Shown here in pieces: positions 1 through 64,000 of a stretch of DNA of 64,000 nucleotides; the first letter of the stretch is position 1; every line of letters starts with the position of its first letter. Both the position numbers and the translations under genes were made by a program. The notes under the pieces are model-generated. The model was not told where the DNA came from, did not search any database, and worked only from the letters and a program-made list of their open reading frames with translations. This DNA is from Romanomermis culicivorax (taxonomy: Eukaryota > Nematoda > Enoplea > Mermithida > Mermithidae), in the NCBI GenBank assembly GCA_963922205.1, contig CAWUHX010000167.1:620001-684000 (forward strand), read 5' to 3'.

Positions 1-1051
1 CCAAACGGTAAACCTTTCGTTCTTGAATGCAGGCGTTCTTTTGATCATCAAATGAAAAAATGCTAGAAATGACAGTTTTCTATAGATTCATTATTTTTTT
101 AATTAGAGAACTGCAGTTGGCTCAATATATGAGACTGAGTTTAATCGAATAATCCGTTGGATTTCATTTAAAATAAAACTTTCCAACGATACCTTGCTCA
201 AAATTTGTTGATTCTCCTGATAGCTTCAGAAAATAGAAGTAGGGCAGATCTGTTTTATGGCTATTAGGCTGAGCATTTTAAAAGTCAGCGTCCGTAAAAA
301 TCAACCCTACACCATTATTAAGGGTGATAATCTGAGAAAATTGTCTGAATTTTACCTATGTAGTTCGGTTTTTGACGCTGATTATCGTGGTAACAATCAT
401 TCTACACAAAACTTTTTATAATGTTATGGTCATGTAAAGTGACGAAAATTTGCATGAAACTTCAAAAATGGTTGATAATTCGCGTACCGCCCTATCAGTT
501 TGTATTATATTTTGTTCGGGTTTTTAAAACGATAGAGCAAATATTGCGCAACAGCTATATGTCATAAGAAATGCAAGAAGTTGTTTAATAATATTTTAAT
601 GAACAGAAGAACACAGAAATTCCCAGATTTACTTACTAAAATTTTGCATAATCTGGCCTACAGTAACCAGGATGGGTTCGGGCAGAGCTCCAAATTTTGT
701 CAGCTTGAAGAGCAACCATATGCCCTTCAATTAAGGAAAATTAAGGAAAATAAAAACACCGTTTATTGAGTTATAGTACTTGAAAGTACGCCATCATACA
801 TATCATTGTAATTCAGGTCAAAATTAATACCAGTAGAAGTTTATAATTTTTTCTGGTACCTAAAATGTATCAAATACTCACAAGTATTTAGAAGCCCATA
901 TTTTCTACATCAGGGCATGGTTTTATAAAATATTAATTAGCACTAATAAAGATTACTAATAATATTCGATATTTCGAGTTCGATTTTTTCTTGGACCATG
1001 GATAATCGGATTTCTTGCATTGACATCGGCTTCGATTATTTTTCAGGCGTG
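1..1051. other. AT-rich sequence, no recognised feature
   Basis: Both strands were read. The only open frame of note, a 62-residue one at 581-769, has no recognisable domain and no convincing splice context. No RNA gene or mobile-element end was seen here. Confidence 0.5.
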
Positions 1052-1256
1052 GGGCCGTTTTCATAAAAGATACTCAAGCTTCAGCTGAGCTGTAGCTTAA
1101 GCCGTAGCTGAATTATATATATTGTACCATTGTCGTTAGAATACAGGTCAACTGCAGCTTAACTCATGCGCAAACATATCGAGAAGGTTAAGATGCAGAT
1201 GAGGTTTAGTTTAAAGGCACCGGCTGGGGCTTAAGTCTCTCTGATGAAACCGGCCC
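1052..1256. mobile_element. MITE, GGGCCGGTTTCAT family (copy 1)
   Basis: Short element with matching inverted ends: GGGCCGTTTTCATAAAAGA on the left and TCTGATGAAACCGGCCC on the right. The interior is rich in small palindromes such as CAGCTGAGCTGTAGCTTAA. Related copies or fragments occur at 10319-11692, 34198-34445, about 36940-37000 and 39100-39163. No coding capacity is visible, so it would need a transposase supplied in trans. Confidence 0.75.
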
Positions 1257-1324
1257 GTTGTCTTTCTATTTGGTTATATCAGCATTTCTATGTTCGGAAA
1301 CCAAAACTAATCGATATTCGAGGG

Positions 1325-1621
1325 TGCACCGACAATTGAGGGCCGGACAATTGAGCACCGACAATTGAGCGCCGACAACTGAGCGCCCGACAATTGAGCG
1401 CCGTGACAACTGAGTGCCGAAAACTGAGCGCCGACAACTGAGCACCGACAACTGAGCGCCGGACAATTGAGCGCCAACAATTGAGCGCCGACAACTGAGC
1501 GCCAGACAACTGAGCGCCGTGACAATTGAGTGCCGTGACAACTGAGCGCCAGACATTTGAGTGCTGACAACTGAGCGCCAGACATTTGAGTGCCCACAAC
1601 TGAGCGCCGACTATTTAATGC
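1325..1621 (+). repeat. 14-bp minisatellite, left arm
   Basis: About 20 imperfect copies of GCGCCGACAACTGA, some expanded to 15 or 16 bases (GCGCCGTGACAACTGA). Copies reading CAATTGAG and CAACTGAG are interspersed, with the CAATTGAG form at the outer end. Three minus-strand reading frames stay open through the array simply because the unit lacks stop codons. Confidence 0.9.
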
Positions 1622-1778
1622 ATTATAATTGAGCGTTTTTTTCATTTACTGAGCGCTACGGAATACTAGCATTTCAGTGATTATCTACCGTAATGATTAT
1701 CTACTGTAATGTATATATGTCCATATGTCTAATATTATGAATCAAACAACTATGGTCATATTTGATTCGTATGACGAA

Positions 1779-1998
1779 GCCTAAGCCTAAGCCTAAGCCT
1801 GAGCCCCTAAGCCTAAGCCTAAGCCCCTAAGCCTATGCCCCTAAGCTTAAGCCCCTAAGCCTAAGCCCCTAAGCCTAAGCCCAAGCCTAAGCCTAAGCCT
1901 AAGCCTAAGCCTAAGCCTAAGCCTAAGCCTAAGCCTAAGCCTAAGCCTAAGCTTAAGCCTAAGCCTAAGCCTAAGCCTAAGCCTAAGCCTAAGCCTAA
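1779..1998 (-). repeat. Interstitial telomeric repeat (TTAGGC)n
   Basis: Runs of GCCTAA, the complement of the nematode telomere repeat TTAGGC. The right half (about 1887-1998) is nearly perfect. The left half is mixed with an 8-base variant, GCCCCTAA, and single substitutions. All units face the same way, so no head-to-head junction is present. Confidence 0.95.
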
Positions 1999-2040
1999 AT
2001 GCAAAATAGTTACTTCAAACTGATTGGGTTATTTATCTGA

Positions 2041-2278
2041 CATTAAATAGTCGGCCGTCAGTTGTCGGCGCTCAGTTGTCGGCGCTCAGTTATCTGGCCC
2101 TCAGTTGTCTGGCGCTCAGTTGTCTCGGCGCTCAGTTGTCGGCGCTCAGTTGTCGGTGCTCAGTTGTCGGCGCTCAGTTGTCGGCGCTCAGTTGTCACGG
2201 CGCTCAGTTGTCTGGCGCTCAGTTGTCGGCACTCAATTGTCGGCGCTCAATTGTCTGGCGCTCAATTGTCGGGTCACA
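2041..2278 (-). repeat. 14-bp minisatellite, right (inverted) arm
   Basis: About 16 copies of GGCGCTCAGTTGTC, the reverse complement of the left-arm unit. CAATTG-type units again lie at the outer end and CAACTG-type units towards the middle. That shared order suggests the arms were copied from each other rather than expanded independently. Confidence 0.9.
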
Positions 2279-2352
2279 TTTTATTCAGAGAGCAAAATCC
2301 GAAAGTAAAAAAGCGGTGCCGCGCGCCGCGCGGTGAAGTAGGACAGGGTCTT
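2279..2352. mobile_element. Truncated GC-rich MITE (GCCCTGTCATACTTC family)
   Basis: The stretch GCAAAATCCGAAAGTAAAAA, then GCGGTGCCGCGCGCC and GTGAAGTAGGACAGGG, corresponds to one half of the complete element at 40905-41228, including its terminal motif. It abuts the outer end of the fold-back element, so one element probably inserted beside or into the other. Confidence 0.65.
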
Positions 2353-2914
2353 TACGGCCACGATTGGGGAGCATGACACGAGTAATGACAATGAAGTCAT
2401 TTATGCTCCTAGTCTGACAACATTCGATTGATTTTGGAGGTAAACAGGAGTGCTAAAAGCATCAGACAGCCGAGCTCCGTCGCATGTACGATAGCAAATG
2501 TGTAGATGATTCACTTCTAGTGAGACATAGAACTCATCTCATTATGGCACCGCTGTATCTATTCGGCATACTTGGTCTTGCGACCAAAGAGTTTAGGTGA
2601 AGACTGCAACCAGTGCGAATCAACTTGACGAAACGAAAAAATGAAAAATCGATAGAAAGAGAAGCATTATCTCGTATAATTCTTGAAACAAGCAATACTT
2701 CAGGTAAATTAAAGCCCAAAATTGCCTACCACGATGCAGCGAATTTTCTCCATGCACACAAACAAGTTTTGCGCCAGTTTATTTAGTTGGATCAATCGCA
2801 GGAAACCTGCGCAGCTTTTTTTCAGTACACGGGTCCGTTTTTTCGTTTTTTTTCGATTAATGGTTCGTTTTGTCAGTTGTGTTTTTTCACAGTGCTGAAA
2901 TTTTTCCTAGAACA
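2353..2914. other. Upstream region of the acetyltransferase gene
   Basis: No gene was recognised on either strand. The last 100 bases are T-rich and end in TTTTTCCTAG, a nematode-type splice acceptor (see the entry at 2901-2910). No TATA or other promoter element can be assigned with confidence. Confidence 0.4.
2901..2910 (+). promoter_or_regulatory. Probable trans-splice acceptor
   Basis: TTTTTCCTAG immediately precedes AACA and the ATG at 2915. A polypyrimidine-AG acceptor with no upstream coding exon, only four bases before the start codon, is typical of nematode spliced-leader addition. No leader sequence can be checked here. An upstream non-coding exon remains possible. Confidence 0.5.
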
Positions 2915-4047
2915 ATGGAACAACAAAATTTTCGATATGAATTGGCGGGAACTGATCGTTTCGAAGAAATCGTGAATTTTTTGTTAAACAATTTTTGCAA
3001 AGACGAACCTTGCTTGCAATCTTTGGCTTCAAGACGTAATAAATCTCATAATGAATTTCTCATGCGGTAAGAACTATGATCAGTGGTTTCAAAAAATGAA
3101 CATTTTTTTAATCCATCAGCGATCATATGACCAGAGTTGTATCCGACAGCCTCAAAGATCCCGTTTCTTTTATTTGTGTAAACCCAGTTGATAACAAAAT
3201 CATTGGTTGCCGATTAAACGTACTGGAAACTCGTGATCAGTGGACTGGAAGTAACAAATTTTCGTAGATTTATACGGTGAAAATTTGGTATTTTTAGGAA
3301 AAAACGAAAAAGTGGATCAAAAATTGACAAATTATATGTACAAATTTTTGGATTCTTTACGAGTCGATTTATTCGAAATGTTCCCCGATTGTTTGAAGTT
3401 GCTAAAATTTAGGATACTTAGCGTAGAAAAATCTTTCCAAGGGTAATTGAATATACTTCAGTAAAGCCTAGAAACTGGACCGGATTATAAGGGATTATTT
3501 CCAGTAAACTTTTATTGTGCATCCGTGGTCTGTTTTTTTATAAAATGCTTGTAGACCGGAAAATGACAAAAACATCACTGTTGTCAAAACAGTTTAAACG
3601 CAGCCTTTACAGTAGAATTTTGCAGTCAGAAAATTGTTGGTTGACTATACTCATAAAGTTCCAGTTCTATGTGACACATAGTTTAGCAGAAAATCACCAA
3701 AATTATGAATAGTACTTGCTTTCCATTTTAATTAATGATAAACGTTTCATGAAAAACAGACTGTAATTTTTCAGCTATGTTTCAGACGCCAGTATTTTTT
3801 CAGCCGCGGCATAGGTCGAAAATTGACGGAAATTTCTTTGGAGGCCGCCATAAAATCGTCGGGCTGCGATTACGTATGCGTCAACGCGACGGCCGCGGCC
3901 ACTCAAACGATGTTCGGTCACATGGGATTCCAAATTTTGAAAACCACCCGCCACGATGAATTCCTCGACGACAATGGATGCCAAATTTTTCACAATGCCG
4001 ACGGCAGTACTTGCGGAATGTTCATGTACAAAAAATTAAAGACATGA
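2915..4047 (+). CDS. GNAT-family N-acetyltransferase, four exons
   Basis: Predicted acetyl-CoA-dependent N-acetyltransferase of 223 residues, most like the arylalkylamine N-acetyltransferase-like GNAT proteins of nematodes; substrate unknown. Exons are 2915-3066, 3120-3250, 3298-3442 and 3804-4047. All introns are GT-AG, and their phases (2, 1, 2) match exactly. The fold is shown by FICVNPVDNKIIGCRLNVLE (strands beta2-beta3), the acetyl-CoA loop GRGIGRKL formed across the third splice, then VNATAAATQTMFGHMGF and a C-terminal strand ending GMFMYKKL. Length is normal for a single GNAT domain. Intron 3 (361 bases) is enlarged by a MITE; introns 1 and 2 are about 50 bases. Without splicing, exon 2 would hit TAG at once, which supports the chain. 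No neighbour suggests a pathway. Confidence 0.85.
3526..3764. mobile_element. MITE, TAGTCTGTTTTT family, in intron 3 of the acetyltransferase
   Basis: The left end TGGTCTGTTTTTTTATAAAA and the right end TCATGAAAAACAGACTGTA form imperfect terminal inverted repeats. The element occupies most of intron 3. Better preserved relatives are at 5773-6020 and 18426-18667, with partial ones near 18835, 39237, 43900 and 57150. Confidence 0.65.
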
Positions 4048-5479
4048 CTATTCACAAACGATCAGTGTTCTAATATTCTGTTCCTTATTTATAAAATGCT
4101 TTTAGAAAAGACAAAATTTTAATATGGCAATAGAATCGTTTAACAAAAAGAATTTTATTGTATAATTTTTTACTCAAACGTTTTTGAAAGGTTGTCAGAT
4201 GTCCCAAAGAAAATAGAAAAGTAGGAGGCGAAAAAAATGAAAATTTAATCTGAAAAACGCCAAAGATTGATCAAGAAACTTCGTTACGAATTCTGAAGAA
4301 CAAAGTTTTTATGTTTTTTTAGCTTTAAGATAATTTTTCCCCATATATTGCGATCAAATCTGCGTATTGAATGAGATTACTGTAACACATTTCTTGGCAT
4401 ATTCATTCGGAACATCGATTTCAATATGAAGGTTTTCCTTTCTATTATGATTTTAACTGAGATTTTTGAAAAGTTTCTAAATCAATCTAATTTAGAAAAA
4501 AGGATTACTGTTTTAAGACATTTGCGTCGCATAGTTAATCTAATGTCAAAAAGTTTGATTACATAGTCAATTTCAGTGCAAGTTTGAAGTCCTATTCAGA
4601 AGTAAAAAATCCTAGGATTTTTGCCGACGACTCTATGAAATGAATAGACAATTTTCAGAAAGTCCAATTCAGAAGTGAATAAATCCTAGGATTTTTGTCG
4701 TCTGAGATTGCACGTCTGAATTGGGCTTAAAGAATGTGCTTCACAGAGTGATCTGTGAAATACGTAGTTTCGAATCATTAATTTCATTGCAATTTTGTGA
4801 ACTAAACATAAAAATGAGAAATTAGTTTCCATCAGTTGTGCAATTATGAAATTACAAAAAGTTTACCGCAATTAATGACGCCAAAAATTTTTAGTTGGTG
4901 TAAAAAGTATTCAGTCAATTCCGTACATGCAAAAGTGACGGGGGTTGGGGGTCTGGACCCCGGCAGATTTTGCTTTATCCTCAGCAGATTCTTGCTGACC
5001 CCCAGTAGATTCAATCCCATCCATCATTGATCAAGGATATGATGAAGGAAAATGAAAAAAAATTGAAGAGAAAGACGTGATTTTTTTGAAATACAACGAT
5101 TTCAAAGGAGTAACATAAAAACTTTTAAAAATGCTGACCAAATGGGCAGTTTCACATATTTGACTAATATAGATAGAAGATGATCTTCCTTTTTGTTGTC
5201 AAGAAGGAAAACAAATTCCATCCCACCCTTTATCCTGGCTGACTCCAGCAGAATTTCCATGCTGAGCGTATATGGTCGCTTCTTTAAAATTTTCATGAGT
5301 ACGGTGTAAAATTTTCTGTTAGGTATAATCAGTTAGGTAGAGAAAAAAGTATCAAAAGGATGGACTGAGATAAAAATTCTTGAGAAAAATTTCACGGGGA
5401 AAAACGCTCAGGGCCGGTTTCACAAAGCTCACGAAATTAATTTATTAGCGAAATTAGCAGTTCGCTGCCGAAGTTTCCG
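4048..5479. other. Intergenic, fragments of dispersed repeats
   Basis: No coding region was recognised. A repeat with GGGGGTCTGGACCCCGGCAG and TGCTGACCCCCAGTAGATTC lies at about 4938-5025; similar text recurs near 21062, 26829, 48000-48345 and 50687. The stretch TTCAGAAGTAAAAAATCCTAGGATTTTTG near 4596 recurs near 4670, giving a short local direct repeat. Confidence 0.5.
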
Positions 5480-8400
5480 GACTTTAGTTAAAGTTATTTC
5501 GTCGGCGAGATTTCGCTTGCGGAATTTGCAATTAGCTGACAACTTCGTGGGTGAAAAGTAGCGTCGAATTTTACAACGGTTATCAAACATTTCCCTCCAA
5601 AATTTATACTTCATAAATGAGAAAAAATCTAAAAGATGTTCAGACCCCTCCAATTACTCACGACAGTTGGGTTTTATTGTACAAGGTATTTAGAATGAGA
5701 AAAATCAATAAGTTTTGTTCCTCAATTATATCATTATTATAAATTTTAAACTTTAATGGTTTTCGAACTTTATAGTCTGTTTTTCCTGAAACGCTTCTAA
5801 ATAATGAAAGTAGAACGCAAGTTTTATTTCAGATTTTCACGATTTTCTAATGAACAATATATCACATAGGACTGGAAATACATGAACATGCGAACTTAAC
5901 CTTTAACTACAATTTTTCGAATGAAAAATTTTATAGTAAGAACTGTATGCAAACGGCTTTGACGACAGTACTGATTTGTGTTACTTTTCTATTCGAAAGT
6001 ATTTTATAAAAAATAGACCATAGAATGGCTGCTTACTTTGTGTGAGCAATTACGGAAGAAGATTTTGGGACACCATCTCTTAAAGATTCGACATTCCGCC
6101 CCATTGACCTATGATCAGTTAAAAATTGATAATATCTGAGTATGAGATGTAGTTTTACATGTTGAGTATCATGACAGCATTCATTTTGCATAAAACTCAA
6201 AATTTGCATAGCTACAGTGCTTCGAAGTCGGGAATTCATATATTTTTTGGCACATTTCGGTTCGTATACCTGTTTCGCACAGCTCGGAAAACACGTGACT
6301 GTAGCCAAACGTTCATTACACGCAGAATACCATGCTCTATATTCGGGTACGAATGAAATTTTCCATTCCTTAGTTTACACTTTTTATTCAATTTTAAGCG
6401 GTTGAAAAGGAAGACGAAATAGATCGAAAAATTTATTTGAAGCCTTATTTGGGAGCCATCTCATGACGTCGTAGAATCTTTTTTCTCCATTTCTGCAGCC
6501 ATTAACGCCAAACACATTTTTTTTTAATTTCAGATTTGCGTATCACGTTGGAAGCTGTCCGAGTATGAACATTCTGAAAGTTGATACAAAAATGCCGATC
6601 AATCCTACTTAATACGCCATCAACGAGGTGCAGAAAACAAGTGAAACGTTCGGATTAGACGAACAAAAAGAAAAAATGTGAGTCGAGTCACTGGTAAAAT
6701 TTCATCGATCTATTTACAATACCCGTGCAAAACGGGCTTCAGAAAAGATGCAACGAAAATTCCTTTTTCAACAATTTAAATTAAAAATTGAAGCTGTAAG
6801 TTTAGTGTTAAAAAGTAAATCACAACTATCTGACTCCAGTCTATGATATAAGCCGCCAGAAAGTGCTCTACAGTTGTAGGCACCCTATTTCGCACCATGC
6901 GGCGTCGGCAAGATGAAAATTAATCAAATTACAGTCCATTTTAGACCCTTTCTAATATAGCAAAGGGCAGCAAAAGTAATCCTGTCGTTTATCTTGTAAG
7001 TGGACTTCAGAGAACAACTCAATTTCTGGAACATGACACGATGTCGGGTAGGATTCAACTTAGTTGTGATAAGTAAAATATTAACCTTACCTGAAAATCA
7101 ACATTTGGTGCAACTTGATGCGCTAGGAAGGACAATGATATTCATTTCGTCTGAAAATAACTTGCATAGCTACAGCAAGACGAAAGTTGCAAATTTTGGT
7201 TTTTTGAGATTTTCGACATACAGTTCTTTCAATTTTTTCAGGTTCAGGTACGTCAGGCATCGTGTTTTAATAATTTACCCAATATTAGCACTCAATTTAC
7301 TGTAGGATTCATTGGTGTAAAGTGCGTATTAGAAATACAGTGGTGCTCGAAACATCAAATTTTCAAAGCAAAAATTGTCCTTTTTCCACAAAAATCACCA
7401 TATATACTGCTGAAGTTCAAAAGTACCAGAAGATCTCCTATACAATAGATAGTTTAGGATGTCTTTTACCTGCTGACAAAGAATTAGGGAAATTTATGCA
7501 CTGCTAGAGGGTCGCACTGCCTGTAGTTTGAACACTATCTTATAATTATACTTTCTGGTAACTGCGACCTCCACTGTAGAACTATTACGGCTTGATAAAT
7601 TTCAAAAATAATATATTAATACAAGTTTCGTATGTTGAATATTAAGATAATTCCCAAACTAATAAAAAATAAAATTCGCAATGCTACAGTATCCCCAAGT
7701 CTGGAATTTTTGCATTTTTTATCCTTTTTCTGTCTATTTACGACACTTGAGATGTATCGGCCTTGGCATGAAGTAACTTCATTATTGACCATCCATTAGA
7801 TACGGAATACAGTGCTCTATAATGTGGTATGAAAATATTTTCCGATTCAGCTTTAGCAATAAATAGTCATTTTCGTGGACAGAAGCCGGCTTTTTCACAA
7901 TTTTTGCGGTCTCATTTTTGACATTTTAAAACTACCTGAAAAGTGTAAAATGCAATATTCGGAAAACATTTTCATACCACATTATAGAGCATTATATTCT
8001 GTATCAAATGGACAGTCAACAATAAAATTACTTAATTGCTAGGCTGATACATCACAAGTCTCGTAAATAGACAGAAAAATGCTAGAAGACGCAAATATTC
8101 CAAACTTAGGGATACTGTAGCCCTGGTAATTTTATTTTTATAAGTTTGGGAATTATGTTAATACTCAAAATACGAAACTTGTCTTGATGTCTCATTTTTG
8201 AGATTTTTCAAGCTGTAACGGTTCACAGTGGAGGTCACAGTTTCCAGAATGTACAATTATAAGATAGTGTTCAAACTCCAGGCTGTGCGACCCTCTAGCA
8301 GTGCATGAATTTCCCTAATTTTTTGTCAGCTGGTGAAAGACATCGTAAACTATCTATTGAATAGGAGATTTATGGGCGCTTTTGAACTCTAACAGAAGAT

Positions 8401-10150
8401 ATGATGATCTTTGTGAAAAATCACATTTTTTTTCTCTGAAAATTTGATGTTTCGAGCAACACTGTATTTCCAATACGTACTTTCCACTACTGAATCGTTT
8501 GTGGCCCATCTTTTGACCTAATATAGGGTAAATTTTTAGTAGATCACGTACCTAAACCAGAAAAAGTCAAAAGAAGTGTATGTCAAAAATCGAAAAAATC
8601 GAAAATTTGCCGTTTTTGTGTTACTGTAGCTAGGCGAGTGTTGATTTTCAGACGAAATGAATATAATTTTCGTTCTTAGCGCATCAAGTTAACCACATAC
8701 TGATTTTTTGATAGGATTAATTTTTTACTTATCACGATTAAGTTAAATTCTACCCGAAATTGTGTCATAAATTCCAGAAATCGAGTGGTTCTCTGAAGTC
8801 CAAATCCAAGCGAACGACAGGATTGCTTTCGATGCCCTTCGCTGTATTAGAAAGGGTCTAAAATGAACTGTAATTTGATTAATTTTCATCTTGCCGACGC
8901 CGCATAGTGCGAAACAGGGTGCCTACAACTGTAGAGCACTTTCTGACGGCTTATAACATAGACTGGAGTCAGACAGTTGTGATTTACTTTTTGACATTAA
9001 ACTCACAGCTTCAATTTTTAATTTAAATTGTTGAAAAAAGGAATTTTTGTTGCATCTTTTCTGAAGTCCGTTTTGCACGAGTATTGTGAATAGATCGATG
9101 AAATTTTACCAGGGACTCGACTCACATCTTAGCTTTTCATTCGTCTAATCTGAACGTTTCACCTGTTTCCTGCACCTCGTTGATGGCATATTTAGTGCGA
9201 TTGACCGGCATTTTTGTATCAACTTTCAGAATGTTCAGACCCCTGCAGCTCCTAACGTGATACACAAATCTGATCGAAATTTTGACAAAATGTGTTTGAC
9301 CTTAATGGCTACAAAAATAGAGAAAAAAGATTCTACGATGTCATGGAAAGGCTCCCAAATAAGGCTCCAAATGAGGTTTTCGATCTATTTCGTCTTCCTT
9401 TTCGACAGTTTAAAATAGCTTGGTGTAAACTAAGGGATTGAAAATTTCAGTCATACCTGAATATAGAGCATGCTATTCTGCGTGTAATGATCGTTTTGCT
9501 GCAGCTACGTCTTTTCTGAGCTGTGCTACTTCAAAACAGGAATACAAACCCAAATGTGCCAAAAAATGTATAAATTCCCGACTTTGAAGCTCTGTAGCTA
9601 TGCCAATTTTGACTTTTATGCAAACCGAATGCTGTCATGATACCCAGCATGTAAAACTGCATCTCAATTTCAGATTTTATCAATTTTTAACTTATCATAG
9701 GTCAATGGAGCAGAATGTTGAATGTGTACTAAATACTTAATTCGTATCATATGTAATTATTCCAAATAAAAACTCTTCTAAAAAAAGAATGTCGAATGAA
9801 ATGGTGTCCCAAAATCTTCTTCCGTAATTGCTCACACAAAGTACGCAGCCATTCTAAAATTCGAAAACCATTAAAGTTCAAAATTAATAATAAAAATATA
9901 ATTAGGGAACAAAACTTATTGATTTTTGTCATCCTATATACTTCGTACAATAAAACCCAACTGTCGTGAGTAGTTAGAGGGGTATGAACATGGTTTTTTC
10001 TCATCCATGAAGTAAAAATTTTGTAGGAAAAATATTTACCAGCCGTTGTAAAACTCGAAGCCATTTTTCGCCCACGAACTTGGAAAATTTCGTCAGCTAA
10101 TTGAAAATTTCGCACGCGAAATCTCGTTGATGAAATTATTTTAAATGAAG
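5480..10150. repeat. 4.7-kb imperfect palindrome
   Basis: Left arm about 5480-7852 pairs with right arm about 7946-10150 in reverse complement, around a spacer of roughly 95 bases. Easily seen pairs: GTGAGCAATTACGGAAGAAG (6041) with CTTCTTCCGTAATTGCTCAC (about 9816); the TTAGACCCTTTCTAATA region near 6942 with TATTAGAAAGGGTCTAA near 8842; and CACGACAGTTGGGTTTTATT (5659) with its complement near 9955. The arms differ by many substitutions and small indels, and the left arm carries an extra 248-bp MITE. No protein domain was recognised in either arm. It may be a long fold-back transposon or an inverted duplication of unique sequence. Confidence 0.9.
5773..6020. mobile_element. MITE, TAGTCTGTTTTT family, with TA target duplication
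   Basis: A 248-bp element with ends TAGTCTGTTTTTCCTGAAAC and TTATAAAAAATAGACCA, flanked by TA at 5771-5772 and 6021-6022. The right palindrome arm keeps the unoccupied site (complement of TTTTAGAATGG near 9851-9860), so both ends and the TA duplication can be read directly. A TA duplication is characteristic of Tc1/mariner-type elements. Confidence 0.85.
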
Positions 10151-10192
10151 TCCTGAAATCGCCTATTAGTATGAGTTTTTTGATCTAAGGAT

Positions 10193-10287
10193 AGGGAAGA
10201 AGAGGAGAAAAAAGGAGAGAGAAGGAGAGGAAAGGAAAGGAAAAAAGGGGAAAGGAGAGGAACGGAGGGGGAAGGAAAGGACTGTTA
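10193..10287 (+). repeat. Purine-rich low-complexity tract
   Basis: About 95 bases of almost pure A/G (GGAGAGGAAAGGAAAGGAAA and the like) between the two palindromes. Similar asymmetric tracts lie at 48430-48660 and 54660-55510. Their opposite-strand counterparts lie at 20230-20640, 21390-21600 and 25870-26065. Confidence 0.8.
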
Positions 10288-10318
10288 TTCAGGAAAATAA
10301 TTTTTTGTTATTTTCCAG

Positions 10319-11692
10319 GGGCCGGTTTCATCAAAGAGACTTAAGCTCCAGGTGAGCTGTAGCTGCAGCTTAACTCACGCACACAAAACATGTCGAGAAA
10401 GTTAAGCTACAGCTTGGCTGCAGCTGAGCTGCACCTTAACGGCAATACTATAACATATAGAGTTAAGCTATAGCTTAAGATGCAGCTTAACTCTCTCGAT
10501 ATGTTTTGTGTATGAGTTAAGCTGCAGCTGAGCTGCACATTAACTTTTCGTATAAAGAAATGTTTTCATGGCGCATTGCACGGATTTTACCCGAAAGCTT
10601 TTCATTCGGTTATCGATTTTTTCAATCGACTAGAAAAAATTCGCCTTTTGTTGGAACTTCGCCGGTACTGGCAACTCGTGGATGAGCTTTTTGGCGCTAC
10701 ATTCATTTTTGTCACTTATGTTGTGGTGATTTTTTCATGGTACAATATTTTTCATCCTAATGTTATGTATTCCAATCCAGAAAAAGCGAGGTTGTAACTG
10801 GACTGATCCCCAAACCAAATTATTGAGCGAATAATGTTTATTACATCGATCAGTTTTGGAAGCTAGTCAAAAAGTCAAAAAAATGAATAGATTACGTTGC
10901 TGAACAAGAGCCGACGTCACAGTCTATATAGCTCTGTTTGCAGTAGCTTTGTAACTCCTAAATCTTCACCACAAAACGACTGAAACATTCCAGTTGCATA
11001 ATATCGAAGCCCGACCATAACTTGCTGGACAGGCAGTAGGGCTTCTGTTCGATGAGTATTGTGCAGATCATTTGACAACAATTCAATCAAATAGAAAATT
11101 GAAGTGCGATCAAACTGATATCTTCAACAAAGCTTGATATCATCACAAAAGATGATAGGATTCCGTCTATTACGAAAAATACGATTATTTCGAAGATTCT
11201 GCTGCTGCTTCTCTCTGAGAAGCAAATGGAGATGGCCATCCACTTTGACACATAAACATAAATAATAGTTTAACAAACTTCCAAAACTGCCTACGCAAGC
11301 TACTGGCAAAGTTTCCACAATAAGCGAAATTTTTTCTAGTCGATAAACCACTACTAATGATTGTAAAAAAATCGAAACGTTTTCGGATAAAATCCGGACA
11401 ATGCGTCATGGAAACATTTTTTTACACGAAAAGTTATGGTGCAGCTCAGCTACAGCTTAACTGGTACACAAAACATATCGAGAAAGTTAAGCTGCAGCTT
11501 AAGCTGTAGCATGTTATAGCATTGCCGTTGAGGTGCAGCTCAGCTGTAGTTTAACTTTCTCGATATGTTTCGTGTACGAGTTAAGCTACAGCTGAGCTGC
11601 AGGTTAACGACAATGGTATAACATATAGAGTTAAGCTGTAGCTTAAGCTGCACTTCAGCTGGAGCTTAAGTCGCTTTGATGAAACCGGCCCG
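10319..11692. mobile_element. 1.4-kb fold-back element built on the GGGCCGGTTTCAT MITE
   Basis: Both ends carry the MITE terminus (GGGCCGGTTTCATCAAAGAG left, CGCTTTGATGAAACCGGCCC right), followed inward by about 240 bases of nested palindromes. The inversion continues past the MITE-like part: TTTTCGTATAAAGAAATGTT with the following CATGGCGCATTG (left) pairs with the complement of CATGGAAACATTTTTTTACA (right, about 11407). The arms therefore include sequence that is not part of the short MITE. The middle holds a possible receptor fragment (10576-10797). Confidence 0.8.
10576..10797 (+). pseudogene. Possible chemoreceptor-like fragment inside the fold-back
   Basis: An open stretch of 73 codons with a cluster of charged and aromatic residues (FFNRLEKIRLLLELRRYW), then a hydrophobic segment (ATFIFVTYVVVIF). 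The layout is reminiscent of a membrane helix of insect and nematode gustatory-type receptors, but no diagnostic motif is present. A diverged inverted copy covers about 11124-11410, with its frame broken. I cannot exclude a chance open frame. Confidence 0.25.
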
Positions 11693-13153
11693 GGCTTTTC
11701 TCAACCAGGAGTGGCTATATCGGTTTGGCCCTAATTTACTCTATCTGCGCCTTGCAAGTCAGCTCTGAAGTTTCCTTGGAACTTTGGTCGGCCGGCAACT
11801 ATAACGTCATGTGTCGCAGCATAACTCTGGTGATCAAAAGCGACTATTCGATATAAATGGTATAAAATACCAAAAACTGAGTATAGCAGCGGTCTCATGG
11901 GTTAGATTTTTGATTCTACTACATAGTATGAGTGCCATTGTGATACCGTTGTTGCGCTTCATTTTGAGCCAATTTATGCCATTTCCTGGCATTTTCAGAT
12001 AAATATCGTACTTTCAAGCTCCTGCAAGGACGGTGTAAAAAATTCTTTACTGAAAAAGTGTATTTTCGAAGTATAGTACGAACGCCACTAAAATGTGGCG
12101 AATTTTACATTTTTTGGTATATATCATTTATGCAAATTTTTAGCGCACGTTGAGATATTTGGAAAAACAAAATTATGCATCAGGGACAACAAAATACGCT
12201 CTTTGCAACGGCGCTACTTAAAATCGATGGATCAAAAAAAATTTTTGTAAACAATATCTATGCAAATTTCTTACGTACTATACATTTTTACAAAAAACAA
12301 ATATAAAAACTGGGGGGGGGGGTAGAAAAAGAAGCTCGTTTCAATGGTGCAACAAAAGATCTGAAAATCGCAAAAAAAATTTTTAAATGGATATTTTCGC
12401 TTTGTTTACACTTTCTTCACCCTGCACATTAGCTTTCTACAACTTATACCACTCGAGATATTTGTGCGGTCATCTACCCCAACTCGGCCGAATTTGCATA
12501 TTTTCTATGATAATTAAGTTTACACTGCAACTTTTCAAACCGCCAGTCAGCATATTGTACAACTCGAGGAGCTGCATCCAACGGAACAAGAATCGTCTAG
12601 AAAGACTAAATATTCGCAAAGTTATTACTGGTCGGAGTTTTAAGATTTTTCTTTACACCGAAATAAGGTCGCATTTACATATTTCGAAAAAATTTCGTGG
12701 TGGTCCCGGGATATGACCCTACTGAAGATATTAATACCACAATCGAGCTAATCGGTTAGAATAATCATTAGTTATGAAAAGGTGGCAGAACAGTACTCTA
12801 GCTTGTCTCATAACCTTAGCTACAGTAAGTCTACAGTATTCTAAGTGGTACCACGTTGTAGCCTGCATCGAGTTCTATATTGTTGCCAAATTTCAGCTTT
12901 GGATGTTTTATAGTATTTTAGAAATCTTGCCTTAAACGTGAAAATCGGCGTGCCCAAAACGAAACATATTGTAGTCCAGCACTAACGTGCTAGCTACGAT
13001 TTAGTCATTCCGTGACTTTAACGTCAAACCGCATTATTGATTAATTTTTTACACTGTTCATCTCTTGCGAGAATAGACTTCTTTTTTTGCATAACAGAAG
13101 ATTTCAAAATGCCTTGCTATGTTAATGGGTAAAGAGACATAAAGCACAATTTT
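11693..13153. other. Region downstream of TRPN copy A
   Basis: No gene recognised. An open frame of 109 codons at 12387-12716 (+) has no domain and no splice partners. A run of about 11 G lies at 12312-12322. This is the 3' flank of the minus-strand channel gene that ends at 13154; no clear poly(A) signal was found. Confidence 0.45.
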
Positions 13154-13371
13154 CTACACAAATTGTTCCTTAGGTTCTTCTTTGTATGCATAAACGATAC
13201 GATTCCAATCGACCAATGAATTATTCCTCGATCGTCGATATCCTATTTCTAGGTTTTCTTCAAAAAATGAAAATTTCCCAAAATGAAACAAGGAAACATA
13301 GTTTTTTCTACCTGAATTCGATGAAACTGCCGAATTAGGGGATTCTCGTCGTTCTGAATTTGTTTTCAAGT
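13154..13371 (-). CDS. TRPN copy A, C-terminal exons 27 and 28
   Basis: Two exons, 13312-13371 and 13154-13257, with a 54-base intron between them. Both begin and end in the same phase as exons 30 and 31 of copy B. The last exon reads [20 protein letters not shown] before the stop and matches the conserved TRPN tail (copy B IEKVINWKSIVVQYRQANG; fly NompC has an equivalent DW motif). Joined to exon 26 (donor at 22669), the frame is kept: the donor leaves one base and exon 27 supplies two. They are separated from exon 26 by 9.3 kb of transposon-laden intron, which could prevent efficient splicing. If that intron is retained, translation stops at TAG right after the donor. Confidence 0.75.
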
Positions 13372-16300
13372 CTATAAATTATGAAAATGATATAAAACTG
13401 ACGGAGATTCGTTTTCATCAAAACTATGAACCAATGAAATCCAAATAAAAATTTTTCATTTCAAAAAGTTGTACCCGTTGATCGCTTTGTGTTCAAAAAC
13501 AACAATCCACAAGTCCAGGATTATCGATGTATTCAACCTGAACGTGTCAAATTCTATCTTTGAAAATCATCCTGAATCAAATCCATGGCTAATGGTTATA
13601 AAATAGTTATTCAAGAAACCCATTTTACAAATAAAAGAGATACTTTTTTGTGTAAATCCATATTTAGTAAACAATTTTTACTCAAATTTTCAAATTCACT
13701 GAGCATGCATACTGCAGGCATAGCCTTGTTAGTTAATCATAGTTCAAGATTAAGATTAGGAAGAAAAATATTTGAAATACAGGGAAGAGCACATCTTTTT
13801 TTGGCAGAGATAGAAAAGAAAAAATTTTACATTTTAACTATTTACGCACCTGCAAAGGAGTCAATGAGAAAAGAATTTTATGATAAACTTTACAAGAAAA
13901 TTTGTGAAAACTTTAGGCATCATGATGAAGTGATAGTGTTAGGAGATTTTAATTTTACTGAAAATGGTGTACTTGATAGGGATTCCCAAAGAATACGAGA
14001 GAGCGAAACAGGGAAGGATAATTTTGAATTAATAAAGTCTAAGCTGAGTCTATTTGATGTTTTTCGTGAAAGATACCCAAAATTAAAACTTTTCTCACAT
14101 GTTTCAAATGCACATAAGACTAGTTCAAGAATTGATAGAATTTATAGTTCTAGACTACTTTGTGATGCTTTCAAAAGCTTCAGTTTCGTATTGGAAAATG
14201 GACACCAGTTTCTTGAGTACAAAAGATTCTCAGATTAAAATTGAGATAGAAAAAATTTTTTACACCAACTTTGAAAAACTAGCAAATTTAACTAGTGTAA
14301 ATTTAGTCAAAGGATGGGAAAGTTTCGAGTTGGATATAAAAGAGGACTTTATACAATTGAAAAAGAAAATAGTCAAAATACGAACAAAAACAAAGGAAAA
14401 TGCAGAAAAAAGCATGCAGAAACTACAAGAAAAAGTCAAACAAAATCCACAAGACATAAGTCTAAGGGAAGAATATAAGGGAAGAAAAAACGAATATAAA
14501 GTCATAGTTAAAGAAGAAATTAAAGAAAAGTTGATAAAAACTCATTATAGTGATATCTTAGCGGATCGTTGCTCTCTGGCTACAGCCAAAATGATGCAAA
14601 AAAGTCTGCAGGAAATAGAATAATAACATCAGTAAAATGTGAAGATGGAAGATTAATTGAGGACCAACTTGAGAAAACAATATGAAAAATTATTCAAATC
14701 TAACAAGGTAGACAAACAACAAAAAAATTTGTTTTTGGAAAAAGGCTCTACTTCTAAATTGAATACAGAGGAAAATGAGAGGTTAAATGAAGAGATATCA
14801 GAACAAGAAATTAGGGATGCTATTTTTTCATTGAAAAAGGGAAAAGCCCCTGGGGGTGATGGAATTCCATCCGAATTTTATCAAAAATTTGTTGATATTT
14901 TGGTCCCTTTCTTTAAAAAAATGCTGACAGCAATGTATGGTTCAAAAACATTAGGCAGTTCAATGTACCAAGGTGTAATTTCACAGATCTATAAGGGGGA
15001 AAAAGATAAATCAGAAAGGACTAGTTGGAGACCAATAACAATGTTAAATGTAGACTACAAAATATTAGCAAAAATTCTAGTAAATAGACTAAAAAGAATA
15101 ATGCCAAAAATTGTACATGAAGATCAAACATGTGCTGTTAAGGAAAGAGATATTAGAGACGGACTACTAAGAATTTATAATGTAATAAATTATTTGAATG
15201 AAACAAAAAAATCAGGAGTAATAGTATCACTAGATCATATGTCTGCCTTTGACATAATTGAATGGGAATATGTTTTTGATACACTAAAATATTTTAATAT
15301 TAGTGAAAAATATATAAATTGGATTAGAATAATTTACAAAAATGGATATGCAAATTCAGTCTTAATAATAAACGGCTATGAAACTTTCCCATTCAAAGTG
15401 ACCCGAGGCATAAGACAAGGGTGCCCTTTGTCTCCTCTCTTGTATGTCCTAGTCTCAGAAACAGTTTGTAATTATGTAAGGGCGGAAATATCAGTCAAAG
15501 GACTACACCTATTAGGAAAGGAATATAAGGTAAACTGTTATGCAGATGATACAAACTTTTTTGTTGAGGATTTAAAATCAATTAGCACAATTTTTAAGGT
15601 ATATGATAGGTTTCAAAAAGCTAGTGGTGCAACTCTAAAGAAGGAAAAAACTAAAATACTTTGTATAGGAGACAGTGAAGAACAAGTTAAGGAAAGTGAT
15701 TTTGGAGAGTATGTTTGTGAAAAATTGAAAATTTATGGAATTTATTTTGATAAACACGGAACAGACTGTGAGGAGAACTTAAAGCTACTAAAGGAAGAGA
15801 TCAACAGATTCAAGGGTAATTTAGCCTCAAGTAAAACATCCTACTATGCAAGAGCTAAAATAATTGACACATATTTTTTATCAAAATTGTGATATTCTTC
15901 CCTTTTTTGCAAAATTAGTTCAGATTTTTTAAAAATGATAGAAATTTTCACTGCAAATTTCATTTGGTCCAATAAATCAAATAGGAATCTTGTGGCTACT
16001 GCTAAGCTTAAACTACCTACATCAGTGGGGGGTTTGGGTTTGGCTGATATAGAGACAAAAGTTAGAGCAATGAGCTTAATGCTTCGAATTAGATGTCAGA
16101 AAAAGGACTTTGGTAATATTTTTTGGTTCTTTATAGATAAGGTAAAAGATAAAACAAAACGACAATTGAGCAGAACCAGTGCCCCTGAATTATATAAGAG
16201 GATTAGATTAGCAGAAATTGAATCAAAAATAGAATTATTGGATAATATGCAAATTGGGCTAAATAATCAAACTCTGAATTTGGATCAAATTTCTACAAAA

Positions 16301-19300
16301 TTACTTTGTTTTCAACTAACAAGGGATAAAGTACAAAATTTACAGCTAAAAATAACAAGATATTGGGAATTGAAATTGGGCGTAAATTCTAATGTAATAA
16401 AAAATCTTTTGAGTATAGGACCTGTGAAATTTGCTGACGGATATACGAGAAATTTGCATTTTTCTATAATTCATAGATTTTTACTTACAAGATCAAAAAT
16501 CAATCATATGAGTCCAAGCTCAGATCGGAATTGTAAGTTCTGTTTAGCCTCAAATGTTGAGGAAAGAGAGGATGTTTTCCACGCATTAGTTACCTGTCCG
16601 AGAGTTTCAGAAATATGGGTAAAAATTGCACAAATTTTGAAGAAACTTGATAATAACTTTTCCTTAGAAATTGAAAACTTTATTTTTGGGGTAAAACCAA
16701 AATTTGTTTCCAAGGATAAAACCATACTAGCAAATTTATTCATACAAATTGCTCAAAAAAGTATCTGGCAAATAAGAATGACTTTTGAGAATAAAAGCGA
16801 ACAAAAAGATCCTTGGGAAATTTTTAGAAAAAATTTCCAGGTTTATATTTTGAGACTTTACGATATATTAGAGTATAGGGTGTTGGAAAATTTTTTCCTC
16901 AAAAATAAAGTATGTAAGAAGAGTAGATATAAAATTTTAATAAATTTTTAAGGCCGTTCAGATCCTTGCATTTCTTCAGGGAAAAAATTTTTTTATTATA
17001 GCGGTTTCAAAATATATATTGATTTTTCTATTTTCGCATTATTTTCGTATGTTTGAAAAATAAGGTTTCATCAAAATTTATTTCACACGTAAAATTACTG
17101 TAGTTTAATTGTCATTTATGTTTTTTCGCTTCATTTTTTTTTCTCCGTCTGAATATTTTTAATTTTCAGGTAAGAATTATGTTATTTAGTTATAACGTTA
17201 ATCCAGATAAATTACATGCAAGTTTTTATATTGCTGGACATTATTGTATAGTTTTTTTGTTATCGTCGCGGGCCGTAAGACCAGGCCTTTTTTGATACCC
17301 CCTCTTGGCCAATAAAGATATTTAATTCAAAAAAAATCTATTAATCCTCCTAATTTTTTCTCTCTCTGGCTTGGAAATTTTCGTACATTTTTCACGTAAA
17401 TTTTTGTATTTATAAATTATGTATTTGTATTTATAAATAAATAATTTTACAAAAAAAAAATAAAAAAAAAATAAAAAAATAAAATAGTTGCTCAATTGGT
17501 TCTAACTAAGTCCTGAATTTTTAAGAAAAAAAATTTGATCAGATCTCTTCAAAAATTTTCGTAGGATTTTTAACTGTCCAATAATAAGAATTATTTGCCC
17601 TAAAAAAACTAGAATTTCAACCAAACGTGGTCGAGGTATTTCGTCAGTCAATTTCAATGTTTTTCCACACACAAAATTGTCTATCGAATCAAGTTTATTG
17701 TGGGGTTTGAGTTGATATTGACCTCAGGCAGACCACCTACCATAAGTAAATTTTTGAGTTCATCAGACCTTTGACTTTTCGAACCAGAGAATGCCAATAG
17801 ATTTCTCACTGTTTCAAGAACTAGTACGTTTTTGGAACTTTCTTGTCTGACACTGATTGAGACCTTACTAGAATGTAGCCATCAACTAATTTTAGGCTCT
17901 AATATCTATTAAACTCACATTTCAAAAGAATTAATCATTAAAAGCTGCAAAAGTATACAAAACACGAGTCGTAAAAATTGGTGATCGTATACTGTCGTTT
18001 GTATCATCACCGTTTCGAATCAGTTTTCTCAATATTTTTAGCATTGGCAATAAATTGAGTATCATTAAACTCAGTTTTGAATTTTTTGTTTGTTAGTACA
18101 TTGGGTCTAACCTCGTCTTTATAGTTATTTCTCTGGGATCCTAGAAAAAGGTTCTGAGCCGGGTGGAACTACTCTAAACAATAATTTACTTCTTATGATC
18201 AAGAAAAAGACTGCAACGACAAACAACAGATTAACTGATTCGTTTGTCTTTTCAGTTGTCAATGATTATGCAGCACTTCTACAGTAAGATGCATGGACTG
18301 TTTGATTTTTAGGTAATTGCACAAGAAACTAATGGCATAAAAAGTTATGGTTTGTCGTGAATGGGTGCAAATCAACGGTTACTGGAGTTGTGTATGGAAA
18401 TTTTTGAACAAGAAACAAAACTAAATAGTCTGTTTTTCTTCAAATGCTCGTAAATAATGACAGTAGAAAGCAAGTATTACAGTATATTTGCACGATTTTC
18501 TGCAGAACTACGTGTCACATATAACTGAAAATTTGTGAGATGCTCAACTACCGTTAAAATTTTTTTGGAGAATAACTTTATAATAAAAACTTTCTGTAAA
18601 GGATTTCGACAATAGTGCGAATTTTTTTTCATTTTCTGATTTACTGGCATTTTATAAAAAACAGAATGAGAAACAAAAGCGAAACATTGTAGAGTGGCCG
18701 GTTGCTAATTGAGTCATATTAGTCTTTTAATCATTATTTTCTGATCATTAGAATCGCACGAGATTTTGCACGGCAAATCCAGACCCACCTGATCCCATCA
18801 AAAGTGAAGGTTCGTGAGCGTGCAGAACTACAGTCTGTTTTTTTAAAAATGCTTTTAACTGAAAAAAGATGAAATAAAGTATACATGGTTTGTTCAATTA
18901 CCGCGCGCACACTATAATGTATTACAGGAAAAAACGCGCAATTGAAGTTTGACGGAATTGAAGGCTATTTGTTGGGAAAAAAGTTGGAAATGAGAAAAAA
19001 AATTTTGTACAGGATTCACATTTAATGAAAAAAATTGGGGGTTAAGGTCCTGATGTGCTTTGGAAAGTTGAAATCTCGCATCGCGCCGCAGCGCTGGTCA
19101 TTTGCTTAGCTTTTTTTGCGTAGAGCGAATATTTGTTTAGCCGTGCGAAATTTTTTTTGGACGTTTCTCGCACCAGACGGAAAAATAAGAGTTAAGATTT
19201 AGTTAAGAGTTTAGTCACAGTTTACGGCTGCCGGTTAATCGATTCCTAACATACAGTCAACAACGATATTATCTCGACATGAAATTCTGCATGCGTACTT

Positions 19301-22300
19301 ACTTTCAGCATTTTTGCGTAACAAGCATTTAAAAAAACAGACATAGACAAAATCTATCACTAGGTATATAACTTTGTGAGTTAAACGGGCCAACTCAAAT
19401 AGCCTACTACAACCCATGCGCCAGCATCGCGGAAAAGGCTCTTGCATTAGACCTTTATATCAATTATTGCGGCGCTCGTGGCGCATGCGGCGTTTGGATT
19501 TTCTGGGCTCGTATAGCTTCATTTCTGATGCGATGCTTGTGGCTTTCGAACATTTTCAGATGGTGAATGTTTTTTTCTACGTGTAAATATTTAATAGGCA
19601 AAATGTACACAGAAAAGACAAAATTAACATTGGTCGATATGAGACAATGCTAATAATATGTACAGAAAAATGCAGCTTTAATTCATTAGCTGAATATGAA
19701 TGCAGCCTTTTCACACACGCCTAATGCTTCACTCATCAGTACTCCAAAAACAAATATTCGTACATAGCATGCATGCTGACTAAAGCCAAGCTATATGAAT
19801 ACCTACACATCATTAATATTTAACCAAAAAAGTTTGGCATATTTCTATGGAGAAATATCAAAAAAAGATTTGGATATTTGTACCCAGAAATATCAAAAAA
19901 GATTTGCATATTTATATGGCCAACTCATATTTCAAGTTGCAGAAAACTCAGCTTAGTTTTTGTGGTCTGGTTGCACACTTCGCCATCTTTTCGATCGTTA
20001 GGTACTTAACTTTCTGTTGTGTTATGGCAAAGCAAAAAGACTGTATCGTTATAGCCACCAAATTTAATTATGTGTGGCGATTCAGCCACCATCTCGTTTC
20101 GGCCACTGTGTCTTTTCAGCCACCATCTCGTTTTAGCCACTTTTTCATTTCAGTCACTGCACGCATAACGTGACAATTTCTATTTTCTATACTCAATAAT
20201 TATCTCAATTGATCGATATTTATTATTCTTTTTCTTTTTGTTAATTTTTTTCATTTTTTTCTTCTTATTCTCTATCTCTTACTTTTCGCAACATTTCTCT
20301 TTTGTTTCATTTTTTCGTGTTGCATTATTTCGATTTTTCGTTCTTGATCGTTTCCTCGCGTGCCCGTTATTTTTCTCATCGATTTATTTTTGTATCTTGC
20401 ATTTTCCTTCTTTTCTTCTCACATTTCCTTGATTCTGTATGGTCTTCATTTTGTCTCCACTCAAAACATTTCTTTCCTTTCTCCGTTTTCTTTTCTCTGT
20501 TGATTTTGTTTTTTCTAATATCCTTTTGTCAGTTTCTTATTTTTCTTGTTTTCGTTTTTTTTATTTTTACTTTTTATTAACCATTTTTCACGTGTCTTTT
20601 ACCATTTTTTGTCACTTTCTTATTTTTTGTCCTGCATGTCCGGGCCATTTTCCCAGTAATTTTGATCCAGTGTTTTTTGATCCGTAAATCATCTCTTAGT
20701 TTACAGGACGCCATGGAATGTTAATTAATGCCGTCAGGGGACTAATACGCCAATTTAGGAAGGATAGCCGTCCATTTGCATCTCAAATCCAGGAAGAGTG
20801 CTTTTTTCAGAAGCCACAAAATACTCAAATTTGGGAAGAAAGTACGAAAAAAACGAATGAGCAGAAAATTCAGAATATTAATCTCATTATTTTAAACGAA
20901 TCATCTGAAAATTTACATCATATTCGTGTTTAATGTCATAGTCACTCGTACTCTCAGCTTAGTGGCTAAAACGATACAGTGGCTGAAACGAGATGGTGGT
21001 CGAAATGACACAGTGACTGAATCGACACACCTGATAAAAAATTGGTGGCTGGAACCATACGTGTGCACGGGGGGGTTTGACCCCCCCAGAATGGCTGCTG
21101 ACCCCGGACAGATTTTTCCTGACCCCCGCAGCAGAATTCGAAATTTCGGAATTTTTTTGGACTTTTCATAATTTTTATGTGCCAAATTGGCAAAAAATGA
21201 AAAATTTTCCCCCAGATTTTCGATACTGAACCAAAAGCTTGTATTTTTGATGTGAACATTTTGTTTCAATGCATTTATCAAAAAACATTTTTTTTTTCAA
21301 ATATCCCATTACTTTGAATGCATTGTTCATGTTGCATGATGTGGAATCATAAAAATTTGCGTTTTTCACCTGTGTGAACTTTCATTCAATATTTGTGTTA
21401 TTTTTTGTCTACTGTTTCACTTTCTCATTATTTTCAGTTTCGATTTCTTCCTTTCTTTTGGTATCAACCATTCTCTTATCATTTTTGTTCCTGGTTTACC
21501 TATCTTCTTCCCATTTTAATTCTCTGGTATATATTTTTGTTTCTTTTTCTTTTCAATTTTTTCTTCATTTTTCCTTTTCATCTTTTCTTTGGGTTTCTCT
21601 AATTTTTTTACGCCCCATGCGCCACAAACGCCTCATGCGCCACAAACGCCCAATGCGCCACAAACGCCTAATGCGCCACAAACGCCCCATACGCCACAAA
21701 CGCCTCATGCGCCACAAACGCCCAATGCGCCACAAACGCCTCATGCGCCACAAAGGCTCCATACGCCACAAACGCCCCATGCGCCACAAACGCCTCATGC
21801 GCCACAAACGCCCAATGCGCCACAAACGCCTCATGCGCCACGAACGCCCCATGCGCCACAAACGCCTCATGCGCCACAAACGCCCAATGCGCCACAAACG
21901 CCTCATGCGCCACAAACGCCTCATGCGCCACAAACGCCCCATGCGCCACAAACGCCTCATGCGCCACAAACGCCCAATGCGCCACAAACGCCTCATGCGC
22001 CACAAACGCCCCATGCGCCACAAACGCCTCATGCGCCACAAACGCCCCATGCGCCACAAACGCCTCATGCGCCACAAACGCCTCATGCGCCACAAACGCC
22101 CCATGCGCCACAAACGCCCCATGCGCCACAAACGCCTCATGCGCCACAAACGCCCAATGCGCCACAAACGCCTTATGCGCCACAAACGCCCCATGCGCCA
22201 CAAACGCCTCATGCGCCACAAACGCCCCATACGCCACAAACGCCCCATGCGCCACAAACGCCTCATGCGCCACAAACGCCTCATGCGCCACAAACGCCCC

Positions 22301-25300
22301 ATGCGCCACAAACGCCCCATGCGCCACAAACGCCCCATGCGCCACAAACGCCCCATGCGCCACAAACGCCTCATGCGCCACAAACGCCTCATTCGCCACA
22401 AACGCCTCATTCGCCACAAACGCCTCATTCGCCATATGCGCCATGAACGCCTAATGAAACAACACTTACAGAATGATAAATTCAAAACTTTTAACACTAT
22501 AATGCAAAACATAGTAGTAGGCTAACAGAGTTGGGCCAGTTAAACGGTAGCAAAAACGCATATTATTCCGAACTGTGAATCGGAGACAAATACCAAAAGA
22601 TGATAATTACTGGCAACAGTACTTTAACACTGATTTGCATCACTTACATTTGAAAAAAATTTTCTAACCTCTGATGCATTTATAAGCCCAATAAAATAAG
22701 TTGATCGGCACCGCGGGGTCGTTATCTTTCATCATTTGCCTGATCAATTTGGCCCTACCGAATTTCCATTCCAAATCGGATCGATTTTCGATTTTCCTGT
22801 ACGTGTCAGACATCATAGCAATCAAAAGATTGATCAAAACGACGATAACCACCATCAAATAGACGGCGATGGCGATTTTGAGTATAATTCTAGCGAATTT
22901 AGGCGAAATATCGATACTATCCGGCTCAATTATACCAAACATTGCGAAATATAACATTTCTACGATTTCTATGAAACTTTTCTGCGATGCTTCAACTTCG
23001 TTTATAAAGAGGGCAAAAATTGAGATGGAAAACCCGAATAAAAAAATGCATAGAATCGCCCAAAATTTACATAAGTCGACGATCAAATGACGTATGGTGA
23101 CGGCCCAAGGTCCGAACAAATGGTGCAAAGACAAAAATTCCAAAAATTGCGCGAAAGATATCAGAAGCACGACTGACAACAGCTGGTTGCGGATGTAGAA
23201 CAAAGTGTGCGAATTTTGAGGCGAAAAGACTGCGAAAATATGGGCAATAGTCGAAGAAATGGAAAACAAAATTTGAAAAAGGTGCAAAAGGTTTGGGGAG
23301 CCTTTTCGCTTAATTTCGCGAAAAATTTGACCAAAAATGAAAATAAGTAAGCACAATTCACTTAAATTAACGAAATCGTGTCGAAAACGTAGAGTTAACG
23401 ATATTAAAAGTATGCAGAAATAGATATGAGAAATTAAATGACAAATAAATTTTGTAACCGGGTCTCGTCGTCCGAAGGGTAAAGCGAAAAAAATCCAAAT
23501 CGGTGGAACTAATAAACAAATGAAAAATAACGAAAACAAGTAAATCAATCCAAATTTTGACGATCCACCAAACCACAAATCATGCACGTAATTTTGCGTC
23601 AAATTATGACTAATTATGAATTTTTGTTCATTACTGATTAGAATATCAATTAGCGGACGTTTTTCTTCGTCTTTCCATTCGAAAAATATTTCATTAGTAA
23701 TATTATCTTTATTATAACTACTGGAAAATTTGTTCACCAGTTGACAGGCTAACGATTGGCAAAAATCCGAACATTGTATTAAATTTCGGGAGCGTATTTT
23801 ATGAGTATCGGCCAAATTTTTGAAATTTCGGCTCAAAATAGCCGCAGTTACGAGTGGGAAATCAGAAACTAATATCAATTTTTCGATTAAATCGAATTTA
23901 TCTGACTCGGAAGGCGGTAGAATATCCATCAAAAACTGAAACAGAATGAAATTTTTGTCGCTCTATGATCATGATTTTACGTCAACAGGATTCCAACTGA
24001 TTCCGAGAAAAGATTACTGTAGTATTTGGTCTTCTTACAGCAATTGAATTTGTTGACGTCACATCAACCTCCCTCAGTTTTTTCATCACTGATGAATTGA
24101 CTTATTCTGCATACACTTCAGAGGCTGCTGGAGTTCTAAAAGTTCCTAAATCTTCGTGATTATACATCGGGGGAGGGTTTGGTAAAGTTGACGTTGACTT
24201 CATTCGAAAACTTTTTGATACAGTCATAAATGCCGCAAAATGAACCGCTATTAATAGATTCAAAACATGAGTCAAATTGGTGTATCACTATTTTTCTCTG
24301 AATTATGGGCAAATTTTCTTTACGGCTGTCTTAAAAGCATTGAATCATGACTAATTATTAATTTAAGCTACAGTCATTGCAGCATTCACATGTTGTCGTC
24401 GTAAAATAGTAACATTTTCGCCGGGTGCTTTCCTTATTTAATTCATTAGCCGTCAAACGTCAAAATGCCAAATGATTCCTTATTTTGCTATTGTGCAATC
24501 AAGAATTTCTTCATTACGACGGGATCGCCAAAATCATTGAAAAATTACGATGCTTATCCACGTTTGATTTGGATAGAACAGTGTATGACATCGAAATGTT
24601 ACTCGAGAAATTTTGACAATTAAACAAGGTTTTGGGGAGGACATTTTCACGTTGTGTACCTTCACTCCGTGTGTCCCGTTACACCAAATGTCCCGTTACT
24701 CCAAGTGTCTCATTACCCCAAGAATACTATAAATCTATTTTTAGACGTCTCATTACGCCATGAGTCCCATTACCCCAAGTGTCCCCTTACTTCAAGTGTC
24801 CCGTTACTCCAAGTGTCTCATTACCCCAAGAATGCCATAAATCTATTTTTAAAATTCTCATTACTCTATGAGCCCCATTACCCCAAGTGTCCGTTTACTT
24901 CAAGAATGCTATAAATTTTTAAGATTGCAATAAGATTAAAATGATTATTTTGCAGCTAATCATTTTAAAAGTATTTCAATATGCAAATTTGACTCTACGG
25001 TGCAATAACTCGTCTGAATAATTTATACATTGTCATTCCAAAACTTCCTCCGACAAGCACTTTTATTCAGATAACAGGTAAATGATGGGTTCAAAAGTTG
25101 TTGCAGTTTTTTACCGAAAAAAATTTAATAAAATGATGAAGATTTTTCAACTCATAGTTTAATTGTTATTTTTTAATTTAAATGACGTAACGAATATTAC
25201 ACGTTAACAATATGTATAATTATTTTCATTTAAAAAATTTTTTGACAATTATAAAATTATGACAAAATGCAGAAGATTTGACTTCTTATAAATAATTTTG

Positions 25301-28300
25301 TGAAAGTTTTTATTGCCCAAAACTGCCACCACGTTTCCATCCCACAGTTTCCCACCAACTTTTACGCGCCGCCTTATAGTCCATCCACTTCTCTTTGCTT
25401 TGCACTAAACCGCAAGATTGTAGAGCAGACCGTTCAAAAGATTACAACAATATTCGGAACAATACTCAAAAAATGATATTTTCAGTTTACACTGTGATGT
25501 AAATATAGTGTGCACGTGGTGTAAACACTCTACACGTTGTTCGATAGCGTATCCAGGCGGCTATCGTGTACGAAAAATTTCATCTCGTAAAGTAAGCTAC
25601 AGGGGAACTATGGATAATCTCCTGCACCCAAGTTGCATCAAAAAATCAGGATGTTTCAATTTTTCGGACGCAATGTGTATATTTACTGACCCGCATATTC
25701 TTGGCTCTCAATTTTCATCATTGCACAAAGATATCTCTAAAGACACGATTAGGTGCTGTAATTTCGGCGCCGCCGTTTGGGCGCCAACCGGTTCGGCACA
25801 GGGTCATGTCAGCACTGGCCGCTTTGGCGCCGGCTATTTCAGTGTCGGCTACTCTAGTACCGGCTGTTTTGGCTCCAAATTGCTTTTCTTTTTGTTTCTT
25901 TTCTGTTTTCTTACTTTCTTTTTTCAACTATTATTTTTCTTTGTATTTATTTTTCTTTTTTTCTGTGCTTTTGCATATGGTTTATGTTCATGCTGTTTTT
26001 TCTTCATCTTATACCTTTTTTGTATTTCTTTTCCTAACGTTTTCTGTGTTTTGCTTGTGTTTGTTTAGGTTGTTATGTTAAAGTACATAAGGGAAATTCT
26101 AAAAGATTCATTTAGCATTGTTGGAGTAACAGGACGCGCAAAAAATTGCATTACTTGGGGAAAAGGGATTTATAGCATTGCTTGTTGTAAGGGTACACGT
26201 GGAGTAACGGGACACTTGAGGTAACGGAACACAATCAATTTTCAGCCATTATGTCTATCCCTCAAATTTTTCCATGCCTTACAATAATAATGTTTCCACG
26301 TTTCAACTAACTTCTCAAAAAATGGAGTATAATAAACGTGTTTGATAGTAGCCGATTGCTCTTGACGTGATCGATCTTGCTCACGGTCGAAACATAATTT
26401 TTTTGTTTAAAATATCGTTCATTTTTTTCCTTTCAACTTGATTTTCAAAGTGAAGAAGAATGGTCAAGTAATTAGAAGAGAAAGCGTCATAAAACTGAAA
26501 ACGATGTTGTATTTTAACGATTTTTCGATGCACAGAATGGAAATTATGCGGGTCAGCCAGTCCAAGGTGCGAGCTCGGAGTTTTTTTCTTTTTGATGACG
26601 AAAGAAAATGGTTCTATCGACCAAGCAACATATTCACCTGAAGATTAATTAAATATGTGAAACTATATGACAGATCAAGACATTTTGAAGCTCCAATGTC
26701 TCATCTTTGGAGTCGAGAATGCTTTGTTTGGAAAAATCGTTAAACTACAACATTATTTTCAGTCTCATGACGCTTTCTGTTGTAATTTCTTGATTATTTT
26801 CCTTCATTAGCTTCTCGATCTATTTTTAGGGGGTTTAGGGGGTCAAATCTTCTGGATGATCGGTAAGAATGTACTGAGGGTCAAAATCCGCCTATGCCCT
26901 CGCGTGCATGTGTGGTCGTAAGTAAGCGACACACTTATGAAATAATGTTTCGGTTGAGATTTTAGAACTCGAAATTTAGGATGGGCTTTCACACTGGCGA
27001 TTTGTACTCTAGTAATCACCACTGAGACCCAGCTCAAAATATTCAAAAAAATTCCTACTGACCTCTTTATCTTTCAGCAAAAGATCGATGCTAGTAGTAA
27101 GCTCGAGAAGTCTGGATACGATGTCGAAATGACTTTTAGACGCCGCTAAGCACAAGGCCATCTTTCCTTCGTCATTTAGGGTATTCAAAATGCATTTATT
27201 TTTGACCAATAGCTCGACAACTTCCGTTCGTCCAGACGAACATGCGTGATGCAAGGCGGTCCACTTAGACTGCAAAAGAAGGTAAAAATTTTGCATGGGT
27301 TTCTGAAGGAGAATGTTTATTACGGAATCTGGCTCATTAACATCGCATCCATGCGAAATTAATAGCGAAACGACGCTAATTTTACCCCTTGCGGCTGCAT
27401 GATGTAGTGCGGTCCGGCCACTTCGATCTCTGACTGTGAGCAGTGACCTCGAACGATTCAGCAATAAAGTTGCTGCGTTACTATGCCCTGAGATGGCTGC
27501 TAAGTGTAAAGCATGGAGTTGCTAAAACGGTGAATTATTATAGGTTACGGTAACTCTCTTTTAGGTCGCGAAGCACATTTCCTCGTGGTGGTAACTGCAG
27601 AAAAATTAGGCACAATCCGGATATTGAACCCGGGGAAAGGGGTGCTAGCACTGCATAATAGTTGGTGGTTGGGGCGGCTCTTTCACCTCTCCTAACACCT
27701 AGCAAGATGAATATTCTGAACGTTAATCAAACCTGCAACGTGGAAAGTCTTCACGTAATCTGATGCATGTTTCTAAGGGCGAACTGTCACTTTTCGCTCA
27801 TCGCTAACGCGTACAGTAATTAGGGGTAACTGACCAATTAGAAACACGCTAAGTTCGCTCGCGCAAAGCGTGAACTAGCATATACCTTGAGATGAGATCG
27901 CAAGCGATATCGCGCGCGATGGAAAAAATAAGTTTACTGTATTGCGTTTCGCTCATCGCGAGGATAGAAAATTTTCTGAACTAGCGATAGCGCGCCGAGC
28001 GGAGAAGGCCAAATTTTTAATTTCTGTCAATTTTCATCCGGGTTTTCTGTAATATTAATGTTTATTTGGGGATTTTAATCAAACTTATTGCTGGTCTGCA
28101 TCTGCCCGGATTTTTGAAAATCTCAATTGTTTTTGCTTCTTTCATCATCCGTGTTGTTTTAATTTCCCTGATTTCAGAAGAACTTTTATTTCCTTGATAT
28201 CTTTGACATCGGAGTATCAACTCTTGAAAAATTACTATTTCTAAAAAAAATTAAAATTCCTACAGTAAGCTAACGTGTCGCTGGTGATATCGCGCCATCG

Positions 28301-31300
28301 CTAGATTCTATACTCGCTACCTTCGCTCGCGCGAAGCGAGGATAGCTTAGCGCGATAAGTGACAGTGAACCATAAGCAGCGTGTTAAGACACTGTCTTTG
28401 TCCTAAGATATAGATTTACCGCTTTAGCATGAAAAAGTTATGTATTGAGACACAGCTGTGCTTTGTCAAGATTTTGTTTAGAAAAGATCCTCAGATGTTA
28501 TAGTTAATCGGTAGGCTCTCTGGAAATCCTGATAAAGAATATATTGTAATGTTCCTCTCGGTATCGTGGGTGGACGGTATTCGCACTATTTGCACAAGAA
28601 TGGTTAAATCGCCTACAGCTCGTCCCTTGAACAAAAACTAATAAAAACATACGGTGAAATGCGGTCGATGAAATTTCTGGGGTAGAAGTTGCAATATATG
28701 CAAAAATGAATCTGATATTGCTTCGAATTTGCCGGAATTCGGAAGTGTACATAAACTTTAGAGACGACAGACAAGTTAGACGAATAATTTTGTAATCCTC
28801 AAAATGATCTGCCGATTGAACATATCTGCAAGATTGCACTTCTTCGGTTGGTATGCCTAGTCGAACTTATACCGTTATAGAGCACATTTAAGCAAATTTT
28901 AGTATCAGCACGGTGCATTGGGACGGAGCAGGATTCTGTAGGCTATCGAAGGCGACATAACACGTTCCATGTTAGAATCACGGACCCAGAAATCCTTCTT
29001 TATGGATTGAATCATCGGTTTCCCAAAATTTAGAGAGAGGGGTCATCAGAGAAAAAAAGTTCGAAATTTTTGTCTAAAAGGTCGGAAAAATAAATCAAAA
29101 AAATTCTTGCAGTTTAAAAATCCGCATTGATGACGCTACACGCCGAAAACATTGATATTTTTGGTCAAGTTTATTTGAAAAATCACTATTTTCTTCTAGA
29201 AAACTGCCTTTTATAATTTGTTTTCATCTTAAAGAATGGTGATATTTTATCCTAGCACTATGGTATGACTCTTGAATCCTGGGGATTGCAATACGGCTAT
29301 GGTCAACGATTTCTGGGGGATTCCCGCGACACTTCGCCCCGACTGTTTATTTATGATTGACATATCCTCTCAAAAACGTTCCTCTGTAAATGATAGTTTG
29401 ATCGTTTTCACGGATAACTCGACCGGTATTTTATCATTCGTGTTTTCAAAGTGCATTGATATCGATCATTTATTTATTGATACGTTGTTATTTGAAAATC
29501 GAAGAAGATAAGTTTCCCTGAGCATGATAATTTTTTGGATATCAGCAGTCCATCAAACGCAATTTTTGCCTTTCTTCTAGCGCACCATATATGCAAATTT
29601 TTGTAGTTAACGAAGCCATGAAAAAACGGGTGATCAATTCAAGATTATGCTCAGACCGCTATCTAATTTTCATTTGTTTACCTCTGGCTCCGTGATGGCA
29701 TCCACGTCTGCGGAATTCAAGTTCAATAATAATCGGACCATGGAATCTTCACCAGACAAGGAAGCCATGTGAAGCGGCGTTAAGGAATGCTGAATTTCCA
29801 CCAATCACATTACAAAAGTGAACCAGCTGAATGATCAAAAGTTGATACTTGGCGTATGAAAGTTTCATGTAAAGGTAGGGTTGGATCGTCGACTGCTCCT
29901 GATTTGACGAGGGCAACACCACTCTTTATGAAAAATTTAACAACGTCTAATCGATTGTAGAAACAAGCGATATGAATTGGATATATTCCAATCTGCAAAA
30001 AAGATTTCGAAACATTTTTGTCGAATCGATGTTCTCTTGAAAGCTACCTTTTTACTCATACGACTGCAAGTGTCGTCATTGAATAGCTGCACAATTTCGC
30101 CATGTCCATGTTTAATTGATAGCATTAACGAATTCATTCCATCATAAAAACTTATAGTTAGACAATTTTCTACATTACAATTCTATATTTACTTCGTCCT
30201 CCGTAGATGGATCAGCACCACTGTTTAATAAAATTTTGACCAAAGTTTTGTGGCCATTCATAACCGCCCAATGCAGTACTGTTTTTTGCTCCAAATCCTG
30301 TAAAAACGGACTCGAATAATCTGATAGAGTACTATCCACGAAACAAAATCACTTTGGATTCCAGGACAGTTTTCTTATCTATTTTCAGCAGCTCTTTCAT
30401 GACAGCAGCACTGCCTTTCATAGCAGCTATGTGAGCACATGTGAAACCTTCAAGGTCCTGAAAAAAAGTTACATTAGGCCACCGAGATTCCGAGATTCCT
30501 TTTTTTATGCTTACGTAGTCCAAAAGTGCCTTGGAATCCTTTTGCATCGACAGAAATAATTTCACAATGTCCGGATGGTCTTTTTCCGTGGCCAAGTGGA
30601 TCGGCGTGTGTTTTTTGGCGTTTAAAACGGAGGGATTGGCCCCCTTTTCGAGTAAATTAAGACACATTTGCATACGCCCGTATTGGGCTGCCATATGTAT
30701 TGCGGTATTTCCGTCCTTTAAAATTTAAATGTTCATTAGCGCTTTTCACTGATTCTTTTACTTAATATTTTAGTCTATGATAACTCTTAATAATCATTTT
30801 AGAATATCAAACAAGCTGTACACTGCAGCAGACTACTGTCACGAGTGGTATATTCGAAGCTTTCCTGGAGGCCGATATAAACAGAAAAATAAAAACTGTG
30901 ATGCTTTCAGGTGAGAAGTCAGTGTTTGGGTTTGGAGTTCCAGACACCCTGATGACAGATAGCTTAACAAATTACATGGCATGTTTTATCTGAAATCTCA
31001 TTTCAAACGACATGCATTTATGACGACACGTTTTTAGAGTTAATCTTCAGTAAATCTACTGAGCGGAGACTTGGCGTTTCACCCATCCAGAAAACTGTTG
31101 AGGTTACCCAGAATAAATGTTTGAAGCACATTTCTTTATACTACCCAGGTTTTTTTGTACAGTGACCGTAAAAAAATCGTCCCGAATTTCAACTGCGCAA
31201 CGCTGTTTTGCTTGTCTCACGAGTTTGAAAAAATAGTTCAAAAGCTATCACTTTCTCAATTAATTCTCGCAACAGTTCAATACACATAAGTTTTCCACGA

Positions 31301-34300
31301 ACACGCCCGTGGAAGGGGCCGAATTCCAGGCTTCCAGGAACAGTTCAAAGCAGTCTTTTCTTGTTTAAGCCGTTGTGCAGCCAAATACTAATCGAAGTTT
31401 ATCTTGAACTAATGATTTGAAAGTACAAATCAAGAGTAATAAAGAGAAACTCTGAATAGTCTAGAGGTATCTCGTAGTAAGATCGAAGTATAGTTTAAGA
31501 CTAATGAATGATCTGGAAAGTAAGAGGTCCCATTAATTTGCATTAATCCCCGTCAGAAAATTTTGGCATCTTGGGTCTTTAAAACGTTGGAAAAAGCATC
31601 CTTTCAGTAGGGGACTCCTAAATTTTCGTTTGTGCGAGTACAAAGGCGATCAAAATTTTCGGTTGCACACGAGGCCTTTTCATACGTGAAGTAAAAAAAT
31701 TCTGTTTTTTCAGTGAAAAAGTTTTCCTATGCAAAAGCGCAGCAAATATCATTCGATAGATCTCGTTGAAACCTACTAAAAAATATTACTTAAATGATCT
31801 AATTTTATTTTTGACTGAGTTAACGGCTCGTTGAGTTTGGTAAAAATCTGTTTCACCTCCCCAGATTTGTTTGCTGTCGATGTAAGAAAACCTCTACTGA
31901 TCATTCGCCATACCAGATCGACAGCTTCTATATCAGCATTATTCGACGCAACGAACAGATCAACAACGTTCGAATGACCGTTCTGGGCAGCCAAATGTAA
32001 TGGGGTCATTCCCGATTTCGAGCGAACGTCCACGTACGTATTACGGCGCAACAGGGTGTCACAAATATCCCAACGTCCGTTTTCGGCTGCGATATGCAAC
32101 GCTGTTCTTCCAGACTTCAAAAAAAGTAAAATAAATGAATTTATTTTTCTGTGAATTACTAGATACTATAGTAAGATTACGTACGAAATCTTGTACATCG
32201 CATTGAGCCTCATGTTCGAGAAGTATGGTGGCTACTTCGAAATGGCCGTGTAAACAAGCTTCCATCAAAGGCGTGTTTCCGGCCTGAGTTTACGAATACT
32301 TTAGGCGAATAGCATGAAAGTATTTCCTGGCATTACTTTGGTTTGAGCATTGATCGGTATACATTCTGATGATGCATATCCGAAAATGAAACGTAGAATA
32401 TTTATCTTCTTGGATTGAGCCAATAGATGGAAGACAGTCTCTTGCGTCTAGTAATAAATCACCAAAACGTGAAATATATAGAGAAGTATACGGGGATCAT
32501 TACCCCGGTTAGAGCACTTCCTAAATCCGAGTCAAATTTGAGCAGTAACTCAAGGATTCTGGTGTCGTCAGAGACATTTTGCGACGAAGCCACAAGATGC
32601 AGTGATTTTTGACCTTTCTAAAAAAGTAGGACTTCATTTATTATTTCCCTGAGATAAATTCGCAACCTGGGAAGTTTCTGTTTTCGCAAAAGCAGTGGCA
32701 TCTTCCTTAGATTTCCACTGCGCTAGATACTCGATCATGAATTCTATTGTTGTGACGTGACCTTGTTCGACAGCTAGATGTAGCGGATTTTTGCCTTCCT
32801 GACAATGTGGAATGTTACATGAAAATATCATCAAGTACTGCACTAACTTGCGTTACATGGTTCAACGTTTTGTAATTTGATCCTTCCTTAATGAGCACCT
32901 CTACGAGTTTGACGTTATCATTTTTGGCCGCCAAATGCAACGAGGTTTCACCATTCTGAAAAAACAAATGGTATTTTGATAAGGTTGCAAATGAATTTTC
33001 TCTGTCACGATGGAACCTGCGATTTCCTTTTATCATGAATCTTGAAGAGCAAGTCTGACTGCGCGCAACATAACCTCTTGCAAAAAATAAATTATGTTAG
33101 GGACCTTCGGCATCAATCATATGATTAGACTGATTTTTGCCAATACCGACCCGATTCCGATTTTGATCCTAAAAATACCCGGATCGATTAAAGCGGCGAA
33201 ATGTAAATCATCTCCGTTTCGTCATTAGGGCTCCTTCAGATTTCAAGTATTCTTTAACCAGATTCATTTGATCCCAGCCAGACAGTAAGTGCAATAAAAT
33301 ATCTTCCCATGTTGGAACACATGTTGCGACCTCAAATGCATTTTTCTGCCTCAGGGTTTATGCGGTATGGTGCAAAAATATCCTCTAAGTGACTATAGTC
33401 AATTCATTTTCAAATGAGCTCCGGAATGCAAAGCTATCCATAGAAATCTATAGGCAGGCGATGATCAAACGCCATCAGACAACATTTATTTTTTTCCAAG
33501 TTGTAGTCGTTACTGCTACAGCCAATCAGAGAATTTTGTGAGTTATTTATTATTTGCATGGACATCTTTATTTTATTTTCGGGGTGCGTTTGGAAAAAAA
33601 TGGAGTACAGTAGTGCAGCAACCAGATATACCATGCAGCCTATCCACTAGTGGTTTCTCAACCCGACTTGCTACATTAATCGTTGAGCAGTACTAATTCA
33701 CAGTAAATAATTGCTTTTTGGCCGTCTTTGCATCATAATTACTTCATGATGTACGTCATTCTACATTGGAAACGCTTTTAAAATCAATGAAAATTGAACT
33801 AATCAGTAGATCGATTGTTTTTCTAACTTAAGCGTTTTTGCTGATTATCAGATTCAAAAATCACTTTTTTCAGTAAAATTTCTAATTTTCCATGTTTTTA
33901 TTCAGTCTGGAAAACTGACCCAATTCGAATCAACTAAAATCTAATCATTGGGTGGAAGAGTTTCATTTGGCGCTCATTTTTTTTAAAGTACACTCTCGTT
34001 TTTCATGTCCTTATTGTTTGTGGAATCTTTGTTTGTGGAATTTGTGGAATTGATCATTATACAATGTATCAAAAACAACAAGGGTCAGTTTGCACTTCAT
34101 CAGCCCTTGCCGATTAGTCTATGGTTGATAGGACGCTCCATAGATTATAACATTTTAAATTATCTAATGCAAAATTGGTGAGCTTTTTTAAGACCATGGG
34201 CCGGTTTCATAAAAGAGACTTAAGCTCTAGCTGAGCCGCAGCTCAAGCTATAGCTTAACTCTATATGTTATACCATTGTCGTTAAGCTGCAGATCTGCTG

Positions 34301-37300
34301 TAGCTTAACTGATACACACAAAACATATCGGGAAAGTTAAGCTGCAGCTGAGCTGCACCTTAATGACGACGTAATAACATAGAAGTTAAGCTATAGCTCA
34401 GCTGCAGTTCAGCTGGAGCTTAAGTCTCTTTGATGAAACTGGCCCCAGTTCTTTGAAGTGAACCTTATTTTTATAGTTCATTCACCGATAACATGGCGTC
34501 GATTTCAGCACCACACTGAATCAACATTTCGGCACAACGGACGGCTTTTTGGTGATCGGCAGATCGGGCCGCCACGTGCAAGGGTGTTTCGGTCTGGGCA
34601 CCACCTCGTACGGTGACATCGGCCCCATAGCTCAGCAAAGTTTCGGTCAAAATTTCGTTACTAGTCTCTACAGCTATGTGCAAGGCTGTATAACTTTCCT
34701 GGAAAAATATTTACAGAGACGTGACCAAACAACAAAAAGATTTCAAGTGCAAAAGTTGCCGAGAATATGGATACGGCCTTCAGAGTACGTGAAGAATTCA
34801 TTGGCGTTGTGACTTTGGGGGTTTTCACCCCGCCCAGAACGTGACTTTTACAGATGATTAGGAATTTTTCCTTTTCAACACTCAATAAGTTGGGTATCAA
34901 TTTTTAAATCTAGCTGAGATCTATACATACAAAAACACGATTTAAAATGGTGTATCTTTCCATTTTTTTCGGTGCTATGGGGGTTGTAGTTCGACGAAAA
35001 TTTGTTAGCCTCTCGCAGATTTTGCTTCCTGCCGATTTAGGATGCCAAGGCATCCATACAGAAATGATCGGTATCAGACTTTTTTCTTAAATGATCCTAA
35101 AAAATGAAACCGGGTTAAACTACACCTAAGTTTTTGAAGATTCGATGAATATCTTAACTTTGATGAAAATCTAATTGACCACCCGCTTTTTTGCTGCTGA
35201 TCGATGCTTACTTGCTTCTTCCTCATTCACCAATGTCCATGATCGAATCACGATGAAATGAAAATTCAAGTTATAGGATAATTTTGGATCATTCCCCATG
35301 ACGATCTCATGATTCCAAAGGATGTCAAGTGCAGTATCGAAATTTTGAAAAAGACTACAGTAACTTGATATATTTCAAAATTTGAATGCATCAATTTAAG
35401 GCAAACGATAAGTGTTGTCAAAAAAAATGAGTTCAGATTTGGGTTTATATCTAATAAATTCACAAACAATTTTTATCTGTTGATGATACCGGGTTCTTAT
35501 TTTTTTGTCACAATTATTGCGGCACATTTCTTTTTTAGATTCACTCCAGACATCAAGGCACTTTCGTATTGCGTATCATCAAGCTGACTAGCGATATAAT
35601 CAATTCCAATCCACTCAAATGATGCGAAAAAGTTGTGAACCGGAATTCGGAAAATCATTCCACATTCTGATTCAGACACACTTGTTGCTTTTTATATGAT
35701 TTGCACTATCTTAGATACTCAAAAAAGCATGATAATTTTGTATTATGTGCCGTACTTACTTTAGTTTTACAGTCTACATTGGCACCTTTCTTTAGCAAAG
35801 CTTTCACAACTGACGTATGCCCTATGGCAGCAGCCACGTGTAGACCCTGGGCGCCGGTCTGACAAATATATACAATACTAAATAAACATAATGTCGCTAT
35901 TTGAACACAGTAAGCTATAAAGCTGTTCACCTTATTGAGAAGATTCAACGGGACGCCCCGTTTTAGGAGTGCTTGGACCACATCACCGTGACCGAATTTG
36001 GACGCAATGTGTATCAAAGTGCTGCCGTCCTAAAATATAGAGAATGAGGATCGGTGTGGGATGACAAAGCATCGCTAGCGGAAGTGTCAACACCAGGGCA
36101 ACGTCACCTGCGTCCTGGACGAAAGAGGTGCCTTAAATTTATCGGCCAAAGTTTCGATCATAGTAGTGTGACCCATTTCGGCGGCGATGTGCAATGGACT
36201 CTTGTGATTCTGTAAAAAACACATTAGAACAGCACTCAAATTTGCAGCGCCAGCAAAATTTGTGCCACTTTATCGACTATATTGGGATCGGCATTCACTG
36301 AATACAATAAATTGACGGCTTCAATGAAATTGGTTTCGACGGCCAAGTACAAGGCGGTTTTTCCAGAATCCTGAAAAAAACTTGAGACGGTTATGCTTTA
36401 TGATTACGTTGCCCTTTACGGTTTTACATTTTGGGCATCGATAACAGCACCGTGATCGATCACAAGTTTCAGAATCTCCAAATTCTTGGCCTTGATAGTT
36501 ACATGCAGCACTGTATCACCACTATCCTGCATATTTAGAAGAAAAATGCACTTACTCGGAACATTTCGATTCCAATTTACTCACCTTCCTCCGAAGCTTC
36601 GTTTGCTCTTCACCCCATTGAGACAAAAGTTCTTGGCAAACTCCCAAATATCGTTTTTCGCATGCTAGCATCAACGGCGACACGCCATACTGTAGATTGA
36701 AATAGCTAGGGGTTAAAATATCTTGCGAGAAAAACACGTACTAACTTTATCCTGCACCAATCTGGATTCTGGAGTATATTTCAAAAGAAGGGGAACAATA
36801 GCAATGGCATAGGACATCGGACGTCCAATAGCCAGATGCAAAGGTAGGTTGTTCGTCTCCTGAAAAATGTATTTGACAATGAACAAAATCCTTATAGAAT
36901 GCGGAGAAAAATTTATCCTGATCGCAAAAATTATTAGTCCGGCTTCATCAGAAGAACAGGCTGTTGCTGAGCTACAGCTTAAGCTGCGACATAGTTATAT
37001 ACTACTTTATTAGAAAATGCCCCGATGGGGCAGAAAACAGAAGAATATGCTTGCTTGGATAGTTGCCATGCTAGAAAAAGAAGTGGTCAAGATTTTTGAG
37101 AACTTGGGTTAAAGTTTGAAAAAATTCACTTTCGTTATATTGGATTTTCATTTTTTCTCAAAAAAAATTTTCCATGTCTGTGAAAAAAGTATATTCTGCA
37201 GCATCCTGCATTTTTTCCTTCCCCTGACATCAACTACAGTAAAATTTTTCTATATGATAATTATATGCACATGACTTCAAACATTGAGATGGTTACAGTC

Positions 37301-40300
37301 TTGATGACATTCAAACTATACGAACATGAGATCAAACCGAGTCGCCTTTTTGCTCGAGAAAATCTTGAGCTAGACCCCTTTAGTGCAACTTGGCCTTGGT
37401 TACTCACGGAGTAAATTCCATACGATAAAATGAGTGAATAAAACATATGTTACACAATCGATTTAGTTCTAAGAAGATTTTGTGCTGTAGCCTTTTCTAA
37501 AAAAATGAGTGGGGTTTCATGTGTCACTTTCCCAGAGTTGATTCCTGTTTTATTGACACTAAAGTTAGAAAAAAGGCTCAACGCGGTCAGCAGCACATAT
37601 GTGTGATGGAGGACTTGGGCGGCACAAACTACCACAAGGGTTTTGAAACTGGAAAATTTTTTATGAAAAGAAATTTTTTGGCCAACTTTTTTTTTGTCTT
37701 AAAAACGCCAAAAAACCAAAGTCCACCCCTGTAGCCTCCTCAAAATTTCGGAGATGCACATGTTTTATTGGAAAGTGTGTTGATGCAGTCAGCTGCAGAA
37801 TATATTTTATCACAGACATGGAAAATTTTTTTTGAGAAAGAAGGTAAATCCAATATAACGAAAGTGAATTTTTTCCAACTTTAACCCAAGTTCTCAAAAA
37901 TCTTTCCCACTTCTTTTTCTAGCTTGGCAACTATCCAACGAAGTATATTCTTCTTTTTTCTGCCCCATCGGGGCATTTTCTAATAAACTAGTCCATCTCT
38001 TTTTAGTGGGCCTCAGCCATGCACGAAAATCTTCGTGGAAGCACATTGAAGTTTTAAATTTGGTCATCTTCACATCAAAGACACAATAAAAAACAATCTT
38101 AAAGCTACGAATTCTCACTTTCGGTAAAAGCAAAAGATGTGTAAACTGCATAGAACTTAAAATACGTTGTAAACATAGTCTAAAAGGAGCATTTCCATTG
38201 AATTCCCCATGGTCAGAAACCTCTTCCCCAAAAATCGCATTGGTACACACACAATTTAATTTTGTGTGTAAAGTGATCGCATTCATTAAATTCCCCGTGG
38301 TCGAAAATGCCTTCAGCAAAAAATCACGAAAATACGCTTGTTTACACACTGGATATTTTTTTGTGTTAAGTGACCACATTCATTGAATTCCCCATGGTAC
38401 AAAACACCTTGCCACAAATTATGACGAAAATACGATTGTTCACACTCAAGATAATTTTTCGTGTAGAATGATAGCGTCCATTGAATTCCCAATGGTCGAT
38501 TACCCCTTCCTCCAAAAAGTTATGGGAGTACCTTCATTTACATTAATGATGATTCTTTGTGTAAAGTGACCGCACCCATTGAATTCGCTTTGGTCGAAAA
38601 CCCATAAACCAAAAATCATAATTACGCTACTGGTTCAATTGAAACTGCAAAAAATTCGGGCACCAATGGTGCAAAAATTAATTTTTTGAAGCCGTAATAT
38701 AACAAAAATTTCAACTTTCGCGGTTCCCGGGACTTTGGACAACCAAATAATTGAATGGAGGTCATGAATTAAAAAAAATAAAAAATCACATTTGAGATTG
38801 CACCCCCCCAAGATGCATAGGCTCAAGTATGGAGGTTGGACATGGCACACCCATTGCTGGACATAGTGGAACTGGGTGGCCTAAAAAGTGCTATCTTTGA
38901 AGGTTTTTGGAGCCCCACCGAGCACCACTTGCAGATAGAGGCGAAATAACAAAAGGCACCCCATAGTTTGCCCCTATGCCCGATATTATGCAAAAAACCC
39001 GAAGGTTCTAGCTCTCACCGTTTTGGCTACAGGAGAGGGGGACATGAAATTTGAGGGCCAAGTATATTATAGGTTGACGCTATCGCGCCACCTATGATGT
39101 TGTACCATTGTCGATAAGCAGCAGCTCAGCTGCAGCTTAATTCTCTCTGATGAAACCAGGCCGGTGTTACAGATTTGTTCATTCGTAAAAATCTTTTAGC
39201 ATTTCCGAAAACTTTCGACATCTTATCTGGAAACTATAGTCTATTTTTTGTAAAATGCTTGTAAATGGAAAAATGACAAAAAATAGCATTGCCGTCAAAA
39301 TCGTTTATGTAAAGCTTTTAAGGTAGATTTTTTTGCTGAAAAAATGCCGTATGCTCGCAAAAGATATAGCTTGACAGAAAATCCAAAAAATGTTAAATAT
39401 TAGCTTTTCAGTTTTATTATTTACATGCAGTTCTAGAAAAACGCACTATTAGCAGTGTTCCCTGAATCCTTTCGAACACCTAGCAAAAACTAGTCCTGCG
39501 TTTCCTTTGTCGTTATACGAAACAAGATATCATACTATATTATGTAAAATCTAACACGTTTCAGTTAAATTTGGTATTATGATATGCGGATGTGATAACC
39601 CACGAAGCTTAGTATGTCACATTCTCTGTTTCATGAAAATTAGGTGATGTATATCATTACTTCATTCCCTGTCAGGTGGTTATACGCGTGCATACCCCGA
39701 AATAAGATTTTCGAGTAATCTTTACGGAATACGGGAAGGGCCACTTGGAAAAAATCGTTACCACTTGAAAAAATTAGTTACCACTTGAAAAATTTGTTAC
39801 CTACTTGAAAAAATCGTTACTTTCGAACGTGATGCGTCGCAAAAATTTCACGATGCTTCGCACAAATTTCAAGCTGCATTGCAAAAAAATCAAGTTCGAC
39901 TTTCTTTTGAAGTGCATCGCATTTTCTTCGAGATAATCTTGAAAAAAATCAAGATGGCATCTTGAAAAGGATTAACGGAGGCGCATATCAAAGGATGAAA
40001 ATTTCTGAAACTAGCCAATCAACGGTGTTGCTCAGCCTCCTATATTTATATATATGGGAAACTCCTCAAAGTGGATTTCTGAGGTCACGACTTGATGACG
40101 GAGGGCGCCCTTCGTTATTACGGGGGTTGCCAAATGGCGGGGGGTATTTTGCGCGGGGAATCCGATGGACATATTGGTTTTTCATAAAAGTTTTTATTCA
40201 TCAAGGTTTTTCAGAAAAGCGTCAGAAATGCTTGTTTTTCACCCAAAATGCAGTAATTCTGGAAAATAATCGAAATTCTGGACTTTTTGGGCTGTTCTAA

Positions 40301-43013
40301 GGCAGTTCCGTACATGCTCAGTAACCTGACAAGGAAACGAAAATTGGATCCTTTTCCGAAATTAATGCATTTTGGACAGAAAACAAGCATTTTTAACGTT
40401 TTTCTAAATAATTTCGAAAAATAAAAATTTTCATGAAAACCAATATGTCCATCGGACTACCCGTGCAAAATAACCTCCGTCCATTGCAGCCGGTCGTGAC
40501 ATCTAAGGGCGCCCTCCTCTAGCAAGTTCTGACCTCAGAAATCCACGTTGAGGGTTACCGTGTATATAAACATAGGAGCACCTTTGATTAGCTAGTTTAA
40601 AAAATTTTCATCCTTTGATGTGCCGCCCATTTTGTCTTTTCTCAAGGTGGGATCTCGATTTTTTTCGAGATACCACTTTGATTTTCTAAAGATTATCTTG
40701 GAAAAGATGCGATGCACTTGAAAAAATTGCAAGGCACTTGAAAAGAAAGTCGAAAATCGAAAAATCTTGTTTTTTTTGCGATGCATCTTGAAATTTTTGC
40801 CAAACATCTCGAAAAAATGTTGTGCATCATGTTCGAAGGTAACGATTTTTTCAAGTGGTAACTAACGACTTTTTTAAAGTGACATTTCCCGTATTCCGTA
40901 AAAGCCCTGTCATACTTCACCGCGCGGCGCCGGTTGTCCTATTCATACTAACAGGTGGCGCCGCGCGGTGGCTTGTCATACTTCGCCGCGCGGTACCGCG
41001 CGGCGCCGTACGGCGCCGCTTTTTTACTTTTGGATTTTGCTCTTCTCAAAAAATGTGTATTGGTTTAGTTGAAACCTGATGGGGCGCGCTCGGCGCCGCA
41101 AAAATTACAAAAACCTATTCATACTTCAAAAGCGGTACCGCGCGGCGCCGCGCGGCGCCGGCTGGCGCCGCTTTTTAGTATGCATAGAACAACCGGCGCC
41201 CCGCGCGGTGAGGTATGACAGGGCCTTAAGTCTTTGATTATCTTTCTATAAAGATAGGATTCTACTTACCGGTAGGGCAACTTTCGCCGAAACATTTTTC
41301 GTTATCAAAAAGCGGATAATCTCTTTACCGCCGAACATGCTTGCTATGTGTAACAAGTTTTTACCGTCCTAAATCAATATACATAGGGGAGAACAAATTT
41401 AGGCTAAAAATCTGTGCATATCATCATTAAAAAACAGTTTGGTCCATTGATGTTAGCAAAGATAGCATAGTCAAAGAAAAGTCGATGATGTTATTCGCAA
41501 ATAGGTTCCAGCTTAAACGACTGCAATCGCGTAAATGTAAAATATTTTCATTTTTTGTCTTCGAGCTCAAAATTAATATGTGGTAGCTTCAAGATTCGCA
41601 CACTGTTCATCTGAGCTTGATTCGAAAAAAGATTCGTGCAATTTCGCTATAGTTCATTTTTCCAGATGAGCTTCGGCGAAGCAGAGGGATGTTCGGGAAA
41701 ATGAAAAATTGCGTTCTAGTCCAATATATTTTTCAGCAAGTTGACTGTAGCAACATACGGAAAATTTCCACGTGCGACATTAGATAAAATCGCAGACATT
41801 TTACTTTCTTTTCAACATTTTTCAAAATTAATAGGAAAATTTTCAAAATGACAAAAATTTTGGAAATAGAGAAATTCTTGCTGCCATAGTCTATAGAACG
41901 ATTGAATAGAGTTGGGTAAAAAGTTCTCGATTTTATTCCTAGATAGTCATTCGAGTCAAGTCACTTACAGATGAGATTGTGTGGATGAGTTGTGATAGTA
42001 AAAATCGACTTCAGTCACCTATAACAGTTATGCATATTAAATTTTAACAAAGATGGCTACACTGTCCTGGTAAATCGGGCTCCCTTTGTAGGTTACATTG
42101 ATCTTCTCTATGAGCCCACTTTCGAGGTCATCAAAGAAAGCTTCATGACAAGAGCACTACTGTTTAGTGTTCAAATTCATGCTGATGTTAAGCTACAGCC
42201 AGACTTTGTGCAAAAATTCCCAATGCAGAGACCTTGAAGCAGGCAACAGGCAATCCGTTTGAAAACTCCCAAAGGTGTCTCCAGCCTCTTCCATGCATGT
42301 TGCCGATTTCACAAAAGTGGTGTTATTCTTTTTCTATGACTTTTTAACATCCTCTTTTGATCACACATTTTACTTTGGTTTTTTCTTCCAAATCAGCTCC
42401 CAGTTGAACCAACTGAGCTGCGATAGCGACCTGATTCGATTTAACCGCGTGCATTAGCGGTGTGAAACCGTCCTGTAAAAATTTCGTCTGCGGAAACCCT
42501 GTCTACCACATAAAAAACCTTTGATCTTACGCCGTCAGTCATACTCAGATTGATTTCACCGGCGTTTTCCGATTTTAAAATGTTCGAAATTTCGATCCAG
42601 TTGTTCCTTTGGCAGTACTCCAATAATTTATTGGCCAAGTCTGAGGCTGCGGAGAGTACGAGTCAACAAGGTGTCTGAGAAATTCAAATTTGGATTCGAT
42701 TGTTCAGTGCTCACTTTCGAACTCCGTTGTTGTCCTCCGACGATTTTTGTATGGAACGTTGGGCAAGGAATAAGACTTGCCCTTTTTTGGGTGTTCGGTG
42801 AACATGTGATCGGGAGCTTTGGACCAGCCGGTTTCTTCTTCCATTGTTTTATTAAAAAGTCTTCTCAATTCTGGTTGTTTTCGAATATGCACTAAACTTT
42901 TATACACTTTGAAACTTGATACTACATTTAGAATATGTCGGAAAAATTGGTAAGTGCCATTAATAACGTCCCAGTCTGATAACCGTGTCCCATGTACGAT
43001 AGACTCCCAGGCC
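13154..43013 (-). CDS. TRPN (NompC/TRP-4) mechanosensory channel, copy A, 29 exons
   Basis: Pore-forming cation channel gated through a long ankyrin spring; in fly and worm this family serves touch, proprioception and hearing. Exons, 5' to 3' (numbers match copy B; copy A has an extra upstream exon 0): 0 42715-43013; 1 42531-42646; 2 42374-42472; 3 41270-41368; 4 36746-36859; 5 36585-36689; 6 36428-36526; 7 36269-36370; 8 36108-36209; 9 35931-36029; 10 35760-35858; 11 34486-34698; 12 32848-32955; 13 32667-32798; 14 32504-32617; 15 32337-32447; 16 32185-32283; 17 31914-32114; 18 30515-30715; 19 30353-30457; 20 30193-30297; 21 30048-30143; 22 29849-29992; 23 29682-29789; 24 27324-27521; 25 27063-27269; 26 22669-23935; 27 13312-13371; 28 13154-13257. 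Exons 2-25 are phase 0, encode ankyrin repeats and share order with copy B. About 1.6 thousand residues in total, the usual TRPN size. The start lies in or before exon 0. Oddities are exon 21's acceptor, fused exon 26 and a 9.3-kb last-but-one intron. The donor of exon 7 (GTGGCA) is weak and exon 12 has an alternative donor nine bases earlier. Confidence 0.88.
13585..14238 (+). pseudogene. LINE apurinic/apyrimidinic endonuclease domain
   Basis: The frame shows the endonuclease signatures [30 protein letters not shown] and a terminal SSRIDRIY, the catalytic set of LINE endonucleases. The first part of the domain is weak: an N-terminal strand resembling FNLNVSN can be seen just upstream near 13530. 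A frame shift near 14200 moves the coding into the next frame, which runs from about 14099 to 14623. Confidence 0.85.
14657..15892 (+). pseudogene. LINE reverse transcriptase domain
   Basis: Copies the element's RNA at a nicked target. Visible RT blocks: [60 protein letters not shown] and the catalytic YADD. The SAFD block keeps the first catalytic aspartate. The frame is interrupted upstream by a shift near 14620 (residues reading [16 protein letters not shown] lie in another frame) and ends at TGA 15890-15892, where related elements continue. Confidence 0.92.
15935..16951 (+). pseudogene. LINE C-terminal region with CCHC-like motif
   Basis: Continues the reverse-transcriptase frame beyond the nonsense codon: an [11 protein letters not shown] segment, then the thumb-like region, then [20 protein letters not shown] ending TCPRVSEIW, a C-x2-C...H-x4-C arrangement found near the C terminus of many LINE proteins. 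Stop at 16949-16951. Low-complexity T/A sequence and the 3' end of the element follow. Confidence 0.85.
17336..20036. other. TRPN copy A intron 26, repeat fragments
   Basis: No coding region recognised. Holds an A-rich stretch at 17450-17485, a TAGTCTG-family MITE at 18426-18667 and a fragment of its end near 18835. Near 19470-19495, CGTGGCGCATGCGGCGTTTGG resembles the complement of the 18-bp minisatellite unit at 21611-22445. The remainder is ordinary AT-rich sequence. Confidence 0.5.
18426..18667. mobile_element. MITE, TAGTCTGTTTTT family (copy 3)
   Basis: Begins TAGTCTGTTTTTCTTCAAAT and ends with CATTTTATAAAAAACAGAAT, imperfect inverted ends like the copy at 5773-6020. It has similar length (242 against 248 bases) and the shared motif AATAATGACAGTAGAAAGCA. 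No coding capacity. Confidence 0.7.
20037..21052. mobile_element. Fold-back element with TTTCAGCCACCATCTCG arms
   Basis: The left arm (about 20037-20160) carries tandem copies of a unit close to TTTCAGCCACCATCTCG. The right arm (about 20937-21052) has the same units inverted, e.g. CGAGATGGTGGTCGAAATG. Outer parts also match (GCCACCAAATTTAATTATGT against the complement of the right end). The spacer contains a long pyrimidine-rich tract (20230-20640) and some unique sequence. Same plan as the elements at 1320 and 24648. Confidence 0.75.
20230..20640 (+). repeat. Pyrimidine-rich tract
   Basis: About 400 bases of strongly T/C-biased sequence (TTTTTCTTCTTATTCTCTAT and similar) in the spacer of the fold-back. 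It produces hydrophobic phenylalanine- and serine-rich open frames on the plus strand that are artefacts of composition. It may be a decayed form of a (TTTTC)n array such as the one at 57866-58855. Confidence 0.75.
21390..21604 (+). repeat. Pyrimidine-rich tract next to the minisatellite
   Basis: T/C-rich sequence running directly into the 18-bp minisatellite. Open frames starting here and running into the array look like signal-peptide proteins but only reflect composition. Confidence 0.7.
21611..22445 (+). repeat. 18-bp minisatellite, about 46 copies
   Basis: Tandem CCTCATGCGCCACAAACG, with the third base and the codon-like CAT/AAT/CAC positions varying. Because 18 is divisible by three and the unit has no stop in several frames, open frames of 258-383 codons run through it on both strands; none has a plausible gene context. 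It lies in the 9.3-kb intron of TRPN copy A, 224 bases past the exon 26 donor in transcript order. Confidence 0.95.
22669..23935 (-). CDS. TRPN copy A exon 26: linker, six-helix pore and TRP box in one exon
   Basis: One uninterrupted exon of 1267 bases covers what copy B spreads over exons 26-29. It starts after TTTCAG at [11 protein letters not shown] and runs through the pre-S1 helix ([17 protein letters not shown]), S1 ([17 protein letters not shown]), S2 ([15 protein letters not shown]) and S3. It continues with S4, the S4-S5 motif [18 protein letters not shown]5, pore helix [16 protein letters not shown]6 ([15 protein letters not shown]) and the TRP box [12 protein letters not shown]. 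It ends at donor GGTTAG, one base into a glycine codon, exactly where copy B has its donor. The linker before S1 is less conserved than in copy B. Confidence 0.92.
24648..26237. mobile_element. Fold-back element with TGTCCCGTTACTCCAAG arms
   Basis: The left arm (24648-24925) has repeated TGTCCCGTTACTCCAAG and CATTACCCCAAGAATGCTAT units. The right arm (about 26095-26237) has them inverted (GGAGTAACGGGACACTTGAG). Outer ends match: TTGTGTACCTTCACTCC against TTGTGTTCCGTTACCTC in complement. The spacer carries AT-rich sequence, a 15-bp degenerate tandem (25765-25880) and a pyrimidine tract (25870-26065). Located in intron 25 of TRPN copy A. Confidence 0.75.
25765..25880 (+). repeat. Degenerate 15-bp tandem repeat
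   Basis: Units such as GGCTATTTCAGTGTC, GGCTACTCTAGTACC and GGCTGTTTTGGCTCC follow each other in 15-base steps; GGCGCC-containing variants precede them. The 186-codon open frame that covers the stretch has no recognisable domain. Confidence 0.6.
27063..27521 (-). CDS. TRPN copy A exons 24 and 25, last ankyrin repeats
   Basis: Exon 24 (27324-27521, 66 codons) contains [20 protein letters not shown] and [20 protein letters not shown]. Exon 25 (27063-27269, 69 codons) contains [20 protein letters not shown] and a final degenerate repeat ending LLLKDKE. Lengths are identical to exons 24 and 25 of copy B. In fly NompC the same repeats directly precede the linker helix domain. Confidence 0.92.
27779..28371. 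mobile_element. MITE-like element, GAACTGTCACTTTTCGC ends
   Basis: Left GAACTGTCACTTTTCGCTCA and right GATAAGTGACAGTGAACC form imperfect inverted ends. The interior is filled with variants of CGCTCATCGC, GCGATATCGCGC and CGCGCGAAGCGAG. About 590 bases, in intron 23 of TRPN copy A. No coding capacity. Confidence 0.6.
28372..29681. other. TRPN copy A intron 23, no further feature
   Basis: The rest of the intron between exons 23 and 24. Open frames of 111 codons (28504-28839, minus) and 79 codons (29272-29511, plus) have no ankyrin or other domain signature. Confidence 0.5.
30048..30143 (-). CDS. TRPN copy A exon 21 with a defective acceptor
   Basis: Encodes 32 residues beginning [17 protein letters not shown], homologous to copy B exon 21 (TGMTPLQLAAKNGHTAL). 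Frame and phase 0 require splicing directly before GAT at 30143, but the preceding bases (transcript sense) are GTTTTTAT instead of an AG acceptor. The nearest AG, six bases further upstream, would put the exon in a frame with an immediate stop. The donor, AAG before GTAGCT at 30047, is normal. Confidence 0.7.
30716..31913. other. TRPN copy A intron 17
   Basis: About 1.2 kb between ankyrin exons 17 and 18. No coding region, transposon end or tandem array was recognised. Confidence 0.5.
32956..34197. other. TRPN copy A intron 11, 3' part
   Basis: No exon recognised. Near 33404 the text TTCATTTTCAAATGAGCTCC resembles the end of the element at 53432-53641; the rest is unremarkable AT-rich sequence. 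Confidence 0.45.
34198..34445. mobile_element. MITE, GGGCCGGTTTCAT family (best-preserved copy)
   Basis: Inverted ends GGGCCGGTTTCATAAAAGAG and TCTTTGATGAAACTGGCCCC, 248 bases. The interior alternates CAGCTGAGCTGCAGC-type palindromes with the pair ACACAAAACATATCGGGAAA and its relatives. Lies 40 bases past the end of exon 11 of TRPN copy A, in intron 11. Confidence 0.85.
36940..37000. mobile_element. Truncated MITE, GGGCCGGTTTCAT family
   Basis: TTAGTCCGGCTTCATCAGAA followed by GCTGAGCTACAGCTTAAGCT matches one end of the family; the remainder is missing. The fold-back at 37005 starts where the homology stops. Confidence 0.5.
37005..37993. mobile_element. 1-kb fold-back element with TTATTAGAAAATGCCCCGAT ends
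   Basis: About 200-base arms: 37005-37208 pairs with the complement of 37790-37993, e.g. TGCCCCGATGGGGCAGAAAA with TTTCTGCCCCATCGGGGCA, and CATGTCTGTGAAAAAAG with its diverged complement near 37810. The palindrome TGCCCCGATGGGGCA is present in each arm. No transposase frame. Located in intron 3 of TRPN copy A. Confidence 0.8.
38190..38600 (+). repeat. 98-bp tandem repeat, about four copies
   Basis: The anchor CATTGAATTCCCCATGGTC recurs at about 38196, 38284, 38381, 38479 and 38577, spaced 88, 97, 98 and 98 bases. Units also share GAAAATACGATTGTTCACAC and TTTGTGTAAAGTGACCGCA. In intron 3 of TRPN copy A. No coding potential. Confidence 0.8.
39100..39163. mobile_element. Truncated MITE, GGGCCGGTTTCAT family
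   Basis: Contains GTACCATTGTCGATAAGCAG, CAGCTCAGCTGCAGCTTAAT and the end CTCTCTGATGAAACCAGGCC; only one terminus is present. Confidence 0.6.
39721..40904. mobile_element. 1.2-kb fold-back element with 18-bp tandem ends
   Basis: Arms of about 550 bases (39721-40275 and 40345-40904) in reverse complement. The outermost part, TTTACGGAATACGGGAA, pairs with TTCCCGTATTCCGTAAAA. Next come repeats of GTTACCACTTGAAAAAAT in the left arm, and further pairs such as AAAGGATGAAAATTTCTGAA with its complement near 40610. A short unique spacer separates the arms. It lies in intron 3 of TRPN copy A. No transposase-like frame. Confidence 0.85.
40905..41228. mobile_element. GC-rich MITE, GCCCTGTCATACTTC ends
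   Basis: A 324-bp element whose ends GCCCTGTCATACTTCACCGC and GCGGTGAGGTATGACAGGGC are inverted repeats of about 55 bases, rich in GGCGCCGCGCGGC. The strong local GC content contrasts with the AT-rich surroundings. It directly abuts the fold-back ending at 40904. A half copy lies at 2279-2352. Confidence 0.85.
41400..42373. other. TRPN copy A intron 2
   Basis: About 1 kb between exons 2 and 3. Near 41657 there is a fragment resembling the repeat at 53432 (CATTTTTCCAGATGAGCTTCG). Nothing else recognised. Confidence 0.45.
42531..43013 (-). CDS. TRPN copy A N-terminal exons 0 and 1
   Basis: Exon 1 (42531-42646) encodes [20 protein letters not shown] up to LSMTDG, the short segment before the first ankyrin repeat; copy B has the matching LSLTDE. 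Exon 0 (42715 to about 43013) joins in phase 1 and reads [19 protein letters not shown], then [20 protein letters not shown] and a polar stretch with FEHPKKG-like residues. Its 5' boundary is weak (GGTAAAG) and no start codon precedes it, so further exons or a transcription start should lie in 43014-44222. Confidence 0.6.
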
Positions 43014-44222
43014 CTTTACCTTTTAGCGAAAATTTACCAAAAAAGATGGGTGCGGCATCGATCAACGGATGCGTTATCGTGATTTCTCACGTGATCGCTT
43101 TATTTTTGTTCTCGCGGCGGCATAGAGTATCGAAATTTCGTCCTTGAATGATTTGACTCTTGAGGAAACTTCCTTTTGATTATTTATTGTTGTCCAGGAG
43201 TTGTTCATGATTGAGGAAGTTGAATTTTCTTCCGTGAAAAATTACTTGATAAGATATGCTTCGCGTTCACATTTTTCCTATTGAAGCTGCTTCTTTAGTT
43301 TCAATCTGGACCGCAATGAACTTTTAGATTTGGATGATTTGACTTTTGTAGCAGCAGACAGACATTTGTGTGACTTCCATTAGGGCCTATTCACATTGAG
43401 TTGGCAGTTACAACGACAATTATGAAGATGGGCCCAGATTGACACGAAAATTATATTGTAGGAAAAACGGTTAATCTCTCCTAGACGAAAAAATTGTGGA
43501 AATAACATCATGCTTATTCAGTTTTGATTTGGATAGCACGATTTGTAAGTTTAAAAATGGCAAACTTAGTAGCGTTGTCGAAATCATATACACAAAGCTG
43601 TTGCCCCGGTTTATTTTACTCAAAAAAATATTCCAAGATTAGTCGAGGGGCTTCACAAATCTCCACCAGTCCTATATGACGTACGATTCAGCAGAAAGGC
43701 TTAAAATATATAATAGCACTCGCTTTTCGCTTTTATTGTTAAAAAGCATTTCAAGTCTGTTTTACGTTTGTAAAATAAAAAAGCGACATAAAAATTTTAC
43801 CGAATAGAAAATCTTACAAATAACAATACTTTTTCTATAAAATTTTTTACTCAAAAATTTTTTGATGTCGCTTTTGCAACTTTGGATTCATTATTTGGAA
43901 GTACTTTCAGAAAAACAGACTATACGCTACTCGAAAAACTTTGGCCAATGACCTGGCTTGTAAAAGATTATCAGTTTGTCCGTTTGACGCTTGTGGATTA
44001 TAATTTTTCCTCACCGACAACAGTAATATATTTTGCGTTCAACTTACGTTTATGTTTTCTGTGTCGGTCATTGCAAAATATATAGAATATATAGTTAATC
44101 TGAAAGATTATATGAATATTCAAATGCTCATAGGTAAATTTTATACAAAAGGAACAAAATATGCTAATCACATGGAGAAAAATCAACAAAATAAATGCTA
44201 TTCAGTATAGAAAAAAAATCGT
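43014..44222. other. Spacer between TRPN copies B and A
   Basis: Contains the presumed promoter of copy A and the 3' flank of copy B. A TAGTCTG-family repeat fragment ends near 43922 (CAGAAAAACAGACTATA). No promoter element, first exon or poly(A) signal could be assigned. Confidence 0.45.
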
Positions 44223-44905
44223 TCAATGATCCTGATGGTCTATACATTTATCTTTAAGTTCATCGCTTTCGCGACCGTTGGCTTGTCTATATTGCACGAC
44301 TATCGACTTCCAATTGATGACTTTCTCGATTTTCCACGATTTGCTTTGCGATGCTAGTAGGCCGATTTCGGCCGCCATCGACTGCCTTCCGTAATTGTCA
44401 TCTATAAACAAAATATCAGGCTTTACGATTCGACATAACCTGTTTTCTGATAGCCGTTCTTCAAAATAAGAAAAGCTAGTTTCGAAAACGTTTAGCTTGT
44501 ATTGTTCTCCTTAGAATAGTGAACTGTAGGATAATTCACAGGAAGCATTCTTACTGTAGTTACCACTACGTCATCGAAGAAAATTTATATCTACAATCGT
44601 GCAAATTTAGATCTGCCATTAATCAATGGATTTTAATTTTTTACTGTATTTCACTAGATCGTGAAATTCGTGAGTTTTTGAGCTCCGTGAAATTTCACCG
44701 TGAGTTGTCAACCAATGGACTGATACATTGTTTCTTTTTAATACGTGATACTTATTCATGTGCCCAGTCATTCCTATCTTACCAGGTTTCGAGTAGATCA
44801 TCTTCAAAGTTGGCGAAATTCTACCCGCTTGTTCGCTCATCGAATAAGCGTCAATGTCTTCCAGTTGTCGCAGATCATCCTGAGCTTTGCTAGTGCACAT
44901 TCTTC
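44223..44905 (-). CDS. TRPN copy B C-terminal exons 30 and 31
   Basis: Exon 30 (44783-44905) reads CTSKAQDDLRQLEDIDAYSM and on to IYSKP. Exon 31 (44223-44401) reads DDNYGRQSMAAEIGLLASQS and IEKVINWKSIVVQYRQANG before the stop. Both joins are phase 1. The W-[KD]-x-[IV]-V pattern near the end is shared with copy A and with the tail of other TRPN proteins. Confidence 0.82.
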
Positions 44906-47900
44906 CTTAAAATTTACGGAGACCATGCTTAAATAAATGTCTGGCTTTGTTTGAGCGTTGCCGAGATGACACAAATACATACAAAACCATTTGATTCGGA
45001 TTTCACTTCTCTGACAACAGATTGATCGCGAAAAGAGACATTGATCCGACGTCATCGTGACAATGAAAAATCACCTAAGTTATAGTTGGTACATCAGGAC
45101 TTTGACAATTTTATCAATTCATTCTAGTTCATCAACGGCGTTGGGGTCAGTTTGAACACTTGGAGTTATTTATATGCTGATACACATTGAACTTGATCAA
45201 TCTGGCAGTTATATCACGATTTTACATATAGTCATTGTACCTATCTATTTACCAAATTTTTAATACTTCCAAGGGGGTCACTTTGAGATTTAAGGGACCC
45301 ATTTCAAGTTTCATCCCTCCGAACAACAATTAATTAACCGTAACAGACTTTATTCAATGAAATTCATTTCAATTTTTCTTATACTGATAAGTTAGTATAA
45401 ACAATGTGAATCATCACATGTATTTTTGAAGTTATGTCCCAGATATATGAATTCAAATTGATTGTTGCTGATTTTGGTTCTATTGAAATATTACTAGGAT
45501 TTAAAGCATACTATCGAAAGTTGAGACGACTGAAAAAGCCTTCTGATAATATATGATCGATGCGTCATTAGTACTGCAGTATTACACGATATTTTCACAT
45601 GGAAGCAAAGTGATCTTCTTTGTAGAATAAAAATGAAAAGTTCAGTAATACACGTAATGGATCAACCTGGATCCTGCGTTAAAGTTGAGCAATTGCACAG
45701 CTTTTTCAAGCGAATGTAATGGCGACTGAATTCAGTATGATTATAAAGAAATAATTTGCTCTCATGTGAAAATTTTTCCGGGGACATTTCAGTGCGAAAC
45801 GAGAAATCTCGATTTGGCCAACATTACTAAAATCGACACCTATGTCACAACTCTCCTCAATTCTTCGATACAACAGGCTTTAAACGAATAAAGACATTTT
45901 TAAGCTTTATTGCCCATTGTCGTAAAAAATTCAATTTAAAAAAATTATGTTTAACAAACTTGATCGCTCGCTACGCCACTAATAGTCAAGATCAATCAAA
46001 GGCAAATTATGAAATCAATTGACCGCCATGCCTAGATTATTTGAACTCATGCACTTAACAATTTCTCTTGATTTTGGTTTTATTATTCAAATGTGAGTAA
46101 ACACTACCACGGAAAATTTTTAGACTTTTATACGTAATTGAATCAAAGTTTTCGACAAAATAAAAGTGTGATTTATTTAATATAAGAGATTGTATCCATG
46201 TTGAAGCACCCCGATTTTTCAATTATTATCACATTAGATACTTCGTTAGTCACATGATTAAACTTAGCTTTATTGAAGTTGCCTTTCTTGACTTTTAAAA
46301 TCAACTGACATCATGAATGATTGTATGAAAATGTGATACCTTCATCTTGGTTGTTTACCCGCCCCGTGATTAAAATCTAACTGGTACTGGTTCAAGGTGT
46401 ATGGACCAAGTCACATGATCAAAACTCACTCACCTCTATTACTCAGGGCTACCCGCAAAACCGTCACCAATTTCGTGAACATATTGATAGGCACGGGCGT
46501 GGCGGACTTTTTGTTCATTTCCCTGATCAATTTAGCCCTACCAAATTTCCATTCTATATCCGATTGAGCTTGTATCCTTTGATAAGTATCGGACATCATA
46601 GCAATTAGTAGATTGATTAAAACGATAATAACCACTAGTAGGTAAATGCCGAAAATCAATTTCAATAAAGTTTGACCCAGTTCGGGTACCAAATGCAACG
46701 GGGGCATATTGGTCGGGTCAACCAAACCGAATAGAGAAAAATATAACATTTGGATAGTTTGAGTCAAAGAAGTCAATTTCATCAATTCTTTGCTTTGATC
46801 GTCGCCAATGGGCGAGAAAGCCGGTTGAAAAATGGCAGAAATAGAAATCGTAAAACCGGACATGAATAAAAATAGGATGACCAAAAAACGTGTCAAGTCG
46901 TACATCAAATCACGGATAATTATAGCCCAAGGTCCGAATAGATGGTGGACGGTCAAAAATTCCAAATATTGAGTAAAACCAAACAACAAAGTTATGGAGA
47001 ATAGTTGATTACGCATATAGAGTAAAGTTTGCTGAAGTTTGAGTTGTTCAGCATCTGGAATAAAGAAAAATCGAAACTAAATTTTGTTGTGATATTCGTT
47101 GCATATCAGAACTGGATAAAATTCAAATTCGAACCTCATCCAGTATGAAAATTGACATGTTTATTTGGATCTCCAAATTCATGTGCAGGATAATACTACT
47201 CATTTGTGCGCGTAAGCTATATTACAATAACCAGAAGAGTTATCGGATTCCGTTTTTCACTTTTAATGTCGACATTACTCAAGTGTGTTATGCCAAAATT
47301 TCACATTGGAAGCGCAGATATACCCGATTTTTGTAGTTTTCGCACATTGTTTTTATAAATTTTGCGAAAATAAACGCATGGCCTGGAAATTATCATATGT
47401 TGATAAAAAATCCATTTGATCTTTTACTCTTGCACAGTAAGGAGAGCTTATAAGACTAGTAGTCTATTGTGCTTTATTGTCAATGACTCTAATAAAAAGG
47501 TCATCTCGGCAACACGATCCGAAATATAACTGATCTTCTTCAAAAAATTCTGACTACACAGTATGGTTGTGAGGCCTAGGGAAAAGTGCATAAATCCAGG
47601 ACCAAGATTTCAGTGCTAAAAATCTCTTGGCATTTCAAAATTGATTTCAAATAAGATCATTATCTCATTCAAGATTCGAAAAAGAACTAGTCTGTGGCCT
47701 TCAAATGCACTTCAAATTATAAAAACCATAGAATTGTTGCATGTATGTATGTTACGTCATATTCATTTCTACTTCCAAACGAAACATTTTTTAAAATTCA
47801 AATTAATGTCAAATTTAGATAATGAACGCGGTTTATCAGGATCCTGCAAGATAAACTTCTTGTAAGAACTACAGTAATTGAAGTATCATGTGCGAGGAAT

Positions 47901-50900
47901 CGAAAATTTGTCAAATATTGTATGCTGATAAACTTTGTCTGAAATCTATCCATACACGTAAATTGCTGTAAGCATACATGCACAGCGTAGAAATTCTGCC
48001 GGGGATCAGCCAGGACAGGGGTTGGAATAGATTTTTTTTCGTTCTTGAAAGAAAGGTCTTAGAAAGGTCTCCTAAGCAGCATATTCTTCAACCTATATTA
48101 GTCAGATATATGAAATTATTTGCCTAGACAGCACTTTTCAAACTTTTAATGCTGCGTTTTTGGAATCAAGTATGCTCTGTTTAGAAAAATTGTTAAGCTA
48201 CAGCATCATTTCCATTTTTATAACTACTTTGTCTTCTCTCTTGCTGATTTCCCTTCGTCATCTCCTTAATCATTGTTGGGGGAGACAAATCTGCTGGGGA
48301 TCAGCATAAATCTGCTGGAGGTCAGACCCCCAAATCCCCTATGTGCATGTATGGCTGCAAGTTCAATTTACAGAAACTATCTTACGCGTTCATGGAATTA
48401 AAATCATTCCGTGTGGTTTACTTAATTCCTATGGCAAAGAAAATAAAATGAGTAGAACAAATAAGAATAAATGAAATAAATCAAAGACTTTAAAGAGAGA
48501 ATAAAAAAAGAAACCAAAGAGATATGTGAAAAAATTGAAAGAGCGTAGTAAATGGTTAAACTATTCCCATGAAAAAATAAGAAAGGCGACAAAAGCAGAA
48601 AAAGTAAAAATGTATGGAATGAAAGAGACTGGAGGTGTCAGAGTGAAGATGCAAGATAGGATGGATTAGGAACAGTGGCCCGTGAAATAAGGATCTTTAT
48701 ATCACTGCATCAATTTTGATCTCCGTGTTTTCAGCATGCCGATGTCAAACTGGGATATCTCACCAGGCGAACCCGTCGTTGGCGGTACTGCGAATGCGCA
48801 AAGATGTAGTAGTACGGCTACCGAACCCAACAAAATTTCTACCAAACGAACGTACGCCAGGCCCGAACGGCCGCCCAATCGGCTTAATTCGGCTACTAAA
48901 ATGCCGCTCAACCACAATAAAAGTATCCATTCGTTGATCAAAGGCCAAAAAGAATCGATTTCGTAGATCGGCCTGACGACGCACAACGTTTCCAAAATGA
49001 GTAAAATTGTGAAATAGATGTGCGAAACTAAATGGCAAACGAATTTGATGATCGGCGCTTTGCTGATCCGGAAGGCGAATGGTAAGGAGAAAAAAATCTG
49101 AAAAAACAACGACGTCAGATGAGTGCTCAGAAACACGACGAATGAACATAATTTAAGCGTGACAGAAAATTTATACTATCGATATTCACGACGTCTAATT
49201 TCGTAGTCTGTTAGTCCGTCATTATCCTATTAGTCCGTCATTAGTCTAGTGTTTTTCTTTATACCCACGAATACACGATCCAGTGGTTCACAAGTCATCA
49301 CTATACTAAATTCATTCTGAAATGATTGATGCAGAGGGCGAATTTCCAGCAGACAAAGCTTCACTAGAGATCAGGAAATCAAATTCGATGATCTTGAAAT
49401 GGTTTAAAAGAGTGATTATCACGTAGTCTGTATCGTAAAAAAAATCATTGAATAGAGTCATCAAGCCATCAATAATTTCGAATAAAAGTTTCACTGCGAC
49501 TTCGCTGCATCGATCATTTCAAAGTGAATGGAGTATAGTACTTCAGTGTACCTTACTTTATCATAATTAATCATTCCTAGTGATCCCAGTGTTTAGGTTG
49601 TATAGTCGCCCATCAGCAGCCAAATTTTTTTCCGGTTGCATCAATTATCGCTGAACTACATTCATTTTGAAATGATCGATGCAGCGATGTCGCAGAAAAA
49701 CTTTTATTCAAAACTATGGAAGGTTCGTTGACTATATTCAATAAATTTTCCCGTCATGATACACACTCCATGCTGATCACTCTTTTTAATCTTTTCAAGA
49801 TTATCAAAATTGATTTCCAGATCTTTAATAAGGCTGCGTTTTTCGTGTCCCATTCTCAACTTATACTATAGTACGATAGTTTAGTAATTCTTTTTAGAAA
49901 AAGCTCGGTAGTTCAATAGCTGTCGCTTTGGTTAGAATGTCGACGGATCAAGTTTTTTCTAGTTTCTAAGCATATTTTCAAAAAATCCATACTCGTAACC
50001 GACACAAGTTTCTGAAATCATTATGGATATTTTGGAACATTATCGGATTTTCGTAAAATTGAGATTATTTGATTTTGAATTAAAATGAAATCATCCATTT
50101 CTTGCGAAAAAACTCAATTTCGATTTCTATACCAGAGATCAAGACACTAAAAACATGAACCTTTACTTATTATTCTGATTTGAACTTATTAAGAAACTAT
50201 TCCGTAACTCAGTTACGATCCAGCAGTCATATGCTAATGGGCAAAGTAGCATTGTGCTGAAGTTTAAAGAATGACGATATGCAAATATGAGGATGCTTTT
50301 CTGGTTGCAGTCCATAAAATCTCAAAAATCGAACTGGAAATCGAATATAAAGGAATATAGTTATCAAAGCATAAGTCAAAGCGACAAAAGCTTATGAAAA
50401 GCAACAAAAAAGCAAAAAATCTCACCCAGGCTGGCGGGCAAGAAAACAAAATAGCGAAAAACAATGTAAATTTGCCGAATCCCCATCTTATACCGCCGCT
50501 CCAAACCTCAGACAAATACCTTTGAACCGAGACGTGACTGACCACAGCTTTTTGTTCATTTTCGATCAAGACGTCGATGAACGGACGACCTCGGCTGTCC
50601 ACAGCTTTCAAGATCAAAGCCTTAAAAAATTGTTGATTATACTAATTAACGCTGAACATGGTCATCTGTATACATTTTCTCCAGGGTTGGCTGCATTGAC
50701 CCCAATCAGACTATTTGTTGACTTCGGACAGAATTATTGTTGACGCGCAGCAGATTAAAAATCTCTGTAGCTTCTTGAGCACATGGTGCATAGGAAACTC
50801 TCGATTTCTACTCAATGATTGGAAATTTTAGTTTTGGCTGTTGTACATGTGCAGTCATGTCATATGTCCTTGTCTTTGGATTAAAATAGTCAAGTACGAA

Positions 50901-53900
50901 AATAAATGAATAACATGAACATTTCTGCATAGAGCTCAGTGAGATATATCGAAACACACTATAATTGTTTCGTATTTAGCAGAATAATGAGGACTAGAGC
51001 TCTCTGTAAAACGTGGGCTGTTTTTTATTTTTCAACAGAAATTCTTATGGGCAGACATGCTTTTTACCGGGTTGTGATTGACCGCCGCTAAGGATAACAA
51101 TTCGACGGCCAAATTCTCGCAATATTCGGCTATATTGTACAAATCTCGAGATCTTTCCTTTTCGTTGGAAGCCAAATATTTGTATAAACTACTCAATTTG
51201 ACGGCCGTTTCTATCGGAGCAGGCGACAAAAGCACAAATTCTTCAACTGATCGGTTATTGTAATTTTTGCCGCAAAGCATAAGATCGTAGACGAACTGTA
51301 GGATTTAGCAAAGTTTCAAATATCTTAATTCAAATTCATAAAACTGGTCAAGATGTCAAGATACATAACTTTAGTCTATTTATTTTCATATGTAAAATGT
51401 CCCCCAATGACCAGTCTATTTCAGCCATAGAGTTGGCAAATATTGTATGTGACTGTTCACTATATGGTTAACCACATGGCCGACGATTTCTGAGGGGAGC
51501 GAGAAAACAAGAACAAAAGCAGGAATTCATAATTTTGCAGACTCAAAAGTGAAGAGGCGATGTCTTCATGGGGATCAAATTTTAACAGTGTCAAATAGCG
51601 CTGTCAAACATTTCAGATTGTTTCCAGAATTAAGAAGAGCCAAGAACTGAGAAATACGATTGGAGTTCGAAATAAAAGTGCTACAAATCAACATAAGAAA
51701 ACAAATGTATACTAAACAGATAACAATCAAATGAAAACAACTCAAAACTGTACTGCATTCAATTTGAAATGATCGATGCAGCGGTCGGAACTTCGGCAAA
51801 TGCTGCCTTGCTAGATATCAAGAAATAAATCTCAATAATCTTGAAATGATGAAAAAGAGTGATCATCTATGACTCTTTTACAAAAAAAATTTACTAAATG
51901 GAGTTAACGAGCCTTCCATAATTTTGAATAAAAGTTTGGCTGCGACCTCGTTGCATCGATCATTTGAAAATAAATGGAGTTTGGAAGAGGGGTAATAAAA
52001 ATTCAAAAAAAGTCAAAGTGAGTTAATAAAAATCAAACTTGGAATTCCGATCAGGTAAAGTCAATTGAAAAGAAAATTGAAAAAACAAGTTCTTGACAAT
52101 TTGTGCTGCAACAGAAACTTTACATATTTTGAGGATCCTTTATGATGAAATTTTCAGAAAAATGCATTGAAGATTAAATAAATGGGCTATACTCAAAGAT
52201 GTAAATAATCTTGATCAAAATACTCGTAGGCGCAGAACGGAAATTTCCGTCGACATATATTTGCCCTCACTCATCAATAGTGATGCAAAAGAATCATAAA
52301 TTAAGCTTGCTAGATAATTCTAGAAGCACCGAAAGTTTCAGATCTTTTTAGATAACTGCACTGCAGACTGCAGGAAATTTCTTAAAATCTATAAATAATT
52401 GGGAAATTTTTGAAAAATCAAGAGGCTTTTTGAACGAAAAAAGACACTTATGACTTATTGGTAGCATGCATAAAACCCTAAATGAACATGAAGGCAGATG
52501 GTCTGGATAGGAAAAATCTTGAATGCATTCTTGGAAGAAGTGACTGTGTGACGAAAGAAAAAACTTGCGGAATCCAAACCAGATTCCTGTAGGTAAACAT
52601 ATAGAACCCATGAACCAAATTTCTAGATGAAAAATTTAGACTCCAGAATCCCGTAGTTACAAGACGAGTCGAAGAAAAAATTTTATAAGAGTGATGAAAG
52701 GATTTAAGTTATAAGAAAATCACCTTTCTATCGTCCATCAAAGCTACAGTATCGTGCGGTTGTTGCATTAAATACACCAAAACATTGATGTGACCCCTGG
52801 CGGCGGCGAAGCACAAGGCAACTTTGCCCTCCCGAGTCTCGGCGAACGGATCGGCGTTATTCTCGATCAAAAGCTTGACTACTTGAGCATGACCGGCCGA
52901 AGTAGCGTGATGCAGCGCTGTCCAGCCGTTCTAGGGAAGGGACATTCGTGTTTCTGATCTTGTCTAGCGGACTCAAGGATCAGAAGGACTTCACAATGCC
53001 TAATAGGCCACATGGAATTTAAAACGACTCATTATTCTAACCTGATCTAAGACGTTGACGTTGGAGCCTTGAGCCAGCAGGAGTGAAACCATCTCTAAAT
53101 GACCATTGCTGGACGCCAAATGCAGGGCCGTGCGGCTACGGCTATCTTTGATGTGGAGCTGTTGGGTGGAGCGACTAAGTAACATGCCAACGACGGCCAC
53201 GTGGCCCGATTGAGCGGCCAGGTGTAAAGGAATTATGGACTGAAAGTCATAAGTTGAAAATAATGTGAAACTCCCGAATTTTGGAAAGCTGGAGTGTGTT
53301 GTCAAGAGCCACCTATGGAGTTCAGGATACTTGGACTTCTCTTCGAAAGGACTGAAAGACGTGTGAAGGAACTTTTCACTGGCAAACGATCAGGAAACCA
53401 GTTAATGAAATTTATATTGCATAACAGAGCTATAGTCCATTCATTTTCAGATGAGCCTCGGAATGGAAAAAATGCAAACAAATCTGATGACTGGTGATGA
53501 TCATGCATCGCAAGCCAACATTTTCTCTTTTTAAATACGATCAATCTGAAAATAATTTGGTCACGTACGAAAATTGTATTTGCATTGAGCATTTTTTTCT
53601 TTCCGAGGCTCATTTGGTAAAAATAGAGCATAGTTTTGAGGTACTCAAAATGTCTTTGTTCCTAAGAGCTTCAAATTATAAATCCATGGGCAGGTTTGTC
53701 TAGATCATAATTTAATAAATTGTATCTCATTTTTGACTGGTGTATTCCAACTGAACAGTGGGTGGCTTAAAAAGTATCTACACAAGTGAAAATTTCCTCT
53801 TGTGTGGTATGTTGTTGTACAATTGTTTCCTTACTTTTTAGGTCGAACTAAAAGAAAAATGTTGCACAAATCTTCAACTGCAGAGTCTTACTTTATAGAG

Positions 53901-56900
53901 TTAGTTGCATAATTAGATCGTGATCTATCACTTCACGTGTTACAAGCATATCGAGATAACAAATACCAGATTTTGCATGATTTGACAGTACATTAATGAA
54001 GTAGCTAATATTCAGTAACATCACTCTCATGGATTATTGTAGATAGAATGATATTCAATTTCGCTCATAACTGCAATTGTAATAGCAAAAATGCATCTGA
54101 GTGAGATATGCAGGATAGCCATTTACTGAATTATAAAGTCATACATAAAAGACTATTCATTACTGAGAATACCTTTACTCGTGAAAGAGTTGACCTGATT
54201 GCCACAGATAATCAATTTTCGCTTTGGACGCTTTAGGCATACATATACTGTAGCAAAGTTTGATTCTGGCGCATCACAAGTGTATTTTTTAAACAAAAAA
54301 CTTACCATCAAAGTGGTAGCAGCGTCTACCTGCACCAAAGAAAAATTCAACAACAAACGAACCAGGCCCTCGTGGCCCGACTGGGCTGCCATATGAAGAG
54401 GCGTGAAGCCGTACTAAAATTACAGTACTATTATTTCGTGCAACGTCGGTAGAATACTCGCCAGTGGAATCTCACTTCGTTGGCGAACTCCCGAGACATG
54501 AGCGGTTTGTCGTTGTTCATGGGCGGCTCGGATCTTAGGGTCGGGGGCACGTTAAATAACAATGCCCTGACGAATTCCATTTGGCCGTAATAAGAAGCAA
54601 CATGCATGGCGCTCAAGCCGGTCTAAAAATCAATATCATACAGTAGCGGGTTACTCTGAACCTCGAAATATATATTGTCGTGACAAAAATCTCAAAAATG
54701 AGAAGAAGTGGACGAAAAGGCAAGAATGCATCAGTGAACAAGATCCAAAGGTAATACGAAAGTAAAAAGAAAAACAAAATTAAAAAGGACGGGAACAAAA
54801 GTTAGGAAAAGAAACCTGTTGGAAACATAAGGAATAAAGAAGGCTCAATAAGTAGAATGACGATAAGCAGTATAACAAATATGGGGAATCGGAAAGAAAT
54901 AAGAAATAAGAATAAGAAATATAGAATAATTAAAAAAGGCAAAAATAATCGATGACAAGGAAGTGAAACGAAAGAAAAGAATAAAGACATACAACAACAA
55001 AAATCAAAAGAGAGAAAGGAAATTTCACAGGGGATAGAAAGTAGGTGGAAATAAGAGAAATGAAAAAAAGACGATGAAAAGCAAGAGGAATGAGTAAATA
55101 TGACTCGAATTCGATGAAAGATGAATGAAAAAAGGTTAACGCTATGAAAACTCAAGCATAAAATATCAAAGAAGTTGGAATGCGAATAAAAACTATCTAG
55201 AAATGCTTCCAAGTAATAAAACATGAAAAATAAGCATTTTTTCATATTGTTAAGATTTTCTGACAAACAATTGTCACATATTGGATTTGAAATTGACGAG
55301 CAGTCTCAACTAACCGTTAGCAATTTTTTGAGTGAAAAATCCTTCAGAAAAAAATTAAAGCTTTGCTTTAACGATTTTGACGACAGCATTAATTTTTAGC
55401 ATTTTCCAATTTGGAAATATTTCATTAAACGCCGATTATAAACAAAAAAAGAAAAAATAAAAGAAGAAACAAAAAAAAGAAAAATAAGAAAAAACAAAAG
55501 CATTGACAAGAGGAAAGATGAATTGCAACATAAAGAATTCGCACCTTAACGGGAAAAGAAAAAATTATCACAGTTGCCTCTGGGAGAAATATTATGTTGC
55601 AGCTAATTCGATATTGAACCAGAAATTATTCAATAGGATACTTTTCTGCTGCATTTTTTCCATACATCTTCTTCGAAAACGTCCAAAAGTGCCGTGTGAC
55701 CATTTTTGGCCGCCAACTGCAAGGGTGTCATACCGGTCTACAATAACAGTGATGAGAAATTTCCATAATTCAGAACTTCATGAATCATCAGAACTCACAT
55801 CATCCTCCTGTAGGGGATCTGCCCCCGCGGTAAGCAGTATTTTCACAACGTTCTTGAAGCCGCCTTCTGCAGCCATGTGCAAAGTCGTGGCTTCCCGGGC
55901 CTGCAAAAAGTTGTTCGATTGACAGGGGCCTGCTTCGATATACTGTGATTTTTTCTACAAACTTTAGTTTTCGCTTCGATGACTACTTTCCTATCAATCA
56001 TCATCAATTCCTTGATGACGGCCACGCTTCCCTTCATGGCCGCAATATGTGCGCAAGTTAAACCGTTTTCGTCCTAAAATACATGTTCTCTTGTTTACTG
56101 TAACTTCTTCTATCATACTGTGATCTTACTGTAGCTGTCAACGTTGTCAAATCCGGTTTCAATTTCAAAAATAGCTTCACTACTTCGGGATGGTCGCTTT
56201 CGGCGGCCAGGTGGAAGGGCGTACGGCCGCGGCCTTCGTGGGCGTTCGGGTTGGCACCCATGCTCAATAGTGTCGTGCACACTTGTAGTTGACCGGCTTG
56301 GGCAGCCAGATGCATAGGCGTGTAGCCCTCCTGGAAAAAGAGCTGAAAATTTCATAATCTTCGAGAAAATTTTCCTTTCCTCACGTTATTCACTGCGTCG
56401 ACGAAAGCCTTGTGAACCTGGACTAATAGAACGACCACTTTTCGATAGCCATTTACGGCCGCGAAATGCAAAGGTGTGAAGCCGGTCTTAGTCTTGCTGT
56501 TGATAAAAGCTTTACTTTTGACGAGCAGGTCGCAAATTTCCACGTGACCGTGCTCGGCGCTCAAGTGAAGAGCGGTTTTGCCGGCCTGATGAAAAATTTG
56601 ATTGCACAATTAACAATGTCGGGCAAAAGTTGAGGTCCTCGCAGTTGCCAGACTCATTTTTTGATTAGCAGCCTGGATCATATTGGACTATCAGTTTTTA
56701 ACCCCAAATTCGTATAATTTTTACGCTTAGTCGCCTAAATTTATCCAAAATGATCTTGATCATAACCTCGATCAAAAAATACATTTTGCTAGACACTTCA
56801 ATTTTGACTATATGAAAAAACGTGTTTTACCTAATTTTTTCTATATCTCCGGGACTGTTTTTTGAAGTGCAAGCCACATAGTTGAGGCATTGTTGAACTA

Positions 56901-59900
56901 AAGTATAGACTTTTGTGCGTCAGAAAGGAGTTCAATGTCAGTATGAACCCAAAATTTTGAATTTTTAACAATAATTCTTACAAGGTAAAATATGAAATGA
57001 ATCATTTTTGGTCTTTTCATACTTTAAGCCAGTAAAAATGGATATAACCCATCATTTTGTGCGTATATACCCTCGAGCAAGGAGTTGAATGGCATTGTTT
57101 TGGGGCATAATCTACAGCAGAAGCAGCAATATAATATATAGTTAATTTTGCATTAAATGTTTGGATATTGAAAAATGACGGAAATTAAGAATGTAGTCGA
57201 AATCATTTATACAACGATTAACAACTTTCATAGTGAAACCAAATGATTTTTACTCAAAAAATATTGAAGGTTATTTGAGTAAGCTCGTGAATTTTCAGTC
57301 CTATGCTACATATGGTTCAGCAGAAAAGTGTGAAAGATTGAATGAAACTTGCACCCAATTTTGTTGTTTAAAAACATTTCAAGAAAAACAGAAAATAGAT
57401 TTTTATTGCAGGTTTATTCAAAATATGGCTGCAAGAACAAACTTGTTTTCATGGCAAATCATGATTTTAGTGTTAGTCGTGAATTAACTTTCACTGTGGA
57501 AGCACAATACAGCTTGAAATTTATGCGTCGACCGCAATTTCATAAAAATGAGGATTTACTTCGTCGAAGACGTCCACTCTAGCGTGGTGATCCAAAAGTA
57601 TCCTGGTCACTATCAAATGACCTTTTTCGCAAGCTTCCATCAATGGGGACCAACCAGCCTGAAAATTTTTCGGAGTCAAAAGTCAAGGCGCATGTCAAAA
57701 TGCAAAATTCTCACAAACTTTGGACTGCCGATTTAAGGCTATTTGGATGGCACCGGGTTGTATTTTCCGGACAATCGTTTTCATTACTTCTTCGTTACCA
57801 GATCTTGCACAATAATGTAGCACGGTTTCGCCAGTCTTTAATGATTTGTAGAAAAATAGGAAAATAGAAAAGAAAAGAAAAGAAAAGAAAAGAAAAGAAA
57901 AGAAAAGAAAAGAAAAGAAAAGAAAAGAAAAGAAAAGAAAAGAAAAGAAAAGAAAAGAAAAGAAAAGAAAAGAAAAGAAAAGAAAAGAAAAGAAAAGAAA
58001 AGAAAAGAAAAGAAAAGAAAAGAAAAGAAAAGAAAAGAAAAGAAAAGAAAAGAAAAGAAAAGAAAAGAAAAGAAAAGAAAAGAAAAGAAAAGAAAAGAAA
58101 AGAAAAGAAAAGAAAAGAAAAGAAAAGAAAAGAAAAGAAAAGAAAAGAAAAGAAAAGAAAAGAAAAGAAAAGAAAAGAAAAGAAAAGAAAAGAAAAGAAA
58201 AGAAAAGAAAAGAAAAGAAAAGAAAAGAAAAGAAAAGAAAAGAAAAGAAAAGAAAAGAAAAGAAAAGAAAAGAAAAGAAAAGAAAAGAAAAGAAAAGAAA
58301 AGAAAAGAAAAGAAAAGAAAAGAAAAGAAAAGAAAAGAAAAGAAAAGAAAAGAAAAGAAAAGAAAAGAAAAGAAAAGAAAAGAAAAGAAAAGAAAAGAAA
58401 AGAAAAGAAAAGAAAAGAAAAGAAAAGAAAAGAAAAGAAAAGAAAAGAAAAGAAAAGAAAAGAAAAGAAAAGAAAAGAAAAGAAAAGAAAAGAAAAGAAA
58501 AGAAAAGAAAAGAAAAGAAAAGAAAAGAAAAGAAAAGAAAAGAAAAGAAAAGAAAAGAAAAGAAAAGAAAAGAAAAGAAAAGAAAAGAAAAGAAAAGAAA
58601 AGAAAAGAAAAGAAAAGAAAAGAAAAGAAAAGAAAAGAAAAGAAAAGAAAAGAAAAGAAAAGAAAAGAAAAGAAAAGAAAAAGAAAAGAAAAGAAAAGAA
58701 AAGAAAAGAAAAGAAAAGAAAAGAAAAGAAAAGAAAAGAAAAGAAAAGAAAAGAAAAGAAAAGAAAAGAAAAGAAAAGAAAAGAAAAGAAAAGAAAAGAA
58801 AAGAAAAGAAAAGAAAAGAAAAGAAAAGAAAAGAAAAGAAAAGAAAAGAAAAGAATATTATTATTAACAGTCAACAAAATTTACCGTAATTGTTTGAATA
58901 TTAATTTCGCCGCCATAATCCAATAGTAAATTTATCAAATCCACGTCCTCGCCTGTATCACTTTTAGCTCTGGCGCTACTTTCGGCGCATAAATGCATAG
59001 GTGTTTCACCCGACTGCGACAAAGAATAAATTTGCATAATGAGATTGCAAATAAATTCAATTTATCTCACAGTAGTTTGTCGATTGACCAATTGAGTACA
59101 TTCTTCTCGCCGGCGATTATTTTCTATATGTTCAAGTAAGGTTTTGGCCGCTTCAAAGTGACAAAATCTGGCCGTGACGTGCAACGGCGTTTCTCCATGC
59201 TTGAAAAATTGGAAACAAAATGAGCTACTTGAATATCTAACCAAAAATTTTTGATGTCTACTGTATAGCCATCAATACAGTATCCCCGCGAAGAAAATTT
59301 GTAACAGCATTCCTTCCGCTTGATTTGAAAGACGAAAACTTGCATTTACACTGCCAAATTACTCGAATTTTAAGAGTTATTGTCTGATCATTTTTACGAT
59401 TGTATTTTTACCTCTTTTAACTTGTACGTCAACATCAATAGCTGAATCTTACCACAGAAGTTGCCAAGGGTTCAGCTCCTTCCGACAGCAAGAGCTTTAT
59501 CATTTTGACGTCACCAGTTTTGCTAGCAATATGCAAAGCAGTCTGTCCATTCTAAAAAATTGATAACCTTGATGCAGCGACAAAAACAGAGTAAGTTTCA
59601 TGAAGTAGGAATCCTCAATTTCTACGATCTAACATTTCCATGTAATGAACTATTGTAGCTTAAGCTCTGCAAGTTGGAAAGTTTCTTTGATTTCAATTCC
59701 AATAGCTACATTAAAGAGATCATCGATTCTCCAAAATTTGTAAAATGATTTCAAGCTACTCTAGTCCAACTGATACCTCTAATTTAGAATTGACGTCAGC
59801 ACCGCTTTTTAGCAGCATTTCGGCGCACCTCAGACCGCCCGTATTATCTATACCGGCGGCAACGTGTAAGGCCGTTTCGGCTAACGGACCCCCTTTGATA

Positions 59901-62900
59901 GAAACGTCGGCGCCGTGGCCGAGTAGAATTTCCACCACTTCGTACTTTTCGGCTTGCACTGCTACATGCAGAGCCGTATAATTATCCTGAAAGATAGGTC
60001 AGCAGGTGCAGGATGTACTCCAAATATGAGAAGTATGTATCAATGATTGCATTTCTCTTTTAACAGAATTTGGCTGTTGACGTCAGGTCGAGCCACATGA
60101 ATGAGGCAATTTACTTTTGTTTTAGAGTCGACTGGAGTCCCTTTGTTGAGTAAGGCTTTGACAACGTCGATGTGGCCCAAGGTTGCAGCCAAATGTAAGC
60201 CCAAGGCTCCACTCTGAAAAATTTGAAGCACAATTAAGAATCCGACGTTCATTTTGGCTACAAATAATGAAATGATCAAAGATATCATGGGTACTGTGCA
60301 GGGCAATATCAGAAGCTGTATGATGGTTGAAAGATTCAATTTTCTAATTGATTGCTTGATTTTTTAATTTTGTTTGCCAATTTTCAGTTCAAAATGACAG
60401 TATTTGTTGTTTTCCTCAAATTATTGAAAATGTTTAATTTCTAGCTAATTTTTTGATTATCCAGCCGGTTGAAATAACTAGATGAATCAAAAAATGATCA
60501 CTCAAATACATTTTCCATGTCTGCTTGAGGAATTCACGAGTTAGTGCTGAATTATGGAAGAATCTTTTACACAAGATGTTTCATGATCCGCAGAGGCATG
60601 ACCAAGTGTTGTGTTTCGGAAACTCAACTAAATTGTGATTTGTAGATAGGGATTATAATGCATAACTCACTTTGTTGGGCATGTACAACGGCACGCCGCG
60701 TTTCAAAAACGCCAAAGCGGTATCGGAATGACCGAATTTCGAGGCTATGTGCATCAAGGTGCTTCCATCCTCAAAAGAGTGAAAAACATCCGTGGTCAGA
60801 GTGCGCTCTAACCTCAAGTTTTTGATTTAATTTTTGAAGGATGTCTGCTACGAGAATATGTTGACGTATTTGAGTTTGAAATGGACTGTACCACTGAACA
60901 TTACCTTGGTCCTAGCAAAAACTGAAGCCTTGAATTTGTCGGCCAAAAGTTCGACCATGTTTGTGTAACCCTTTTCTGCTGCAACATGCAAGGGGCTTTT
61001 GTCTTCCTGACAATGGATCGTGAAATGGAAAAAATAAGTGGAAAGAGAAATCAGGGTCAAAAACTCTAACGTTGTCTGTTATGTTCGCATCGGCTTTAAA
61101 ATGGTAGAGGATTTTGAGCATACTTTCGGAGTTCGAAGCCACTGCCAAAAATATGGGCGTTTGGCCCGCATTCTAGAAAAATTTCAAGATTTATAAGCCA
61201 AATAAAAAATGTGAGTAAAAATAAAATCTAACGTTTTGAATATTGATTAAGGCACCATTTTCGCACAGAAGCTTCAAAAGCTCGGAATTGCGGGATAACA
61301 CAGCCGCGTGAAGCACGCCGTCTCCGTTGTCCTGCAAAAAATTTCATTTACCTCCATATGATTAACCAAATATAAAAATATCACCTTTCTTTTAACTTTT
61401 ATCTGTCTTTCGGGTTGAACCTGCAATAATTCTCTGCATACCTGCATATTACCCTTTTCTGAAGCCAATAATAAAGGCGTGGCGCCATTCTACAGGAAAA
61501 TCCAGTCACGTGACAGCATCTGTTATTGATAGAATGTTCCTAATAACTCACGCCATCTTGAATGTACCGGCATTCGGGGTAGGCTTTCAGTACGAGGCTT
61601 ACCACCGCGTAGGCATGAGGCGGCGGTCTGACCACAGCCATATGAATCGGGAGTTGCTGATTTGGCTGAAAATTTTGCTTTGAAAAAATATCATCTCACC
61701 GTCCGTCATCTTACACCAAACGGCTCCCTCCAGTTATTCAATTTTTTGGCGATTAAAAATGATACCACATCTTCTTTTGAGTACATGGCCGCGATGTGAG
61801 ATATACTGCGGCCATCCTAAGGATGCATATTCGTGAGTAATAAGCTAATGTAGTCGTTTTGCTAAAAGTTCTTCTAAATAACTAAGTTCATACCTTTGTT
61901 TTCTCTTCCAGATCGGAACCCAATTCCAGCAATCGTTCGGTTATTGCTAACTTGTCGTCCTTGACAGCGAACATCAATGGAGTCATTCCTTCCTATAAGA
62001 ATATCTAGACGTGATATTTCTGTTGAGCCTAATTTCTGAATGAAAAGTAGACCCTAATTTTATTCGAATCAGTTGTGACGTTTTTCCACGCAGGATATTT
62101 TTTGTAAACCGCAAACGTTTTCCGAGACTTCTATACCAAAAAATGAAACGATTATACAAGGTACAGTATTTTTTGAATTTTTCATTACATTGGCTCCTAA
62201 GCAAGTGTCTAACTTCTTCAATATATGAAAAATAGAATTTGGTATCGGCTAACAGTATTCCGATGTATAAGTTGATTTTTTAAATTTTTTTACACCCATT
62301 ACATTTGCTTCGTAAGATCACTTCTGCTTCCGAACTTCAATTTCTTTTTACAATATAATTTCACAATTATCAATGAACCATAACATTTTTTTGAAGAATT
62401 TCTAAAATTCAACTTCCGAAGTCCGAGTCGATTTAACAACCCTTCAGCCTGGATTGAACACCAAAAATTTTAGGTATTTGGTGCAAGTCTGACTGACAAG
62501 AACCATTGATGATATGATGCGTGGTTAAATTAGTCATGATGAAATTTAATGATACTATTAAAAATTGGCTAACTGTAAGTGTGCATAGATCAATACGTAC
62601 TGCCGCCATGTGCATGAAACTTTGAAGGTAAAAACTGGAATACAGATAACTTATATGAGGAACAAAACCCCAACATTTTAGCTTGGCTGGTTGGAGACAC
62701 TACAAGATCAAAATGTGTTTTTTATATGACTATCCTAAACCATGTATGGAAAAGCCAGTTTACTAAAGAAATTTTAGGAAAATACACGATGTTTTATATT
62801 TGCGCCAAGTGTAATAAAATTGAATCTCATACCTAAGCAAAAGACACAAAACGAAAATTTCAATGTACTCAGCTAACCTCATCTGTCAAACTCAAATTCA

Positions 62901-63219
62901 ACTTTTGTTCATTGATATAGTCTAAAAGAGTGTCCACTTTCGACCATTGACCCTTTTTGCACAATTTTATCAATTTCGTGGACGGATCACGTTTCATACG
63001 TTCGATGTCCAACTTAATTTTGGCACCGCGATCGCCGTCGTCGTCGCCCAAGCTGCTTATTGAGCTGGGCGCCAAAGATGGTTTTCGTGAAAAGTTTTCG
63101 ATCGGTTCCTGGACGTCTAAAGTTGTCGGGGCGGCTGATGGCGACAAGGGCGATTTAGGTGTGGTAACGCTTCCGCCCGCGCTCTGACGTAGCTCAAATT
63201 TCTCTAAAATGTGTAACAT
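44223..63219 (-). CDS. TRPN (NompC/TRP-4) mechanosensory channel, copy B, 31 exons
   Basis: Mechanically gated cation channel subunit expected in ciliated touch and proprioceptive neurons (known for the family, not shown here). Exons, 5' to 3': 1 62878-63203 (or to ATG 63219); 2 61894-61992; 3 61715-61816; 4 61552-61665; 5 61385-61489; 6 61233-61331; 7 61071-61172; 8 60905-61006; 9 60671-60769; 10 60115-60213; 11 59777-59986; 12 59453-59551; 13 59071-59199; 14 58885-59013; 15 57719-57835; 16 57560-57658; 17 56385-56585; 18 56130-56330; 19 55963-56073; 20 55799-55900; 21 55666-55737; 22 54458-54622; 23 54306-54413; 24 53042-53239; 25 52724-52930; 26 51068-51295; 27 50426-50620; 28 48764-49097; 29 46434-47054; 30 44783-44905; 31 44223-44401. 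Joined, they give about 1696 residues without a stop. Exons 2-27 are all phase 0. Alignment with fly NompC is recognisable along the whole length (e.g. LADKFKASVFARTK, LNRQS, HARVDVFD). All introns are GT-AG. No lesion was seen, so this copy looks functional. Confidence 0.93.
44906..46433. other. TRPN copy B intron 29
   Basis: 1.5 kb intron between the membrane exon and the C-terminal tail. No mobile element or exon recognised. If it is retained, the reading frame meets a stop after two codons (GGT GAG TGA). Confidence 0.55.
46434..47054 (-). CDS. TRPN copy B exon 29: S5, pore, S6 and TRP box
   Basis: 207 codons starting DAEQLKLQQTLLYMRNQLFS. Contains the S4-S5 motif [21 protein letters not shown]5 (RFLVILFLFMSGFTISISAI), a pore helix LTQTIQMLYFSLFGLVDPTN and S6 ([20 protein letters not shown]). 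The TRP box [12 protein letters not shown] follows, with IQAQSDIEWKFG matching fly NompC exactly around it. The extracellular loop before the pore is longer than in copy A. Confidence 0.95.
48430..48660 (+). repeat. Purine-rich tract in TRPN copy B intron 28
   Basis: A/G-biased sequence (AAAGAGAGAATAAAAAAAGA and similar), pyrimidine-rich in the transcript. Likely a decayed simple repeat. Confidence 0.6.
48764..49097 (-). CDS. TRPN copy B exon 28: S2 to S4
   Basis: Starts at IFFSLPFAFRISKAPIIKFV, continues through S2 (CHLVSHIYFTILLILETL), S3 (NEWILLLWLSGILVAELSRL) and S4 (LAYVRLVEILLGSVAVLLHL). It ends in CCTG before GTGAGA, phase 1; the open frame continues past this donor but without homology. 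Confidence 0.92.
49311..49531. mobile_element. MITE, TTTGAAATGATCGATGCAGC family (copy 1)
   Basis: Ends TTCATTCTGAAATGATTGAT and CTGCATCGATCATTTCAAAG are inverted repeats. Shares its interior (CTTGAAATGGTTTAAAAGAG, AATAAAAGTTTCACTGCGAC) with the copy at 51756. In intron 27 of TRPN copy B. Confidence 0.75.
49659..49855. mobile_element. MITE, TTTGAAATGATCGATGCAGC family (copy 2, inverted)
   Basis: Starts CATTCATTTTGAAATGATCG and carries TCGCAGAAAAACTTTTATTC and ATCACTCTTTTTAATCTTTT, which are the complement of the first copy's interior. The far end is less clear. Confidence 0.6.
50426..51295 (-). CDS. TRPN copy B exons 26 and 27: linker helices and S1
   Basis: Exon 26 (51068-51295) encodes FVYDLMLCGKNYNNRSVEEF and SPAPIETAVKLSSLYKYL, the post-ankyrin linker helices known from NompC. 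Exon 27 (50426-50620) encodes RPFIDVLIENEQKAVVSHVS and S1 up to LFSCPPAW. Both are phase 0. The motif IDVLIENEQK is conserved in fly. Confidence 0.92.
51756..51978. mobile_element. MITE, TTTGAAATGATCGATGCAGC family (copy 3)
   Basis: Ends GCATTCAATTTGAAATGATC and TTGCATCGATCATTTGAAAA, about 223 bases, in the same orientation as the copy at 49311. In intron 25 of TRPN copy B. Confidence 0.75.
52724..53239 (-). CDS. TRPN copy B exons 24 and 25, last ankyrin repeats
   Basis: Exon 24 (53042-53239) has IPLHLAAQSGHVAVVGMLLS and RTALHLASSNGHLEMVSLLL. Exon 25 (52724-52930) has GWTALHHATSAGHAQVVKLL and ends MDDRK. In exon 25, ETREGKVALCFAAARGHINV occupies the position of fly NompC's SETNYGCAAIWFAASEGH. 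Confidence 0.94.
53432..53641. mobile_element. Putative MITE, ATTTTCAGATGAGCCTCGGAA ends
   Basis: Left CATTTTCAGATGAGCCTCGG and right CCGAGGCTCATTTGGTAAAA are imperfect inverted repeats around 160 bases. One-ended relatives occur near 33404 and 41657. In intron 23 of TRPN copy B. Confidence 0.5.
54306..56585 (-). CDS. TRPN copy B ankyrin exons 17 to 23
   Basis: Seven phase-0 exons coding consecutive ankyrin repeats. Typical cores are KTALHLSAEHGHVEICDLLV (17), YTPMHLAAQAGQLQVCTTLL (18), [20 protein letters not shown] (19), TTLHMAAEGGFKNVVKILL (20), TGMTPLQLAAKNGHTALL (21), LSAMHVASYYGQMEFVRALL (22) and FTPLHMAAQSGHEGLVRLLL (23). Exon 19's [11 protein letters not shown] corresponds to CAHIAAMQGSV in fly. 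Exon 22 has an insertion (PPTLRSEPPMNNDKPLMSR) matching a similar insertion in fly. Confidence 0.93.
54660..55510 (+). repeat. Purine-rich low-complexity tract in TRPN copy B intron 21
   Basis: About 850 bases strongly biased to A/G on the plus strand (GAAAGAATAAGAAATAAG-like text), hence pyrimidine-rich in the transcript. Open frames of FSF-type residues on the minus strand are compositional artefacts. Probably an old, mutated version of a simple repeat like that at 57866. Confidence 0.65.
56640..57550. other. TRPN copy B intron 16
   Basis: No exon recognised. Contains TAGTCTG-family repeat debris at about 57150-57420 (CTACATATGGTTCAGCAGAA, TTTCAAGAAAAACAGAAAAT). Confidence 0.45.
57560..61992 (-). 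CDS. TRPN copy B ankyrin exons 2 to 16
   Basis: Fifteen phase-0 exons of 33-70 codons, mostly one ankyrin repeat each. Examples: GMTPLMFAVKDDKLAITERL (2), SISHIAAMYSKEDVVSFLI (3), QLPIHMAVVRPPPHAYAVV (4), SPLHVAAEKGYTNMVELLA (8), [20 protein letters not shown] (9) and YTALHVAVQAEKYEVVEILL with ETALHVAAGIDNTGGLRCAE (11). Exon 15 has TVLHYCARSGNEEVMKTIV and exon 16 has GWSPLMEACEKGHLIVTRIL. Fly NompC has the same order ([25 protein letters not shown]). The acceptor of exon 9, TTTTGAG, is slightly unusual. Confidence 0.93.
57866..58855 (+). repeat. (AAAAG)n microsatellite, about 197 copies
   Basis: About 990 bases of almost uninterrupted AAAAG, with one extra A near 58681 that shifts the phase. 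It fills most of intron 14 of TRPN copy B. In the transcript it reads (CUUUU)n. The 360-codon FFSFL frame on the minus strand is an artefact. Such purity implies recent expansion. Confidence 0.98.
61993..62877. other. TRPN copy B intron 1
   Basis: No exon, repeat or mobile-element end recognised. Confidence 0.5.
62878..63219 (-). CDS. TRPN copy B exon 1 in the window
   Basis: Encodes a low-complexity Ser/Pro-rich stretch (SVTTPKSPLSPSAAPTTLD), then PSSISSLGDDDGDRGAKIKL and LIKLCKKGQWSKVDTLLDYI, ending LSLTDE at a GTTAGC donor. It may begin at ATG 63217-63219, which has a stop just upstream. Alternatively it is an internal exon starting at 63203 after ATTTTAG; the phase (two bases completing a codon) allows this, and copy A has an exon further upstream. 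Confidence 0.75.
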
Positions 63220-64000
63220 GATCAACAATCAATGAAGGTCCTTGAGCCATATTTCAAAAATCAAGCAATAATCTGCAAAATCTCCAAATTTTACTTTAAA
63301 CAAACCATGTGATTTGACAATAGTCCCTTGAGTTACATTTCTCAGAAAAGTAGAAATGGTGCTAGAACCATGAGTTTTTGATCGATGGTTTTCACAAATC
63401 CGAGATCGTTCTCAGGGTCATTCTGCATTCAAGTTGTCTGAGTGTCAACATATTATTCAGAGGATATTTTACTCACAAACGTTTAGGATCAGATGCAGAT
63501 CATTGTCGGACTCATCCGGTTAATCTGAGTGACGAAAATTCGTTCAAGTGATTAATGATCTCTTGCGTCAATAGTATCACAGTGATTTATAGTTCGAATT
63601 TTGGTGGAAGAAATAGCCATTTGGCAGCAAACTTCTGGTTCAAGGCATCAGGTAGCAGTGGATTAGTTTGAGCTACTTCAATTCAAGAATAACCCTTAAG
63701 CCTGATGATTCATTATTGAATAGAAATACGGGGTGAACCAAAAAAAGGCGATCGGTGCTGACTTTCTTAACTTTCGAACGGATGAAGCTTTCTTAATGCG
63801 GATTTCTGCATTAGAATGCCCTGGTTGTTTTTGTTACAAAGGCCAAATTTTATGCCTCTAGTGTTTATGGTTACTGTACAAACAGAAATTGATCAAAAGT
63901 GGTTATTTTTCGAAAAGTAATAGTCATTAAATCAAAGTAAAATTTGTCCTATTGTGAAAAAATTTTTGTGAAGCTGTTCACACACAATATTAGTTTAAAA
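63220..64000. other. Upstream of TRPN copy B exon 1
   Basis: No counterpart of copy A's exon 0 was recognised. A GTGAGT donor-like site lies at 63470-63475 on the minus strand, with no open frame leading to it; it could belong to a non-coding leader exon. The end of a repeat may start near 63728 (TACGGGGTGAACCAAAAAAA). Confidence 0.35.

Follow-up and report, generated by a model that had tools for sequence, protein, structure and literature searches.

The window analysed here, a 64,000-nucleotide stretch of Romanomermis culicivorax DNA (bases 620001-684000 of contig C167), holds two genes for TRPN channels, which we call A and B. The first-pass annotation had proposed two complete head-to-tail TRPN genes between 13154 and 63219, and both were recovered there on the minus strand, with A beginning at 63219 and the stop codon of B ending at 13154 (positions are those of the window unless a contig is named).

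44223..63219, minus strand: TRPN gene A, the conserved copy; 31 exons, 1724 aa; spliced alignment with ends set by hand
42845..44222, no strand: spacer from the stop of A to the start of B; 1378 nt (~1.4 kb)
13154..42844, minus strand: TRPN gene B, the divergent copy; 28 exons, 1536 aa; spliced alignment

Self-comparison of the translated DNA revealed collinear pairs of exons on the minus strand, and the models were built from DNA only, by a purpose-written splice-aware alignment with frame reading at gaps. For the first exons and tails of both genes, the only guides were frame, phase, and splice signals. Exon borders of B were set by alignment with the A protein as query, which biases the result towards agreement, so that the agreement between the two models is partly built in. 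All introns in both models are GT..AG, the smallest measuring 49 nt, and the sole stop in the model of gene A is the terminal one.

The shared strand and the 1378 nt between the genes would fit a pair that forms one transcription unit, either an operon or a read-through precursor, in which B would have no control of its own. We consider this arrangement quite unlikely, given the length of the spacer and the TATAAA motif 60 nt upstream of the B start codon, although in AT-rich DNA this motif is a weak consensus match. A search for the SL1 RNA family gave no match, and its controls equally gave none, which makes this result uninformative.

Several other features surround the pair. A large inverted repeat at 5474-10158 has arms that are ~81-84% alike in their main blocks around a 0.1-kb centre, and two frames tested within it matched no family. 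Two arrays of a 14-bp unit, at 1326-1611 and 2050-2272 on opposite strands, are possibly the ends of one mobile element. Outside the window, at ~607.3-607.7 kb of contig C167, the strand that carries the TRPN pair also has a MORN-repeat exon (Pfam, 69 bits) that we read as junctophilin-like; speculatively, this neighbour might reflect synteny shared with C. elegans chromosome I.

Exon structure of the two copies

The exons of gene A, all on the minus strand, are as follows; repeat units in both genes were counted by hand from exon lengths.

62878..63219, minus strand: exon 1, N-terminal region and start of the ankyrin domain; start codon chosen, putative
52724..61992, minus strand: exons 2-25, 24 phase-0 ankyrin exons giving 29 repeat units, with matches to Pfam ankyrin families
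61992-61894, 61816-61715, 61665-61552, 61489-61385, 61331-61233, 61172-61071, 61006-60905, 60769-60671, minus strand: exons 2-9, ankyrin
60213-60115, 59986-59777, 59551-59453, 59199-59071, 59013-58885, 57835-57719, 57658-57560, 56585-56385, minus strand: exons 10-17, ankyrin
56330-56130, 56073-55963, 55900-55799, 55737-55642, 54622-54476, 54413-54306, 53239-53042, 52930-52724, minus strand: exons 18-25, ankyrin
51295-51068, 50641-50426, minus strand: exons 26-27, linker helices and start of S1; aligned to NOMPC
49097-48764, 47054-46434, minus strand: exons 28-29, S1-S6, pore, and TRP helix
44905-44783, 44458-44223, minus strand: exons 30-31, C-terminal tail, phase 1; frame and splice sites only

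The intron between exons 14 and 15 of gene A carries an array of ~198 copies of a 5-bp AGAAA unit (99% match, 57866-58855), which ends 30 nt short of exon 15. Gene B is built as follows.

42844-42715, 42646-42531, minus strand: exons 1-2, N-terminus and start of the ankyrin domain; exon 1 by frame and splice sites only
27063..42472, minus strand: exons 3-25, 23 phase-0 ankyrin exons giving 28 repeat units
42472-42374, 41368-41270, 36856-36746, 36689-36585, 36526-36428, 36370-36269, 36209-36108, 36029-35931, minus strand: exons 3-10, ankyrin
35858-35760, 34698-34486, 32955-32857, 32798-32667, 32617-32504, 32447-32337, 32283-32185, 32114-31914, minus strand: exons 11-18, ankyrin
30715-30515, 30457-30353, 30288-30193, 29992-29849, 29789-29682, 27521-27324, 27269-27063, minus strand: exons 19-25, ankyrin
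30048..30150, minus strand: relic or skipped ankyrin exon, matching exon 21 of A; out of frame with its neighbours and excluded from the model
22669..23935, minus strand: exon 26, 1267 nt; linker helices, S1-S6, pore, and TRP helix
13371-13312, 13248-13154, minus strand: exons 27-28, C-terminal tail, phase 1; frame, phase, and splice sites

In the excluded segment of B (30150-30048) an ankyrin repeat can still be read, but the sole acceptor seen could be used only with an intron of 28 nt or a shift of frame. The frame of B is intact when this segment is omitted, and B therefore has 28 repeats. The tail exons of B sit downstream of a 9.3-kb intron. Antisense within this intron, at 13576-16951 on the plus strand, lies a stretch resembling a non-LTR retrotransposon, with frames matching Pfam endonuclease (30 bits) and reverse transcriptase (125 bits) families and a third frame without a family match; an 18-bp minisatellite of ~46 copies (92% match) occupies 21610-22434 of the same intron.

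In both genes, all ankyrin exons are phase 0 and encode one or two repeats apiece. For 25 of the 30 introns of A, gene B has a counterpart of equal phase at the corresponding position, which falls in the identical alignment column for 21 of them and at most 6 columns away for the other 4. Five introns of A have no such counterpart: one flanks the missing exon of B, three interrupt the linker/S1-S4 region, and one belongs to the poorly aligned tail. It had been suggested that the copies share a 25-exon ankyrin architecture. Whole ankyrin exons number 24 in A and 23 in B, to which the end of the first exon or exons is added. Similarly, the suggestion that exon lengths and phases persist holds for the ankyrin exons, where 14 of 23 pairs are equal in length and the other nine differ by 3-15 nt, each time a multiple of three, but fails for the linker and pore region and for the one ankyrin exon that is no longer usable in B.

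The linker and pore, also thought to be built alike, are in fact encoded by a single exon in B (23935-22669) where A has four, since the A introns at 51067-50642, 50425-49098, and 48763-47055 are absent from B. In this two-sequence comparison, the simplest reading is that B would have lost three adjacent introns. Nor do the copies have the same tail as had been assumed: the C-terminal tail of B is shorter than that of A, as are its N-terminus and its S5-pore loop.

Channel family and gating residues

From their sequences, both genes encode 28-29 ankyrin repeats, linker helices, S1-S6, a pore, and a TRP helix; the stack of ~27-29 repeats expected for TRPN channels is present in A (29) and B (28), with Pfam ankyrin families matching it. 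Of the PDB chains compared, none came near Drosophila NOMPC (5vkq_A) as a match, whether to the pores or to the longer proteins of A and B, with 9.8e-61 for the pore exon of B and 885 bits for the whole B protein, and 2.4e-44 for the pore of A and 1061 bits for a 1242-residue partial A; the alignments to NOMPC start at residue 77 for B and 125 for the partial A. Scores for Pfam Ion_trans (cut-off 25 bits) were 29.3 for A, 22.6 for the whole B protein, and 29.2 for a raw genome stretch of B.

Twelve signature residues have been given for TRPN channels, with H at position 1311 as in TRPN1 (PMC9242649, in the part available). Eleven of these are exact in A and likewise in B, including H1311, and Y stands for F at position 1501; at signature position 1551 the 5vkq chain itself carries Q rather than N. 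Of the residues reported as critical for NOMPC gating, K1244, Q1253, W1572, S1577, and R1581 (PMC8186909), both copies retain four, while S1577 is alanine in both, a substitution that impaired NOMPC as a mutant (PMC8186909). The gate residue I1554 is retained in A and B. The interface residues D1142, R1127, and E1163 also impair NOMPC when mutated (PMC8186909); the one of these three that we compared, E1163, is E in A and K in B. The 18-letter TRP motif, reported as identical across all orthologs studied in the available part of PMC4494053, is complete in A and has 15 of 18 letters in B. Because the pivot and several signature residues are also found in other TRP families, their presence is no proof of force gating. 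An AlphaFold2 model of the B pore exon, with four A fragments as alignment, was poor (mean pLDDT 54) and gave no support.

Divergence of A and B and selection on B

Strong divergence of the copies had been noted from the outset, and the numbers bear it out: A and B are 43.1% identical across 1532 aligned codons, with differences of 46/31/64% at the three codon positions, pN of 0.38, and pS of 0.78, at which synonymous sites are saturated. There are no stops in the 1536 codons of B. When we simulated unselected decay of the B coding sequence with substitutions only, a 10% third-position change produced a mean of 17 stops (lowest 9, 30 runs) and a 30% change a mean of 43 (lowest 30, 30 runs). 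This contrast indicates that B has been under selection for most of its life. A simple old pseudogene, considered as an explanation for B, was ruled out by the finding of 0 stops where on average at least 17 would be expected.

A rather unlikely alternative is that selection acted on B through most of its history but that the gene was recently inactivated and has begun to decay. Such a loss would fit the ankyrin exon that is out of frame, the longer branch of B, its weaker Ion_trans score, its modified TRP motif, and the 9.3-kb intron with a retrotransposon-like stretch. However, the 28 modelled exons contain no stop or frame shift, the frame survives omission of the faulty exon, and B retains the signature, the gate residue, and all but one of the five residues critical for gating. 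We regard the locus as probably the product of a whole-gene tandem duplication, in which A is the conservative copy, likely with the ancestral job, and B diverges faster while being kept under selection as a channel.

At the 1208 sites comparable with NOMPC, identity was 45.7% between A and B, 46.4% between A and NOMPC, and 36.4% between B and NOMPC. With the three-point rule on raw differences, these values give branch lengths of ~0.22 for A, ~0.32 for B, and ~0.31 for NOMPC. By these distances, either B would evolve at ~1.45 times the rate of A or the pair would be very old, a choice that three sequences cannot decide. Under the second option, which we deem unlikely, the pair would be older than the divergence of nematodes from arthropods, or than that of the main nematode lines from each other, and one copy would have been lost in other lineages. 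It would account for A being equally near to fly NOMPC and to B, for a B branch about as long as the fly branch, and for the saturated synonymous sites, but three sequences cannot root the pair, and a faster B after a later duplication yields the same numbers; moreover, B is also far from NOMPC, and the published censuses give a single copy elsewhere. No TRPN relative with which to root the pair turned up in scans of viral and prokaryote contigs (4 and 36 pattern stretches, 0 confirmed).

Copy number in the genome and in the literature

A search of the whole assembly (359,112,060 bases, 595 contigs) with the pore of A returned four matches: A itself, B (3.5e-51), and two weak ones on contigs C9 and C484 with 38% identity over 69 residues each, which we took to be other TRP genes. 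No third TRPN pore was found in this search. The paired TRP-like hits at C9 ~1585-1589 kb and C484 ~51-60 kb have the same or nearly the same scores and are probably leftover haplotype duplicates on a large and a small contig.

It was conceivable from the start that alleles, or collapsed copies, had been set in tandem by misassembly, and the 3.2% of duplicated orthologs retained in the assembly and the paired hits on C9 and C484 speak in favour of this. For the TRPN genes, this explanation is hardly credible: a protein identity of 43% lies far beyond allelic difference and the genome search recovered each pore a single time, which together exclude it in practice, and the v2 assembly was made from HiFi reads with a reported QV of 54.97 (359.1 Mb, 595 scaffolds, N50 1.0 Mb; PMC10879605). 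Allelic misassembly was accordingly rejected, the identity being far too low. Elsewhere in the assembly, a long COX1 frame in the invertebrate mitochondrial code lies beside GC-richer DNA at 991073-995422 of contig C117 (1.03 Mb), with a probable ND5, read from the translation, on the opposite strand; this is either mitochondrial DNA that was inserted into the nuclear genome or sequence joined during assembly.

The first-pass annotation had also pointed to the single TRPN genes of C. elegans and Drosophila, and by the literature two genes are an unusual number (PMC4494053, PMC11526382). Exactly one TRPN gene is reported for all Bilateria except amniotes, with a reset to one even where vertebrate genomes were duplicated as a whole (PMC4494053), and PMC11526382 likewise gives one TRPN in bilaterians; the resistance to duplication has been put down to the structural demands of the ankyrin superhelix (PMC4494053, PMC11526382). 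The available parts of papers on fish and fly (PMC12729289), cephalopods (PMC13402157), octopus (PMC12919962), oyster (PMC8004665), and barnacle (PMC6497305) contain no bilaterian with two TRPN genes, and those of a study of the leech nervous-system transcriptome report no TRPN (PMC7992859). Among the literature matches listed, as far as their available text goes, there was no description of a nematode, or any other bilaterian, with two TRPN genes, and Romanomermis and trp-4 occurred together only in PMC12867699 (2026) and its preprint. Using OrthoFinder, that study tallied mechanosensory paralogs across eight nematodes, among them R. culicivorax, for which it cites the 2013 genome; the second Romanomermis copy may already be included in its counts. 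The whole word TRP had no match in the 2013 R. culicivorax genome paper (PMC3890508). Two TRPN genes in one bilaterian genome are an unusual copy number in a known family, and not a new kind of system.

Discussion

NOMPC is reported to open when the compressed ankyrin stack presses the linker helices onto the TRP helix, making the latter rotate around W1572 (PMC8186909; AR29 in that paper is the last ankyrin repeat of NOMPC). The lower-gate and pivot residues and most of the linker/TRP contact residues of NOMPC are kept in both Romanomermis copies, and as most parts for an opening of this type are present, our working reading is of two force-gated channels. Each protein would form a tetramer with its ankyrin stack tied to the cytoskeleton; the stack would push or twist the linker helices against the TRP helix, and the latter would pivot at the conserved tryptophan so that S6 opens. 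Less certainly, the two copies may serve different cells or force ranges. A new or divided role would more likely fall to B, because its S5-pore loop and tail are shorter, it has one repeat fewer, and its TRP motif is changed.

A more far-reaching possibility, which we put forward tentatively from the sequences, is that R. culicivorax could be an exception to the rule of one TRPN, with two working channels that divide the labour: A would serve general touch, and B a mechanical task specific to mermithids, alone or in A+B heterotetramers. R. culicivorax is an enoplean mermithid and an obligate parasite of mosquito larvae (PMC10879605), and a candidate task for B would be, for example, finding or boring into swimming larvae. 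The nearest support for a role in host finding is Strongyloides stercoralis, in which TRP-4 is required for skin penetration (PMC12350745), and for this reason parasite biology would also benefit from study of the pair.

The copy-number rule makes a second copy surprising to channel evolutionists, and a kept, strongly diverged second bilaterian TRPN offers a natural test of the idea that these genes resist duplication. The parts that tolerate change appear to be the turret, the tail, one repeat, and some letters of the TRP helix, and those that do not are most linker/TRP contacts, the pivot, and the gate.

Among known systems, the closest in architecture is Drosophila NOMPC (TRPN1; PDB 5vkq), with which A shares the number of 29 ankyrin repeats and both copies share linker helices, S1-S6, and the TRP helix, at 46% identity for A and 36% for B (1208 compared sites). 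Drosophila has one gene (PMC12729289, in the part available), whereas Romanomermis has a second, B, with 28 usable repeats and an S5-pore loop shorter than that of A. TRP-4 of C. elegans and Strongyloides stercoralis is likewise a nematode TRPN, and in C. elegans it links the sensing of textured surfaces to behaviour through dopaminergic neurons (PMC12350745); the available text of that paper speaks of one trp-4 gene in each of these species, in contrast to two in Romanomermis. TRPN duplicates have also been kept in Hydra, with four copies, and Nematostella, with two (PMC4494053), but these animals are cnidarians and their duplications are independent of the one described here.
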